Assembly: GCA_946406115.1 (NCBI GenBank)
Contig: OX291561.1
Span: forward strand, 4,208,273-4,272,272
Direction: 5' to 3'
Origin: Apoda limacodes
Lineage: Eukaryota > Arthropoda > Insecta > Lepidoptera > Limacodidae
DNA length: 64,000 bases
Every line of letters starts with the position of its first letter. The stretch's first letter is position 1. Positions 1 through 64,000 of this stretch are shown here, one piece after another. The notes under the pieces were generated by a model, which saw only the letters and a program-made list of their open reading frames with translations, did no database searches and was not told the DNA's origin. A program made the position numbers and the translations under genes.

Positions 1-1258
1 CAATGTGCCTTTTTATTTTACGGCACAGTTTCAGGAAATTACTTTTTGAATTTCAAAATAACCGAATTTTAAAGATTTCAATTTCAATGTAAACAAAGCA
101 GTGTTACATATCAAAAACTTCATAATACCCTAAAATGTAAAATATAAAATTTATTGTTTCTAAATACTATCTACAAACAGTCATTTAAAAAAGGACATTA
201 CATATCAAGTTTCTCAAAATATGAAGTTCTTTTAGTTTTATTAATAAGAAAATATGTGTAAAACGATCATAACAGTTTACAAATTCCAACATTAAAGGGC
301 AAAATCAAAAAGAAGCAACGCTGACAACATTTTTAGTTAATACCGCTACTGACTAATAGATGGTGCTAGTTTCGTACTTTGAAAATGCACTTTCAACCTG
401 TGTTCAAACATTTAATATGATGTACAGATATGTAACGTAACAGTAGAGATGGGAAATACGATTTTGTGTACGACAGAAAGAGATAGTGCTATACTTCAAC
501 AAAATATTGTCAATTTTTGAACAAAGCTGATCGCTGAGCGTTTTCGTAGCCGTCAGTACGCGATTTCCGTACATAATTCGATGTCTAGAGCAATACCGCG
601 AACTGCTTGCGCGGGCACTGCGCGTTAGCAATTTCTTGCTAACTCATTGTTAATAAGGCAGCGGATTTGAAGAACCTTAAAATAACCCAAATTGACGCAG
701 AAAAACACGCCACAAGTATTGAGCAGTTTTCTATTTTTTATCATTGTGCACAATAATAATTGTAAATGTAAGCAGACTCAAAGAATTAAGACGGTCAGAC
801 AGAAGCACAAGACGAACTTATGAAGGTTCCTTGTAGCATCACAGAACTACTTGGGGTATTCTGGGTATTTTTTTTTCTATAGCTGGCAAATTTTTTATTG
901 TAATGGCGTCTGCTTCGTTTACAATTATTTTCTTTTGTTTTGACTAATGTATTACTAAAAATTATAAGTAGCCAAATAGTACTTACGAGTCAAATGTAAT
1001 CTTTTTATCCTTATTGTGGTTATGAGACGAGTTTTGACACTCTTTAACTGTACATTAAGTCTGTAAAAACGCGAGCTGTTTACAGTAAGACTTTATCGTG
1101 AACACTGAGGCAACGAGAAACGTACTTAGCCTTTTGAGGCTAACTTGAAATTGCATCACTCCGCGTGGGTCTACTCGCGTTCTAAGCGTTTTTTTTTTAA
1201 GATATGTTATATCTCCCCATAGTATGATCTAGCCTGTTTTACTTGATAGGTTCCTAAA
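1..1258. other. AT-rich stretch, nothing recognised
   Basis: No supported gene. Open frames here are short, have no recognisable motif and look like chance. I see no terminal repeats or tRNA-like boxes. Confidence 0.5.
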
Positions 1259-3056
1259 CTAAATAAAACTGTCTGACATTTCCATTGTAGGGAACATATT
1301 CAGCTGCGGAATTTTGGCATTGATTTGCACAAAATTGGCTCGGCGCCTGTTTAATTGATACCTAATCACATGGTCAGCTAAATGATTTAGCATATTTAAC
1401 CTCTCTACTGCTCTATTCAATATAGATTGGGCATCAGGTCGGTCGACTACAGTGGGATGAAAATGATTTAGTACGACACATGCAATTTTAAAATTATCCA
1501 TCAAATTCTTAAGTTAAAATATCTTGTTCTAAATATTTTAAAATCCCGTTTTAATCTCCCGTTAACGATTTTTATAACCTACCTGCATAAAGTTACCATT
1601 CTAGATTTATTTTCTTTAATAGTGGATAATTGATTTTCTCCTACATCAAGAGTCTCAGGTTTATTTACATTATAGCCCAAAGATGTGAGCAATCCGATGT
1701 CTTGGAACAGAATTACTGTCTTGAAAAAATAGTTTTACTATATCAGCATCTGATGTAGTGGCTGCATATGGACCAAATATATCCATTATGTAGCCATCGG
1801 ATGCTACCATTAAAAAGGGTTTGACCAGGTTGCTGAACTTATATAAACTGGATGTTTTTTTTAGCACAATGGGATTAATTGATTCTGTACCAAAGAGACC
1901 ATGTGGTATTAACGGATTTCTACCAGTCAGGCTTTCTCTAGTTACATGGTTTATAAATAAATGTAAAGGAATATATTGAGCTTTAAAACAGTTGCGTGCT
2001 TTTTTTATGTTACTTGATAAAAGAGTTGCAAAAATACAAATTAATGAAGCTATTCTGCGAAGAGGCTTCCCTGTTTTTATTTGCACAAAAAATAATCTTA
2101 ACGCCGTTTTTGGTTTGCGACACATGCCACCCAGTTGTCTTAAACAACCTAATATAATTAAAAACTGTGAGACTGTTCAACCTGTCCAGTATTTACATAT
2201 TTTTTCATTGGCATTTTCTACATTTTCAAAATTCACTACACCTGTATCTGATGTCTGTTTTCTTAATAAATCTATCATCAACTTGATTTGATGTAAAATC
2301 AGACATGAACTCAAATTCATTTAAAAAATCAAAATAATAGATTTTCAAATGATTCTAACAAACCCGTGTATTGGATGTAACAAATATGTGAGTGAGATTT
2401 TTTTTTCTTAAATATAAGGGCACTCAGCATTACTGCATTCAGGCACGAAACAATGACTTGGTGTATCAGCAGTGCGACTGTACCCTTGCAATAATATTCT
2501 AGTAGCATCCTCTTGAATACTGGGTTTAGAGCCAATTTCCGGGAATTGTGGGTTTGGCTGTCTTAAAGGTTCTGCAACAGAGCTGGAACCGCTTTCTGGT
2601 GCTGGTGGCGCAGCTTGAACATTTACCTCTTGTTCACTATAATGAACAGCATGGTAATGAGCTCTTTGCCAACAGGCATAGCATGCATGAGCAGCAGTAG
2701 GAATCTGAAATATTATGATGAGCTAAATAATTTACTCTTAGATCCCAAAACATATGATGAACAAACTAAAGTAGCTTTATTGATAACCTTGTTTTAACAT
2801 TGTTATAACTAGTTTTAAATGCAAAAAAGGGTCAATCAGTGAGGTATAGTTAAATATATAAATACTCATTAATATGAAAAATCTTAGATCCCTGATGAGG
2901 GCTGATAATGTTAGCTATGTATGCATGTTCATTGGTTCCGCTATGTAAAGGACGTGAGCGCCGTCTTGCTTGTCTTGACAAAGATAAACCGCAGCACACA
3001 CAAACCAGACGATGACCTAGCTGTCGGTCTTGGCTGTTGTTCACTTTCCCAGTTCT
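1259..3056 (-). pseudogene. ISL2EU-like (PIF/Harbinger-related) DDE transposase, decayed
   Basis: Read right to left, the minus strand gives the family's parts in order. First comes a Cys-rich N-terminus (HRLVCVCCGLSLSR at about 2970-3030, then HACYACWQRAHYHAV and HCFVPECSNAECPY at about 2420-2690). Next are the helical segment (KYWTG.TVSQF, then FFVQIKTGKPLRRIASL, about 2040-2200), the catalytic-fold strand KPFLMVASDGYIMDIFGPYA (about 1760-1830), and the C-terminal block (NKSRMVTLCR, VIKIVNGRLKRDFKIFRTRY, DNFKIACVVLNHFHP, 1259-1620). The transposase would cut and paste its own element by DDE chemistry. It is dead: the strand that normally carries the first Asp is missing after GTESINPIVL, there is an in-frame TAG after TLCR, and frameshifts occur near 1505 and 2125. 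A pyrimidine-rich CAG before the ACYACW segment (about 2707) may be an old intron acceptor. No terminal inverted repeats were identified. Confidence 0.8.
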
Positions 3057-3344
3057 GTTGTTAAAAGGTCAAAGCACTCTGGGCAAATATTGTCTCCATG
3101 TGCTACCTAAAAGAATAATAATAAGCCTTTTATTCAGACAATTGCATGCAAGTATCCTACAAATTAGTTTTATCTTGTAAAATATTGTATACAATTAAAC
3201 ATTATCACAATGAATCCTTGGCTGTTGGTCTGTCTACCCTCTGGCATAGGCCTCCTTCAACTCCTTCCATAATAATCTATGTTTTTCAGTCTTTGTCCAT
3301 AATTTTTAATTCTTTCCAATGTTGTCTCTCCATCTTTTATTTTG
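3057..3344. other. Intervening sequence, nothing recognised
   Basis: A possible Cys-containing leader (CPECFDLLTTELGK, minus strand, about 3047-3090) sits just upstream of the ISL2EU remnant and may be part of it. The rest shows nothing supportable. Confidence 0.35.
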
Positions 3345-3530
3345 CCATCCTCTTTCCTTTTTTTAGAGATAAGGGAATTGACAGGGGTGACAGACGTCTT
3401 AGTAAAAATTAGGTGGAAGTGGAGATGGGCAGGTCATACCATAAAAGGAACAGATATGTGGAGTAGAAGGGTAACTACCTGGTATCCGAGAATTGGAAAA
3501 AGGAAAAGAGCAACTAAAAGTAGAAAGTGA
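3345..3530 (+). pseudogene. RTE-clade LINE, 3' end of the reverse transcriptase ORF
   Basis: The plus strand reads ELTGVTDVLVKIRWKWRW, AGHTIKGTDMWSRRVTTW, YPRIGKRKR and then stops. This 'tGvtD...KwrWaGHv.r..d.rW...v..W.PR.GkRkrGRP..RW' block is the hallmark C-terminus of RTE-type endonuclease/reverse transcriptases that abound in insects. Only about 60 codons survive. Everything upstream (endonuclease and RT core) is absent, as expected for a 5'-truncated LINE copy. The GRP..RW continuation is lost to a frameshift after GKRKRA. Confidence 0.7.
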
Positions 3531-4344
3531 TTAATTAATGCTTGTTAAGCTACCAAAAGGCCACTAAAATAGCTAAGTGACTGATTTCTAAGACAAGAAT
3601 CAAGATCCATAGTTTACCATGCCTTCCAAAGCAAAGAAACACTGAACAAATACTGGAGGATAACTGAGATAACATTGCTTAAATTGCATAGCTGTTGCTG
3701 ATTTGTCAGTGCATCAGGGCTAAGAACTCTTCTTATTTCTTTCGTTAGGTAAAATCTTATAAGGAACGAGCACTACTAGTAACTGTATAATCCATATTGG
3801 ACAGAGCAAACAACCGGCCAAACCGGTAGCATTTTAAAAAACATTGCCTTAAACTCGTGTTGAATATGATAAATACACACTCACAAAGGCTGAAGTTAAA
3901 AATCAATGGAATAATAGGTGATTTGCTTACAGCCTTTAAGCGATCTTATTCAACACCAAACATTTGTAAAGTAAACTTCGTGTACTTGCTTTAATTATGT
4001 TTTATTAACTTTGTGAACGTACAAATATCACTTCTTTTCCCACTTTTTTATTCTTTCATTTGAAAACCTTGTTGTAAGCACAAGTAGATATGAAAATGTA
4101 GGTATGATTTAAAAAAACTGTTTTGTGTTTATGCGTTGGATAACTTAGTGGAAGCTACACCTGATTGATCTTCGGTGACGTTTTTTCCGTCGCATCGTCG
4201 CTCAATGTACTAACAGATTCGGTCAGGTTCTAACGGTTTGATGTTTCATTATGTATACTTCTGCTCGGGCGTTACGCGTCAGAAAAGACACCACTGAAGG
4301 TCAGTCAGATGTAGCCTAACCATAAGAAAATAAATTAGTAAGTA
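3531..4344. other. Unassigned intergenic DNA
   Basis: No coding or repeat structure could be supported in this stretch. Confidence 0.4.
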
Positions 4345-4605
4345 AAAAAATATGTTTGACTCGCCAGCCTTCATACGTCCCCACTGTTGGGGCACGGCCT
4401 ACCCTCATAAGCGAGGCTGATTTGGGCCATAGTCCACACGCGGGCCCAGTGCGGATTGTGGACTTCACATACGTCAGTTCATAAATCAGTGTACTTGAGA
4501 AATTAAGAAAAGACTCATTGTTACACGCCGACCCGGGGTTCGAACCTCCGCCACTTAGGACGTGAAGTGAAATTTTAACCCCTCGACCACCACCGACTTT
4601 ATGTT
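4345..4605 (-). repeat. tRNA-derived lepidopteran-type SINE
   Basis: On the minus strand the head at about 4600 has an A-box-like GTGGTCGAGGGG, followed by a B box GGTTCGAACC (complement of 4537-4546). A body follows that contains the words 'cagtgcggattgtgg' and 'cccactgttggggcac', which I recognise as a very common lepidopteran interspersed repeat. The tail runs into AT-rich DNA near 4345. It is not a tRNA gene: the arms do not fold as a cloverleaf and the unit continues far past tRNA length. Confidence 0.65.
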
Positions 4606-6183
4606 TGACTATCGGTTATTAATTAAGTTTATATTTTTTTTTGAAAACTACAGAGGTTTTAATTTAATAAAAGTAGCCTTACTTAACGCAACCGAAGATC
4701 AAAAACAGGCTGCATAGGTAAACCAAATTAAAATGGAAGTAACATAAAATTGTACGGCCATTGATTATTTAAAACATTAATTGTATTTTAGATTATTTGT
4801 ATTATTGATAGTGTTTTTAAAAGAGTAACTATCGAGTTTCTTGCCGGATTCTTCTCGGTTGAAATCAACAACATTGTGAACCGGCGGGAAGGTGGGAGGG
4901 TTCAAAAAATAATATTTTATAACTTTGATTATAACGTAATCTTCAAGTCTGCAACAATGAAAAAGATTGATTAATAATATTTATGGTAGTATATGTATCT
5001 AAATTAGTTGCTACGTACATCCATGTAACCCTCTTACTCAATTGTTTATGTAAAAAAAATATTTATGTAAGTGCCTACCTATGTACAATGTTTATTAGAA
5101 CTTTTAGGTAGAAAAGTACATACCTCTGGATAAGCACCGCTTTTTTCTGCTACAGACCATGATCCGTAATTCTTACTCATCATCAAATAATAAAGTAACA
5201 ACAAAATAACAATTTTAACAAACAAAGTAACAATTTTAGCAAACAAAACAGGAGATATTTTAATTACGAATAAGAGTTCGCAGCGCAGTGGTAAACTTTA
5301 TATCAAAGAGTACCCAAGCAAAGAAAAAAATCACAACGGTTCACAGAGGATAAACATACCATATGTTTGAAAAAAAAAATGCGCCTTGTCGAATCAACGC
5401 CACTTAGTCAATAATTTTTTAGAACTATTTTTGTTTTTAATTCGTCTCGGAAAACCTCTCATTACAAGCAAACAAGCAGCAAGGCTGCCATAGTCGCAGT
5501 AACGCTTGACGCCAAAAAGTTTTCGGCTACCATAGTCGCCCGGACGTTTGAGTGAATAAGGGACTGCTGGGCAAGCTGCCACTGGGGTACCCAGTAATTA
5601 AGGAGTCTCTAATTTTACAATTTCTTAGCTTTAGAAACTTTTTAACTTGTCAATGATCGATGTCTTCTTTTCTATGGGTAATTCTAGGCACATATTCTGG
5701 GTATTTATAATGAAGCCCAGAAATTTGCAATGTCTGGAAGGTGAGAGGTTGCTTTTTTAAAAATTTACTATTAATCCTAGACAATTAAATAAATTTAAAG
5801 TGGCATTCAGGTAACAACTATGGTAGGATTCGCCTATACCTAAATAGTCATATATTTTGTTGATAAAAACCCTTGGTTTCTCAGGTGTGCTACTACTGGT
5901 TTTAGTAGTTTTGAGAAAACACCTGGGGCTGTGGATAGCCTTTAGGGCATAGCCGTTAATTCATATAATTGATTTAGGTGAATGAAGCGTATGTAATTTC
6001 TTCTTTTTTGTTTGGTGATAGTTGACATCCGTCAGTATTTTGGCAAAATCAGTTAGGTCAGCGATAGCCTTATCAACTGTTTCTGCCTGTATAAGTGCTG
6101 TCATTACTTTCTCTTATATTGCTGTGGCAAGTCCCACCTGCTTATGTGTTATCTCAATGCTTTGATCCCTTAGTTTAGAGTTC
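4606..6183. other. Unassigned AT-rich DNA
   Basis: About 1.6 kb without a supportable gene. Short open frames (for example 5394-5582 on the minus strand) have no recognisable motif. Confidence 0.4.
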
Positions 6184-6456
6184 TCAGAGAGAATGGTTTT
6201 TTTTCTCAGGGTTTAAAGTATGTGCTTTAAGAAGGGCGCAACTAATCGGTATTTTATGTTTTTTACAAATAGCGTCCCTCTCGTCTTTGGACACACTTAC
6301 AAATATCTGTTTGAATGTGTTCAGTGTCTCTGGTTCCTCATAATCCACGCCGAGAGCTTCTTGATATGGGTTTACCACTAATTGTTCTTGATCTTGATTT
6401 TCATCTGAAAAGCAGGAAAGATTTGGTAAAGCATCTATCTTAGCCATTTGTAACAT
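6184..6456 (-). CDS. Unknown 90-aa ORF, probably a transposon gag/accessory remnant
   Basis: Two in-frame ATGs (6456 and 6447) open a 90- or 87-codon frame. It is acidic at the start (SCFSDENQDQEQ) and then has a segment with helical character (FVSVSKDERDAICKKHKI). I do not recognise the family. The ATG lies inside the first copy of the ~150-bp tandem repeat that follows on the right, so this may be the start of an element whose 5' untranslated region is repetitive. It could equally be a chance frame in an AT-rich area. Confidence 0.25.
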   Translation of the reverse strand: MLQMAKIDALPNLSCFSDENQDQEQLVVNPYQEALGVDYEEPETLNTFKQIFVSVSKDERDAICKKHKIPISCALLKAHTLNPEKKNHSL

Positions 6457-6790
6457 AGAAATGTTAGCGTGAATAACTCGTACTCAATGGTAGAACTATT
6501 AAATCAAACCATCTGATATCTGAGGGGTGACTAAGATTATCTTGTACTCAATGGTTAGTATTCTGTCATCTTGACAGAAAGTAACTAATCTGAGCCATTT
6601 GTAACAAAAATGTTAGCATGGGTGTCTCGTACCTAATGGCAAAGATATTAGGTCGAACTACCTAGTGCTCGTTAAGTCACTGAGAGTATCTCGTACTCGA
6701 TGGTTGGTTCTCTGTTGCTTCGTTTTAGTGTTACTACAGTATGCAAACGATAGCGTGCAAAATATTTGTGTAGGTAACTCGTACTTATTT
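6440..6790. repeat. Degenerate tandem repeat, period about 152 bp
   Basis: The block starting 'agccatttgtaaca...aatgttagc' at 6441 recurs at 6594. Each unit carries 'cgtactcaatgg'-type words twice (about 6479, 6542, 6631, 6690). A third partial unit begins near 6748 ('tagcgtgcaaaatattt') and reaches 'aactcgtactta'. The copies differ by many substitutions, so the duplication is old. Confidence 0.6.
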
Positions 6791-6824
6791 CTAGTTTATC
6801 GTGAAAATACATAGTATTTGCAGG

Positions 6825-8110
6825 TTAGGTACATCCACAGTTATAAGTACGAGGATCCAACCAAATCAATTTATGGCAACTGTTCATATGGAATGAACAG
6901 TTGCCATAAATTGATTTGGTTGGATCCTCGTCGACGGTTGCCTGCCCGGCCGACGGCCGCACCAATGACTCGCACCACAGCGCAAGTAGGTCAGAGCGGG
7001 CTCGCGCGCGCCACTGCATCCACTCCAGTTGATCTTCTCCCTGGGGCGACGCCTGCGCCTCAGCAACGCGGTCATATACCGCGGCGAGAAGCCGAGCGTC
7101 AAGCTCCCAAGGCACGCTGGCTGCCAGCGAGCAGGCCGCCTCAAAGGAGATCGTGCGATAGCCGCGCACGACCCGTATCGCCATCACACGCTGCAGCCGC
7201 CGGAGGAGCGCCCGGTTGCGGGCGCAGAGCGCGTCCTCCCACACGGGCGCCCCGTACAGCGCCATAGAGCGCACGACCCCGGCGTATAAGCGCCGACAGG
7301 TCGTGCCCGGCCCATCGTCGTTGCGCAGCAGGCGGCTAAGTGCGCCTGCCGCGCTCACCAGACGCGGCACCAGCCGCTCAAAGTGCGGCCGAAAAGTGAG
7401 GCGGGGGTCAAGAACGATGCCAAGATAGCGCATCGCCGATCCGACCTCTACCGCCTCACCTCCGACGACGACCACCGCACCGGCCGGCGGACCACGCCGC
7501 GGGCCGTGGAAGCATATAGCCTCCGTCTTCCGCAGCGCGACCTCCAGCCCAAGTCGGCGGATGCGCCGCACGACGTGTGCCGCCCCAGCGGCGGCCAGGG
7601 CGGCCGCCTCAGTGAAGTTACGGCCACGTGCCGTGACTAGTGTGTCGTCGGCGTAACATGTGACGCCGACGCCACGCAGCAGTGCGCCCCGCAGCACCCA
7701 ATCGTAACCGATGTTCCACAGGAGGGGCCCAAGAACAGAGCCCTGTGGAACGCCGCGTGTCATAGGCCGAGTGGCCCATCCTTCCCGCGTCGGATACCTC
7801 ACTTCTCGGTCAGAGAGGTAAGCCTCGACGACGCGGCACAGGTACTGCGGGAACCCGTGGTAACGGAGCGCCTCCACGATGCACACCCAGGGGAGCGTGT
7901 TGAAGGCGTTAGCGATGTCTAAGGACACCGCCAACACAACCTCACCCCGGGCGATTGCGCAGTCCGCCATCGCCTTGACCCGCCTCAAGGCATCGACGGT
8001 GGATCGGGCTCGGCGGAAGCCGAACTGGGCCTCCGAAAGGCCGGGACCGACCGTCTCGAGATGTCGCGTGAGGCGATCGGCCACGACGCGCTCAAACAGT
8101 TTGTTTGTGC
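6825..8110 (-). pseudogene. R1-clade LINE ORF2: reverse transcriptase domain (truncated both ends)
   Basis: The minus-strand frame gives a clear non-LTR reverse transcriptase of R1/TRAS/SART style. It has FGFRRARSTVDAL (about residue 21), VSLDIANAFNTLPW with the first catalytic Asp (about 56), RGVPQGSVLGPLLWNI (110-125), CYADDTLV with the YADD active site (144-147), and thumb-like and post-RT sequence (SAMRYLGIVLD, RRLYAGVVRSMALYGAPVW). The C-terminal zinc-finger region is missing: after SAGQATVDEDP the frame enters the 38-bp hairpin. The 5' end is cut too. The apurinic-type endonuclease domain is absent, and FERVVADRL is joined directly to the zinc-knuckle region of ORF1. There is no stop within the RT domain, so the RT stretch is well preserved, but the copy cannot retrotranspose. 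It is strongly GC-rich compared with the AT-rich surroundings. Confidence 0.85.
6850..6930. repeat. Perfect 38-bp inverted repeat with 5-nt loop
   Basis: Arms 6850-6887 and 6893-6930 are exact reverse complements, and the loop is 'atgga' (6888-6892). The arms begin CGAGGATCCAACC. The hairpin sits exactly where the R1-clade LINE coding frame (minus strand) loses homology, and that frame runs through it without a stop. It could be a tiny fold-back element, a snap-back product made during reverse transcription, or an assembly or cloning artefact. Confidence 0.9.
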
Positions 8111-8990
8111 ACTCACGTTGGCGCCGCCGGACACAGCCACAGATGCGGCAGCAGCAGGGCCCACACGTGGCGGCGCAGCACGCATTGCCCCGGCCGGGGC
8201 GGCAGCGGTGACAGCCGCGCGCGTTGCGGTGCGCGCATTCGACACATCGCGCACTCGCGCGCTCGTAGCACCGCTCTGGCCACGGCCACGGCCGCGCAGA
8301 GGTGCCGATACTGGTACAGTACCGGCGCGGGCGGTGGAGGCGGCCGTGGCGGAGGCATATGTCACGCGGCGGGCAACACTAGCCGCCGTCGGCCTGTCCG
8401 CAGCAACAACAGACCGGGTGCGGGGCGCGGGTAAACAGCGCGCCTCCAAGGCGCCGAAACGCTCACTCACCGCAGCAAGGACGGAGCGGCTAACCTCCTC
8501 TGTTATTGTGTGGCTGAGTGCCTGCACATCCACTGCAGCCGGTGAGGTGGCAGGAGGATTGGGAGGGGGGCGCGAGGCCTCCTGCCTCAGCGCCCTCAGC
8601 TCTGCCACCAGCTCCGCCGTTTGTTCACGTAGGCGAACGTTGTCTTCTTTCAGTTTCCTTACTTCCGTCTTCATTAGACGAGCCTCTTCGGAGGCCGTCA
8701 GTTCGCCAAGTCTGACCACAGCCTCAGTAATTCCCGCTGTGGCCTTTTTTAAGCCACCGACGAGTTCACCTTTTAGGTTTTTTGATTTTTTCTTACCTCA
8801 TTTATATATGTGACGCAGCGCGTCACCTCCTTCATGAGCTGAGCCGCCGAAAGCTCGCCGGTCGATTCGCTGTCGTCGGTGGTACGTCCCGACGACAGAC
8901 GCAGCGTCGTGCGCCGGAGCTCCTCCGTGGAGGCTGCAAGCTCCTCCTCGGCTCGCAGCCGTCGACGGACGTCGAAACAGTGTTTCAAGA
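8111..8990 (-). pseudogene. R1-clade LINE ORF1 (gag-like), partial, frameshifted
   Basis: The minus strand from about 8990 reads LRAEEELAASTEELRRTT and later AAQLMKEVTRCVTYINEV. After a one-base insertion near 8778 it continues in another frame as KSKNLKGELVGGLKKATAG, VVRLGELTASEEARLMK and a coiled-coil-like stretch KTEVRKLKEDNVRLREQTAE. A Pro/Ala-rich linker and a Cys-rich zinc-knuckle-like tail (ARCVECAHRNARGCHRC, about 8170-8270) follow. The first part matches the better-preserved ORF1 of the second R1-clade copy at 61787-62228. ORF1 proteins of this clade bind element RNA and direct the particle to its target. The zinc-knuckle end is fused to the RT part of ORF2 at about 8105 by an internal deletion. 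Confidence 0.8.
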
Positions 8991-9345
8991 ATGGTTTGTA
9001 AGGCTCAAAATGATTAGTTTGAATTTTAGGTGTCGGCGACCTGCTGTGTCTCGCGGTGGCTTGGCTGCGGTTCAGAGTTCGTCTGCGAGTACGTCGGGGC
9101 CGGCGTCTCTTCGGGCTGGAACAAGGCCCGCGATGTGGGTTTCGCGAGCGGCTATAGCTTGGTGATTTCGAACGTTGTTCCCGATGTTTTTTGTGTTTTC
9201 GAAGTTTGTCCAAATATTTTACTAATTTTTTGATAGATTTCCGGTAATTTCCCATGATATTAACGTGTTTGAATTGATAAACACTTAAACGCGCTGAAAA
9301 GAAGAGACACATGGTGTTGCCACAGCGAAAATCGTACAATCCCAT
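8991..9345 (-). pseudogene. Arg/Ser-rich ORF start joined to the LINE ORF1 fragment
   Basis: An ATG at 9345 opens a frame that runs through 8773. Its first ~115 residues are unrelated to the LINE: after a second ATG (MGNYRKSIKKLVKYLDKL) comes a basic, RS-rich tract (KSPSYSRSRNPHRGP, SPKRRRPRRTRRR). The frame then crosses into LINE ORF1 at about 8990 without a stop. RS-rich starts like this are common in insect retrotransposon gag proteins and in splicing-type proteins. I cannot say which this is. The fusion is probably an accident of a LINE insertion or truncation. Confidence 0.4.
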
Positions 9346-9578
9346 TTTATTTTCTCCTAAACAAGTCGTGATATATACTGAGCAGAGAGGGATACTTCAC
9401 TGTTTACTCCAACTATATTTCAGATCACCGTGAAATAAAATAGGCTACAAATTCATAAACCTACTTTGTACTAAAAACGATGATAAGGCAGGTCAATATC
9501 TTTTAGTTGGCAGAAAGGGACGATTATTTCGTTACTATGGGGCCATTACCGGCATTTGCCTCTGCGGAGAGCCGAGGG

Positions 9579-9741
9579 TCGATTCCGTAAAAAGATTGCT
9601 AACCTTTTTTGAAAGAAATAAGATATACATTGCGGTTTCGCGACAATTAATGAATTTCATACGTAATCTCAAATGCGCAATGTACATCTTATTTCTATGG
9701 ATTTCAAACGAGAATTGTTAGCTGTCATTTTACGGAATCGA
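9579..9741. repeat. Fold-back MITE, about 163 bp
   Basis: The ends are inverted copies: TCGATTCCGTAAAA with GCTAAC a few bases inside on the left, and the same words reversed on the right, ending ACGGAATCGA. Inner segments also pair ('agaaataagat.tacattgcg' on the left against its reverse complement at about 9675-9700). There is no coding capacity. Target duplication is not clear. Confidence 0.6.
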
Positions 9742-11174
9742 GCCGCCGGACGCGTTGGGATTTGAAAATTGAGACACACATACTAGTATTGTACCTAACG
9801 ATACAGACCGGAATCTTTCAGGGCGAGGGGAATACCGCTACTTTTTCTACAATTTCAATATACTAGTAATCGCCGTTTTTGCAAGTTTAGCAATGTATCT
9901 ACTTGAAAAACCTTATAATGTCTGATATCAATAATTTGTCATTAAAAAAAAAACTACTAAGCTGTTTATTAGTATAGCATACACATCTATATTATGCCAA
10001 TTGTAATTAGTTGCAAATGATATTTCAACTCTTTACTAATAGCGTAGTAATATTTATCTATTGTTTGGCAAATTATAAAATTAGTTTTATGCTGTCTCGT
10101 TGGTCCGTGGAGAATAAACGGACATATTTTTGTCTGTTAAAGATTATTGTGAAATTATATGTATAAATTGTGTGATTTAACTTTCAAAACTGACCATTGG
10201 ACATAGAGAATTTAAAGGCGTTTTTATTTCCCTAAACTAAACTAAAAATAAAAAAGATAATTAGAAAAAAAAAATTTACCGATTTAAAAAAAAAATTGCG
10301 ATTAGTTTATGTTATAAATTAGAAAGTGTGTGTGTCTTTTGTCTATCAATCCTTAAAGTTTTATAGTTGAACCATTTGTGATGAATTTAATATAGACATA
10401 GCTCAAACCGTAAAAGACAAGACTATTTAAAAAAATCTGTTTTCTTATTTTTTTTTTTCATATAAGTATTTTTTTGAACTATTGTTCGCACACGAGCAGG
10501 TTTTTTTACAGAAATGACAGTTTGATTATTGATCGTAGACTAGTAGTTTCTGTACAGAAAAAGTGGTCCGAGCGCTTTTTTCCCCACCAGTCCTCCCGGA
10601 AATTCATAGTATCGGAGATATGGATCTCTAACTACTCAATTTTTTACTTCCGCCTTATCTCCGGCGCTGCGGGACTAGCAGCCCCTCCGTCCTTGCGTAA
10701 CAAACTTACAGGCACTGCGTGACCCGTAGCGGCTGACAATGGTCGCCGCCGGAACTGGGCTGCTCTCCCTCCAAGCGTCCGGGCTCTAAAAACACTCTAG
10801 GGTTAAGGCAGAGCAAGACCATGGCGTTTCGGAGTTCACAGAGTTGGTTCTGAATATTTTTTTTAATAAAATAGCTTTTGCAACGTAACAGACAGTTACT
10901 TTTGCATTTGTAATATTGGTTTTATCAATACACTTACTACCCAAAAATAGAAGATTTTATGAAACTGTAAACATATGTAATAGCTTCGTTGTTAACGTTT
11001 TGCTTATTGTTCAAAGGACTTAATAAATGAAATCACAAGTTACGGCACTGTTGTATATTTTTACTTAACCGTGCTCGCGTAGTAAAAGGGAACGACTGCT
11101 GAGTTTCCCCGCGAGCGTTTGCATTGTATGCAATAATGCACTACTACACATGTAACCTATATGCATAAGCTATT
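9742..11174. other. AT-rich DNA with a GC-richer patch at 10600-10850
   Basis: Mostly AT-rich with homopolymer runs. The 10600-10850 patch has a distinctly higher GC content and ends near a run of T ('gaatattttttttaat'), so it may be the end of a retroposed copy. I do not recognise it. No gene is supported. Confidence 0.35.
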
Positions 11175-11640
11175 TCAATGTGTCCCTACAGTTTTTATTA
11201 GTTCTACATAACCATCTTTATAATTACTGAGTAACTCCCGCCTCCATAAATATTCAATCAGCCAGTCTTCAAAATTACCATTATAATTAAGTTGGTGATT
11301 TTTTTTAGAATTCGCCACTGGCTTTCTATGTGCTGGGTGTGTGCCATCTTGGGCTACAAATGAGTTTTCATCAGCGCTATGGTTTACTTTTTTGTGTATG
11401 TACCCATGGGCCGGCAGACAATCGAATCCTCTCTAAAACTCATTGTGGATGATGGATCCCTCTCTGACATGTTTCTTGATTAGGACTTCTGCCGACCTTA
11501 CATTGCCCGGACACACGTCTAACCTCAATATATTGGTGTGGTCTTCAACCATTCCTAGCACCCAGTTGCCACTCTTCTTTCTTTGTTAAAATTTCTTCTC
11601 CCAAACTTACATTCATCAATTCGGCATGCAGGCCGAAAAT
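11175..11640 (-). pseudogene. Merlin-superfamily (IS1016-like) transposase remnant
   Basis: Translation of the minus strand in three frames gives the family order. It reads IDECKFGRRNFNKERR (first catalytic Asp), KKSGNWVLGMVEDHTN, ILRLDVCPGNVRSAEVLIKK, HVREGSIIHNEF then a TAG stop, RGFDCLPAHGYIHKKVNHSA, DENSFVAQDG, and after another shift THTQHIESQWRILKK, with an end at the TGA at 11175-11177. The second catalytic Asp position (normally 'SDcw.aY') has decayed to HNEF*. There are at least two frameshifts and one stop, so this is a fossil. Merlin elements move by DDE cut-and-paste. Terminal repeats were not found. Confidence 0.8.
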
Positions 11641-12355
11641 GAAAGAGGGACAGAATCATTATTATCTCTTGCTTAGTTACGTCCTACTTTTAAGTTTTTT
11701 GCCACATAGCTTTATTTGCATCCAGAAAAATTAATGAAGCCAACCGTTTATATTTTTCAGTTAATTTAAGACTGCTATTAAAATTAAGTTCAAGCAAGTC
11801 AGTCTTCTACTGTTCATTAGTCGCTAAAATGTGAGCGCTTTCGTCTTAAACTCTTTTGTTCAGATTTCTTTATTGTTTTCAAACTATCCTCTGATATATG
11901 TTGATGGAACAGGATTCCTGTAAATATTGTCAGGTGTTTAATTATCTTTACTTCTTGACAAATCTTTTTTTTTTTAAATTATGGCGAATTATGATGCATT
12001 AAATGTTTTCAAGTCTATATAACCTTGGTTCTCAGGTAAGTAGCGGACATCGGCCAAGATCTAGACTTTATTAGTAACACTTTTTTCATTTTTAGAGATT
12101 TCCTTTGAATTTACCGTTTTTTCTCATAACCATTAATCTCTAAGCTAGTTCTCCTTTTTCATTTCGAAGTCGTAGATGGCCGTTACTTACTGTAAAGCTG
12201 ATGAGACCTGATATTTAGGAAGTACAGGAAATTTTGAAGGAAGTCACGTAGCAACAAAAACAACTAAGACATCTGTATCTGATAGTATTCCCTCCCTAAA
12301 TCCTTTTTGACGATTTGATGTAAAAAAATTGTTTGAGATACTGGTATCAAATCTT
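11641..12355. other. Unassigned AT-rich DNA
   Basis: Nothing supportable. It may contain decayed ends of the Merlin element on the left or of the family on the right. Confidence 0.35.
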
Positions 12356-12663
12356 TTAATACTGAGTAATTTTGAATAGAGTCTTTTGTGGTATATAAAT
12401 GGTCAAAACTGATGAATCCAATTTTTGCAGGACATCGTAAGCAGTTTCAGCATTTGGTACATCCATGCCTTGTGAAACGCAGTTATCAAGACGTCGCTTT
12501 ATAAAGGCACCGACGCCATCGGCGGCTCCTTTCCCATGCGAAGTTTCACTAAAATTCCAAGCAGAATTTGGGAATCCCATTTCTTCTGTCAGGTTAGAGA
12601 AGAAGTAAAAGTTTTTCTTTTACTTATATGGACTAGTTGGGCCGTCTAAAAAGAGATGGATTC
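12356..12663 (-). pseudogene. Remnant of an uncharacterised 'DGPSSQY...SHGKGxxDGVG' family
   Basis: The minus strand reads LDGPTSPYK, a TAA stop, KKNFYFFSNLTEEMGF, WNFSETSHGKGAADGVGA, FIKRRLDNCVSQGMDVPN, then AETAYDVLQKLDSS and ends. From memory, the pairing of a 'sDGPssQyrnk.N' motif with 'w.f..sHGKG..DGvG...KR.ad..v..G' recurs in large uncharacterised insect and cnidarian proteins that look transposon-derived, with the DGP Asp as a plausible catalytic residue. The in-frame stop shows this copy is dead. Lys-rich minus-strand frames at 13140-13560 could be the decayed N-terminus, separated by the repeat at 12833. Confidence 0.5.
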
Positions 12664-12832
12664 CAGTGAGACACGGTAATTTCGGTTAGCACGTCGTACT
12701 CTTCCATTTAGTCCTAAAAACTGCATTTAGTCCTAAAATCAATGACATTTTACGCTTTATTCTGTATTTTGTAACATATTCGTTTTCCTCTATTCTTTTA
12801 AAGATGTTACATTCATCATTACTTTTTAGTGT

Positions 12833-13122
12833 TCCGTACCTGAAAGGTAATTAGGAACCCTATTAGTAAGGCTTCGCTGTCCGTCCGTCCGTCGGTCCGT
12901 CTGTCACCAGGCTGTATCTCATGAACCGTTATAGTTAGAAAGTTGAAGTTTTCACAGAAGATGTATTTCTGTTCACGCTATAACAACAAATAATAAAAAA
13001 AAAAAAATAGATATTTAAGGGGGCTCCCATACAACATACGTGATTTTTTTTGCTCATTTTTTTAGATAATGGTACGGAACCCTTCGTGCGCAAGTCCGAC
13101 ACGCACTTGGCCGATTTTGTAT
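12833..13122. repeat. Widespread insect interspersed repeat ('GTCCGTCCGTC...CACTTGGCC' type)
   Basis: It begins at TTCCGTACCTG, runs through 'gtccgtccgtccgtc' and 'caggctgtatctcatgaacc', and ends 'gtccgacacgcacttggcc'. I recognise this as a very common, low-divergence repeat in Lepidoptera and other arthropods. The ends pair weakly ('ggtacggaac' near 13071 against 'gttccgtacc' at 12831), which fits a non-autonomous DNA element. Its class is uncertain. Confidence 0.6.
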
Positions 13123-13610
13123 TTTTATAAACACTTTGTACCGCATCCGTTAAAATGTTGTGGTCTTAAAGAACTCTTTTGACTTTTTCTTTTTCACTTG
13201 TCACATTAGGTAAATTCTGATCTATAGAGGAGCAAGATTTGGATAATGGTGACGTATTATTGGCTTTTTCTTTTTCCGTCATTATATTTTCTTTTGAATG
13301 TTCTGGTTGAGGAAGTTGTTTCTCTAACTTAGCAATTTATTTTTTAATCGGGCATTTTGCTTTCGAAGTCTATTTACTATCATACTCAATAACTATTTTT
13401 TTCATACTGGACTTTTTTAGTAATCCACATTCAGTAATTTTTTTTCTTCTCCGCTTTCTGCTAGTTTTTTCATCACTAGAGTTGTTTTTTTTCATCGTTA
13501 GAGTTTTTCTTTCTTTCTTTTCTTTTTTTCTCGCCAGTGTTGTCTTTGCTCGTTGTTTTCTTCTTCTGTTATACTTTCTTTTAACTTCTTTCTATATTTC
13601 CTATTTCTTT
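13123..13610. other. T-rich low-complexity stretch
   Basis: Dominated by T/C runs on the plus strand, so the minus strand reads Lys/Ser-rich. It may be a decayed part of the family at 12356-12663. No intact frame. Confidence 0.3.
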
Positions 13611-14745
13611 CTAATCAAACGGAACTTTTTTGGTCGAAGATTGATAATTGGTCGAATTCGACTTGTTTACCGGAAACATTTTGGACAATAAACCTGTTTT
13701 TGATATGGCAACCTCCAATATTCCTTTTTGTATTAACAAGTTGATTTCTAAGTCCATATTTTTTGTACTGTATAGATGTGACGTCGGGGCTGAAAAAGGA
13801 AACAGAGGGGGTTTAATTATGAAAGGAATTGAGTAACCCTTTATTATGTTCAGTATACTTAGGGGTGCCCCTTCCTCCTTCCAGATTTTTAAGAAGGATA
13901 GTAGCCTTGGGCTTGCGATGGAAAGATTTTGGCGTTTTAACAATTTTATTTGATCTAGGTCGTTGAAGCGATGACGACTGAGGGGAATTGAAATGTCTGG
14001 ATTGTAAAGGCTTTTTATATTGTCCACGAAATAAATACTGGTGGGCTAGTTGCTCAATAATTCCGACAGTTACTTTTCGAAAAAAAAGAGGTGGGAAGTA
14101 GACGGGGGAATTGCATTCAGAGTCGACGCCTGGTACTCGTCTTTGGGAAGCAAACTATTTCTCCACTGCTCTATGACTTCCGCTCTACGTCCACATACAT
14201 ATTGCAGAAGGTTATTAGAAATAAGCCTAAACTGAGAATCGGTTAAAAAACAGCTTTGGGTTCCTGCTTTAGCGACGGGTGCTTGTCAAATAGGCCCTTT
14301 AACGTGCCAGCTAATGCATCCCTTTCCAATAACAGACCATGTTAAATAGTGCCTAAAGTATGATTAACTCGTGTCAATTAATCTTGCATTGCAGATGGTG
14401 TTACTTTTTTTGCAAGATGATTTTCAGAGCGCTAAAGACGTGAAGCATGTAACATCTTTTGCGCATCTCTGTATCTTATCTGCTTATATGACATCTCTCC
14501 TAATCTTTGACACTCTGTGCCTTGAGTTGCGATATGGGGTTTTAGGGCAGGAATGACAGGCTCCTGTACTTTAGTTTTAGGTGCGAAATCAAAATCTTCT
14601 TCAGCATTCCATACTGTTTCTTCCATTCGTGGCAAGTATGAATGCGGTGCTGGTTCTGGAGCGCAGTTTTCGTCAGTTTCCGACCAAAACTTCTCGGGTC
14701 TTCTTCAGAGTGAGGATTGTATATTCGCATAAATGAAATCAACAT
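13611..14745 (-). pseudogene. DIRS-like retroelement: Gag end and start of reverse transcriptase
   Basis: Reading the minus strand, a Gag-like part comes first. It reads WNAEEDFDFAPKTKVQEP, then IATQGTECQRLGEMSY and RDAQKMLHAS (about 14440-14640), then VCGRRAEVIEQWRNS and NAIPPSTSHLFF (about 14050-14210). The RT start follows: LLSFLKIWKEEGAPLSILN, IIKGYSIPFIIKPPLFPF, and MDLEINLLIQKGILEV (13611-14027), the conserved opening of DIRS/PAT-type reverse transcriptase. DIRS elements use a tyrosine recombinase instead of an integrase. No recombinase, palm (YxDD) or RNase H part is present here, so the copy stops early in RT. Several frame changes and stops mark it as dead. Confidence 0.65.
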
Positions 14746-14824
14746 GCCAACTTCGTCACAACACCACCACCAAACTCAAATTTTTTTATCAATTTGGAGG
14801 TGGTGGTGTTGTGGTGAAGTTGGC
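14745..14824. repeat. Near-perfect inverted repeat (arms about 34 bp)
   Basis: The left arm starts TGCCAACTTCGTCACAACAC and the right arm is its reverse complement with about three mismatches, around an AT-rich centre (about 14780-14790). It lies exactly at the upstream edge of the DIRS-like Gag homology. Confidence 0.8.
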
Positions 14825-15430
14825 ATCGTCCATATAAGAAGGGAGGGGAAAATGTGCACTCCTACATGTGGATGGTGTACTTCTGCACGTGAGTGCTAAT
14901 GTATTTGTTTTAAGCGGATTTGCAGGGTAATAATATTTTATCATAATAATGAATTTCCGCAAAGTAACGCCTGATTTTATCAATATTTTTTTGGGTTTTG
15001 TCTGAGTTGAAAAGAGAGAACGCGTTGTTGATGAGGCATCAATTTCGTCCTCTTCCTCTCTGGAAAGCTCTATTGAAGCTTCCTCTCTGCGCAACAATAA
15101 AGTCTTGAGGTCAACTAGAGCAGCAATAACCAATTCATTTCGAACGGTAGAGCCCCTATTCTTAAGGCCACGGAAGGAACTAGAGAAGGCTCTAGCAAGA
15201 TTTACGGTTAGAAAAGCAAACCTTATTTTATTTAAAATCTGAGGGTCCAGCTCTGGGCCCAATAGTTTATCTTTACTCAACGGGATAACTCGCCATTCCA
15301 GCCATCCTTTACGTAACTGAGCGGCGGCCAGCTTCTTTATCCTGTCTACAATCTCGTTGTCGCCAGGATCTTCAGCTTCCTACTGTATTAGGGATCCAAG
15401 GGTAGAGATTTCAACTGGTGTTGCCATCTG
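14789..15430 (-). CDS. Unknown ORF (about 163 aa plus upstream extension), likely element-derived
   Basis: From an ATG near 15425 the frame reads MATPVEISTLGSLIQ, meets a TAG, then continues EAEDPGDNEIVDRIKKLAA, GWLEWRVIPLSKDKLLGP, IRFAFLTVNLARAFSSSF and a Glu-rich stretch RREEASIELSREEEDEI, down to the hairpin at 14824. The stretch after the TAG has no ATG at its head (15280 would be TTG). It looks like real protein sequence, with amphipathic helices and acidic clusters, but I do not recognise a family. It may be the N-terminal Gag of the DIRS-like element or a neighbouring element. Confidence 0.3.
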
Positions 15431-15719
15431 AAAGCGTACCGGCTTGTGAGTGCACGCAACCAAACATATCGCTTGCACGTAGCTTATATTTAATAGACGG
15501 TTACTTGGAACAGTTGGTAAATTTGCCCAATTCGAGCCGGTCAGTCGTACAGTGTGTGAGTAGCCTTAGGGTTCCTTGAATTAAGCCGTACGTCTTATCG
15601 TATCATGTGTTACCGTACGGCTGCTCGAATCGAGCCGTAAGGCTGCTTGAATCGAGCCGTACATTGTGTTGAGCGACCTGGCGACTCAAAAAGAGACGTA
15701 GGTACCTGTCTGATTGGAT
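15431..15719. repeat. Short degenerate direct repeats ('gaatcgagccgta')
   Basis: The words 'gaattaagccgta', 'gaatcgagccgta' and 'gaatcgagccgtac' occur at about 15579, 15627 and 15649, with related 'ttcgagccgg' upstream. This looks like a small degenerate tandem array without coding sense. Confidence 0.5.
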
Positions 15720-16250
15720 CAGGAGGCCTACAACTGATATCAGTTTCAATCCCAATCCAGTTTCAAACTAATTTCGTGGCAAGCTTAAACTCGATCTCCA
15801 TCGGTACTCCTTAACCAAATTGCGATTGGATTGAAATTAGGATTGCACACATACATTTTGAAGCGTTATGTAAGCGTACTGTAGATCAAAGAGCTAGCAC
15901 GCCGCGGCCCGACGCCCGGACCGCGCAGGCGGTGAAAGGCAGACACAAAATACCTGTCTTTACCGAACATATATCTATATACTGGTTCAGGAGGCCTACA
16001 ACTGATATCAGTTTCAATCCCAATCCAGTTTCAAACTAATTTCGTGGCAAGCTTAAACTCGATCTCCATCGGTACTCCTTAACCAAATTGCGATTGGATT
16101 GAAATTAGGATTGCACACATACATTTTGAAGCGTTATGTAAGCGTACTGTAGATCAAAGAGCTAGCACGCCGCGGCCCGACGCCCGGACCGCGCAGGCGG
16201 TGAAAGGCAGACACAAAATACCTGTCTTTACCGAACATATATCTATATAC
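15720..16250. repeat. Perfect tandem duplication, 263-bp unit, period 268
   Basis: Unit 1 is 15720-15982 and unit 2 is 15988-16250. I found no mismatch on reading them side by side. A 5-base spacer (TGGTT) separates them. Each unit begins CAGGAGGCCTACAACTG and ends 'atatctatatac'. The unit also contains partly inverted 'caatcc' words. Confidence 0.9.
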
Positions 16251-17849
16251 ACATACATATAATACATAATTATTTTATAATAAAAATATACATCAACTTT
16301 GTCGGAAGTTCTTACGATAGATAATTTGTGAGTTCCCAATAAAGTTTGCAATGTGTAACAGATTTTTCTGCTACAGAGTTTATTTCGCAAAACGAGTGTA
16401 TGGTGCTACTATATACTTGAAATATTTACTTCAAATTTAACCAAAGTACAAAACTTTGTACTTATTATAATAAATACTTCTCAGTATTTTGAACAGACAG
16501 TACTCTCATTGGACCCTTTGTTTTAAAAAATAAAGTCGGGAGTGTTTATTTCTCATTGTTCCCAGAGGTCCGAAGTGTAAACGAACTTATGTTTATATTA
16601 AGAATGGTGTCCTGTTCCTGTTCTATTACACACTTGCATAACGCTTATGTGACAAAATGATGTGAACCATACGCTACGCTAGCACACATAGTGATGAATT
16701 TACCATGTTATAGCTATGCTATTTCTACAAATTCAAACCTTATATAAATAGAGTTGTTTTTCTGGGCGGTGGTGTTGACCATGTCAGTGGTAAATATTGT
16801 TTTTATTCGGAGGAACGGAGGAAAGAAGGGTACAGGGGTGTATTAAGCTAGACGGCAGCTTAAAACAAGGCCTTATTGTTCTCAAAATATTTCCTTTGTT
16901 TTTAGACAAGTAAGGGGAGAGAAGGGGGTGAGGCGTATAACAACGGATAGACCAATTTATGCTGGTTGTTAAATTGGGAACGTTGGAATTACCACACGTA
17001 TATGCCTTCTGTTTCAAATGTGTGGGATTATAATGTTGTGGTTGTAAGGTCTACATTTGCTTATGGTTACATGGTGAGATGATTTTCTTGCGGGCTTTAT
17101 ATATAAACAAAGATCGCAGCCAGAATTTAATATTGATCTCAGAAACAAAGAATTTACTTATATGATGTTCAGTATTTTTCCATGGCATTACAGTGGGGAT
17201 TGACTCCAAAGGTTTTGTGGAAGATTGAGAAGAGAACTTCAGGACAGAGACCGTCAGACTATCGTTGAGTTTAGACGTCTAGTATAATACGGAAAATTGT
17301 CGAGCTATCGTAGAGCTTGCACGTTGAGCGATTCGAGAAATCAGCCTGTCCGTCAAGGCTTGAAAAGTGTCTTAATTTTTTATTATTTTAAAACAGTGAA
17401 AACGTAACAAATTGTGTAAGTTACATAGATTCAAAAAAGGTTTCATTTATTTATTTATTTTCCAGAGGTAGGAAATTTTTCTTTTTTTTAATTTAGATTT
17501 AAATTTACAAGAGCTCTAAAATCTCCGTTTTCCCGGGTAATTTTCTGAAACACAAGGATTTCGTCTTTCTTTGTCTAATTCTTTAGACAAGAAAGAATTT
17601 AGCTGATTTTCTTAAATTTTGTTGTCTAATAGATTGTTATGAGAACTAGGTAACCTAGACTTTCTAAGTCTGGCTATTATTTGTTTTTAATTTTTATGGG
17701 AAAATTTTGAAGAACAAGGGTGATAAGGCAATATTTCTCGATTTTCTTTTATGTTAAGGAGAGTGTGTGAATTTTGTGAAATGTTTGAGTTTTGTGTGTG
17801 TTTTTAAAAAATATTTTTTATTGCAATTTTGACTGAGTTGTTACACAAA
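16251..17849. other. Unassigned AT-rich DNA
   Basis: No supportable gene. There is a 'tttatatataaac' stretch at about 17096 followed by 'tgatctcagaaac'. It could be part of a decayed LTR, but no partner copy was found. Confidence 0.3.
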
Positions 17850-18410
17850 CAATTAAATTTACAGCTCAGCCTATTTTTTTTAAATTATACCTTGTCTTCA
17901 TCAACTAACTCTATAAGAGTTGAATTTTGATCTCAGTTAAATTTATAATTGTCACTGAAAATTACATTAAACTTATTTTTTCTTTTTTTAATTTTATTAC
18001 ATAAAAATTCTTAAAACTACACTTCACAACACCAATTTACACGCCAAAATCTGTGTTTTCAATGGAGTTTGAGTCGGAAGGGAGATCTAGAACAGATCTT
18101 CGCTAACGGTCCTGCGCTACAGATTCACGGCATACTATATCTGGACTAAGTCTAGATAAACACATATCAAACATTGAGGATACATTCTGGAAATGGTTCT
18201 TGGCTTTTTTGGACCTGTAGTTTATTTAAAATCGACTACTTAAACAAGGAGGTATAATTATATCGAGGCAACCTAATTTGTAGAACACACAAACAATTTG
18301 ACCTACAGCTCAGCCTTTTTCTTTAAGATTATATATACCTTGTCTTCATCAACTATCTTTGTAAGAGTTGAATTTAATCTGTTAAATTTAAAATTGTCAC
18401 TGAAAATCTA
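17850..18410. repeat. Diverged direct repeat pair about 445 bp apart
   Basis: The ~110-bp block 'acagctcagcc...cttgtcttcatcaact...gagttgaattt...attgtcactgaaaat' occurs at about 17860-17963 and again at about 18303-18408 with many differences. The DNA between has no ORF. It may be an old tandem duplication or the ends of a small decayed element. Confidence 0.55.
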
Positions 18411-18741
18411 CGAGTTCCACAACTGCATATCTAAACCACGAGAAATCTAAATTACTACTCAATTTTATACTACGGAGGGGTGAAAATTTATTTTCAGTTT
18501 CAAATAAACGAAAGAATCTAAATCATTGACAAAGGTATTATAAACATAACATAACATTGTATGTCTAGATTTTTTTAGTGCTGCTAGCTGGTTCTGATGG
18601 GGAAGTCTTTTCTTCTGACTTCCGAAAGAGTTTTGTAATATGGAGTGCTGGTGTGACAAGTTCAGTTAGGGTAAAAACTTCTATACCTCAGCGGGGGCTT
18701 CAAAATTTCGCCTTATTCAAAATTCATCTCGGATGAAACAC
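18411..18741. other. Unassigned DNA left of the piggyBac-like element
   Basis: No gene supported; it reads up to the TTAA at 18742. Confidence 0.35.
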
Positions 18742-20205
18742 TTAACCCCTTATTGCATGAATTATGAAGGAGATAGAAATAAAAAACATTTTTAGCGAAA
18801 ATATCTTTTATTAGGCCTTAGTAGACAATGTTAATTAAAAGAAAAAAAAAAAAACCAAAACTTAAGAAATTACTCTACGAAGCCATATATGGATTCGTAT
18901 GCATTCGGTAAAATAAATCAATTCCATATATGGCTTCGTATGCGTTAAATGAAATTTAAAATAATTAGGTTTTATGAAAATCTTTAAAACAATTTCTTTT
19001 ATCATTGTAGTATAAATAAACTTGACATTTTCCACATTTAGTAAAAGAACGGTATTTGGAGCAGTTCTCGCATATTTGTCGATTTTTCATCCATTCAGGG
19101 AAATGTTCCAAGTTATCTGAACGTACAGTCGTCTCCAAAGGTAGGTCTTGATGGCGGACTGGAGTTTTTCGTTGTTTTTTGTTGGGAACAGGTGAATCAG
19201 GCAAGCTGGATGGAGTGCTACCTCGGCGTGTCGGAGTACTGTCTCTGGTTGTTTTTTGTCTCTGATTGTTCAATATCTGTCTTCCTAATGTTTGCTGGCT
19301 TTTTAAATTTGTCTTGAGCAGATTTTAAATTTGATTGCTCAACGATCATTTCAATAAGGTTATCAGTGAAAAGGTACTTGAAAATTTCTTGAGGTGTATT
19401 TAACTGCATTATTTGCTCTGGTAGATCAGAATTCCCTGTAAATTTGAAATTTTCATAACAGAAAGTTTCCAGTTTATTATTTCTCCAAACGACACTGTCT
19501 TTTTTGGATTTTTTCGTCATTTTTTAGATGTGGATGGAGCCTGCGACGTTTGTGTGGTTATTTTAATTTCATTATCAGAAGAATCTGAATCGGGTATGAC
19601 AATTTTTTTTTCCGAGGAGAAGGGCGAGAATAGGGTTGGTATTCAGAGTCGGAGTCAGAAGCAAGATTGTCATCACTCAAGAAACCATCACCAAGAATGA
19701 GATTAACATGCTTGAATTTGCCATAAAAGCTAGAAGGATCCATATCTGCAAAGAAAAGAAAGCAACCTTGTATGCACACGAAGCCATATTTGTCTGATAA
19801 TGTTGGCGCAAACGCATACGAAGCCAAATATGGCAATTTAAAAAAATGGCGGGAAAATCGAAGAAAACAAAAAAAACACAACAAACGTAATCATACCATG
19901 TTTTTGGACACACAAGAAAGCTGTTTTGAAATTCACAGGTTTTTACTTACCGTTTTAGTATATTTTTTTTCGGCAACAAAATCGGCACTCACTACTTGCA
20001 CAGTCACTTTCGACCAACCGGCCTTTAACGTCCAATGATTTGACAGCTAACGGAAACCATAGACAAGAAAAAATGGGTTCGGATACATGAATACATGAAA
20101 TATTTGATTGCCAGGAAATAATTTAAAAAATACTACTTTTTATGTATTTAAAAAAATAAGAAACTTTAACAGCCATATTTGGCTTCCTATGCGGTAAGGG
20201 GTTAA
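18742..20205 (-). mobile_element. piggyBac-like element with TTAA ends, internally deleted
   Basis: TTAA duplicates sit at 18742-18745 and 20202-20205. Directly inside them are inverted ends: CCCCTTATTGCAT on the left and, read inward from the right, CCCCTTACCGCAT. Near the ends are five copies of a motif close to GCCATATWTGGCTTCGTATG (18877, 18924, 19777, 19813, 20172) in both orientations, as expected for subterminal transposase-binding repeats. At about 1.46 kb it is roughly 1 kb or more shorter than autonomous piggyBac elements, because the transposase core is missing. Confidence 0.8.
18965..19743 (-). pseudogene. piggyBac transposase: N-terminus plus C-terminal Cys-rich domain, core deleted
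   Basis: The ATG at 19743 follows a pyrimidine-rich tract ending CAG, so it may start a coding exon after a 5' intron. The N-terminal part is acidic and Ser-rich (SDDNLASDSDSEYQPYSR). After a frame change comes the conserved start of the piggyBac transposase fold: FKFTGNSDLPEQIMQLNTP, EIFKYLFTDNLIEMIVEQSN (about 19340-19460). Instead of continuing to the three catalytic Asp residues, the sequence moves within about 150 bp to the C-terminal Cys-rich domain (RQICENCSKYRSFTKCGKC, CFKDFHKT, 18965-19080), which in this family binds the element ends. At least two frame changes occur. The catalytic domain is absent, so it cannot cut DNA. Confidence 0.8.
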
Positions 20206-22732
20206 CAAGGATTACTTACGGGAGCGTGCATAATACACCCCAAATTAAGAAAAAAATAGTAATATGCCAGGACAAGATTGTTCGTCCCACAATTTTAAGA
20301 TACCACCCCCGATGACAGGGATTGGAGATCGGTTTTTCAAAGATAACTTCACAAGACTGGAGAAGTGGGCATATATGAAGGCTGACGATCCGTCTGGAAC
20401 GACTAGGCAGACATTGAGAAAATAGTGCTGGAGCAATCACCTCGTCTCTCAATAATCTAGTTTATTTTGTAAATGTTTATCATTTAGTAATTAATTGACA
20501 ATTAAATTTCTAGTACTTTGTTAAAATCGCTTAAATTGTTAATATTCTTGTAAATTCAGTATTGAGCGACTACGGGACTTCAGCTAAGTATTGCAGTATC
20601 ACTTTCCTTATTATTTGTGTACCTACATGTTAAAAATTGTGTGTGTTGTGGGTCTTTTCAGTAAACAGATAACTGCTGTTTCGTCTTAAGCCCTAATAGG
20701 GTCTGTGCCAAGTTATTGAACTATTATAAATTCTAGTGAATAACTGTCATTCTTTTGAAGTTACCATTATGCATTATAAAAGATAACTATCATGTTATTG
20801 AATCTACTATTATAAAATGTAAAGAATAGATAACATGCTTTTGGACTAATTATCATAAATTGCAGAGAATAGTCATCATTCCTCGTGAAAGTTTTAAAAC
20901 ACCTAGATTTATCTTTTCTTTCTTTAATATTTGTTTTTCTGTGTTAGCGTTAATTAAATATTTGATTTTAAGATTTAACTGTTCTTTGGAGTAGTGTTAG
21001 GAGTAGGGATAGTGGTTCTGTTTGGCAGCTCTTCCTTTGTTCCACTATCAGTAGGCAAAAACCCCTAGCAATTAGAGAAGAGTCTTTGTTGAGGGTCACC
21101 CTATTGGATGGCTAGCAATAAAGAAATTACTAAGTAATAATTAATTAAAAACTAAGAAATAAATAAGCAATAAAGTTTCGAGTACAACTAAATATATATA
21201 TAATATGAAAATAAAGTAGTTTTTTTTTTTTTTTAATAATTAATTTTCTTTTCACTTATCCTATACTACGTATCTCAACTTATACAAGTAACATTTACCT
21301 ATTAAACTCAACTATTCAGTCAGTTCTCGTAAGAAACGTAGTCAGTAATATAAAAGTATATCAAAGAGGGGTAACCTATATATAATAGAAAGTAAATGGT
21401 TATTATTTCATTACTACAAAGAGTTTTTGACTATCAGTTAATTTCTGCTTTAACGATATTTTATTGGCTAAGAGTGTTCCTATTACATTATAAAATCAGT
21501 AGGACTGAGGGCTTGATAATCGATTTTTCTTCTTACAATAAATAAAACGTACCTTAAAAGAAATGATCATTATAAAAACTGATTGGCCAATCAAGACGGA
21601 CGTACGTTTCCAGCTTACAACTGATGGCATCATCACACACATATATATATATATATATATTTAGGCACAATGCCCCAAACAAGAAGAGAATCGATCTATC
21701 TCAGAGTCATATTCAGATGCGATACTGCCTAAATATCTGGTTTTCAGGTTACAATCGTAGTCAATACCTATGTCCTATTGAAAGTGATTTCCTATTTAAC
21801 AATTATCTGAGTTGATAAATCACAAAACGATTACGGTTAATATTCACTGTAAAGGTTACTGTAAATATGACGCAACTTGCAATAATAGAAGTTTAATCAC
21901 TATCCAAATTGGTTTCAACAGCAAGTAACAATCTTTGGTAAAAAAACCTATGAGAACTGATTTCGATACTGAAAATATCTAGACCAAGGAACAAATACCC
22001 ACTCATTTCCAAAATAGACGATCACGAAAATTATTTAGGCCTTCAGGGCCGAACTCCGAGTACGAGCGACGAACTTCGACGAGATTTTCATCTATTCGAA
22101 TTAAACTAATACTCGCAATGTTTAGGTAAACAATTTAGTTAATCATCCAAATAGGAACTAATTCCTTCTAAGTACGTTTAGGTTCCATCACAAATTGCAC
22201 GGTTATCAAGGGGTCAGATAAGTTCTGTAACAGCAGGTAGTTTTCACAGGCAGCTGCTTATACTGTGGGCATGGCTCAACGATATGTTATTTCATGGACA
22301 AGAATTAAAGAAAGTGGTAATCCTGGATCACTGCAACAGGACGAACTGGTCGAAGGTGCTGATGTGTATCAAGCAGTTTTCCTTTCGCAGCAACTTTTTG
22401 GGCCGAGTTAAGACTCATAAATGGCGAAAAATAAACTGGGGCACTTTCTTTTTTGAATATTTTTATCATTTTAAATGCCAGTTGATATAATTGAGAATTA
22501 TGTATATACCTGTAGTTCTCTACTTACCAAAACATTGCAAAGCCTCTTGCAGCATTATCTAAGAGTCAACAGTTTTCATAGTTAGGAAGTAATGCTCTAC
22601 ATTAATTAGTTATAGCTAGGTAACTACGCAGGCCGTGAAATTAAAAACAGTCAGATAAATCGCCTAAATCATCCTCATATGTACTACACACTAGATGACA
22701 GGCTAAGCTTTAAAGGATAAGTCTCAAGAATA
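20206..22732. other. Unassigned DNA with short degenerate repeats
   Basis: A three-unit degenerate repeat (period about 65-75 bp, words 'gttattgaa...actattataaa...gaataactgtcatt') lies at about 20714-20885. A (TA)n tract is at 21637-21660. A possible coding fragment at 20270-20430 (either strand) has no family I recognise. No gene supported. Confidence 0.35.
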
Positions 22733-22926
22733 TGTTAAGACTCCTTTGTTAGTCTCTGTTTTGTCTGTGCCAGTGTTGCGTTACCAAGACAACTATTCTG
22801 TTATTTTTATGAAAGATAGTCAATGCAATGTAATATACTGAAATAGTCTTTTTATTATACAATAAGATGCTAAATGTGTTTTATCAATACTCAACTCTAT
22901 AAATCCACGTATGGTATACTTTAATA
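22733..22926 (+). repeat. 5' LTR of the Copia element
   Basis: Begins TGTTAAGACTCCTTTG and ends TATACTTTAATA. The same 194-bp block is at 25396-25589 with four substitutions. The end does not have the canonical CA. Confidence 0.85.
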
Positions 22927-23026
22927 TGGTAGCAGAGCGTTAAAAGGTAGAGTTTGCTAAAAGTTTTTTCCTATTGAATTACAATTATTTCTAAGCAAGA
23001 CTTGTTGCCGAGGACATAAAATTATC

Positions 23027-25400
23027 ATGGATGAGGTGATAGCGGTGGCCTCAAAGGTACAGGTAATGCACCTTAATGGAAAAAAATATAAGCATTGGAG
23101 GTATAGAATCGAAACAGTATGCAGGGCGATACCCAGTGCTGAGGATATCTTACGAGGGTAAATTTCATAAACCTCAAGAACTAGCAGCAACGGCTGATGA
23201 CGTTGCTCAAGCAAAATTTGAAAAAGACCTTTTACAATTTCGGTACGTTGATAGTGCAGTGCTGACGCTGATGACAACTAATATGACGGACGAAATACTA
23301 GATCAAGTCATGCGCTACAAAACAGCAAAAGAAGTATGGGATAAATTGGAACGCCTATACAGCGGCAGCAGTGAGGATAAAAGTTATGATTTGTGTATAC
23401 AATTCTTTGACTACAAAAAGGATGCTGAAAATGATATGAGGAAGCATATATCTATATTGAAGAATATATGGCACGACTTAAATTGTCAACTCAATACAAA
23501 GTTGCCTGACATTTTACTAATTTGTAAAATTCTTGGTACGTTGCCTGAAAGTTACTTTGCTTTCAAATCAAGTTGGCTCCTGATTACAAAGAAAGATCGT
23601 ACAATAGAGAACTTAACTTCACAACTAAGTGCATATGAGAAAGCTTTAAGCAGTAAAGAAGATGTAGACCATGTTGAAGAAGTATTAACCGTAAGAACAC
23701 AAAAGAAAAAGTTTACAAATGCAATTACTGTGAAGAACTTGGACACGTAGTACGTAAATGTAAAAAATGGGTAAACGATGGACGCCCACGTAAACCATCG
23801 ACCAGTAATCAGAATTCAAATGTTAACCTAACAGTACTAGCCTTGGATGATGCAATGCCTATAGATAAGGATAACTGGTATGCCGATAACGGTGCGACTA
23901 GCCATGTTACTAACAAAGGTGATTTCTTCGAGAGCTTCGAGCACTTTAAAGGATTACATACAGTGACTACGGCGAATGGACAAACTATCAAAGCCATTGG
24001 GATGGGCAATATTCGAGCTGAATCCAACATAAACGAAAAAGTTGAGCAGCTATTACTTAAAGATGTCTGGAATGTTCCCAAAATTAAGAGAAACTTATTT
24101 TCAATACTTTCTGTGCACGATAACTGTAAGTACGTTCGAGTCTTCGCCAGAACAGTGTATACTTAAAGTGAATAAAGACATCAAAGTTATTGGGACTAGA
24201 GAAATCAAAGGTGGACTATTTAAGTTAAAAATTAACTGTGTAGCACCCAGAAATACAGAAGTCAATCAAATATTGTTTAGCCCCACTACAAGTATACCAC
24301 GAAAGGCTAGCACACCAAAACAAGAGACATGTCCGACAGGTGATCGAACATGAACTCGGACTGAAAGTGGAGAACACACAATCAGACATATGCAAAGGCT
24401 GTGTACATGGAAAGGCTCATAAGCTTCCTTTTGTTACAAGGATTACAGCCAATAAGCCTGGAAAGCTTATCCACACTGACTTATGCGGACCCTTTCCATA
24501 TTCAATAGGCTCTATGTTAAAATACTATATCATGTTCAAAGACGACTACACACGTTACCGCCACATCTATTTTCTGCATGAAAAGTCTGAAGCAGCTTCA
24601 AAACTAAAAGTTTTTCTAAAACAAGCTGAAGTAACAGGACATACAGTAAAAGAAATACGAAGCGATAATGGGGGACAGTTCGTCAGTGAAGAATTTAAAA
24701 GTATCTCAACGGAATCCGGCATTAACCAAAGATTTACGATGCCCCACACACCAGAACAAGCAGGTTGCGTAGAGCGCGAAAACAGAACTGTGGTAGAAGC
24801 AGCTCGTGCCATCATGCAAGCACATGATAAAATTCCTGATGGTCTATGGGCAGAGATAGTGGATGCTATTGTTTACGTGTTAAATCGTACTGGACCGTTC
24901 AATGTTCCACACAAATCTCCTTATGAGCTGTGGCATAGCAACCAGCGATAAAACATCTCAGAATTATAGGTTGCACGTGTTATGCCCACACTCCTAAAGC
25001 TAATCGCAAGAAGCTACAAAGCAAAGCCAGGAAATACTTATTGGCTACGAAGGAGACGAAGGCTACAGAATTTGGGATAAAAAAGCATCTAAACTGATAA
25101 GATCCAGAGATGTAACATTTCAGGAGATTCCATAACTGGGAAAATCTAAAGAGAATACACCCGAAAAACAGAAGTCTGATTTCCAGAAGAACTTAACGTT
25201 TCGAAATCTCGATAAGGAAGTCGAAGTTAATGAAAGAGATATTGACGAGAGAGACCAGTTAAGAAAATGTGTTGAAGACAAGAGCATTAGCATCTGCCTG
25301 CAACTAGGCAGATTAACGACATGCTGACAAAACCTTTACATGGGCCCAGAACAGAAATGCTAAAGAAGATGGCTGGCATTACAAACGGAGGTGGATGTTA
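23027..25400 (+). pseudogene. Copia gag-pol, frameshifted, RT and most of RNase H deleted
   Basis: The ATG at 23027 starts Gag (HLNGKKYKHWRYRIETV). A frameshift before 23160 moves it to KFEKDLLQFRYVDSAVL and ILDQVMRYKTAKEVWDKLER (UBN2-type Gag). It then returns to a CCHC knuckle CNYCEELGHVVRKC (23720-23761) and a protease-like WYADNGATSHVTN. The protease triad reads D-N-G instead of D-S/T-G. After another shift the integrase follows: CKGCVHGKAHKLPF, HTDLCGPFPYS, EIRSDNGGQFVSEEF, ERENRTVVEAARAI, so all three catalytic acidic residues are present (24340-24951). Beyond it there is only a degraded post-integrase stretch, and then the tail ATRQINDMLTKPLHGP, normally the end of RNase H. The RT palm is missing. 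The stop TAA overlaps the first bases of the 3' LTR. Confidence 0.85.
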
Positions 25401-25589
25401 AGACTCCTTTGTTAGTCTCTGTTTTGACTGTGCCAGTGTTGCGTTACCAAGACAACTATTCTGTTATTTTTATGAAAGATAGTCAATGCAATGTAATATA
25501 CTGAAATAGTCTTTTTATTATACAATAAGATGCTAAATGTGTTTTATCTATACTAAACTCTGTAAATCCACGTATGGTATACTTTAATA
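25396..25589 (+). repeat. 3' LTR of the Copia element
   Basis: Second copy of the 194-bp repeat. The gag-pol stop codon lies within its first six bases (TGTTAA). Confidence 0.85.
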
Positions 25590-27602
25590 GAAGACTGACT
25601 AAAATCTTCAAACACACCCGATAAATTCATATAGCTACCCGAAATGTTGTATTTATATAATATACAATTCCAAGTGATTGTATTTAAACTATTAAGAACC
25701 AATAAAGTTTGTAAATTATGTAAAACATTGTTTTATTTTTGTTCTTTGAAAATGTAATGTGTCAATTTTCTTATTAGCTGAGTTTATAAATTCAACCAGA
25801 GGAACGATGTGCGTCCATGCTGCAGCCGCATCATGTCGCCAATTTCCGCTTACTGTGCAGAAAGAATTGTTTGTCAACTTGTCTGTATCATCTATTAAAT
25901 ATATGACTTAAGTATGGAGAGTTATTCTTGTCTTGTGCCTCTAAAATGGAAGACTTGGACCTCAAACTCATGTTTTAGCATAGTTTTCTCTAAAAACTAT
26001 ATGAATTATAGCTTAATCGTCCTTAAGTTGTTCCTTAAGATCTTTTACCGCGCTAAACTGCCAACTAAAGTACCTTTATGTTTTAATAATATCGGAATCA
26101 TCTTATCTAACTCTTCAGTAGCTTATTTTGATGACGTAGTCACTGTGATTTTTGCTAAAATTCTTTTTTCTTCTCTACGCCTTTAACTACATAAATTTGC
26201 CTAGTGATCAGCCTTTACTAGAAGGTGGTACTCCAATACCTTACGTATTTATAGGAGACCAGGCATTTCCCTTAGCTGGCATAGTTTGCGGTGGACGCAC
26301 ATTATGAAAAACTGGCTCAACTATGCGAGCTAAACTAAACTTACTTATTTTAGCTGGCGGTGAACGTTCGGCTTAATGGTTTGACAAATAGCGTCGTGAA
26401 TATTTTTGTGTTTATTAATGTGTTTTTCAAAATTGCTTTACATTATTTTGTTCTATCATCAATAGTTTTCACAGCGTAATTTTGGGTACATTATTAGGTT
26501 TTGTAAGGACTCATAATTTTATTGAGGATAAAATATAGCCTTTGTTAATCAGTAATAATACAACTGGGTAAAGAATTATTAAAATCTGCCGAATACACGG
26601 GGAGGCAAATACACACAATAATAATATATAATTCTACTGGTTAAAGAATTTTTAAAATCGGCCAAATTCGCGGGGAGGCACAAATTAATTAATATAATCG
26701 CATTCTAATATTAGTATAATAAGCTATTGATAGAAGTGACAGCTGCTGCCAAAGTAATAGTTTGATTACAGCTGCCACTCATATACCTATTACCACCCAT
26801 TATTACCTATTACGTATTATTATATGTTTACCTCGTAAAAACAGTAATACATACAAACTTCCAACTCATTAATAGTATGAACTCTAAAGTATAAAAACAA
26901 ATAATAAAAACCGGCCTTTTTTAAATTACTGGTACAGCGCCGTCTAGCTTATTATGTATGACGACTCCCCAAGCAAATGTGTTACGGTTTCTGTAACGTC
27001 GGTTGTCACCAATTTAACGGCTTGTGTTAATTAGGAGTTGCCACCATTTAGGCATAGACAGGTTGAGATGCTACATGGCTGAGTAGTTAAGCATCTTTTC
27101 ATTCAATCTTCGGTAATGAAAGTATCATTGTACATACCGTATTGGCAGTAGGGGATAGGTGTACGAGATGATCCCCTTACTTGAGAATACTCTCTATTTG
27201 AAGAATAATTAATTTAATTCAGATTTAAAAGCATTTGTAAATTTTTCCATTTGACTTTTGTCATACCCAAAATGTTTAATTAGATTTTTTTTATTAGTAG
27301 ATTTCACTTTTCATCCTTAACGTATGGACGAGATGATCCTGGAGATCGTCCTGTTCCCTGTTTAGGAAAATTCTAAATTTAGGTATAATTTATTGAAAAC
27401 AATCCCTTCTACTTGTCCACAAAGTCTTTATTTAACATTAGTCATTAGAATCAGTCATAGTTTCTAAAATAAATTAACTAAGTAACAAAAACAATTATTC
27501 TAAACTTACAAACGTTTTTCCCAAGATAATTTACGCACAAAGTCTTTATTAACACAAAATACTTATTTATTAAAGGTAACATCAGTTATATTAAATCAAC
27601 AA
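25590..27602. other. Unassigned DNA, small tandem repeat at 26567-26697
   Basis: Two imperfect copies of a ~70-bp block ('ggtaaagaatt.ttaaaatc.gcc.aat.c.cggggaggca') lie at about 26567 and 26640. The frame at 25914-26186 (90 aa) shows no motif and is probably chance. Confidence 0.4.
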
Positions 27603-27769
27603 TAATAGAAAGATTTTACCTACCATTAAAATCCTTATTGTGGTCCTCTCCGGGTTGTGAGAGAGCGTGGTTGTGGATTTGATACATGCACCAGTGTGCA
27701 CCATTTCTTTCCGTCATTGCGTCTCACCAGGTAGGCCTCAATAGGCCCGGAGCCACAATAAGGAACTCC
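27603..27769 (+). repeat. Dispersed unclassified repeat, left of the giant Gypsy insertion
   Basis: It contains 'cttattgtgg', then 'tcctctccgggttgtgagag' and 'ccagtgtgcaccatttcttt'. The same words occur at 50041-50090 (+), just right of the giant element, and at 53497-53805 (-). Relative to the 53.5-kb copy, this one has a large internal gap. The 'ccacaataagg' word at 27753-27763 recurs at 50004. Confidence 0.6.
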
Positions 27770-27773
27770 AGGC
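27770..27773. other. Target-site duplication AGGC (left)
   Basis: AGGC here precedes the left LTR, and AGGC follows the right LTR at 50000-50003. A 4-bp duplication fits Ty3/Gypsy integrases. Confidence 0.75.
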
Positions 27774-30700
27774 TGTAGTACCCCCTCCCATCCTAAAATA
27801 AAATTACTTTATTTACATCTCAAGTGGAGTATACCGACATACTCGCCAATTTGATTATCTGATGGCGTGCGTAATCCTAACATATTATTGTTGCCTTTAT
27901 TATAATAAAAATGTTATTATTAAAGCAAGCTAATATTTTATTTGGCTGTGGTCGTCTAATGGCGTAATCGTCTATTTGGACCCCTCGTTGTGACCGGTAA
28001 TAACCCAAGATCCCAAGAGGTATGAATTCAATCAGTCCCAGGTGTGAAAGAATAAAATCAAAACCCTAATCTTACATTATGCCTACATTAAAGACAATGA
28101 TCTATAACCAATCCTTAGCCGCAAAGCCACTAATTCCTAATTAACATGAGACCAGAATTTAAATTACTAAGTCCGAGTTTACGATCAAAATATATGTGGT
28201 TTATTATTCTAACGTAGTCGGAGTACCTAGGCCTAAATCACCCTATTCACCAACTTAGCTACCTCCCTACAACTCCAGACAAGTCTCGTAATAACAAGGT
28301 TACCCCTTGGACACGATAGGCCATAAAGTTATAACTTTTGATAGTATAGGAATCTTCACTATAAGGATGAAATTCTAAGACCGCCTACCCCTTAAGTGAA
28401 GTCGTAATCTTATAGTAATACATGAGAATCGCCTTAAGGAAGAACTCTTAAACGGTAAGTAGTTCATCAATAATTTCGTTAGCTTCCCTTAAGTAAAATT
28501 GTAACCTCAAAGTAATGTAGGAAGACTGGCTTCCCCTTAACTAAAGTTATGCGCTTATAACAATATATGGAAATAGTTAGAGAGACAGACAGACCTATTT
28601 AGTACCTATTTATTTAAATTATTAGCAGATTCGCTATTAATCCCTTAAATAACCTATAACCTACTTGACTAACCTATCACCAGTTCTCTAGCTTGCCCTT
28701 AAGTTAAGGTATGAACTTATAACAATACATCGAATCGTTAAAACCAGACGGACCTATTTAGTAACTAACCAAATCATTAGCAGATACGCTATTGATCCAT
28801 TAAATAACCTATAAAACTGTAAGGTAATATGAAAGGTCACCGTACGGGTAGACTAACTGATCGTATATATATTTATATATATATATATATATAACACACG
28901 AATATACTCGCTAGCTACCCCTTAAGTAAACTACAAAACCGTCATAATAACACTTAAAAGTGCACCCACGAACGGACCGCTAGGTTTAGTAGTTGCGTAA
29001 ATAATCTGTTAACAACCCGTTAACAATCCCCTGACTGAAATTATAAAGTCGCAATGGTATTCGAGAAGCCGCCCCAAAGACGAATAGACAATCTAAGTAT
29101 ATAAGAAACCCTACCACTATCCTTACCAGCTTCCCTTAGCTGGCTTATAATATTATAATAATATATGGAGAATCACCGTAAAGACGAACTAACAGATTAG
29201 AAGTAAATGTAACCCTGAAATACATCTACAGCCTACCCTTTATAACATAGTCCTAACCGTAGGTATCTAGAAATCCCCATACATTCATGATTATTATTTT
29301 ACCACTGTGGCTCACGCCATCTGTGTAGTAATCGTGGAACTACTCGGTCGATCGATATCTTAGCTAACTGTCTAATAATCTTGGAGACTATGAGGAGGTC
29401 TTATAGAGGGCGCTAAGGGCGGACGATTTAGTATGGAAGTCTACCTAAATCTACCAATCCTAGTTTCCAGGTCGTTTACGGGTAACCCTAACTGGGAATC
29501 ATCCAGGAAAATTCACATATACAACCATTCCTTAAGGGTTCGTAAGTTGTTCTATTCAGAATTGTTGGGCCCGCCACCGAATTATCCCCTCGTCCAATTA
29601 ATGACTAAACGGTCAGACTTTTCGTAAATTTGCCTGTGCATCGAAGTGCCCAGCTGGCGTCTCGTGATCACGTGGGTGCGCAGAGTTCACATTTTAGTCT
29701 TCTGCGCAGATACAGAGTCTAATCGTGTTACTCGACCTTCCTTCGACTAATTTACGTTGGTTCGGTTTTGGTTTAGTATCTCGCGACCCGGTCAATACGA
29801 ATTTCGTTATTAGATCTAAAATTGAGTTTATGTTTACAAACTATGGCGATTATCTACACTAGAATATAAAGTTTATGAAAACAAAACTATAAAATTGAGA
29901 CAAAACCTAACGCTCGCCTAACTTATACCCTAGGTTGTTCCTACTTGATCGCAAAAATGAATATTGAAAATTAATTATGTATAACTTGAATTTGAATAGC
30001 CTTAAGGGCCTAGGGTACCGTCTGGCCTTAAGCGTTTGTCAAATGTATCGTACCTATTATCTGACTGACGTCTTGGAACCTTAAACAAGGAAGGTATATA
30101 ACGACCAACTCCTGACAGACTCGTAGATAGGTTTAATCAAACTAGCTTACCTTGTGGCTTCGCCTTCCTGTCATTTAGTAATTGAGTTAATAAATAACCT
30201 TTATCCTTCGTACACTGTGCCTAAAACTGTTCTTTAGGATAGGTAAGCAGTGCTCCCCGCCAACTCCTACATTTATAACGCTGCGGAGGTGGCAAACAAC
30301 CAGGCGACCATGTATTTATCCTTACTACTATGACTAACTACGGAACTAAAGGGACCATTTCGTTATTATTTGAATATAACCTACGATCGGTCGGTTCGAA
30401 CCCGAGGCTCCTTAAGTTTAAATAGCCGCTAGTCCGGAGAAGCTATACTCGCCCGAAACATATGCCGTGCAAGCTAAGTTCACAAGAAATAATAAAATAG
30501 GTGTGCGATTACGCACATGGTTAAGTGGTAAATTGTTCATCAGAGTAATTAAGGCGACAGAACACCTAGTTTGACACACAATTAGTATGTTTAAGGTGGA
30601 TTGTAAGGAAGACATATCCACACTCAGGACCTGGCGCATTAGCCAGATCAAGTAAGGGTTAGCCCTTTTCTGAGTGTTTAGAACTTAACGTTTCGGCTTT

Positions 30701-33700
30701 CCATACAACAATTCAGAGCCTCATCAGTTAGTAGAGAATTGTGTATGATTATACTAATACGTCTTCAACGGGGTGATTCATGGTGAAGAATAGAACAAAT
30801 CCTGACCCACTAACGTCACCTCATAGTCTGTTAATAAAGTTTGGTCAAGGTTGAAGTTCTGTCATCTTTATCTTAAATGGCTTAGTCAAAACATAACTTA
30901 AACAATATAAAACAATAAAATAAAGATTAGATAGTCTAATTAAAAATTAGACTCGCTAGATTAATGTCGCGGCCCTGAAAAACATATGAGGTTTACGTTT
31001 ATTTTTTACACAGGAACCAATTATTTAAATATGAACACAATAATACTTAGCTTTCCAAATCTATCCGTCACAGTAATGGGTGGAGTGGAGGTTTTATTTA
31101 TAAACGAATTCCTTAAGGAGATCGGGTTAAAAATCCCACATTAAATTTTAGCCGCCCATTACCTAAACGGAATCTAACAGTTCAGCTTCCTTACTCGACG
31201 CCGGTGAAGGGTGGAACTGGAGCCAACCCAGATCTAGGTTTTATCAGCCCCCTCACACCCTTAGATTCCTGAAGCCTGCAGTTAACCTAGCATGTCTCTA
31301 ACATTAAGCCCCGATCTTCCCTAATCTTATAACAAGCCAGACCCCGCTTGAAGAACCCCTACTGTGATTGCCCCGTCCTCACCTACCTCTATCTACCAAG
31401 GGTCTGCTTGCTTTGGGGTCACCCATACCGCAACGCAGCATGACATTGGGATTCAAAACTGTTATGATAATAAATAGTGAACATAAGATAACATTAACAT
31501 AATAGTCAACTTCGTGCAACAATCTCGTATAACTTTAATGAGCGTCTACTAAATCGCGTAGGGTTTCCTTTAATAGGAATTCAAGACAAGGTTCACACTA
31601 GGATCACCTACTCAACATATATATGCACAGCAAGGGCCACACAAGGATTACCCCAGCGAGCCGGTTGGGGAAGCCCCTTCACCTCCGAGTCAGATCAGTG
31701 CGAGTAGCCGCCGCCCAAGGACTCGAATAGGGTTTTATCCAGTGAGGATATCCAAACTCATACACATACGCACTACTAGGAATACACAGGGATTATACAC
31801 TTATACATATATATGCACAGCAAGGGCCACACAAGGATTACCCCAGCGAGCCGGTTGGGAAAGCCCCTTCACCTCCGAGTCAGATCAGTGCGAGTAGCCG
31901 CCGCCCAAGGACTCGAATAGGGTTTTATCCAGTGAGGATATCCAAACTCATACACATACACGCACTACTAGGAATACACAGGGATTATACACTTATACAT
32001 ATATATGCACAGCAAGGGCCACACAAGGATTACCCCAGCGAGCCGGTTGGGGAAGCCCCTTCACCTCCGAGTCAGATCAGTGCGAGTAGCCGCCGCCCAA
32101 GGACTCGAATAGGGTTTTATCCGGTGAGGATATCCAAACTCATACACATACACGCACTACTAGGAATACACAGGGATTATACACTTATACATATATATGC
32201 ACAGCAAGGGCCACACAAGGATTACCCCAGCGAGCCGGTTGGGGAAGCCCCTTCACCTCCGAGTCAGATCAGTGCGAGTAGCCGCCGCCCAAGGACTCGA
32301 ATAGGGTTTTATCCGGTGAGGATATCCAAACTCATACACATACACGCACTACTAGGAATACACAGGGATTATACACTTATACATATATATGCACAGCAAG
32401 GGCCACACAAGGATTACCCCAGCGAGCCGGTTGGGGAAGCCCCTTCACCTCCGAGTCAGATCAGTGCGAGTAGCCGCCGCCCAAGGACTCGAATAGGGTT
32501 TTATCCAGTGAGGATATCCAAACTCATACACATACGCACTACTAGGAATACACAGGGATTATACACTTATACATATATATGCACAGCAAGGGCCACACAA
32601 GGATTACCCCAGCGAGCCGGTTGGGAAAGCCCCTTCACCTCCGAGTCAGATCAGTGCGAGTAGCCGCCGCCCAAGGACTCGAATAGGGTTTTATCCGGTG
32701 AGGATATCCAAACTCATACACATACACGCACTACTAGGAATACACAGATTTACCCTAGCCTTGACCCTAAGCTTAACCGATTTCCTATCTAATCAGATCA
32801 GAGCTTAACTACGGGGTTTTCCTCCCACAAGGTATCACAAAATTTACAACATCATGTTAAAAGACACCGATCCCGGCAGGAACCTTTTACTCCACTAAAT
32901 TTCCTACAGAAATCGGCGATCTCTTTTCCTTAGAGAGTACATAGCCAACAATGACAACAAATTACCTCTGCATTTTTAATAAGTAAGGTTTTTTTCCCTC
33001 CACTTACTCCAAATTTACAACTAAAATCCCGGACTAAATCCTAACCAAAAAGTCAACCACTTTCAATTTTCCCCAACCAACCCTTCACTTTAACCAAGGT
33101 GGCATCTTACACGGTCCCTTACACAGTCCTTACGCCATCGTATAAAGGAAGTCCCTCACAAAACCCCATAGTACAAACCCATCAATAATAAGTTGACATT
33201 GCTAGCCTCAGTTCTCACAAAAGACACTTACTGATATTTGATGTAGGCGAAACGTGCACGGCGCCGGTATTAAATTTCTTCAAATCTTTGTGCGTCCTGT
33301 CCTTCTCGCTTCCTCAGGAATCTCGAGCACGGCCAGCCTCTCGGCACGACGACAGTGAAAAAGGGTGCCGCAACTGACGCCTATCGCTTATAACCGTTCT
33401 CCCCTCCCCCCCGATAGACGCGGCCTGAACGCGTGGCGTGTCTAGAAATTGTGGCGCCAGTTAATTTCTTCTTTATTTTACTTCCACGTGTACCCACGTG
33501 CTCCGCATTTTAGTGGCCACTTACTTTATAGTAATAATCGAACAATCATATCGAAATCGTAAACCGATTCTACTAAACTCTTTACCCGCCGAACTAGCCT
33601 CTCCGCTTCTTTGTGGCTCGATTATACAGCTTCGATTAGTTTACACATTGAAGGCTCGTCGTAAGCGGCGCGGAGCCCACTCTACTATCCCCCTCGCACC

Positions 33701-34128
33701 CTACGACATTTATACCAACTAACTGAAAATAATCGATCGATATTCTCCATATATTTTAACCTCCTGGTTATCTGCTACTTTACGAATCGGTCGTATTTAA
33801 CAAGTAAATATTTTTTTTTTGTGTTGATGATTTTAGGATCCCACTGCGGTTTACGCCTTATGACGTAGGTACAACCATATTAATCGAACCCCGGTGAGGA
33901 CATCCGGGCCACTCACTTACTTCATACTTCATTGATCTCATTTCTATCCATTTATTAGGAGTATTCGATCGGTATGAATTACGAAGGTGATTAATCAAAT
34001 TTATATTTATTATTGATAAATTTCATCTTTAATCTACCTGCTCTCTTAAAACTTAGATTAGCATGTCAACACCGTGTGGTGGGGTCCAGATTACTACAAT
34101 TCTTTATTAACGGCTTGGGTCCACTACA
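27774..34128 (-). repeat. 3' LTR of the giant Gypsy element (6355 bp)
   Basis: Begins TGTAGTACCCCCTCC and ends GGGTCCACTACA in plus-strand sense. It is collinear with 44208-49999. Outside the first ~80 bp I noted about ten substitutions, a 10-bp indel near 29240 and three fewer tandem units in the other copy. It contains six ~191-bp tandem units and a (TA)n tract at about 28862-28892. Small frames inside it (for example 30418-30651 on the minus strand and 33498-33722 on the plus strand) are the same in both LTRs. They have no recognised motif and are not supported as genes. Confidence 0.92.
31617..32748. repeat. Tandem array, six units of 190-192 bp, in the 3' LTR
   Basis: Units start (GCACAGCAAGGGCCACAC) at 31625, 31815, 32007, 32199, 32391 and 32581. 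Each includes a GC-rich part ('gtagccgccgcccaaggac') and an AT-rich part ending 'cttatacatatatat'. The 192-bp period is a multiple of three, which creates a long plus-strand frame (31932-32663). The frame is a by-product of the period. Confidence 0.95.
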
Positions 34129-34143
34129 ATCCTCCCCAACAAG

Positions 34144-35421
34144 TCATAAATGTACACCTATCAGTTGTGACTTGTTTATTAAAGGTATACCCGGCAGGGA
34201 ATCAAGAAGAAACTCAGTCACCAATAGATATCGTTTATTTATATTAACACATTCCCCTTTGAATAATGACCACGAAACAAGTGAATCAAAAATTCTCTCC
34301 CAATAAAGTAAAGAGAACTTTTTTATTTGTTTAAGCATAGCAATAGATTTATTGTGACGACGCACCTTCACTAAATCTCCTATCTGGAAATTCACCAACC
34401 GGTGCGTTCTATCGAAATATTCATTTCGCCTTTTACTAGTTTCCACCAACTTCTCTCTAGCTCTCCTCCTCATTTCCTCTAACTCACTCTCGCTTACCAC
34501 TTCACTAGTCTTCCCATCCATCGCCAACCTCGTCTTCCGACCGTACAATAACTCATTCGGGGTAAACCAAGTACTGAGGTGAAGGGTATTGTTGTACAAA
34601 TCCTCTATCCTCCTTACCTGGTCGACCCACCCCTTGTGATTTTTATGACAATAAGTTCTAAACAGACGCCCTAGTTCTCGATTTACCCTCTCCGTGATAT
34701 TAGGCCGCGGGTTCCTAACCGTGGTGTAGATAGGTCGGATTCCCATCCCCGCTAAAGATTCCTTCCACTCTCTACTAACGAATTGACTACCGTTGTCCGT
34801 CAGAATCATTTTTGGTTTTATAAACCTCCCGTATAGTCTAATTCTAGAAACTACTCCTTTAGCTGTGGCCTTCCTTAGTTCGAATAACTTCAGATATTTG
34901 CTGAAACTATCCTGTACTACTAGTAAATAACTTAATCCATACTTCCCCTTGGGCAGAGGCCCGTACAAATCTGCCATTACTACATCTCCTATCTCCCCAG
35001 GTAGAATGGATTTACAGCTCCCGATTAAGTTCACGTTGTTTGGTTTAGACAATTGGCAAATATGACATCTCGATATCACCTCCTTTACGCGTCTTCGTAA
35101 GTTCGGCCAATAATATCTGTCGCGCATTAGTTTTACTGTTTTCAGAGCCCCTAAGTGGCCCATTTCCGTATGCACTTGCAATATCACCCTCTCTTGTAAA
35201 ACACAAGGTAAAAATGGTACCTCCCTATTTCTCCCCGAACCCACAAAGCACAATACTCCATCTATTATTCGACTCAAACCCCCAATTTGCTTCAGCCTAC
35301 CAGTGGCGGCCCCTCGCCCTTCCACTTGCTCTCTCAACAGTCGCAACAAAGGGTCCTCCGCCTGATACTCGCACAAACGGGTTAGATCGCTCCTCAACTC
35401 CCGGTCCAGTGTTACTCCCAT
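34144..35421 (-). CDS. Gypsy integrase, 425 aa, as a separate ORF
   Basis: This integrase would splice the reverse-transcribed DNA into the genome. The zinc-binding HHCC module is intact (H84, H89, C119, C122 within VHTEMGHLGALKTVKLM and ISRCHICQLSK). The catalytic core has D151 (VVMADLYGP), D209 (ILTDNGSQF) and E244 (NITERVNREL), with the 34-residue D-to-E gap typical of retroviral-type integrases. A basic C-terminal DNA-binding segment follows (GDLVKVRRHNKSIAM), with no chromodomain visible. The ATG at 35421 lies 20 nt after the RT-RNase H stop, in the +1 frame, and an in-frame TAA occurs 12 nt upstream, so it is not open to the pol ORF. In Gypsy elements integrase is normally part of Pol, so either this copy has a lesion at the junction or the family expresses integrase separately. 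The stop is 16 bp from the 3' LTR. Confidence 0.9.
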   Translation of the reverse strand: MGVTLDRELRSDLTRLCEYQAEDPLLRLLREQVEGRGAATGRLKQIGGLSRIIDGVLCFVGSGRNREVPFLPCVLQERVILQVHTEMGHLGALKTVKLMRDRYYWPNLRRRVKEVISRCHICQLSKPNNVNLIGSCKSILPGEIGDVVMADLYGPLPKGKYGLSYLLVVQDSFSKYLKLFELRKATAKGVVSRIRLYGRFIKPKMILTDNGSQFVSREWKESLAGMGIRPIYTTVRNPRPNITERVNRELGRLFRTYCHKNHKGWVDQVRRIEDLYNNTLHLSTWFTPNELLYGRKTRLAMDGKTSEVVSESELEEMRRRAREKLVETSKRRNEYFDRTHRLVNFQIGDLVKVRRHNKSIAMLKQIKKFSLLYWERIFDSLVSWSLFKGECVNINKRYLLVTEFLLDSLPGIPLINKSQLIGVHL

Positions 35422-35440
35422 ATAACTAATTTACGGGACC

Positions 35441-37741
35441 TTAAACTTTGTCCTCCTGGATGGATACCCCCTCCGGCAAGTACCTGGATAACACATCGGC
35501 AACCAGGTTATCCTTCCCCTTTATGTGTTCCATAGTATAATCAAACTGCTCTAAAAACAGAACCCAACGAGTAACCCTACTATTAAACAGCCGACAGGAT
35601 TTCATAAAAGTTAATGCTTTATGGTCAGTCCGTATAATCACCTTTGCGCCTCGTAAATAAGTCTCGAATTTCTTTATCCCATATATAACAGCCCATAGTT
35701 CTTGTTCGGTAACGGTCCACCTCAATTCCGCTCCTCTCAACGACCTGCTACAATACCCCAGAACCTTCATATCCTCTCCCTGGCCCTGGTATAGCACCCC
35801 AGCAACCCCTACCCCCGAACTGTCTACCTGCAGAATATATGGAGATCCTATATCAGGGTGGTGTAACCTAATTGTACTCATGAAGGCCCCCTTCAGCCCT
35901 TCGAACGCTTCTCGAGCCGACATATCCCACCTCCAATGTATTCTCTTCCCTAGTAAACTACACAAAGGCCTTATTAATTCGCTGTAACGCGGAATAAACC
36001 GGCGATAATAATTACAAAGCCCTAAAAACGCCCTTAAGTGTTTTATCTTCTTAGGCGCTGGGAAATCCCTAATGGCTTCCAATTTCTGTGGGTTAGTCCG
36101 GATGCCCTCAGTGTCGATTATGTGCCCTAACATTTTCACCTCTGCGCATACAAACCTACATTTGGACAAGTTGCAAGTTAGGCCGGCTTTGCGCAATCGA
36201 CCCAATACGACATCAAGGTGACCCAAGTGTTCCTGCAAATCACCACTAGTAAGGATAGCCAGATCATCCAAATAATTGACACAAAACGTCCTAACCTCTT
36301 GCCCCAATATCCTATCCATTGCCCGACTAAAACTACCAACCGACGTTTTCAGCCCTTGCGGTAGAACATTATAGACATAAGATTTTCCATTTAATGTGAA
36401 CCCAGTGTATCTTTTACTGCCCTCGGCCAGGGGAATCTGAAAGTAGGCGTTGTTAAGGTCAATGGTGCTGATAAAACGTACCCCATGAAAGGAGTTTAAC
36501 ACATCTAATTGAACCGGAGGGGCTTCAGACTCCGCTATCATAACTTTATTTATCTCCCTAGCATCTAACAAAACCCGTAGATCCCCATCAGACTTGAATC
36601 TAAAAGTAAGTGGACTACAATACGGAGTGGAAGCTCGGGAGATGATCCCTTGTTTCTCCATTTGTCCCAGTTTCCTCCCCATCTGGTCTCGATAAGCGTA
36701 CGGAACTGGATAAGATCTTTTCATCACAGGTTCCTCCGATTTCATGATAATAGTATGTTCATAACAGTTAGCGCGTCCCAACTCCCCCGTAAAAAGATCC
36801 TTGTACTTCACTATAACTCCCTTAAATAGAGCCCTTCCTACGTGGCCAATCTCCAACCCGACAAGTATGTTTTCTTCGAGTTTATCCGGGTGCAAGGCGG
36901 GAGCTCCCACCAAAGGACTAACCGACGAAACGCAGTTAATCTCTCGGTTTCCCAGAACCAACGAAACCTCCTCTCCATCAATTGTTATAGTAATTACTAC
37001 CCTCGTGGGCCCCATTTTTAGTATCACCCCATGAAGGCGCATCCAATCAAATCCTAAAATTACCGGCCTTATTAATTTCGGGACTATTAGGAAAGGAGAA
37101 TCAAGTCGATGTTTCCCTAGTATTAGAGGTAAAACCACAGCCTTTTGAATTTTCGAACTACGTTGACCCAACGCCCCTCTGATCTGTAAGCATCTTATCG
37201 GAACTACCGCCATATCTGTCCTGTCCTTATGTCTAAATACAAATTCTTCGCTGACACAAGTGATATCGCTACCAGTATCTAAGAGGCAATCGACCCATTC
37301 CTCCCATATATTCACTTTCATCTCACATTTTAAGACTTCCCCCTCGCATCCCGCTGCTCCCTCCTCTTCCTCGAACACTGAATTCACCCCGGGTGTGACC
37401 CTAACACTCAGAGGCCCTAGTCCTTCATTAGCCTTATCTAACAACCTATCTCTCACTCCGACGACTGGATCGGACAACACATCATCGTTACGAAAACCGA
37501 GACCCTGAGTCGTGGTCTGCCCCTTTAAAATTATTGGTCTAAGTATACCGTTACCTCTCCCTAACCCCAAACCAGGCAACCACCCTACATCCAACATTTG
37601 CCTTAAAGGAAGAAATAACTTTAATTCCAATTCCCCTGAGTAACGAGCTGAGTAGGGGATAGAATCGTCAGCTCTTAATAGTTTTCCAAAGGAGTCCCCT
37701 CCATTCCTGAGTTTAATTCCATTACACGCGGCATCTGGCAT
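35441..37741 (-). CDS. Gypsy Pol: G-patch, protease, reverse transcriptase, RNase H (766 aa)
   Basis: Domains in order: a G-patch-like motif at about residues 50-84 (GWLPGLGLGRGNGILRPI then TTTQGLGF); an aspartic protease with LLDTGSDITC at about 154-162 and ILGFDWM at 228; reverse transcriptase with LLDAREINKV (391), STIDLNNAYFQIPL (425), LPQGLKTSVGSFSRAMD (460) and the catalytic YLDD at 490-493; the Gypsy connection AFLGLCNYYRRFIP (571); and RNase H with D640 (LQVDSSGVG), E681 (TVTEQELWAV) and D706 (RTDHKAL). All key acidic residues are present. The frame is open upstream of the ATG at 37741 and overlaps the gag end. It is offset +1 from gag, so Pol is probably made by ribosomal frameshifting instead of at this ATG. 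It ends at TAA, 20 nt before the integrase ATG. Confidence 0.93.
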   Translation of the reverse strand: MPDAACNGIKLRNGGDSFGKLLRADDSIPYSARYSGELELKLFLPLRQMLDVGWLPGLGLGRGNGILRPIILKGQTTTQGLGFRNDDVLSDPVVGVRDRLLDKANEGLGPLSVRVTPGVNSVFEEEEGAAGCEGEVLKCEMKVNIWEEWVDCLLDTGSDITCVSEEFVFRHKDRTDMAVVPIRCLQIRGALGQRSSKIQKAVVLPLILGKHRLDSPFLIVPKLIRPVILGFDWMRLHGVILKMGPTRVVITITIDGEEVSLVLGNREINCVSSVSPLVGAPALHPDKLEENILVGLEIGHVGRALFKGVIVKYKDLFTGELGRANCYEHTIIMKSEEPVMKRSYPVPYAYRDQMGRKLGQMEKQGIISRASTPYCSPLTFRFKSDGDLRVLLDAREINKVMIAESEAPPVQLDVLNSFHGVRFISTIDLNNAYFQIPLAEGSKRYTGFTLNGKSYVYNVLPQGLKTSVGSFSRAMDRILGQEVRTFCVNYLDDLAILTSGDLQEHLGHLDVVLGRLRKAGLTCNLSKCRFVCAEVKMLGHIIDTEGIRTNPQKLEAIRDFPAPKKIKHLRAFLGLCNYYRRFIPRYSELIRPLCSLLGKRIHWRWDMSAREAFEGLKGAFMSTIRLHHPDIGSPYILQVDSSGVGVAGVLYQGQGEDMKVLGYCSRSLRGAELRWTVTEQELWAVIYGIKKFETYLRGAKVIIRTDHKALTFMKSCRLFNSRVTRWVLFLEQFDYTMEHIKGKDNLVADVLSRYLPEGVSIQEDKV

Positions 37742-38663
37742 TAGGCAATCGATTTGACCCAGGTCTAGTAAAATTCTTTCTTGCTTCGGGGCGATTATAC
37801 CTCCAGTTCCCTTTATCCCCAGATGGACTATTGTGTATTGGCCTCGCCTTAGATCCTCCCGTGCCCTCTAGAAGCCCCTTCTGCTTATCTATATTGTCCA
37901 GTCTCCTCAAAAAACTGGTAGCTTTCAACAACCCGAATCCTTCTTCTCTAGCCACCGTCCAAGCGTACTGCACTTCCTTGGAAAAGTGTCGTATAATGTC
38001 TGCCACCAATTGTTGCTCCGGAATGGCATATGTCAACATTTTAGCCTGTCCAGTCAAGTGTAAGAAATGTCCTAGCATCGTAGGGTGAGTCTTCCGGTCC
38101 CAAACGGACTGCACTATGTCCCTTCTCAATGCATTTTGTTCATTTTCTCCCCAATATGTATCCAAGAAGTCCTTCTTAAAGTCCTCCAGAGACCCCCACG
38201 TCTCTCTATACACCCGAGCCCAATTTCTCGCCTCCCCCTCCAAACAGTCAAAAATTCCGTCTATTTCATGGTCCTTAGAAGGAATTCTCTTCAGGTAATA
38301 CGTCAAATTTTCAATGAAGGTTACCGGATGCAATTTCTCAGGTGTGCTAAACTTGGGCCGCTCCACCCCCCCATACTTGTACATAGCACCCACTTGATCG
38401 CAGCACTTTATTGCCACCTCATTAACCGACGGGGGCGTTACATCGGTAAGTGGCTCGGGATTAGGAAGTGGATGGCTGATTGAGGGGGGCCCTGGCTCTA
38501 CAACCAATTCGATCCTGTCACCTAACCTTTTCTCTAACTCTTGTATCTGCTTGGTTAAATCCGCAATGGTCTGTTTATAGCTTTCGTTAGTCGCTCTGAG
38601 ATCCTCACTATCACTGTTCTCGTCATCGCTCCCCTTAGCTTGTCGTTTTCTAGGACGTCCCAT
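37722..38663 (-). CDS. Gypsy Gag, about 313 aa
   Basis: I start it at the ATG at 38663 (MGRPRKRQAKGSDDENSD). The frame is open about 20 codons further upstream but has no ATG there. A basic N-terminus is followed by a coiled-coil-like segment (YKQTIADLTKQIQELEKRLGD region), a Pro-rich linker and the retrotransposon Gag/capsid fold (ETWGSLEDFKKDFLDTYW, VWDRKTHPTMLGHFLHL, PEQQLVADIIRHF). Gag forms the particle that packages element RNA. No CCHC zinc knuckle is visible at the C-terminus (KGNWRYNRPEARKNFTRPG); basic residues may replace it. The end overlaps the upstream-open Pol frame. Confidence 0.88.
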   Translation of the reverse strand: MGRPRKRQAKGSDDENSDSEDLRATNESYKQTIADLTKQIQELEKRLGDRIELVVEPGPPSISHPLPNPEPLTDVTPPSVNEVAIKCCDQVGAMYKYGGVERPKFSTPEKLHPVTFIENLTYYLKRIPSKDHEIDGIFDCLEGEARNWARVYRETWGSLEDFKKDFLDTYWGENEQNALRRDIVQSVWDRKTHPTMLGHFLHLTGQAKMLTYAIPEQQLVADIIRHFSKEVQYAWTVAREEGFGLLKATSFLRRLDNIDKQKGLLEGTGGSKARPIHNSPSGDKGNWRYNRPEARKNFTRPGSNRLPNARCRV

Positions 38664-39119
38664 GATTCTCCTTTCCAAAATTCTCTCGATAACCGTGCGC
38701 ACCTTCCGCGAACTCTGTAACAAACCAAGACGAATGTCTGGGTAAGACCCTAACCTTATTTCCTCCTATCCTAATTCCTAACAGGGCTTTAATAACCTAA
38801 CTTGGCCTACGACCTAACCCATGGTGGCTTAACAAACCATAACCAAAAATTCCTCATTTAGATAGAGAATGGAACCTCATAGTAATCACTCGAGATAGAA
38901 CGTGTGAATGGGTTAATAATAAAAGATGGCGTTCTCTCAAGACTATTGTCCTATGGGGCAGCTAGAACGATACAGCAGCCGGGAGAAAAAGGAGAGGAAA
39001 AAAAAATAAACCCTATTGGCCCCCTCACCCTCAACTGGCAACCACTCAAGAACTCACCCAGTTGAAACAAAAGTAAGTCCCTGCAGCTCTTTAACAAGAA
39101 GCACCAGATTTAATCGATA

Positions 39120-40000
39120 GTTATGAAGAATATAGTAGTTCGAAAAAGGTAATGATGGTCGGAAGCCAACAATTGAGGTAGTCCACTATTAGCCGTAGGT
39201 AATCAGGACGGATATGACAGACATGTTTCGGTTAAGGACCAAGGGCCTCACTCAACCTCGGCTCGTCATGATAGATATAGTAGTCTCAATATAGCAATTA
39301 TGTTTGGACACTAAGGTTGAGTTTGCCCATTCGATGACGTTCGGAAGCAAACAGTTGAGTTTGTCCATTATTAGCCGTAGGCAATTATGATAGATATAGT
39401 AGCTAGAAGGTGGCGATGACGTTTGGACGCAAACAGTTGAGTTTGTCCATTCGATGACGTTCGGAAGCAAACAGTTGAGTTTGTCCATTATTAGCCGTAG
39501 GCAATTATGATAGATATAGTAGCTAGAAGGTGGCGATGACGTTTGGACGCAAACAGTTGAGTTTGTCCATTCGATGACGTTCGGAAGCAAACAGTTGAGT
39601 TTGTCCATTGTTAGCCGTAGGCAATTATGATAGATATAGTAGCTAGAAGGTGGCGATGACTTTTGGACGCAAACAGTTGAGTTTGTCCATTCGATGACGT
39701 TCGGAAGCAAACAGTTGAGTTTGTCCATTATTAGCCGTAGGCAATTATGATAGATATAGTAGTTGGAAGGTGGCGATGATGTTTGGATGCAAACAATTGA
39801 GTTTGTCCATTCGATGATGTTCGGAAGCAAACAGTTAAGTTTGCCCACTACCAGCCGTAGGTAATTAGAACGGATATGACGGACATGCTTCGGTTAAGGA
39901 CCAAGGGCCTCACTCAATCTAGGCTTGTTATGATGGATATGCTTCGATTAAGGACCAAGGGCCTCACTCAACCTCCGCTTGTCGTGATAGTTATAGTAGG
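39120..40000. repeat. Tandem array, 120-bp units, in the Gypsy leader
   Basis: About four close copies (39360-39840) and several diverged units at the edges repeat the words 'gcaaacagttgagtttgtcc', 'gccgtaggcaattatgatag' and 'gaaggtggcgatgacgt'. Half-units of about 55 bp are also visible. As 120 is a multiple of three, the minus strand shows a 40-residue repeating frame (39252-39848), which I take as a by-product. Confidence 0.9.
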
Positions 40001-40159
40001 TTAAATATGGCGATAATGTTAGAGGGTTGTTTATTTAATGATATTAAGAAACAAATATTAAATTGTTATCAGCAACTATAAGAACCGGTTGTGAAATTTC
40101 GAACCTTGTGTAATAATGCTGATACTAGAGCGGCCTAACCCCATACCCCGAATATCCCC

Positions 40160-40980
40160 CTCCTCCCCTTAACTACTCACCCACCATTCAGGTTAAGTCT
40201 GACTTCCACTAACGACATATACTTATGTATGTATACCTACATACACCTATACAACCATACACCGAAAGCGGTCCATCAAAAACAGTAGTTGTCGAAACAT
40301 TAAGACCCAACTGAATCTCACAAGGCAAATTTGTAAGGGCTGCCACACCCACGTATCCAAAGCCATTTCATTGATATATCCAACAACTCACTATATTTTT
40401 TTTTTTTTTTTTTTTTTTCCACGTCTTAAACACATCTCCAGCATAACACCTTTTGCTTCTTCAGTTAAGGACCTGACTCTCCCACCATTAAGGCAGGGCC
40501 CGACCTCAACTTCGACACATATACACATGTATGCATACCACTATGTATACACACACATAGACACGTACCGCCCGCGGTCACTCAGGGATCGTACTTGCCG
40601 AAACATTACGACTCCCTGCAACTCACACGGCAAAAATCTCAGGGGTTACACTAACCATGTATAAAAAACCCAAAATCATTTCAATTCAGGCCCTAACAAC
40701 TTACAATCTTTACTCGCGACGATTTAAACACATCCCCAGCATAACCCTTTTCGCTCTTTCAGTTAAGGACCTGACTCTCCCACCATTAAGGCAGGGCCCG
40801 ACCTCAACTTCGACACATATACACATGTATGCATACTGCTATGTATACACACACATAGACACGTACCGCCCGCGGTCACTCAGGGATCGTACTTGCCGAA
40901 ACATTACGACCCCCTGCAACTCACACGGCAAAAATCTCAGGGGTTACACTAACCATGTATAAAAACCCAAAATCATTTCA
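40160..40980. repeat. Tandem array, about 298-bp period, in the Gypsy leader
   Basis: Two close copies start near 40426 and 40724 (shared words 'cagttaaggacctgactctc', 'gcccgacctcaacttcgac', 'cgcggtcactcagggatcg'), ending near 40680 and 40980. An older, diverged copy precedes them from about 40185. The T-run at 40397-40418 lies between the old and the newer copies. Confidence 0.85.
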
Positions 40981-43552
40981 TTTGTTCCTCGTACCAAATT
41001 AAATAATAACCTTGTCCTACTCGGCTGGGTTTTATAATTTTGTCTTAGTTTCACATCTACATAGCAGGTAATAGTATCTATCCACGGTCTAGCTCACTTC
41101 CCATCTTACGCTGAACCTAATTTATATATATATATATATATATGACATGCGAATCCTAATTCTGAATAAACGTTAATGCAGTTCAATAAACATTTATTAT
41201 GTTGACCCCTCCCCTAATAACTCAGCAATTTATCCTATGGTACCCTCCCCTCTCGTAATGTACCTTTTATTTCTGTTAATGTACCTTTCTATAACTGCCC
41301 TTAACATGACTACACTAACAAAACCGGTCCCTAACCTAGGCCAATGTGTTTAATCTCAGACATCAACCTCATTTCTCAATTGCTACTTATCGCCTACTCG
41401 ACAGAACCCTTTGAACATATAATACCTATTAACAATAACCTATTTAGTTCAAAGGAACACGCTACCAGGCATAGCCGACCTGAACACCACCTAATACCTG
41501 CCATTATCCTATCTTACCTTTAAGTACGTCAAATTTCCTAATCAGAGATGTATATATTTATATACATTGTGAGTGTTTATTCACACTGTCAATCTATCAC
41601 TTTTAAAGATGGTACCACAGTAGGCTAAAACCGGTTGACTTTACCGGTCCGCCTAGTAATAAAATATTTATCGACAATCAAAATGTAATATAATTTGGCA
41701 AGCAAAAACATGAGTCAAAAGTATCCTAAAATTTGAATCTAATAGCCAATGAACGGTAACAGCGAATCGATAAAAGATGATCTAACAAAAGGTCCCCACC
41801 TAATGTCCACATTAGATCGCACCGAATCAACCCAGACAGCTCCGTCGGCCAAACACCTCACGCCCGCCCCGAGACCCCGAGCAACCCCGAGTTCAAACCC
41901 CCGCTCGGCGGACACTTTTTTTTTGTTGGGCTTCTTTAGATTATATCATTTGTTACAAATTTTCCTTTTAAATAGTTATACTATTAAACTAACAAGTACA
42001 TATAGTCGCTTTAACGCCTACTGTTTACTTTGTTAAGATTACCTTCTACCAGTCATGAATCTTCCCGTTGGAGGAAGTTCACCGAGTCTAAGGGCTTAAC
42101 AGACGTTACCGCCAAATGAAACAGCTATTAGACGTTCGTACTTTGGAATAGTCTTTTAACTAAAACCTCTAAACCGGTAATTATACATATACCCGGATAT
42201 GTCTAAATGGCTCATTGAGATGATCCCAACTTACTAAGTCAGCGCTACTTAGTATAAAATTAAAGAACTGGGATGGATGAGGGCCTCTTTCAGCTAATAT
42301 CTTAGTGACTTTACGACCTTACTTCGGCACTAACATTCCAAATGCTCGCTATCCCGACTCTCAATGCATTCCCTAAACATAGATGAACTCACTCTAATTC
42401 ATCAACACTAAGGTGATACATTAACGCTGCACTCTACTTCAATGTACAGTTTTCTGCTCGGTTTTAAAATCGATTCCACTGTCCTTTAGCAAGTTCCAAA
42501 CCGAAAATATCATGGCCTTCTACATTCTTTGACTAGCAGATTACTGTATTTGGTTTCGCGGTTTCTGTCCAAAACACATTTTTTTTTTTTTTTAAGAAAA
42601 TTACGGCCGAATTTCTCATTTTCTATTTTTAATTCATAACTCACTATCAACAAGTAGCGAGAACATAATTTATTTCATGACGTGTTAAGTAACCTCAAAG
42701 CTAGAAAATTGCTGTAATTTAAATTTTATATCGCATGTGACGTAACTGCATTCAAATATTTCGCCCCCTTCACGCTAAGTTGTATGTCTATCTATAATAT
42801 ATTTACGCCACTGGAAAATGAGCTCTATTTGAAACTAACATTGTCGACTCCCACTCCACACCCGTAAAGCAAGGGTATATGCGCGTTGAGGCCCTCTTAA
42901 ATCCTTGTTATTTTATTATGTCCTTTCCCTCCCCGAGCATATAAGACCTTTATTCCACAGTGCCTCCCCCCCTCTAAATAATAATTCTACGTATATAGGC
43001 AGTTCATTAAGGCCACCCTAACTATACTGTTCTCTAACCTATGTCCGTACGGTAATACGCCTCGCGACAGGCCACTAAAGTCCCTAAGGGGGTTCCTCCT
43101 TTTATAAATAGTACGGCTAACTCCTCCACTCTATCAGTGGACAAGTTCAAAAATCCTCCCATAAAACACCTGCGAATTCATATACTTATCCACATCTACT
43201 TACGCACACATATACGTACAAACCAACACTCACAAGTTTATTCGAAATGCACTCGCAACTTATTCAGGACGTACCCTCGTACCACGTTAAAATTTGTCAA
43301 GTTCTAAATTATTGAATTATGCTAGAATGTAGTTAAACTGATTTTTTTTCTATTGGTCACCTCCCGCGAAGGAGAGAGAAGGAAACAGCCCACGCCTCGC
43401 CTTACCGACCCAAATTTTCAATCTACCCACCCCAAGAAAACTAGATATAGTTAACCTTACACCTTCTTTAGTAGTTGGTTTTTTCTTGTATCCGACGGAC
43501 TCGCCTTTTGTTAATTCCTTCCTAACATTGAAAAAGACAAGTCGGAACCGAA

Positions 43553-43930
43553 ATGGCCCGTACCAGGACCATGATCTTCAAGGACGCCCCCCACCCCCGG
43601 GTAGTGGAAGGAAGGGCCTCAGAATTAATTATTTTTTCGGACGGGACTCTTCGCAGCTTCCGCGATGTTCAGCCTGAAATTCCTACCCTTCCTCCCCCAT
43701 CGGATTTGAACGTGATCCACACCAGTGGCTGTCCTGTGGTCCCTGATGAGTCCCTTCACCTCGACGTCGGCAGTGGTCCACCACCATCGGAACCCCACCC
43801 ACCCCTTCTGCTCCCGGTAAGCCGTTGGACAAAAAAGAGGAGGCGTCGAAGTCGGCACAAGAAGAATGGAGGGCATCACCGGGGGGTAGTGCGCTTGCCT
43901 AGCTACCTCCGACCCCAATCTTATAATTAA
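43553..43930 (+). CDS. Opposite-strand ORF in the Gypsy leader, 125 aa, unknown
   Basis: The ATG at 43553 has good initiation context (accgaaATGG) and opens a stop-free 125-codon frame opposite to gag-pol. The product is Pro-rich in the middle (IPTLPPPSDL, GSGPPPSEPHPPLLLPVS) and carries a strongly basic tract near the end (RWTKKRRRRSRHKK) that could be a nuclear localisation or RNA-binding signal. I recognise no family. The region is less AT-rich than the rest of the leader, which supports coding. A shorter frame on the other strand (43625-43918) competes. It may be an antisense accessory protein of the element or a captured fragment. Confidence 0.4.
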   Translation: MARTRTMIFKDAPHPRVVEGRASELIIFSDGTLRSFRDVQPEIPTLPPPSDLNVIHTSGCPVVPDESLHLDVGSGPPPSEPHPPLLLPVSRWTKKRRRRSRHKKNGGHHRGVVRLPSYLRPQSYN

Positions 43931-44207
43931 ACCGTTTATATTTTTTCGTAATATATTTGAATTCGACCATGGGGGGTTTTTTTTTTTTTATATCCCTGTC
44001 TGCCGACAGCCCTTGAGAACCAGAATAACGTTGATCTCTGTCTACTCCTTTTTAGAATAATAGCTTTGGGTATGAATCTTAATCTTTCTTCCCCGGTTCT
44101 TTTCAAATCCATTTTAATGACCTCCCATCCGTTGTACGACAACAAAATGTAGGCTTTTACAAGCCTCTTTTAGTTCTATATCCTATCCTGGTAACGGCAA
44201 CACATAA

Positions 44208-47200
44208 TGTAGTACCCCCTCCTCTACAAAAATAAAATTATTTATTTTTAAATTCAAGTGGAGTATAATGACATACTCGCCAGTTTGATTATCTGATGGC
44301 GTGCGTAATCCTAACATATTATTGTTGCCTTTATTATAATAAAAATGTTATTATTAAAGCAAGCTAATATTTTATTTGGCTGTGGTCGTCTAATGGCGTA
44401 ATCGTCTATTTGGACCCCTCGTTGTGACCGGTAATAACCCAAGATCCCAAGAGGTATGAATTCAATCAGTCCCAGGTGTGAAAGAATAAAATCAAAACCC
44501 TAATCTTACATTATGCCTACATTAAAGACAATGATCTATAACCAATCCTTAGCCGCAAAGCCACTAATTCCTAATTAACATGAGACCAGAATTTAAATTA
44601 CTAAGTCCGAGTTTCCGATCAAAATATATGTGGTTTATTATTCTAACGTAGTCGGAGTACCTAGGCCTAAATCACCCTATTCACCAACTTAGCTACCTCC
44701 CTACAACTCCAGACAAGTCTCGTAATAACAAGGTTACCCCTTGGACACGATAGGCCATAAAGTTATAACTTTTGATAGTATAGGAATCTTCACTATAAGG
44801 ATGAAATTCTAAGACCGCCTACCCCTTAAGTGAAGTCGTAATCTTATAGTAATACATGAGAATCGCCTTAAGGAAGAACTCTTAAACGGTAAGTAGTTCA
44901 TCAATAATTTCGTTAGCTTCCCTTAAGTAAAATTGTAACCTCAAAGTAATGTAGGAAGACTGGCTTCCCCTTAACTAAAGTTATGCGCTTATAACAATAT
45001 ATGGAAATAGTTAGAGAGACAGACAGACCTATTTAGTACCTATTTATTTAAATTATTAGCAGATTCGCTATTAATCCCTTAAATAACCTATAACCTACTT
45101 GACTAACCTATCACCAGTTCTCTAGCTTGCCCTTAAGTTAAGGTATGAACTTATAACAATACATCGAATCGTTAAAACCAGACGGACCTATTTAGTAACT
45201 AACCAAATCATTAGCAGATACGCTATTGATCCATTAAATAACCTATAAAACTGTAAGGTAATATGAAAGGTCACCGTACGGGTAGACTAACTGATCGTAT
45301 ATATATTTATATATATATATATATATAACACACGAATATACTCGCTAGCTACCCCTTAAGTAAACTACAAAACCGTCATAATAACACTTAAAAGTGCACC
45401 CACGAACGGACCGACAGGTTTAGTAGTTGCGTAAATAATCTGTTAACAACCCGTTAACAATCCCCTGACTGAAATTATAAAGTCGCAATGGTATTCGAGA
45501 AGCCGCCCCAAAGACGAATAGACAATCTAAGTATATAAGAAACCCTACCACTATCCTTACCAGCTTCCCTTAGCTGGCTTATAATATTATAATAATATAT
45601 GGAGAATCACCGTAAAGACGAACTAACAGATTAGAAGTAAATGTAACCCTGAAATACATCTACAGCCTACCCTTTAGATAAAGTTATAACATAGTCCTAA
45701 CCGTAGGTATCTAGAAATCCCCATACATTCATGATTATTATTTTACCACTGTGGCTCACGCCATCTGTGTAGTAATCGTGGAACTACTCGGTCGATCGAT
45801 ATCTTAGCTAACTGTCTAATAATCTTGGAGACTATGAGGAGGTCTTATAGAGGGCGCTAAGGGCGGACGATTTAGTATGGAAGTCTATCTAAATCTACCA
45901 ATCCTAGTTTCCAGGTCGTTTACGGGTAACCCTAACTGGGAATCATCCAGGAAAATTCACATATACAACCATTCCTTAAGGGTTCGTAAGTTGTTCTATT
46001 CAGAATTGTTGGGCCCGCCACCGAATTATCCCCTCGTCCAATTAATGACTAAACGGTCAGACTTTTCGTACATTTGCCTGTGCATCGAAGTGCCCAGCTG
46101 GCGTCTCGTGATCACGTGGGTGCGCAGAGTTCACATTTTAGTCTTCTGCGCAGATACAGAGTCTAATCGTGTTACTCGACCTTCCTTCGACTAATTTACG
46201 TTGGTTCGGTTTTGGTTTAGTATCTCGCGACCCGGTCAATACGAATTTCGTTATTAGATCTAAAATTGAGTTTATGTTTACAAACTATGGCGATTATCTA
46301 CACTAGAATATAAAGTTTATGAAAACAAAACTATAAAATTGAGACAAAACCTAACGCTCGCCTAACTTATACCCTAGGTTGTTCCTACTTGATCGCAAAA
46401 ATGAATATTGAAAATTAATTATGTATAACTTGAATTTGAATAGCCTTAAGGGCCTAGGGTACCGTCTGGCCTTAAGCGTTTGTCAAATGTATCGTACCTA
46501 TTATCTGACTGACGTCTTGGAACCTTTAACAAGGAAGGTATATAACGACCAACTCCTGACAGACTCGTAGATAGGTTTAATCAAACTAGCTTACCTTGTG
46601 GCTTCGCCTTCCTGTCATTTAGTAATTGAGTTAATAGATAACCTTTATCCTTCGTACACTGTGCCTAAAACTGTTCTTTAGGATAGGTAAGCAGTGCTCC
46701 CCGCCAACTCCTACATTTATAACGCTGCGGAGGTGGCAAACAACCAGGCGACCATGTATTTATCCTTACTACTATGACAAACTACGGAACTAAAGGGACC
46801 ATTTCGTTATTATTTGAATATAACCTACGATCGGTCGGTTCGAACCCGAGGCTCCTTAAGTTTAAATAGCCGCTAGTCCGGAGAAGCTATACTCGCCCGA
46901 AACATATGCCGTGCAAGCTAAGTTCACAAGAAATAATAAAATAGGTGTGCGATTACGCACATGGTTAAGTGGTAAATTGTTCATCAGAGTAATTAAGGCG
47001 ACAGAACACCTAGTTTGACACACAATTAGTATGTTTAAGGTGGATTGTAAGGAAGACATATCCACACTCAGGACCTGGCGCATTAGCCAGATCAAGTAAG
47101 GGTTAGCCCTTTTCTGAGTGTTTAGAACTTAACGTTTCGGCTTTCCATACAACAATTCAGAGCCTCATCAGTTAGTAGAGAATTGTGTATGATTATACTA

Positions 47201-49999
47201 ATACGTCTTCAACGGGGTGATTCATGGTGAAGAATAGAACAAATCCTGACCCACTAACGTCACCTCATAGTCTGTTAATAAAGTTTGGTCAAGGTTGAAG
47301 TTCTGTCATCTTTATCTTAAATGGCTTAGTCAAAACATAACTTAAACAATATAAAACAATAAAATAAAGATTAGATAGTCTAATTAAAAATTAGACTCGC
47401 TAGATTAATGTCGCGGCCCTGAAAAACATATGAGGTTTACGTTTATTTTTTACACAGGAACCAATTATTTAAATATGAACACAATAATACTTAGCTTTCC
47501 AAATCTATCCGTCACAGTAATGGGTGGAGTGGAGGTTTTATTTATAAACGAATTCCTTAAGGAGATCGGGTTAAAAATCCCACATTAAATTTTAGCCGCC
47601 CATTACCTAAACGGAATCTAACAGTTCAGCTTCCTTACTCGACGCCGGTGAAGGGTGGAACTGGAGCCAACCCAGATCTAGGTTTTATCAGCCCCCTCAC
47701 ACCCTTAGATTCCTGAAGCCTGCAGTTAACCTAGCATGTCTCTAACATTAAGCCCCGATCTTCCCTAATCTTATAACAAGCCAGACCCCGCTTGAAGAAC
47801 CCCTACTGTGATTGCCCCGTCCTCACCTACCTCTATCTACCAAGGGTCTGCTTGCTTTGGGGTCACCCATACCGCAACGCAGCATGACATTGGGATTCAA
47901 AACTGTTATGATAATAAATAGTGAACATAAGATAACATTAACATAATAGTCAACTTCGTGCAACAATCTCGTATAACTTTAATGAGCGTCTACTAAATCG
48001 CGTAGGGTTTCCTTTAATAGGAATTCAAGACAAGGTTCACACTAGGATCACCTACTCAACATATATATGCACAGCAAGGGCCACACAAGGATTACCCCAG
48101 CGAGCCGGTTGGGGAAGCCCCTTCACCTCCGAGTCAGATCAGTGCGAGTAGCCGCCGCCCAAGGACTCGAATAGGGTTTTATCCAGTGAGGATATCCAAA
48201 CTCATACACATACGCACTACTAGGAATACACAGGGATTATACACTTATACATATATATGCACAGCAAGGGCCACACAAGGATTACCCCAGCGAGCCGGTT
48301 GGGGAAGCCCCTTCACCTCCGAGTCAGATCAGTGCGAGTAGCCGCCGCCCAAGGACTCGAATAGGGTTTTATCCAGTGAGGATATCCAAACTCATACACA
48401 TACACGCACTACTAGGAATACACAGGGATTATACACTTATACATATATATGCACAGCAAGGGCCACACAAGGATTACCCCAGCGAGCCGGTTGGGGAAGC
48501 CCCTTCACCTCCGAGTCAGATCAGTGCGAGTAGCCGCCGCCCAAGGACTCGAATAGGGTTTTATCCGGTGAGGATATCCAAACTCATACACATACACGCA
48601 CTACTAGGAATACACAGATTTACCCTAGCCTTGACCCTAAGCTTAACCGATTTCCTATCTAATCAGATCAGAGCTTAACTACGGGGTTTTCCTCCCACAA
48701 GGTATCACAAAATTTACAACATCATGTTAAAAGACACCGATCCCGGCAGGAACCTTTTACTCCACTAAATTTCCTACAGAAATCGGCGATCTCTTTTCCT
48801 TAGAGAGTACATAGCCAACAATGACAACAAATTACCTCTGCATTTTTAATAAGTAAGGTTTTTTTCCCTCCACTTACTCCAAATTTACAACTAAAATCCC
48901 GGACTAAATCCTAACCAAAAAGTCAACCACTTTCAATTTTCCCCAACCAACCCTTCACTTTAACCAAGGTGGCATCTTACACGGTCCCTTACACAGTCCT
49001 TACGCCATCGTATAAAGGAAGTCTCTCACAAAACCCCATAGTACAAACCCATCAATAATAAGTTGACATTGCTAGCCTCAGTTCTCACAAAAGACACTTA
49101 CTGATATTTGATGTAGGCGAAACGTGCACGGCGCCGGTATTAAATTTCTTCAAATCTTTGTGCGTCCTGTCCTTCTCGCTTCCTCAGGAATCTCGAGCAC
49201 GGCCAGCCTCTCGGCACGACGACAGTGAAAAAGGGTGCCGCAACTGACGCCTATCGCTTATAACCGTTCTCCCCTCCCCCCCGATAGACGCGGCCTGAAC
49301 GCGTGGCGTGTCTAGAAATTGTGGCGCCAGTTAATTTCTTCTTTATTTTACTTCCACGTGTACCCACGTGCTCCGCATTTTAGTGGCCACTTACTTTATA
49401 GTAATAATCGAACAATCATATCGAAATCGTAAACCGATTCTACTAAACTCTTTACCCGCCGAACTAGCCTCTCCGCTTCTTTGTGGCTCGATTATACAGC
49501 TTCGATTAGTTTACACATTGAAGGCTCGTCGTAAGCGGCGCGGAGCCCACTCTACTATCCCCCTCGCACCCTACGACATTTATACCAACTAACTGAAAAT
49601 AATCGATCGATATTCTCCATATATTTTAACCTCCTGGTTATCTGCTACTTTACGAATCGGTCGTATTTAACAAGTAAATATTTTTTTTTTTGTGTTGATG
49701 ATTTTAGGATCCCACTGCGGTTTACGCCTTATGACGTAGGTACAACCATATTAATCGAACCCCGGTGAGGACATCCGGGCCACTCACTTACTTCATACTT
49801 CATTGATCTCACTTCTATCCATTTATTAGGAGTATTCGATCGGTATGAATTACGAAGGTGATTAATCAAATTTATATTTATTATTGATAAATTTCATCTT
49901 TAATCTACCTGCTCTCTTAAAACTTAGATTAGCATGTCAACACCGTGTGGTGGGGTCCAGATTACTACAATTCTTTATTAACGGCTTGGGTCCACTACA
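44208..49999 (-). repeat. 5' LTR of the giant Gypsy element (5792 bp)
   Basis: Collinear copy of 27774-34128, shorter mainly because it has three tandem units instead of six. It carries a 10-bp insertion near 45680. One of the few substitutions (near 46070) changes the TAA that ends a 64-codon plus-strand frame in the other LTR, so the frame here runs to 105 codons (45877-46194). That instability argues against the frame being a gene. It should contain the element's promoter, but I could not place a start site. Confidence 0.92.
48061..48620. repeat. Tandem array, three units of 190-192 bp, in the 5' LTR
   Basis: Same unit as in the other LTR, starting at 48069, 48259 and 48451. Confidence 0.95.
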
Positions 50000-50003
50000 A
50001 GGC
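50000..50003. other. Target-site duplication AGGC (right)
   Basis: Matches AGGC at 27770-27773 on the other side of the giant element. Confidence 0.75.
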
Positions 50004-50110
50004 CCACAATAAGGATTTAAATGGTAGGTAAAATCTTTCTATTGTGGCCCCTACGTCCTCTCCGGGTTGTAAGACGTGTCTGTTATCACCTGGTGAGTGG
50101 TTCGGGTCTG
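50004..50110 (+). repeat. Dispersed unclassified repeat, right of the giant Gypsy insertion
   Basis: A ~45-bp block 50004-50048 flanked by inverted CCACAATA/TATTGTGG is followed by 'cccctacgtcctctccgggt'. The block is the reverse complement of 27603-27642 left of the giant element, while the following words are in the same orientation in both places. Confidence 0.6.
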
Positions 50111-52215
50111 CTTATTAATAAGTGCTTTATTAATGCAAACAAAAAGAATAAGGATTTGTTGATTAAATACCTTTGCAAAATAACTGTATTCAAACAAAAA
50201 GTACGTTATCCATCATTAATATACACAAAAAAAAATTAGGATTTATTGATTAGATACCTTAGTCAAAAACTTATTAAATAATACATCTTAGTCAAACTGG
50301 TTGAAAATCGTCGACGAAACTAAACTACGTTTAATACCTTGATCTTTTTAAATTATTTTATTTTATTTCTCTTGAATTACCTATTTTTTTTTTGAAAATT
50401 CCAAAATATGGAAAATAAGTAATTTAAATAAAAACATTCATTGCACACAAAAACAAAATAAAACATAAATAGTGATAATTTATGTAGCCTAGTCGTTTTC
50501 TAAAGTGCTAGACTGTAAGCTCAGAGCGTATACTACGGGCTACAGTGCATGAACACGTTTTAAAATCTCTTCTATGAGTTTGGCAGGCGATTGAACGGTA
50601 TGTTGCTTACAGTCTACGCGAAACTACAGAAGGTCAAATTAACATTAATAAAAGCAATAGAAAGTATTTGGATGTTCCAAATATCCAATTGGAACTTATG
50701 TAACAAATCTAGCTGTGCCGGCTTTTAATGTCGGCATACTGTAGTATTTTACATTACATTTTTCACACCAACGATACAAAGTGTTCAGTTAATAAATAAT
50801 GCCAAAATTGACTTCATATCATCAGATGCAAGGGAATTTATACGTCACCAAAACATGATGATCAATTTCATTATCTCTAGCTAATTCTTGTCGGTGGGGG
50901 CGCTTTCCGTGTAAGCATTGAAAAAAAAAACGAAATATCTTCAAAAATTACATCAAATGCCAAGAATGTTATCATGTCATCTAATTTATGTCTAATTTCC
51001 TAAAATTTCGAGCGGTCATGTGATTTAAAAAATTTATTTCCATTAATATAAGATAAATCCGACCATTTCTGTTATAGAAACGTAAGATTTCAATTACTCC
51101 AATGCAAATTTTAAATTATTCTGCTTTGCCACTTTTTTTTTATCCTATAAAACAGTTCTAAAGTCACAAAAGTTTTGTTTTTTACTAATTGCCTTTTTAT
51201 TACTTACTAATTGCCCTCGGAATCCTTAGAACGTTTGAATACCGGTAACTGAAGCAACAGAGTGACTGATAAAATCTGTGAAAGTACTAACCTGAGCACT
51301 CAATTGACCGAACCTCGTTTGCTACGTGTTCTTTTTCTTGACAAGCACTTGGCAGTAATTTGAGCGACCGAGCGCTCGCTGTCGCGCCACTGTGGCCTGT
51401 CGCCAGCTTGACAAGGTTGGCGAGCTAAACTGCTGCGATACTGCTGGAACGGGTGCGGCGCTAGCGTGGCAAGCCCGCATTTGAGGGATTCGCACTTGCT
51501 TCATCGCGGTCTTTGAACACGACATTACACGGGACTCCGCAGATCTCCAGAGAATAGTCTTTTGCGAAAGCGACGCCAAAACTATTGTCACAGAATCACG
51601 GTTACTTAAAAAAAAAACATTTTATTCTAAACTAATATCAATATTTTAATTCCGTAACCGATTTAAATTTGTAGTGGGTCATAAAAGGCATTCGCGCGTA
51701 GGTTTGCTCGCCAGAACGTTCGCTCCCAATATGGCTGTAAAATCTCAATTAAATACGCCAAGGTATCTACGTACATTAAGTATCGAGGATGATAGAGGAA
51801 AGACTTAGGCCAGCTGGTGAGGCTGTCGGTATTGGTGGTCTTCACACATCATAGGATCATGTGATCTCGCTCGGAGGCAGATAGGTCAATCTCCTGAAAA
51901 GTTTCTCGAACAGCGTGTGAAAACAGGTGTAATTTTGGTAGAGGATTTCCCCTATATTCGACGTTCCTTTAGGGTATTTAAAGCGACAAGGACTAGCAAA
52001 AAGTCAATAAGTGTTTATGACAGCAGGTTGCTTGGTTCCAAGTGTATTTAAGTCAGCTTACATTGATTTTATGATTGTATAAGGATCTTAAAGTTGTAAT
52101 TCGTTGATTCTGATTCAAATGCCAATAATTTTTTCCTTTATTCCACTATCCGGCCATCTTCTCCGGCACTGACCGTATGTTGACTGGTACGACTAATTCA
52201 CAAAATATGGTTTCC
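50111..52215. other. Unassigned AT-rich DNA
   Basis: Near-repeats 'aggatttgttgattaaatacctt' type at about 50152 and 50239. A GC-richer patch at 51340-51560 with an 89-codon minus-strand frame (51322-51591) shows no recognised motif. No gene supported. Confidence 0.35.
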
Positions 52216-52610
52216 CTACAGGGGACTCCCTTCTGGGTGAGTGCAGGTTCTGATCACTCATCAAATTGAGCCTTTCCAGAAGGGACTTTACCCTCCTAAA
52301 AGAATGCACGGCCAGAATACAAATGCTGTAAAATTCAGACTTCCTAGGAGGGACTTTACCCTCCTGGAAGAGTGCAAGCTCTGATCACTCGTCAAATTGA
52401 GCCTTCCTAGGAGACTCTTTACCCTCCTAGAAGAATGCACGGCCAAAATACAAAACCTGTTAAATTCAGTCTCCCTTGCGGGAACTTAGGGTCCTGGACG
52501 GACGAGCGGCTAGAGATCACATAACTTCCTACAGTTAATAACCCCAGGAGGGACTTTACTCTCCTGGAAAAATGCAAGCCCTGGGCCATCAAACTCATCA
52601 TATATATAGA
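52216..52610. repeat. Degenerate tandem repeat, period about 131 bp
   Basis: 'tgatcactc.tcaaattgagc' occurs at 52251 and 52382. The words 'gggactttaccctcct' and 'gaatgcacggcca' recur between them and after. Small palindromes of the type 'cctaggaggg...ccctcctagg' sit inside each unit and could form short hairpins. Confidence 0.7.
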
Positions 52611-52691
52611 TTTCTATTCCGTTTTAAATCTGTAACTCCTTGCGTTCCAGAAAATTTCAAAAAAAAAATTCCCTTGATTGTCTTCTTTGTA

Positions 52692-53043
52692 TTAAGGGGC
52701 TAACATAAGTGAAAGTGGCGCCCTCACTGCATTTTTTTAATTTCCATTAAATACAAACTCATTTTCAAAAAAGTGTTCATATTAAAAGGTTTAGGTACAA
52801 GTAAGCAATTTTTAGAAAGTTTTATTTGCTACATATCATTGACGTGCAGGCTGGAAAGTTCATTTATGTTAAAAGTGACCACTTTCTAGCCTACACATGC
52901 ATAATATATAGCGCCTTAAACTATCTAAAAATAGCTTACTTGTACTTTAAACTTTTGATTTGAGCACTTTTTCAGAATTCCTTATATGATACAAATTGAA
53001 AAATGTAATGGGGGCGCCACTTTCACTTATATTAGCCGCTTAA
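52692..53043. repeat. TTAA-flanked fold-back MITE (352 bp), piggyBac-type
   Basis: TTAA at 52692-52695 and 53040-53043 flanks inverted ends: GGGGCTAACATAAGTGAAAG on the left and, read inward from the right, GCGGCTAATATAAGTGAAAG, followed by GTGGCGCCC on both sides. Pairing continues to the centre (about 52870), where 'gcaggctggaaagt' pairs with 'actttctagcctac'. No coding. TTAA duplicates suggest mobilisation by a piggyBac-type transposase. Its ends differ from those of the element at 18742, so a different helper is implied. Confidence 0.8.
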
Positions 53044-53496
53044 GGACTTATTTTACATGTTTAATATAAAAATTTCATAAAATTAACAACGTCTCGTAAA
53101 CGGATTCACTATCAAAAAAATACCAAACAAATTCGCTGTCAAACCCTAATCTTCGTAGACTATATTATTTTAATCTGCTACCAAATTGGTTAATGTACTA
53201 AAAAATATAAATAGACTATATTTATAAATATCTTGAAAGGTAGATCCTGTCATTTTAATCCTGTTAATTGTACATTTTGCCCTGAATACTAATCTTCTTT
53301 TTCAAAATATATATTTCGGAATGTTAAATGTATACGTTTGCCCTAAAAAGAACACTCGGGGATTGTAATGATTAACACGGGTTATTCATTGCAACTTTAA
53401 TATGATAACCCGTATTTTATAAGAATTTAAACAATTTTCGTTAGTGTACTTAGTTATTTCATTGTTAATCCAGTTATTGTAAATAGGATTTTATTG
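53044..53496. other. Unassigned AT-rich DNA
   Basis: No gene or repeat structure supported. Confidence 0.4.
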
Positions 53497-53810
53497 CTAG
53501 GATTCGCTATAATATTGACTCATTTGAAATATAAACTTGTAAGATGCCAATGGGACATGTGTGGTAAAGCTCAAAAAAAAAAAAGCGAAATGGTTGCGAG
53601 GCGGTACCGATACCGACAAAATCCAACGACGCAATGAAGAAAAGAAATGGTGCACACTGGTAAGTAGACGGTGAGCAGGAGCATTCGTTTGACTTAACCA
53701 CGTGTACGCGACAGTGGCGCCACGAAATTGACAGAATTGAGGCGGAAATGCATCAAAATCACAACCACGCTCTCTCACAACCCGGAGAGAACGTAGGGGC
53801 CACAATAAAC
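53497..53810 (-). repeat. Longest copy of the dispersed 'CTCTCCGGGTTGTGAGAG' repeat
   Basis: The minus strand from 53805 shares 'tctctccgggttgtgagag', 'agcgtggttgtg' and 'ccagtgtgcaccatttctttt' with 27640-27710 and the first words with 50050-50080. It has a 102-codon open frame (MWPLRSLRVVRERG at the start) without a recognised domain. It could be a LINE or LTR untranslated region; its class is unknown. Confidence 0.55.
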
Positions 53811-53888
53811 GAACGAAAACAAAAAACTGTTTAAGAAAAATTCAATATTCTTTAATTAGCTCTACCTGGCTATAATTATAATTATCTA

Positions 53889-55665
53889 CAAATCTAAACG
53901 TTTTTTCCACGGTAAATTTTCGCATAAATCACATGTGAAGTCGTCAGGATCATCACTATCTATCCCTGCACAAGCTTCATGCCCCTTTTTCAGCACACAC
54001 GACATCTAATCCATCCTTTACCGATGTTATCTTTGGAATATGTCTCCGTGCAAAATAAACACGCTGCGTCTTCTTCTTCTGTGGATGGCTCAGACTCGGG
54101 GACACACGATTACTTCCGCTTGACATTCCTTTGCCTACTCCTTTCCCTTTCTGTTTTTTTTTTTGATCATTTTTTTTCTCTTTGAGCTTTTCTATTTTTG
54201 TCTTGGTGACAATGGACTACGTTCTTCTCTTCATTACTCTTCGTTGATAGGTGGTTCTGGTAGTGATAAATCAACGGTAGGCCTCTCCGTTGGACTGCGT
54301 TCTTCTCTTACTGATTCTGCATTTATAGGTGGTTCTGGTAGTGATAAGTCAACAATAGGCCTCTCCGTTGGTGTCTCTTCATTCAATTCCATTTCGGTTG
54401 TTGCAGCAGCTATGAAATCAGCTTCGTTAAAACATCTGGGTTAAAAGGATAAATACCCGTTTTTGCAAATCCATTGATGGCATTAATTGGGATTGCAGCT
54501 TTTAAATAAGCGTCTCCAAATATCTTCGCAATCTAAAATGCAGTCACTGACCTGCCAGCATTGTTGTTCATCCAGTTTTCGAGTGATTGATTGTGGAAAA
54601 CACTCACGGGAAACATGACACTGACGTCTAAGGGTTGGAGTTCATGAGTGCAGTGTGGTGGAAGGCAGACAATGGTAACGTGGTTTTCCCTATCCTTTAA
54701 AATCACATTAAAATTGTTGGTGTGCGACAGGTGGCCATCTAAAATCAACAAAACTGGGTCATCTTCGGAAGGCTTCATGTTCCTTACGAAATGATCAAAC
54801 CACTCGGCAAAGACCCCCAGTTTCATCCATCCTGATGAATTACATGCCCATGTGGATCCTGGCGGGGCACCATTCATAAGCTCTATCTTCATGCGAATCC
54901 TACCAAAGATGAACATAGGTGGTACAAAAGTTCCAGAAGCAGACATGCAAACTACAGCTGTTGTAGTTTCTCCTCTTTCAGCGGATGTAACTCTTGCAAC
55001 CTGTTTACGTCCAGTTTTTGCAAACACCTTGGTGTTTTTAGTCGGTACCGTAGAAACACTCGTCTCATCAACATTGTAGATTCGATGGGGCGGAAAATGT
55101 TTCGCATTTTGAACGTCTTTTATCACAGAATAGAACTTATCCATAACTGGTTTATTAAAGGCAGGAGAGCTCGAGCGGTTAAGGTGGACTCTGGGGCACG
55201 AAGGGTTATACATGGATGTCGCAGACGAACTATTCTAAGCCAGTCTATACCAGCCTTTTCACCTTGGAATCAGTGTAAGATGTTTTTTTCAGCAAGTTGG
55301 TATGCCAAGGTTAACAACTGTGATCGTGTTAATCCATAAATTCTTGTCTCCATGTCTGTAATGTGATCCACCAGCTTAATTTCCTGTTCCACCTAGAACC
55401 GACAGAAAAAAATAATTTTAATTCAAATAATCCACAAAACAAGAATTTGTGACAAGTGGGTAGGTATGTTATGTATTTAGGTAGTAACCTACCTTTTTAC
55501 TGCGCCTAGAGCTACTTTATTTGTTCCTTTAACCCGTCTTTTTAATGTCACGCCGATTTATATGGCATGTCCTTTTTAACGGCATCGAGTGCTTCAATCA
55601 TCGCATCTTCCGACCAATTCCCACGGGACGTTTTTCTTTTATAATTTCGCGGAATAATCTAAAAA
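53889..55665 (-). pseudogene. pogo/jerky-type transposase with C-terminal PHD-like finger, decayed
   Basis: Read on the minus strand. A psq-type start lies at about 55530-55650 (TSRGNWSEDAMIEALDAVKK). A CENP-B-type helix-turn-helix follows (LVDHITDMETRIYGLTRSQL, LAYQLAEKN, GIDWL, 55220-55390), then FNKPVMDKFYSVIKDV. The DDE_1 core has YNVDETSVSTVP (first Asp), LLILDGHLSHTNN (second) and CTHELQPLDVSVM (third) within 54533-55213. After a TAG the frame resumes IAKIFGDAYLKAAIPINAI and GFAKTGIYPFNPDVF. Far downstream is a Cys4-His-Cys3 pattern: AACLFCTET, GWIRCRVC, then after a TGA and a shift GHEACAGIDS and FTCDLCE (53890-54080). A PHD-like end is seen in several insect pogo transposases. Two stops and several frameshifts make it inactive. 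No TIRs identified. Confidence 0.82.
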
Positions 55666-57016
55666 AATAGGTAAGTAGGTAGGTAATTTATTATTTCATA
55701 GTAATATAAACTAAACTAAAACTCTTTTACTAGGTATTTTATCCAATAGAAAATAAATACCTACTCGTAACAAGGTAGGTATGCTGAAATACGAGTAATT
55801 CAAATGCAACAAGACCATACCATCGTAGGGGATCGTCTTACCCTAAACACAACTTTTGAATCTTTCTTTGATAATATAACCTATAAAAGCATCTACCATT
55901 GTAGCGCCATGCAAAAATCAAAATTGAGCATTATAGTCAGCCACAGATACAACAATCATTACAATCGATTGTATACAATAAAAGTAATATAGTCTCAAAG
56001 TCAACCTTACCTTATATCAGAGCCACTGAATTTATATTTTTTCACACACCGCCATTACGATTTGACTGTGGCGGAGGGGCATAGGAGGCTACTATTTGCC
56101 AAAGAAAATAAGCAGATTGCGTTAATAGTTTCGCCGCAATGGCAAGGGATCGTCTCACCCCGTAGGATCGACTCGTACACCTGTCCGAAGTTTCTTGAGT
56201 TGGAGTCCATGTTTTAAGATTAGCATTTTCATTAAAGTACATTGTTTCAGGATAACCACTATTATTATTATTTTTACTCACAATAAGTTGCCGAAATGAC
56301 TTTATTTTGATTTTTGAATTTTGATTTCTAAATTTTCTATGTACTTACTGAAGGAACGCTTAGATAGGTGTTTAAATTGTCATCGATACATAGAAAAAGT
56401 GTTATTCAAAATACCAATTGCAGACTTATCTTTATGTGTTTTGTAAGCTACCCATGCTTTTTGTGTTTAAATAGTTTGATAAGTGAGAAATTGAACCAAC
56501 ATGGATACCTACTTGATTGTTTAATTAATTTATTAGAAACATATTTTTTAATTATTTTGTATATGTGATTATAAGAAATTTCCACTGTATCACTTACTGA
56601 TTTTTGTTCAAATAAATTTGAACGATCTATTGATTAAATTTCTTATTTATATGTTCATAGTCAGCTTTTCTGTACAAAAATTTATGCATAGAGCGTCGAT
56701 TTAACCCTACTTTAACACATAAGTTCAGTGAAAAAGAAACCGTTGGATGATAGCGATCTTCAATTACTAATGGTGTCACCTGGTCTTGCACATAGGCGTT
56801 AGTATTGCAGAGTAATAAACCTAAAATTCTATTAATAATTATAAAGCTTATTATATTGTTTTAGAGATAAGTATGACATCGCATTGAAAAGTGGCATTAC
56901 ACTGGTCGTCATATTTTTTACATTGGGTTCTAAAAAACTTAAAAACTTAAACTTAAAGCCCCCTTGGGGGTTCTGGGCTGAGATCCTTTTTTTTCTGCGT
57001 CCTCATGAGTGCTGAG
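55666..57016. other. Unassigned DNA; may include the BEL/Pao 3' LTR
   Basis: No gene supported. Just left of the BEL/Pao stop there is a purine/pyrimidine-rich patch (CCCCAAGGGGGC in element sense at about 56956-56967) that could be its polypurine tract. An LTR would then lie to the left. No second copy is in the window to confirm it. Confidence 0.35.
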
Positions 57017-58588
57017 TCAAACCTGAGTTCGAGGGACTGGGCTGAGCGGAGTAGGACCATCATCCCGGGGCAGATCAATTGGGAGTCTTGCCAACTTCAA
57101 TACCGGGCGCTGCAGCGTTCCATTGGCCGTGTGTAACTCCACAACACGGGTAATTCCATCTTTTCCGGGCAAAGTGCGGATGATTCTTCCCATCTTCCAC
57201 TGTAGAGGCGGCAGGTTGTCTTCCTTGATGAGGACTAATTCACCTACTTGGGGAGGAGCTGACTTGGAAAGCCATTTGGAACGTGACTGAAGGGTGTGCA
57301 GGTACGTGCGGGTCCCTTGGGACCAGAAGTGCTGAGAGAGGGAGGATGAGTTTAAAACGCTTGAGAGCCAACATTGATCTATTATCAAAGGATGGTTCAG
57401 GAAAGGCAGTAAGAAAAGGGGACGGCCAATAAGGAAGTGGCCGGCTGTGAGTGGTTCAAGGGCTGAAGGGTCAGAAGAGAGAGGGCAGAGTGATCTGGAG
57501 TTAAGGACAGCCTCAATCCTTGTTAAGAGGGTGAAAAATTCCTTATATGTGAGTCGTTGCTCACCAATGATTCTATATAAAAGATGTTTGGTAGATATTA
57601 CCGCGTTTTCATGCAAACCTCCAAACGAAAGAGCTGAAGGTGGGTTGAGCCACCATGTTAAGGGCTGATTAGCGAGTTTGTGTGCAATTTTGTCATTGTT
57701 AGATGCAAGGAAATTTTGAATGTCTATGAGCTGATTCCTAGCACCTACATAATTTGTGCCACAATCTGAGCGGATAAGAGTTGGAACACCGCGTCGCGAA
57801 AGAAATCGTTGCAATGCCGCCAGAAACGCATCCGTTGAGAGTTCGAAACTGCTTCAAAGTGCACAGCCTTTGTGGCAAGACACACAAAAATGCAAAAATA
57901 ACCCTTAAGGAGTTTTGCAATACGTAATGTGCTGGATTTGATTAAATATGGGCCGGCAAAATCGGTTGACACTTGTGCAAAGACAGGTTGTGGGCTGACT
58001 CTGTCTGCAGGTAGATCTGCCATAAACGGGGCTTTCAGTTGAGGGCGATTTGAAGCAATGCATACACTTGTACACACGGTGTCTGATAATTCGACGAGCT
58101 GATAGAATCCAGAATTGCTGGCGTAAAATGGCGTGTAATGTGTCAAAGCCTGCATGGCAGTGTATTTTGTGATAGTAGTCAATTATGAGATCCACAAGTG
58201 GGCTAGAGCTGGGTAAAATTAGAGGGTGCTGAGCTTCATCTTCATCTAAGGGCCGAGTTGGCTAAGCGACCACCTACTCTGAGCAGATCATCAATAAAAA
58301 AGGGTGAGAGGCGTTGTAGTCGCACAGTACAAGTTTTGGTGCGCAAACGGTGGATGTCTTCGGTGAAGTTGTGCTGAACAGAACGCACCCAGTGTAAGAG
58401 CGCTTCTTTGCGTTCGCTGACAGGTATAGGACACATGAGGCGAGCGGCACGTTTTATGCAGGCGGTTACACTTATCAGAGTGTCAAGTGAGCTGAATCGC
58501 GTGAGTAGCTCTGTGTCCTGATCAGGTACAGCAATGTGAGCTACCATTTTCCTGGGTTTGAGACCTGGGATCAGATGATGACCTAGAG
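57017..58588 (-). pseudogene. BEL/Pao retrotransposon integrase region, 5'-truncated and frameshifted
   Basis: The minus strand starts inside pol (HHLIPGLKPRKMVAHIAV, FSSLDTLISVTACIKRAARL). The BEL integrase follows: a zinc module with HCHAGFDTLHAILRQQFWIL and YKCMHCFK, the core VSTDFAGPYLIK (first Asp), ATKAVHFEAVS, IRSDCGTNYVGA (second Asp), PPSALSFGGLHENAV (Glu), and a DUF5641-like C-terminus (LVLIKEDNLPPLQWKMGRI, VVELHTANGTLQRPVLKLA). The three reading frames used (58242-58601, 57745-58195, 57017-57814) show at least two frameshifts and stops. Protease, RT and RNase H are missing because the hAT element and later insertions replace everything right of 58588. Confidence 0.88.
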
Positions 58589-60040
58589 CAGGGATCACCA
58601 ATTAGTTTCGCTAGCGGTCCGTTTTAAGAAATGAAATGACCATCGCGGTCCGCACAACATTTTATAGAAAAAATATTTATTAAACAAATGTAATTACAGA
58701 AATAACAAAGGTAGTTTATTACACATCAATGAGAAAAATGACATTTTTTGTTGCGGACTATCTGTCTGAATTTAGGAGTAAAATTGGTGCAAGCTATTGA
58801 CATTAAATCCTAGAGATGTTCATCAGTAAGTCGAGATCGAAATTTATTCTTAATGAAGTTTATCTTCGAAAATGCTGCTTCACAAATATATGTTGACCCA
58901 AACAAAGTGAGAAGTTTCAAAGCTAATTTTTGTAGCTCTGGATATTTATTACCACTCACAAATTTTATCCAGAACTTTTCACTGGAAACTTCCGCATGTT
59001 TGTGTTTTAAAACTGTGTTTTCGTGGAAATCGATCATTTCCATCTGCAGAGTAGCTTTATCACTCCCGAAAACAATTGCAGCTTCGTTGCTCCATTCACC
59101 ATCAGGATACAGAGAGTAAATGCTGCTGAGGATTTCTAAAACATTCTCAATTTTCTTAAAATCTGCAAATCTGTTTTTAAATTCCGATTTAAGATCCGTT
59201 ATGAACGTTTTGTATTGGCCGGCGTCAATCTCGTTGTCACTGCTGATTATTTTATTTAAATTGGGAATGTGTAAGCATTCATTACCAAGACCAAGATCAT
59301 TAATAAAGAGATCGAGTTTTCGCGAAAAACTTTTTACTCCTGACATGAGCTCCCATACAAGCTTTCCCTTGCCTTGAAGTTTAAGGTTCAGGTCATTGAT
59401 ATGTTTAAAAATATCCGTCAAGAAAGCAATGGCAGCTATATTTTCTTTTTCGTTTAGGAAACTTTAGTAGGCGTTTGCTGAAATCTGATTCTGATTACTG
59501 TTGAAAAGAAATGTCTTCAAGTGTTCTAAAATGCTAAAGAATCTTTCTAAAACGCAGCCTTTGCTTAACCATCTTACATTATTATGCAACAGTAGATCGT
59601 CATATTGTGCATCAACTTCTTCAAGAAATGATTTCAATTCACGATGTTTCAGTGATGATTTCGCACGAAGAAAATTTACTATTTTCATCACTTCTTCCAT
59701 AATACGCTCAAAATGATGATGATTAAGTTTGCAGCAAAGCAAAGTTTGGTGAATAATACAGTGATATGAAATCAGATTTTCATTACATCTGGCATTGCTA
59801 CTCAACAGCTGCACTAGTCCTTTTTTACTCCCAACCATTGCTGGCGCACCGGCAGTCGTTACCGATAAAAGCTTTTTCAAGTCTAACTCATCTTTATCAA
59901 AATAATCCATCACTGCTTTGATCATGTCTTCTCCTCGGGTTCTTCCTAATAGCGGCAAAAGAGCCAATATCTCCTCAACAAAAGTTTCTCTCGTTTGGTC
60001 CAGGTAGCCTAAAGAACAATCTCGGCCTTTTGACCCGACA
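58589..60040 (-). mobile_element. hAT transposon, 3' part, inserted into the BEL/Pao element
   Basis: The left end CAGGGATCACCAA at 58589 is a typical hAT terminal repeat and lies exactly where BEL/Pao homology ends. The transposase follows on the minus strand. The other end is not seen: coding similarity stops at about 60040 in a (TA)n tract next to a SINE, and no matching inverted end occurs further right. Confidence 0.75.
58810..60040 (-). pseudogene. hAT transposase (GTF2IRD2/ZBED5-like group), one in-frame stop
   Basis: One frame runs through with a single TAA at 59464-59466 between NQNQISANAY and SFLNEKENIAAIAFL. Recognisable segments are VEEILALLPLLGRTRGEDM, LSVTTAGAPAMVGSKKGL (DGAPAM-type catalytic strand, here with A for D), LISYHCIIHQTLLCCKL, LHNNVRWLSKGCVLERFF (the conserved 'vRWLSkG' box) and the C-terminal dimerisation end LKLLTLFGSTYICEAAFSKI and SRLTDEHL. 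The hAT enzyme would cut at 8-bp targets. The TTAGAP version of the usual 'TDGAPAM' suggests loss of a catalytic Asp. The N-terminal BED finger is missing. Confidence 0.85.
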
Positions 60041-60064
60041 TATATATATATATATATATATATA
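60041..60064. repeat. (TA)n microsatellite
   Basis: Uninterrupted TA dinucleotides between the hAT remnant and the SINE. Confidence 0.9.
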
Positions 60065-60099
60065 TTTGAACATTTTTGATAAATGACATACCCTCTTTT

Positions 60100-60352
60100 T
60101 GCCACACCATACGTATCGACTGCTTTCGTCGGCTCAGTCGGTAGTGCTCCTGCCTTCTGAACTGGGGGGCGTGGGTGCGATACCCGCCTAGACAAACATT
60201 CACTTGTGTTTTTCTATGTATAATATGTATGTATTTTCAAAAAAAAAGTATCTAAATATTTGAATCAGTTGTCTGGTTTCCATAATACAAGCTTTGCTTA
60301 GTTTAGGATCAGTCGACGTTATATATATATGTCCAAAAATTATTATTATTAT
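60100..60352 (+). repeat. tRNA-derived lepidopteran SINE with (ATT)n tail
   Basis: An A box GGCTCAGTCGGTAG at 60131-60144 and a B box GGGTGCGATACCC at 60173-60185 are spaced as in a tRNA. The body 'gttgtctggtttcc...caagctttgcttagttt' is a tail I recognise from many lepidopteran SINEs, and it ends in ATT repeats at 60339-60351. It is not a tRNA gene, because no cloverleaf forms. Confidence 0.8.
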
Positions 60353-60446
60353 CTGTTCTGATAAGATTTAATTTAGATAAAATAAAATGCATGAAGAATC
60401 ATTTCAACTAAAAGCCTGTCATTCCCAGTTACAATACAATCGATAC

Positions 60447-60875
60447 GAAGTGCCTCAAGGCAGCGTATTGGGTCCATTACTTTTTCTTGTATATGTAAAT
60501 GACTTGCTAAGTTTCATTAACTATCGATAAATTTTGTTCGCTGACGATATTTCAGTAATAATTCCATTTGAAAATAATCCGACTACTTATGAAACTAATA
60601 TTAATAAAACTATTTACGAAGTTGTAAAATGGCTGAATTGTAATAATTTGAATAAAAATTTGACTAAGACTAAACATCCAATTTCATAATGTTAAAATGC
60701 TTCCACCGAAAAGTGACATTGCATATGGGAATGCAGAAAATTGAACAAACTCAGTACTCTTCTTTCTTGGGAATCATATTGGATGAGAATTGTTTATGGA
60801 AACATCACATCAACGATTTATATTTGTGCTTCGAAAATTAAATCAACCAATGACTCGGAAACAGCATTACTTGCT
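60447..60875 (+). pseudogene. Jockey-type LINE reverse transcriptase fragment
   Basis: The plus strand reads VPQGSVLGPLLFLVYVNDLL, then a TAA, then ILFADDISVIIPFENN with the FADD active-site box. KWLNCNNLNKNLTKTK follows, then after a shift FLGIILDENCLWKHHI and later QPMTRKQHYLL. Stops and at least two frameshifts are present. It ends abruptly at the TTAGG array at 60878, so the LINE to the right probably inserted into it. Confidence 0.75.
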
Positions 60876-60877
60876 CA

Positions 60878-60901
60878 TAGGTTAGGTTAGGTTAGGTTTG
60901 G
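60878..60901 (+). repeat. Short TTAGG array (insect telomere motif)
   Basis: TAGG then TTAGG three times (60882-60896) then the variant TTTGG. It sits between the Jockey fragment and the 5' end of an R1-clade LINE. It is far too short for a telomere. Confidence 0.75.
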
Positions 60902-61786
60902 TCTGTGAGGAACGCGCTAGCGAACGGATCGTTTTTCGTTCGCTCCCGTGTTTTTAATGTACTGAACCCTTAAAACTGTGTGTGCGTACGTTTGTGATGG
61001 ACCTACGGGCTATTCCAGGCCCTGTGAAGTGAAGACAGTGACTTTAGAGGATCCGTGTCGCTCTCTGACGAAGCTAGCCCCGCTCACTCTGAGCTGTGTG
61101 GCCGTTTTGCCAGATTGAGCGCTGGATTCTCGTCCAGTGTTGACTTAGTTGTGCGTGTGTTGTTTGGGAGGGACCGTTAGGCGATTCTCAACATCGCATC
61201 GCCTTTCAAAGTGTTAAATTTCGTGTCTGTGTCGAAGATGCGCAAAGCTGTGCGAAGCGGGCTTTGCTTCGACCGAGCTGTGAGACAGCTTCGCCAAATT
61301 TTGGGTGAGGATATTTTTAGAGTGTAGTGTGTGTGCGCCGTGCTGTGGAGGGACCGTAAGGCAAATCTCAGCACCGCAGTGCCACCCACTGAGGGGCCAG
61401 GCGGAGTTGCATCATTCTGGCGCCAGCCTGTCTGAGGCATATAGCGGCTTCGTGTGAGTACTTTTCTGTGTTTTTCTTTTTGATTACGTTGTGGATGGAC
61501 CTTGCGGCGACTCCCAACGTGATTTAAAAACCAGCGGAACGCTATATCGCGAAGCTGTGCGGGGCTGTGCGAAGCGGGGCCAGCTCGGGTCGAGCTGACG
61601 GGCAGCTTCGGCCAGCTTCGGCAAACTTTAGTGTTTTACGTTTTTATTGTGTTGTGGATGGACCCTAGGGCGACTCCCAACATACTCTATTAGTGTGTTT
61701 GTTTAAATAATTTATATTTTGTGTGTAAGTTGTATTTGACAATACGAGTATTTTCGGTTTTGTTTTTGTTTTTGTTTTCACACAAC
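60902..61786 (+). other. 5' UTR of R1-clade LINE, built of degenerate repeats
   Basis: The word GAYGGACC/GAGGGACC followed by 'ggcgaytcycaac' occurs at about 60996, 61168, 61348, 61494 and 61658 (spacings about 146-180 bp). The two longest units also share 'gctgtgcgaagcggg' (about 61250 and 61567) and 'cagcttcg'. The region is GC-rich and leads straight to the ORF1 ATG, so it is probably the promoter-bearing 5' UTR. Confidence 0.7.
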
Positions 61787-62228
61787 ATGAGCAAAAAGAC
61801 TGAAACTTCATCGAAGACATCATTGACAATGAAGGTGCCTTCAGGGAGCGCGTTCCGCACGGTGGCGGAAAAGCGCCCCCTAGAGGCGTTGAGCGACAGC
61901 TCTGAGGAGGAGCGGAAAGTGGGTTCCGTCAGAAAATGCCCACCCACAAATACGCGCGAGCGGGGCAGGCCACCGACGACCGGCGAATACGTCGGTCTAG
62001 CAAAGGCCAAGGAGGACTTAAATGCGGCGAAGCGGGAGGAGCTGAGGCTGCGAGTAGAGGAGGAGCTTGCAGCCTCCACGGAGGAGCTCCGGCGCACGAC
62101 GCCGCGATCGTTGGTGCATACGACCCACGGCGAGTCAACAGAGGAGCTCTCGGCAGCGCAACTGAGGGAGGAGGTGACACGATGTGTTGCATACATCAAT
62201 GAGGTGGGACGAAAGTCCAAAAACTTAA
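61787..62228 (+). pseudogene. R1-clade LINE ORF1 (gag-like), N-terminal 147 codons
   Basis: The ATG at 61787 (MSKKTETSSKTSLTMKVPSG) opens a Ser/Lys-rich start, then EALSDSSEEERKVGSV, the clade signature RGRPPTTGEYVGLAKAKEDL, and AAKREELRLRVEEELAAS to INEVGRKSKNL. From RVEEELAASTEELRRTT on, it parallels the other copy at 8111-8990 (minus strand). ORF1 proteins of R1/TRAS/SART elements bind RNA and target the particle. The homology stops at about 62228 although the frame stays open to 62485. This copy therefore keeps its 5' end and has lost its 3' end, the reverse of the usual LINE truncation, which points to a later insertion or deletion at 62229. Confidence 0.8.
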
Positions 62229-64000
62229 ATAGTCCAGTCCAGCGCGGTTTTGCCGTGAAATTCTGCAAATCTCGTCCTAAAATTCTGAAAATTTTTTTAC
62301 AGGTAGTACTAACCCTCTACTTCAAAGTCTCCCCAACGCCGAGGGTTGCTTTTACCTTGGGGGTGCAAACCACCCTTTCTCGGGGGTTAAAAATAAAAAA
62401 TTTTTTTTTTGCAGAAATCGATAGATCTACTCATTTGAAGCAACTTTTCTCTTTGAACCAATTTTCCAAACCCAATACGTTCTGAGTTATTCGTAGTTGC
62501 AATTTTAAGAAAAAACCACTTTTTTCAATGGTTTTTTGGAAATAACGCAAAAAGTATCAACTTTATCGTAAAAACTCTAACGAGCAAAGTTGTAGCATAT
62601 AAAAAAACTAAGAGAATGGTATTTTATACATTGCTATAGACCGAATATTTACTGAGTAATGGCTTGTTAAAAGTGATTTTTTTATTATTTTTTAAAAATC
62701 AAAGCGTTGGATGTAAAATATTGAAAAATTGATGCAATTTTCGAACAAAGTGTATATAAACTTTTTGTTGTGCTTAAAAAGACCTTCATTTTTTTTTTAT
62801 AGAAGTATTTAGCTTTAAAATTGACCGAGTTATGATGAAAATAAGATCGAAATCTACTTTTTGTGATAAAAAAAATGGTGAAAACCACCCCCTAATTGTC
62901 ACCCTAATTGAAATTTTTTTTTACCCTTCAACTATTTTGTTCATTTATATATAACTATTGAATCCTATGTAATTTCATTGGTAAATAATAATTCATTTTG
63001 AAACGAAATGAGTTTCAAGTGCTTTTTATATTTTCATGATAACGCAAAAATCGTCTTATTGTCCATTCTCTATTATAATAAAACAGATATGTAAAAGTTG
63101 AAAGACACCAAAAAGTTAGTATTTTTTCCACAGAAAAATTTCATGTTTTTTTTTTTTATGTTAAATTTTCGGAGATATAGGCTCTTAAAGTATGCAATAT
63201 TGCGTATGTAGTACCACTTTTCAACCCTTCAACCCTCTCCCTTTTTAAAATTAAGGGTAAAAAAAATATTTAACCTAAATTAATTTGTAGCTGACAAATT
63301 CACCTTTAAAATGGTTTTTTAAAAAAGTTTCTAGCATTAAAATTGAAGAAATTATCGTCAAAAAACCGTAAGTTTTTTTTTTCTTAATTTCGAAAAATTG
63401 ATATAGTATATCGTCGTTTAGAGTATAATGCATACATTCATGTATATATGTATATGCATATTTATGTAATAGATTTTTGTGTGTGTGTGTGTGTGTGTGT
63501 GAGCTGTGTGTGTACCTACAACAACATTTGTATATCCCCTATAGGCTAGTGCAGGCTCGTAGCACACTAGCCTTATTTGTATAACTCCAAATTTCGGAGC
63601 ACAGCTGGCTCGAGTGAAAGGGTCACATACATACGAAAAAAATATATATATAGCTTGTTATATTGTATTAGTGAAACTGAAAGAAGCAAGCGAGCATGTG
63701 CTGCTCATGTGCTATTGTAAAGATTATTATAATATAATATTTCTTTTAAAAATTTTGATCAATAATACTAGCATACACATTAGTTATCTTTTGTAAGTAA
63801 TGAAAAATTTTAATTTTTAATGTTAACATTTTATCAATAAAAAAAAAATTTTGAATTTGCAGCATAGATTAGTGTGTTAATCGTTGGCTATAATTTAAGG
63901 AGGTTATACATTGAATACATAGGCTGCTTATAGGTAATACAAAATTTTTTCCCATATTTTTCTTGGGGCAGGGGTAGTTTTCACCCCCCACAAATATCAA
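62229..64000. repeat. Unclassified AT-rich repeat with 'gggggt..aaaccaccc' words
   Basis: It starts abruptly at the LINE ORF1 break. GC-rich words such as 'cgagggttgc', 'gggggtgcaaaccaccc' (about 62360) and 'gaaaaccaccccctaattg' (about 62880) alternate with long A/T runs. Similar words return at the window edge ('ttttcaccccccac', 63980). A (TG)n tract is at 63478-63500. I remember this style from insect repeats but cannot assign a class. No coding. Confidence 0.45.

Follow-up and report, generated by a model that had tools for sequence, protein, structure and literature searches.

A probable Ty3/Gypsy-type element with LTRs of about 6 kb, each carrying a candidate hammerhead ribozyme

How does a terminal repeat of about 6 kb get copied, and how does it stay identical to its partner at the other end of a retrotransposon? 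The question is raised by two long repeats that flank a gag-pol region in the 64-kb stretch of DNA analysed here (the window). LTRs of this size are, to our knowledge, extreme for a Gypsy element of an animal. The locus most probably holds a single, recently inserted LTR retrotransposon of the Ty3/Gypsy type, about 22.2 kb long and with giant LTRs, and we put the probability of this reading at roughly 93%. The analysis goes beyond the original prediction on four points: candidate hammerhead ribozymes, a cluster of LTR differences in U5, the lack of a recognisable tRNA primer site and a leader of about 5.5 kb with tandem arrays.

Ends and long terminal repeats

The features that delimit the element, and those found within its LTRs, are:
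27770..27773: target duplication AGGC, left
27774..34128, minus strand: 3' LTR, 6355 bp, paired direct repeat, TGTAGT...ACTACA
27774..27849, minus strand: U5 tail of the 3' LTR (partner 44208-44283), with 14 of the 25 LTR differences
31615..32747: 192-bp tandem array, 5.9 copies, within the 3' LTR
34130..34137, minus strand: polypurine tract GGGGAGGA, one base ahead of the 3' LTR
44208..49999, minus strand: 5' LTR, 5792 bp, the paired repeat, TGTAGT...ACTACA
48059..48617: 192-bp tandem array, 2.9 copies, within the 5' LTR
50000..50003: target duplication AGGC, right

The two collinear repeats of the original prediction proved exact in their coordinates when the window was compared with itself, and they enclose an interior of 10.1 kb. 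The predicted TG...CA termini, target duplication and polypurine tract were likewise borne out. AGGC is found on both outer flanks of the LTR pair; a bare 4-bp match has a chance of 1/256, but this one lies exactly at the repeat ends. Together with the Pol domains described below, these signatures support the assignment to Ty3/Gypsy with LTRs of about 6 kb. Other copies with short LTRs nested inside such repeats had been named as evidence that would count against this, and the self-comparison, which covers the 64-kb window, gave no sign of nested short LTRs.

Alignment of the LTRs gave 5756 matches and 25 substitutions over 5781 aligned bases (K2P 0.0043), which supports the claim of a young insertion. 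The substitutions are unevenly spread, with 14 of them concentrated in the last 76 bp of U5. The alignment also contains gaps of 10, 192, 382 and 1, and those of 192 and 382 correspond to about three units of the 192-bp array. The LTRs look non-coding; the longest ORF on their sense strand is 88 aa, not above chance when compared with a mean of 91 for shuffled sequences. An LTR-encoded protein was also considered for a plus-strand ORF of 243 aa (31932-32663) and rejected, as this ORF sits in the 192-bp array and the array's period is divisible by three. Its sole Pfam match is to PAC3, with 19 bits, below the cut-off of 21.2. PAC3 also appeared, at E 0.0003, in one member among the stop-free stretches of the Pfam search.

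Coding region, leader and primer site

Between the LTRs, the following features were recognised:
34144..35421, minus strand: integrase ORF with an H2C2 zinc finger and a D-D-E core, in a frame different from that of RT
35441..37867, minus strand: PR-RT-RNase H frame with DTGS, YLDD and TDH, overlapping gag and +1 relative to it
37496..37597, minus strand: possible G-patch domain upstream of the protease (PF01585, E 0.006-0.012, 15.9-16.9 bits, cut-off of 22 not reached)
37722..38663, minus strand: gag-like ORF from the first ATG (stop-free frame 37725-38765), with a weak Retrotrans_gag match
38664..44207, minus strand: leader of about 5.5 kb without convincing coding sequence
39268..39867: tandem array of 120-bp units, 5 copies, within the leader
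40426..40980: pair of 298-bp tandem repeats, also within the leader

The proposed minus-strand arrangement of gag, pol and integrase holds for the enzymes: Pfam identifies RVP, RVT_1, RNase H, Integrase_H2C2 and rve on this strand, and the catalytic motifs are in place. The order PR-RT-RNase H-IN is that of Ty3/Gypsy, though the integrase occupies a separate frame. In the PDB, the RT frame is matched best by 4ol8 (E 1.5e-59), which we take to be a Ty3 RT, and by the Ty3-G polyprotein 7q5b (E 3.7e-59), while the integrase matches the foamy-virus (PFV) integrase 3l2q (E 2.4e-21) and Ty3-G 7q5b (2e-15). The integrase ATG is located 19 bases past the stop codon of RT-RNase H. With RT and integrase in different frames, normal production of integrase may be beyond this copy, or it may use an unusual expression route. 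Only 15 bases (34129-34143) separate the integrase ORF from the 3' LTR, and the env gene that marks an Errantivirus, the env-bearing Gypsy type of insects, is absent from this position.

When it comes to gag, the prediction stands less firmly. The ORF is weakly recognised by Pfam (Retrotrans_gag, E 0.017, below the cut-off), and a motif search found no CCHC zinc knuckle in it. Of the ten PDB chains listed with E values of 10 or below, six are Arc (E 0.05 to 0.7). A single-sequence structure model was unreliable (pLDDT 41.9) and was discarded.

The leader lies ahead of the first ATG of gag. It contains a stop-free stretch of 213 residues, longer than in all 200 shuffles (maximum 165), but the stretch lies inside the 120-bp array, the period of which is a multiple of three, and Pfam found no convincing domain in it. 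An ORF of 198 aa (39252-39848), nearly all of it in the same array, was rejected as a gene. Six Pfam matches were obtained for this ORF, one of them above the cut-off (Phage_Treg, 27.8 versus 25 bits); they were treated as repeat artefacts, since no stretch passes alone and the families are unrelated.

No tRNA primer site of the TGG type was recognised in the 80 nt next to the 5' LTR; in the 120 nt examined, the first TGG is at +81. A scan of the 64-kb window with bacterial settings found no tRNA genes. Self-priming by exact complementarity was rejected as well: no complement of at least 9 nt links the LTR to the 40 nt that follow it.

Candidate hammerheads and competing explanations

A further motif is present, in identical form, in each LTR:
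30683..30765, minus strand: candidate type III hammerhead of the 3' LTR, predicted to cleave between 30758 and 30757
47127..47209, minus strand: candidate type III hammerhead of the 5' LTR, predicted to cleave between 47202 and 47201

Type III hammerheads are defined by CUGANGA, GAA and NUH together with three helices. The candidate core is complete, with helices I, II and III of 6, 4 and 5 bp and GUA as the cleavage triplet. Judged from its sequence and predicted pairing, the motif is probably a real hammerhead, and the two copies could trim the transcript ends. The competing view, that it is a chance match within an ordinary hairpin and without a role, is a serious possibility at somewhat less than even odds. 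A strict descriptor matched nothing and a loose one gave six matches in 800 simulated 64-kb windows scanned on both strands, while in the real window just the two LTR copies match, both on the sense strand; this speaks against chance. It must be seen together with the fact that the motif was spotted by eye before the scans were written, and that the first scan gave one match in 60 simulated windows. The minimum-energy fold of the 83 nt is a long hairpin of -17.0 kcal/mol, compared with -6.9 for the hammerhead helices without loop pairing, which favours the hairpin. The two loops are, on the other hand, mutually complementary, and their pairing of -13.2 kcal/mol was equalled in only 11 of 5000 shuffled loop pairs; loops of natural hammerheads form tertiary contacts. 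The triplet also leans towards chance, GUC being the usual one, as do the Rfam scores: RF00008 gave 17.6 and 18.5 bits for the candidate of the 5' LTR, far under the gathering cut-off of 48.5, and nothing in the 64-kb window reached gathering score. A more permissive scan of the element interior (E up to 10) gave just two low-scoring matches, which were judged to be chance. The same applies to matches far under the cut-off to NCRUPAR_2, TB10Cs5H3 and isrP.

The giant repeats themselves could have arisen in other ways. If they were a segmental or assembly duplication of host DNA around an ordinary Gypsy interior, and not LTRs, their unusual length, the tandem arrays inside them and the unrecognised primer-binding site would be easy to accommodate. 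This explanation is very improbable and was rejected: the repeat ends coincide with TGTAGT/ACTACA, with the outer AGGC and with the purine tract, and the 25 substitutions and unequal arrays argue against a single sequence assembled twice. A less drastic proposal is that an ordinary Gypsy element had mobile DNA inserted in an ancestral LTR, later copied to both ends, the giant size then being an accident of one subfamily. We consider this rather unlikely, though it draws strength from the mostly non-coding appearance of the LTR and from its internal repeats (at least 40 bp), which span just 820 of 5792 bp, so that the bulk of the extra length has another origin. The LTR lacks a sense ORF above chance, and no nested element or transposon domain was recognisable by Pfam in its stop-free stretches; both observations count against inserted DNA, but old or non-coding insertions would escape them.

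For the favoured reading, a Ty3/Gypsy-type element with genuine giant LTRs, RNA would be transcribed from the 5' LTR and reverse transcribed by the encoded RT, with strand transfer yielding both full LTRs, and the integrase would then insert the copy at a 4-bp staggered break in the target. Against this reading stand the unrecognised canonical primer site, the separate frames of RT and integrase, the weakly recognised gag without a zinc knuckle, and the lack of a second copy in the window or in the viral and prokaryotic collections searched. An improbable extension is that this autonomous animal element acts as a giant retrozyme. The hammerheads would cut out a 16,444-nt unit that circularises, and RT would copy the LTR without an R-to-R jump. 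The predicted unit holds one LTR's worth of sequence, with 2,994 nt at the 5' end and 3,371 nt at the 3' end, and the missing canonical primer site would fit. If this were true, the constraints that normally apply to LTR length and primer placement could be looser.

Relatives and comparison with known systems

Pfam matches neighbouring the element are RVT_1, DUF5641, Dimer_Tnp_hAT, DDE_1 and Retrotran_gag_2. These families presumably fit an animal host, and none of them identifies an insect. The 64-kb window contains no second copy of the family (self-matches above 100 bp). Relatives were not found in viral contigs by protein, LTR-pattern or hammerhead-pattern searches, in genome contigs by protein or LTR pattern, or in a phage collection queried with the 5' LTR; these collections are viral and prokaryotic, and the results say little.

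Among known elements, yeast Ty3 resembles the present one in its polyprotein, which ranks among the top two PDB hits for the RT frame, and in the +1 position of pol relative to gag, Ty3 using a +1 frameshift of its own. Its LTRs are, however, a few hundred bases. According to the original prediction, LTRs of comparable size are mainly a plant trait; two animal elements, compared by description only, weaken this claim. Woot, a gypsy-class element of the beetle Tribolium castaneum, similarly lacks env and has unusually long LTRs, though these are 3.6 kb with an interior of 5 kb, versus 5.8-6.4 kb and 10.1 kb here. Burro is a giant Gypsy element of planarians. The Ogre and Tat-type elements of plants are alike in size (about 22 kb), in LTRs of several kb and in long non-coding stretches. 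They seem to differ in two respects: in Ogre an additional ORF precedes gag, where the leader described here has just the array-borne stop-free stretch, and a second RNase H is present in Tat-type elements, compared with the one RNase H region found here.

Plant retrozymes, as described in PMC4918200, share with this element 4-bp target duplications and a PPT at the LTR, and each of their LTRs carries a type III hammerhead, for which the present LTRs have a candidate. They lack coding sequence, their LTRs measure about 350 bp and they have a tRNA-Met primer site, while the present element has gag-pol and LTRs of about 6 kb, and no primer site was recognised in it. Its coding capacity and LTR length rule out a retrozyme proper. 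The same paper describes metazoan hammerhead repeats as being of type I in many cases, with a spacing of 150-400 bp; neither a PBS nor a PPT motif was detected in them, apart from a full tRNA-Gln in schistosome repeats (PMC4918200). For plant retrozymes, a circular RNA serving as template for RT is the most plausible model offered there (PMC4918200). If the candidate hammerheads are active, they would link an animal LTR retrotransposon that codes for proteins to the ribozyme-bearing retrozymes of plants.

Boundaries and age of the element

Self-comparison of the window gave one long direct-repeat pair, starting at 27774 and 44208, which delimits a recently inserted LTR retrotransposon of Gypsy domain order. 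The original prediction of a minus-strand element with LTRs of about 6 kb was correct in both coordinates and description:

27774-34128, minus strand, 3' LTR, 6355 bp, exact repeat ends
44208-49999, minus strand, 5' LTR, 5792 bp, exact repeat ends

On the plus strand both copies start with TGTAGTACCCCC and end with GGGTCCACTACA, and AGGC flanks the element at each outer LTR edge. The purine tract GGGGAGGA is found one base ahead of the 3' LTR. Beyond the AGGC duplication, the 12-mer CCACAATAAGGA occurs on either side of the insertion (27741-27773 and 50000-50020), and the target may thus have been a small host repeat.

The LTRs align with 5756 matches, 11 transitions, 14 transversions and four gaps (10, 192, 382 and 1), giving a K2P distance of 0.0043. 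Taken together, the gaps of 192 and 382 span roughly three repeat units of 192 bp; the tandem array they belong to has 5.9 copies in one LTR against 2.9 in its partner. Fourteen of the 25 substitutions fall in the last 76 bp of U5 (27789-27849 versus 44223-44283; binomial P 2e-20 for a stretch picked after inspection), while the outermost 15 bp are the same in both LTRs. In the 5' LTR this cluster lies beside the position expected for the primer site. Ordinary reverse transcription does not account for it, because that process makes both LTRs alike; the cluster may stem from conversion by another copy of the element, from heteroduplex repair beside the primer site after two different RNAs were copied, or from a polishing error. 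The remaining 11 substitutions over about 5,705 bp amount to 0.19%. At an insect rate near 3e-9 per site and generation, this would place the insertion a few hundred thousand generations back.

The surroundings contain a copia-type remnant of about 2.9 kb (22732-25589), with 195-bp direct repeats, 97.9% identical, around a copia gag domain, as well as a 268-bp tandem duplication whose two copies adjoin each other (15715-16250, 99.6% identical). An imperfect palindrome of about 350 bp at 52692-53043, 75% self-complementary, is possibly a MITE-like element. ORFs at 6825-8084, 54533-55213, 57017-57814 and 58810-59421 match Pfam RVT_1, DDE_1 (pogo-like), DUF5641 (Pao/BEL-like) and Dimer_Tnp_hAT, indicating a host rich in transposons.

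Coding and non-coding interior

Three stop-free frames make up the coding region:

38765-37725, minus strand, gag-like
37867-35444, minus strand, protease, RT and RNase H
35430-34147, minus strand, integrase zinc finger and core

The pol frames display the motifs DTGS, YLDD, TDH, H2C2 and D-D-E. No relative turned up in the viral and prokaryotic collections that were scanned. Among the best 60 of 205 distinct PDB sequences matched, the RT frame is closest to 4ol8 (E 1.5e-59), which we take to be a Ty3 RT, and to the Ty3-G polyprotein 7q5b (3.7e-59); the integrase matches PFV integrase 3l2q (E 2.4e-21) and Ty3-G (2e-15). Gag is recognised weakly (Retrotrans_gag, E 0.017, under the cut-off), and Arc, a derivative of Gypsy gag, accounts for six of the ten PDB chains listed for it (E 0.05 to 0.7). 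Neither gag nor pol showed a CCHC knuckle. A candidate G-patch lies after gag and ahead of the protease (37496-37597; E 0.006 to 0.012, under the cut-off), in an element whose gag is without a zinc knuckle. The pol frame is +1 relative to gag, and the integrase uses yet another frame, with its ATG 19 bases past the RT-frame stop codon; judged from one copy, this split may be natural or reflect decay of the copy. Only 15 bases separate the integrase from the 3' LTR, so an env gene cannot fit there.

No TGG occurs within 80 nt after the 5' LTR, and no exact complement of at least 9 nt was found between the LTR and the first 40 nt after the 5' LTR. The leader, between the 5' LTR and the first ATG of gag (38664-44207, minus strand), is about 5.5 kb and contains a five-copy array of 120-bp units together with arrays of 54 bp and of 298 bp. 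LTRs and interior hold 30 stop-free stretches of at least 80 aa. The protease-RT-RNase H and integrase frames were scanned separately as ORFs, and a joint Pfam scan of the other 28 stretches (E up to 0.01) gave eight families, each in one member and none of them a transposon family. On the sense strand of the LTR no ORF is longer than expected by chance (longest 88 aa, shuffle mean 91), and the longest on the opposite strand is 162 aa (shuffle mean 99, maximum 175). In the leader, the sense strand has one of 213 aa inside the 120-bp array, exceeding all of 200 shuffles (maximum 165). Internal repeats of at least 40 bp cover 820 of 5792 bp in the 5' LTR and 1709 of 5442 bp at 38766-44207; tandem growth thus accounts for only part of the size.

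A candidate hammerhead ribozyme in the LTRs

The motif CTGATGAG...CGAAAC was spotted by eye in the LTR. A type I/III descriptor matched two identical sites on the sense strand and nowhere else in the window:

47127-47209, minus strand, candidate hammerhead in the 5' LTR
30683-30765, minus strand, candidate hammerhead in the 3' LTR

The same descriptor gave one match in 60 order-2 Markov windows. A type III scan returned the same two sites, against six loose and no strict matches in 800 order-2 Markov 64-kb windows, both strands, the scan having been written after the motif was seen and its strict limits fixed post hoc to the observed helix lengths. The candidate helices, of 6, 4 and 5 bp, lie within these limits. 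The two 18-nt loops can pair mutually (-13.2 kcal/mol), which was equalled by 11 of 5000 base-shuffled loop pairs.

Several points weigh against a real hammerhead: the controls were simulated, the window itself being the only real animal DNA, the scan was designed once the motif was known, and the triplet is GUA. Rfam in E-value mode found Hammerhead_3 on the sense strand of the 5' LTR at 17.6 bits (E 6.9 over all families), far under the cut-off of 48.5 bits; on 171 bases hammerhead ranks first of three matches (18.5 bits, E 0.11). The predicted minimum-energy fold is furthermore a long hairpin, at -17.0 versus -6.9 for the hammerhead helices without loop pairing. In plant retrozymes, predicted folds also put the hammerhead in a blocked conformation in a long arm (PMC4918200). 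Judged from sequence, the chance that the LTR motif is a real hammerhead is put at roughly two in three.

Proposed mechanism and known systems

The element presumably spreads by copy-and-paste through its own RT and integrase. Speculatively, active hammerheads would cleave the transcript twice, once behind sense position 2798 in the 5' LTR and once at the corresponding 3' LTR site, and the product would be a 16,444-nt unit carrying one LTR's worth of sequence. Such a unit would be without R, like retrozyme RNAs, for which reverse transcription from a circular template has been proposed (PMC4918200). Inefficient cleavage may mean that the ribozyme trims only a share of the transcripts.

The systems closest in kind to this element are presumably Woot of Tribolium, whose LTRs measure 3.6 kb, and the planarian element Burro. 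For metazoans, numerous hammerheads of type I are described within short tandem repeats, where PBS and PPT were undetected except for a full tRNA-Gln in schistosome repeats (PMC4918200). An animal Gypsy element that codes for protein and carries type III hammerheads in LTRs of 6 kb would, if real, be unlike both plant retrozymes and these metazoan hammerhead repeats.
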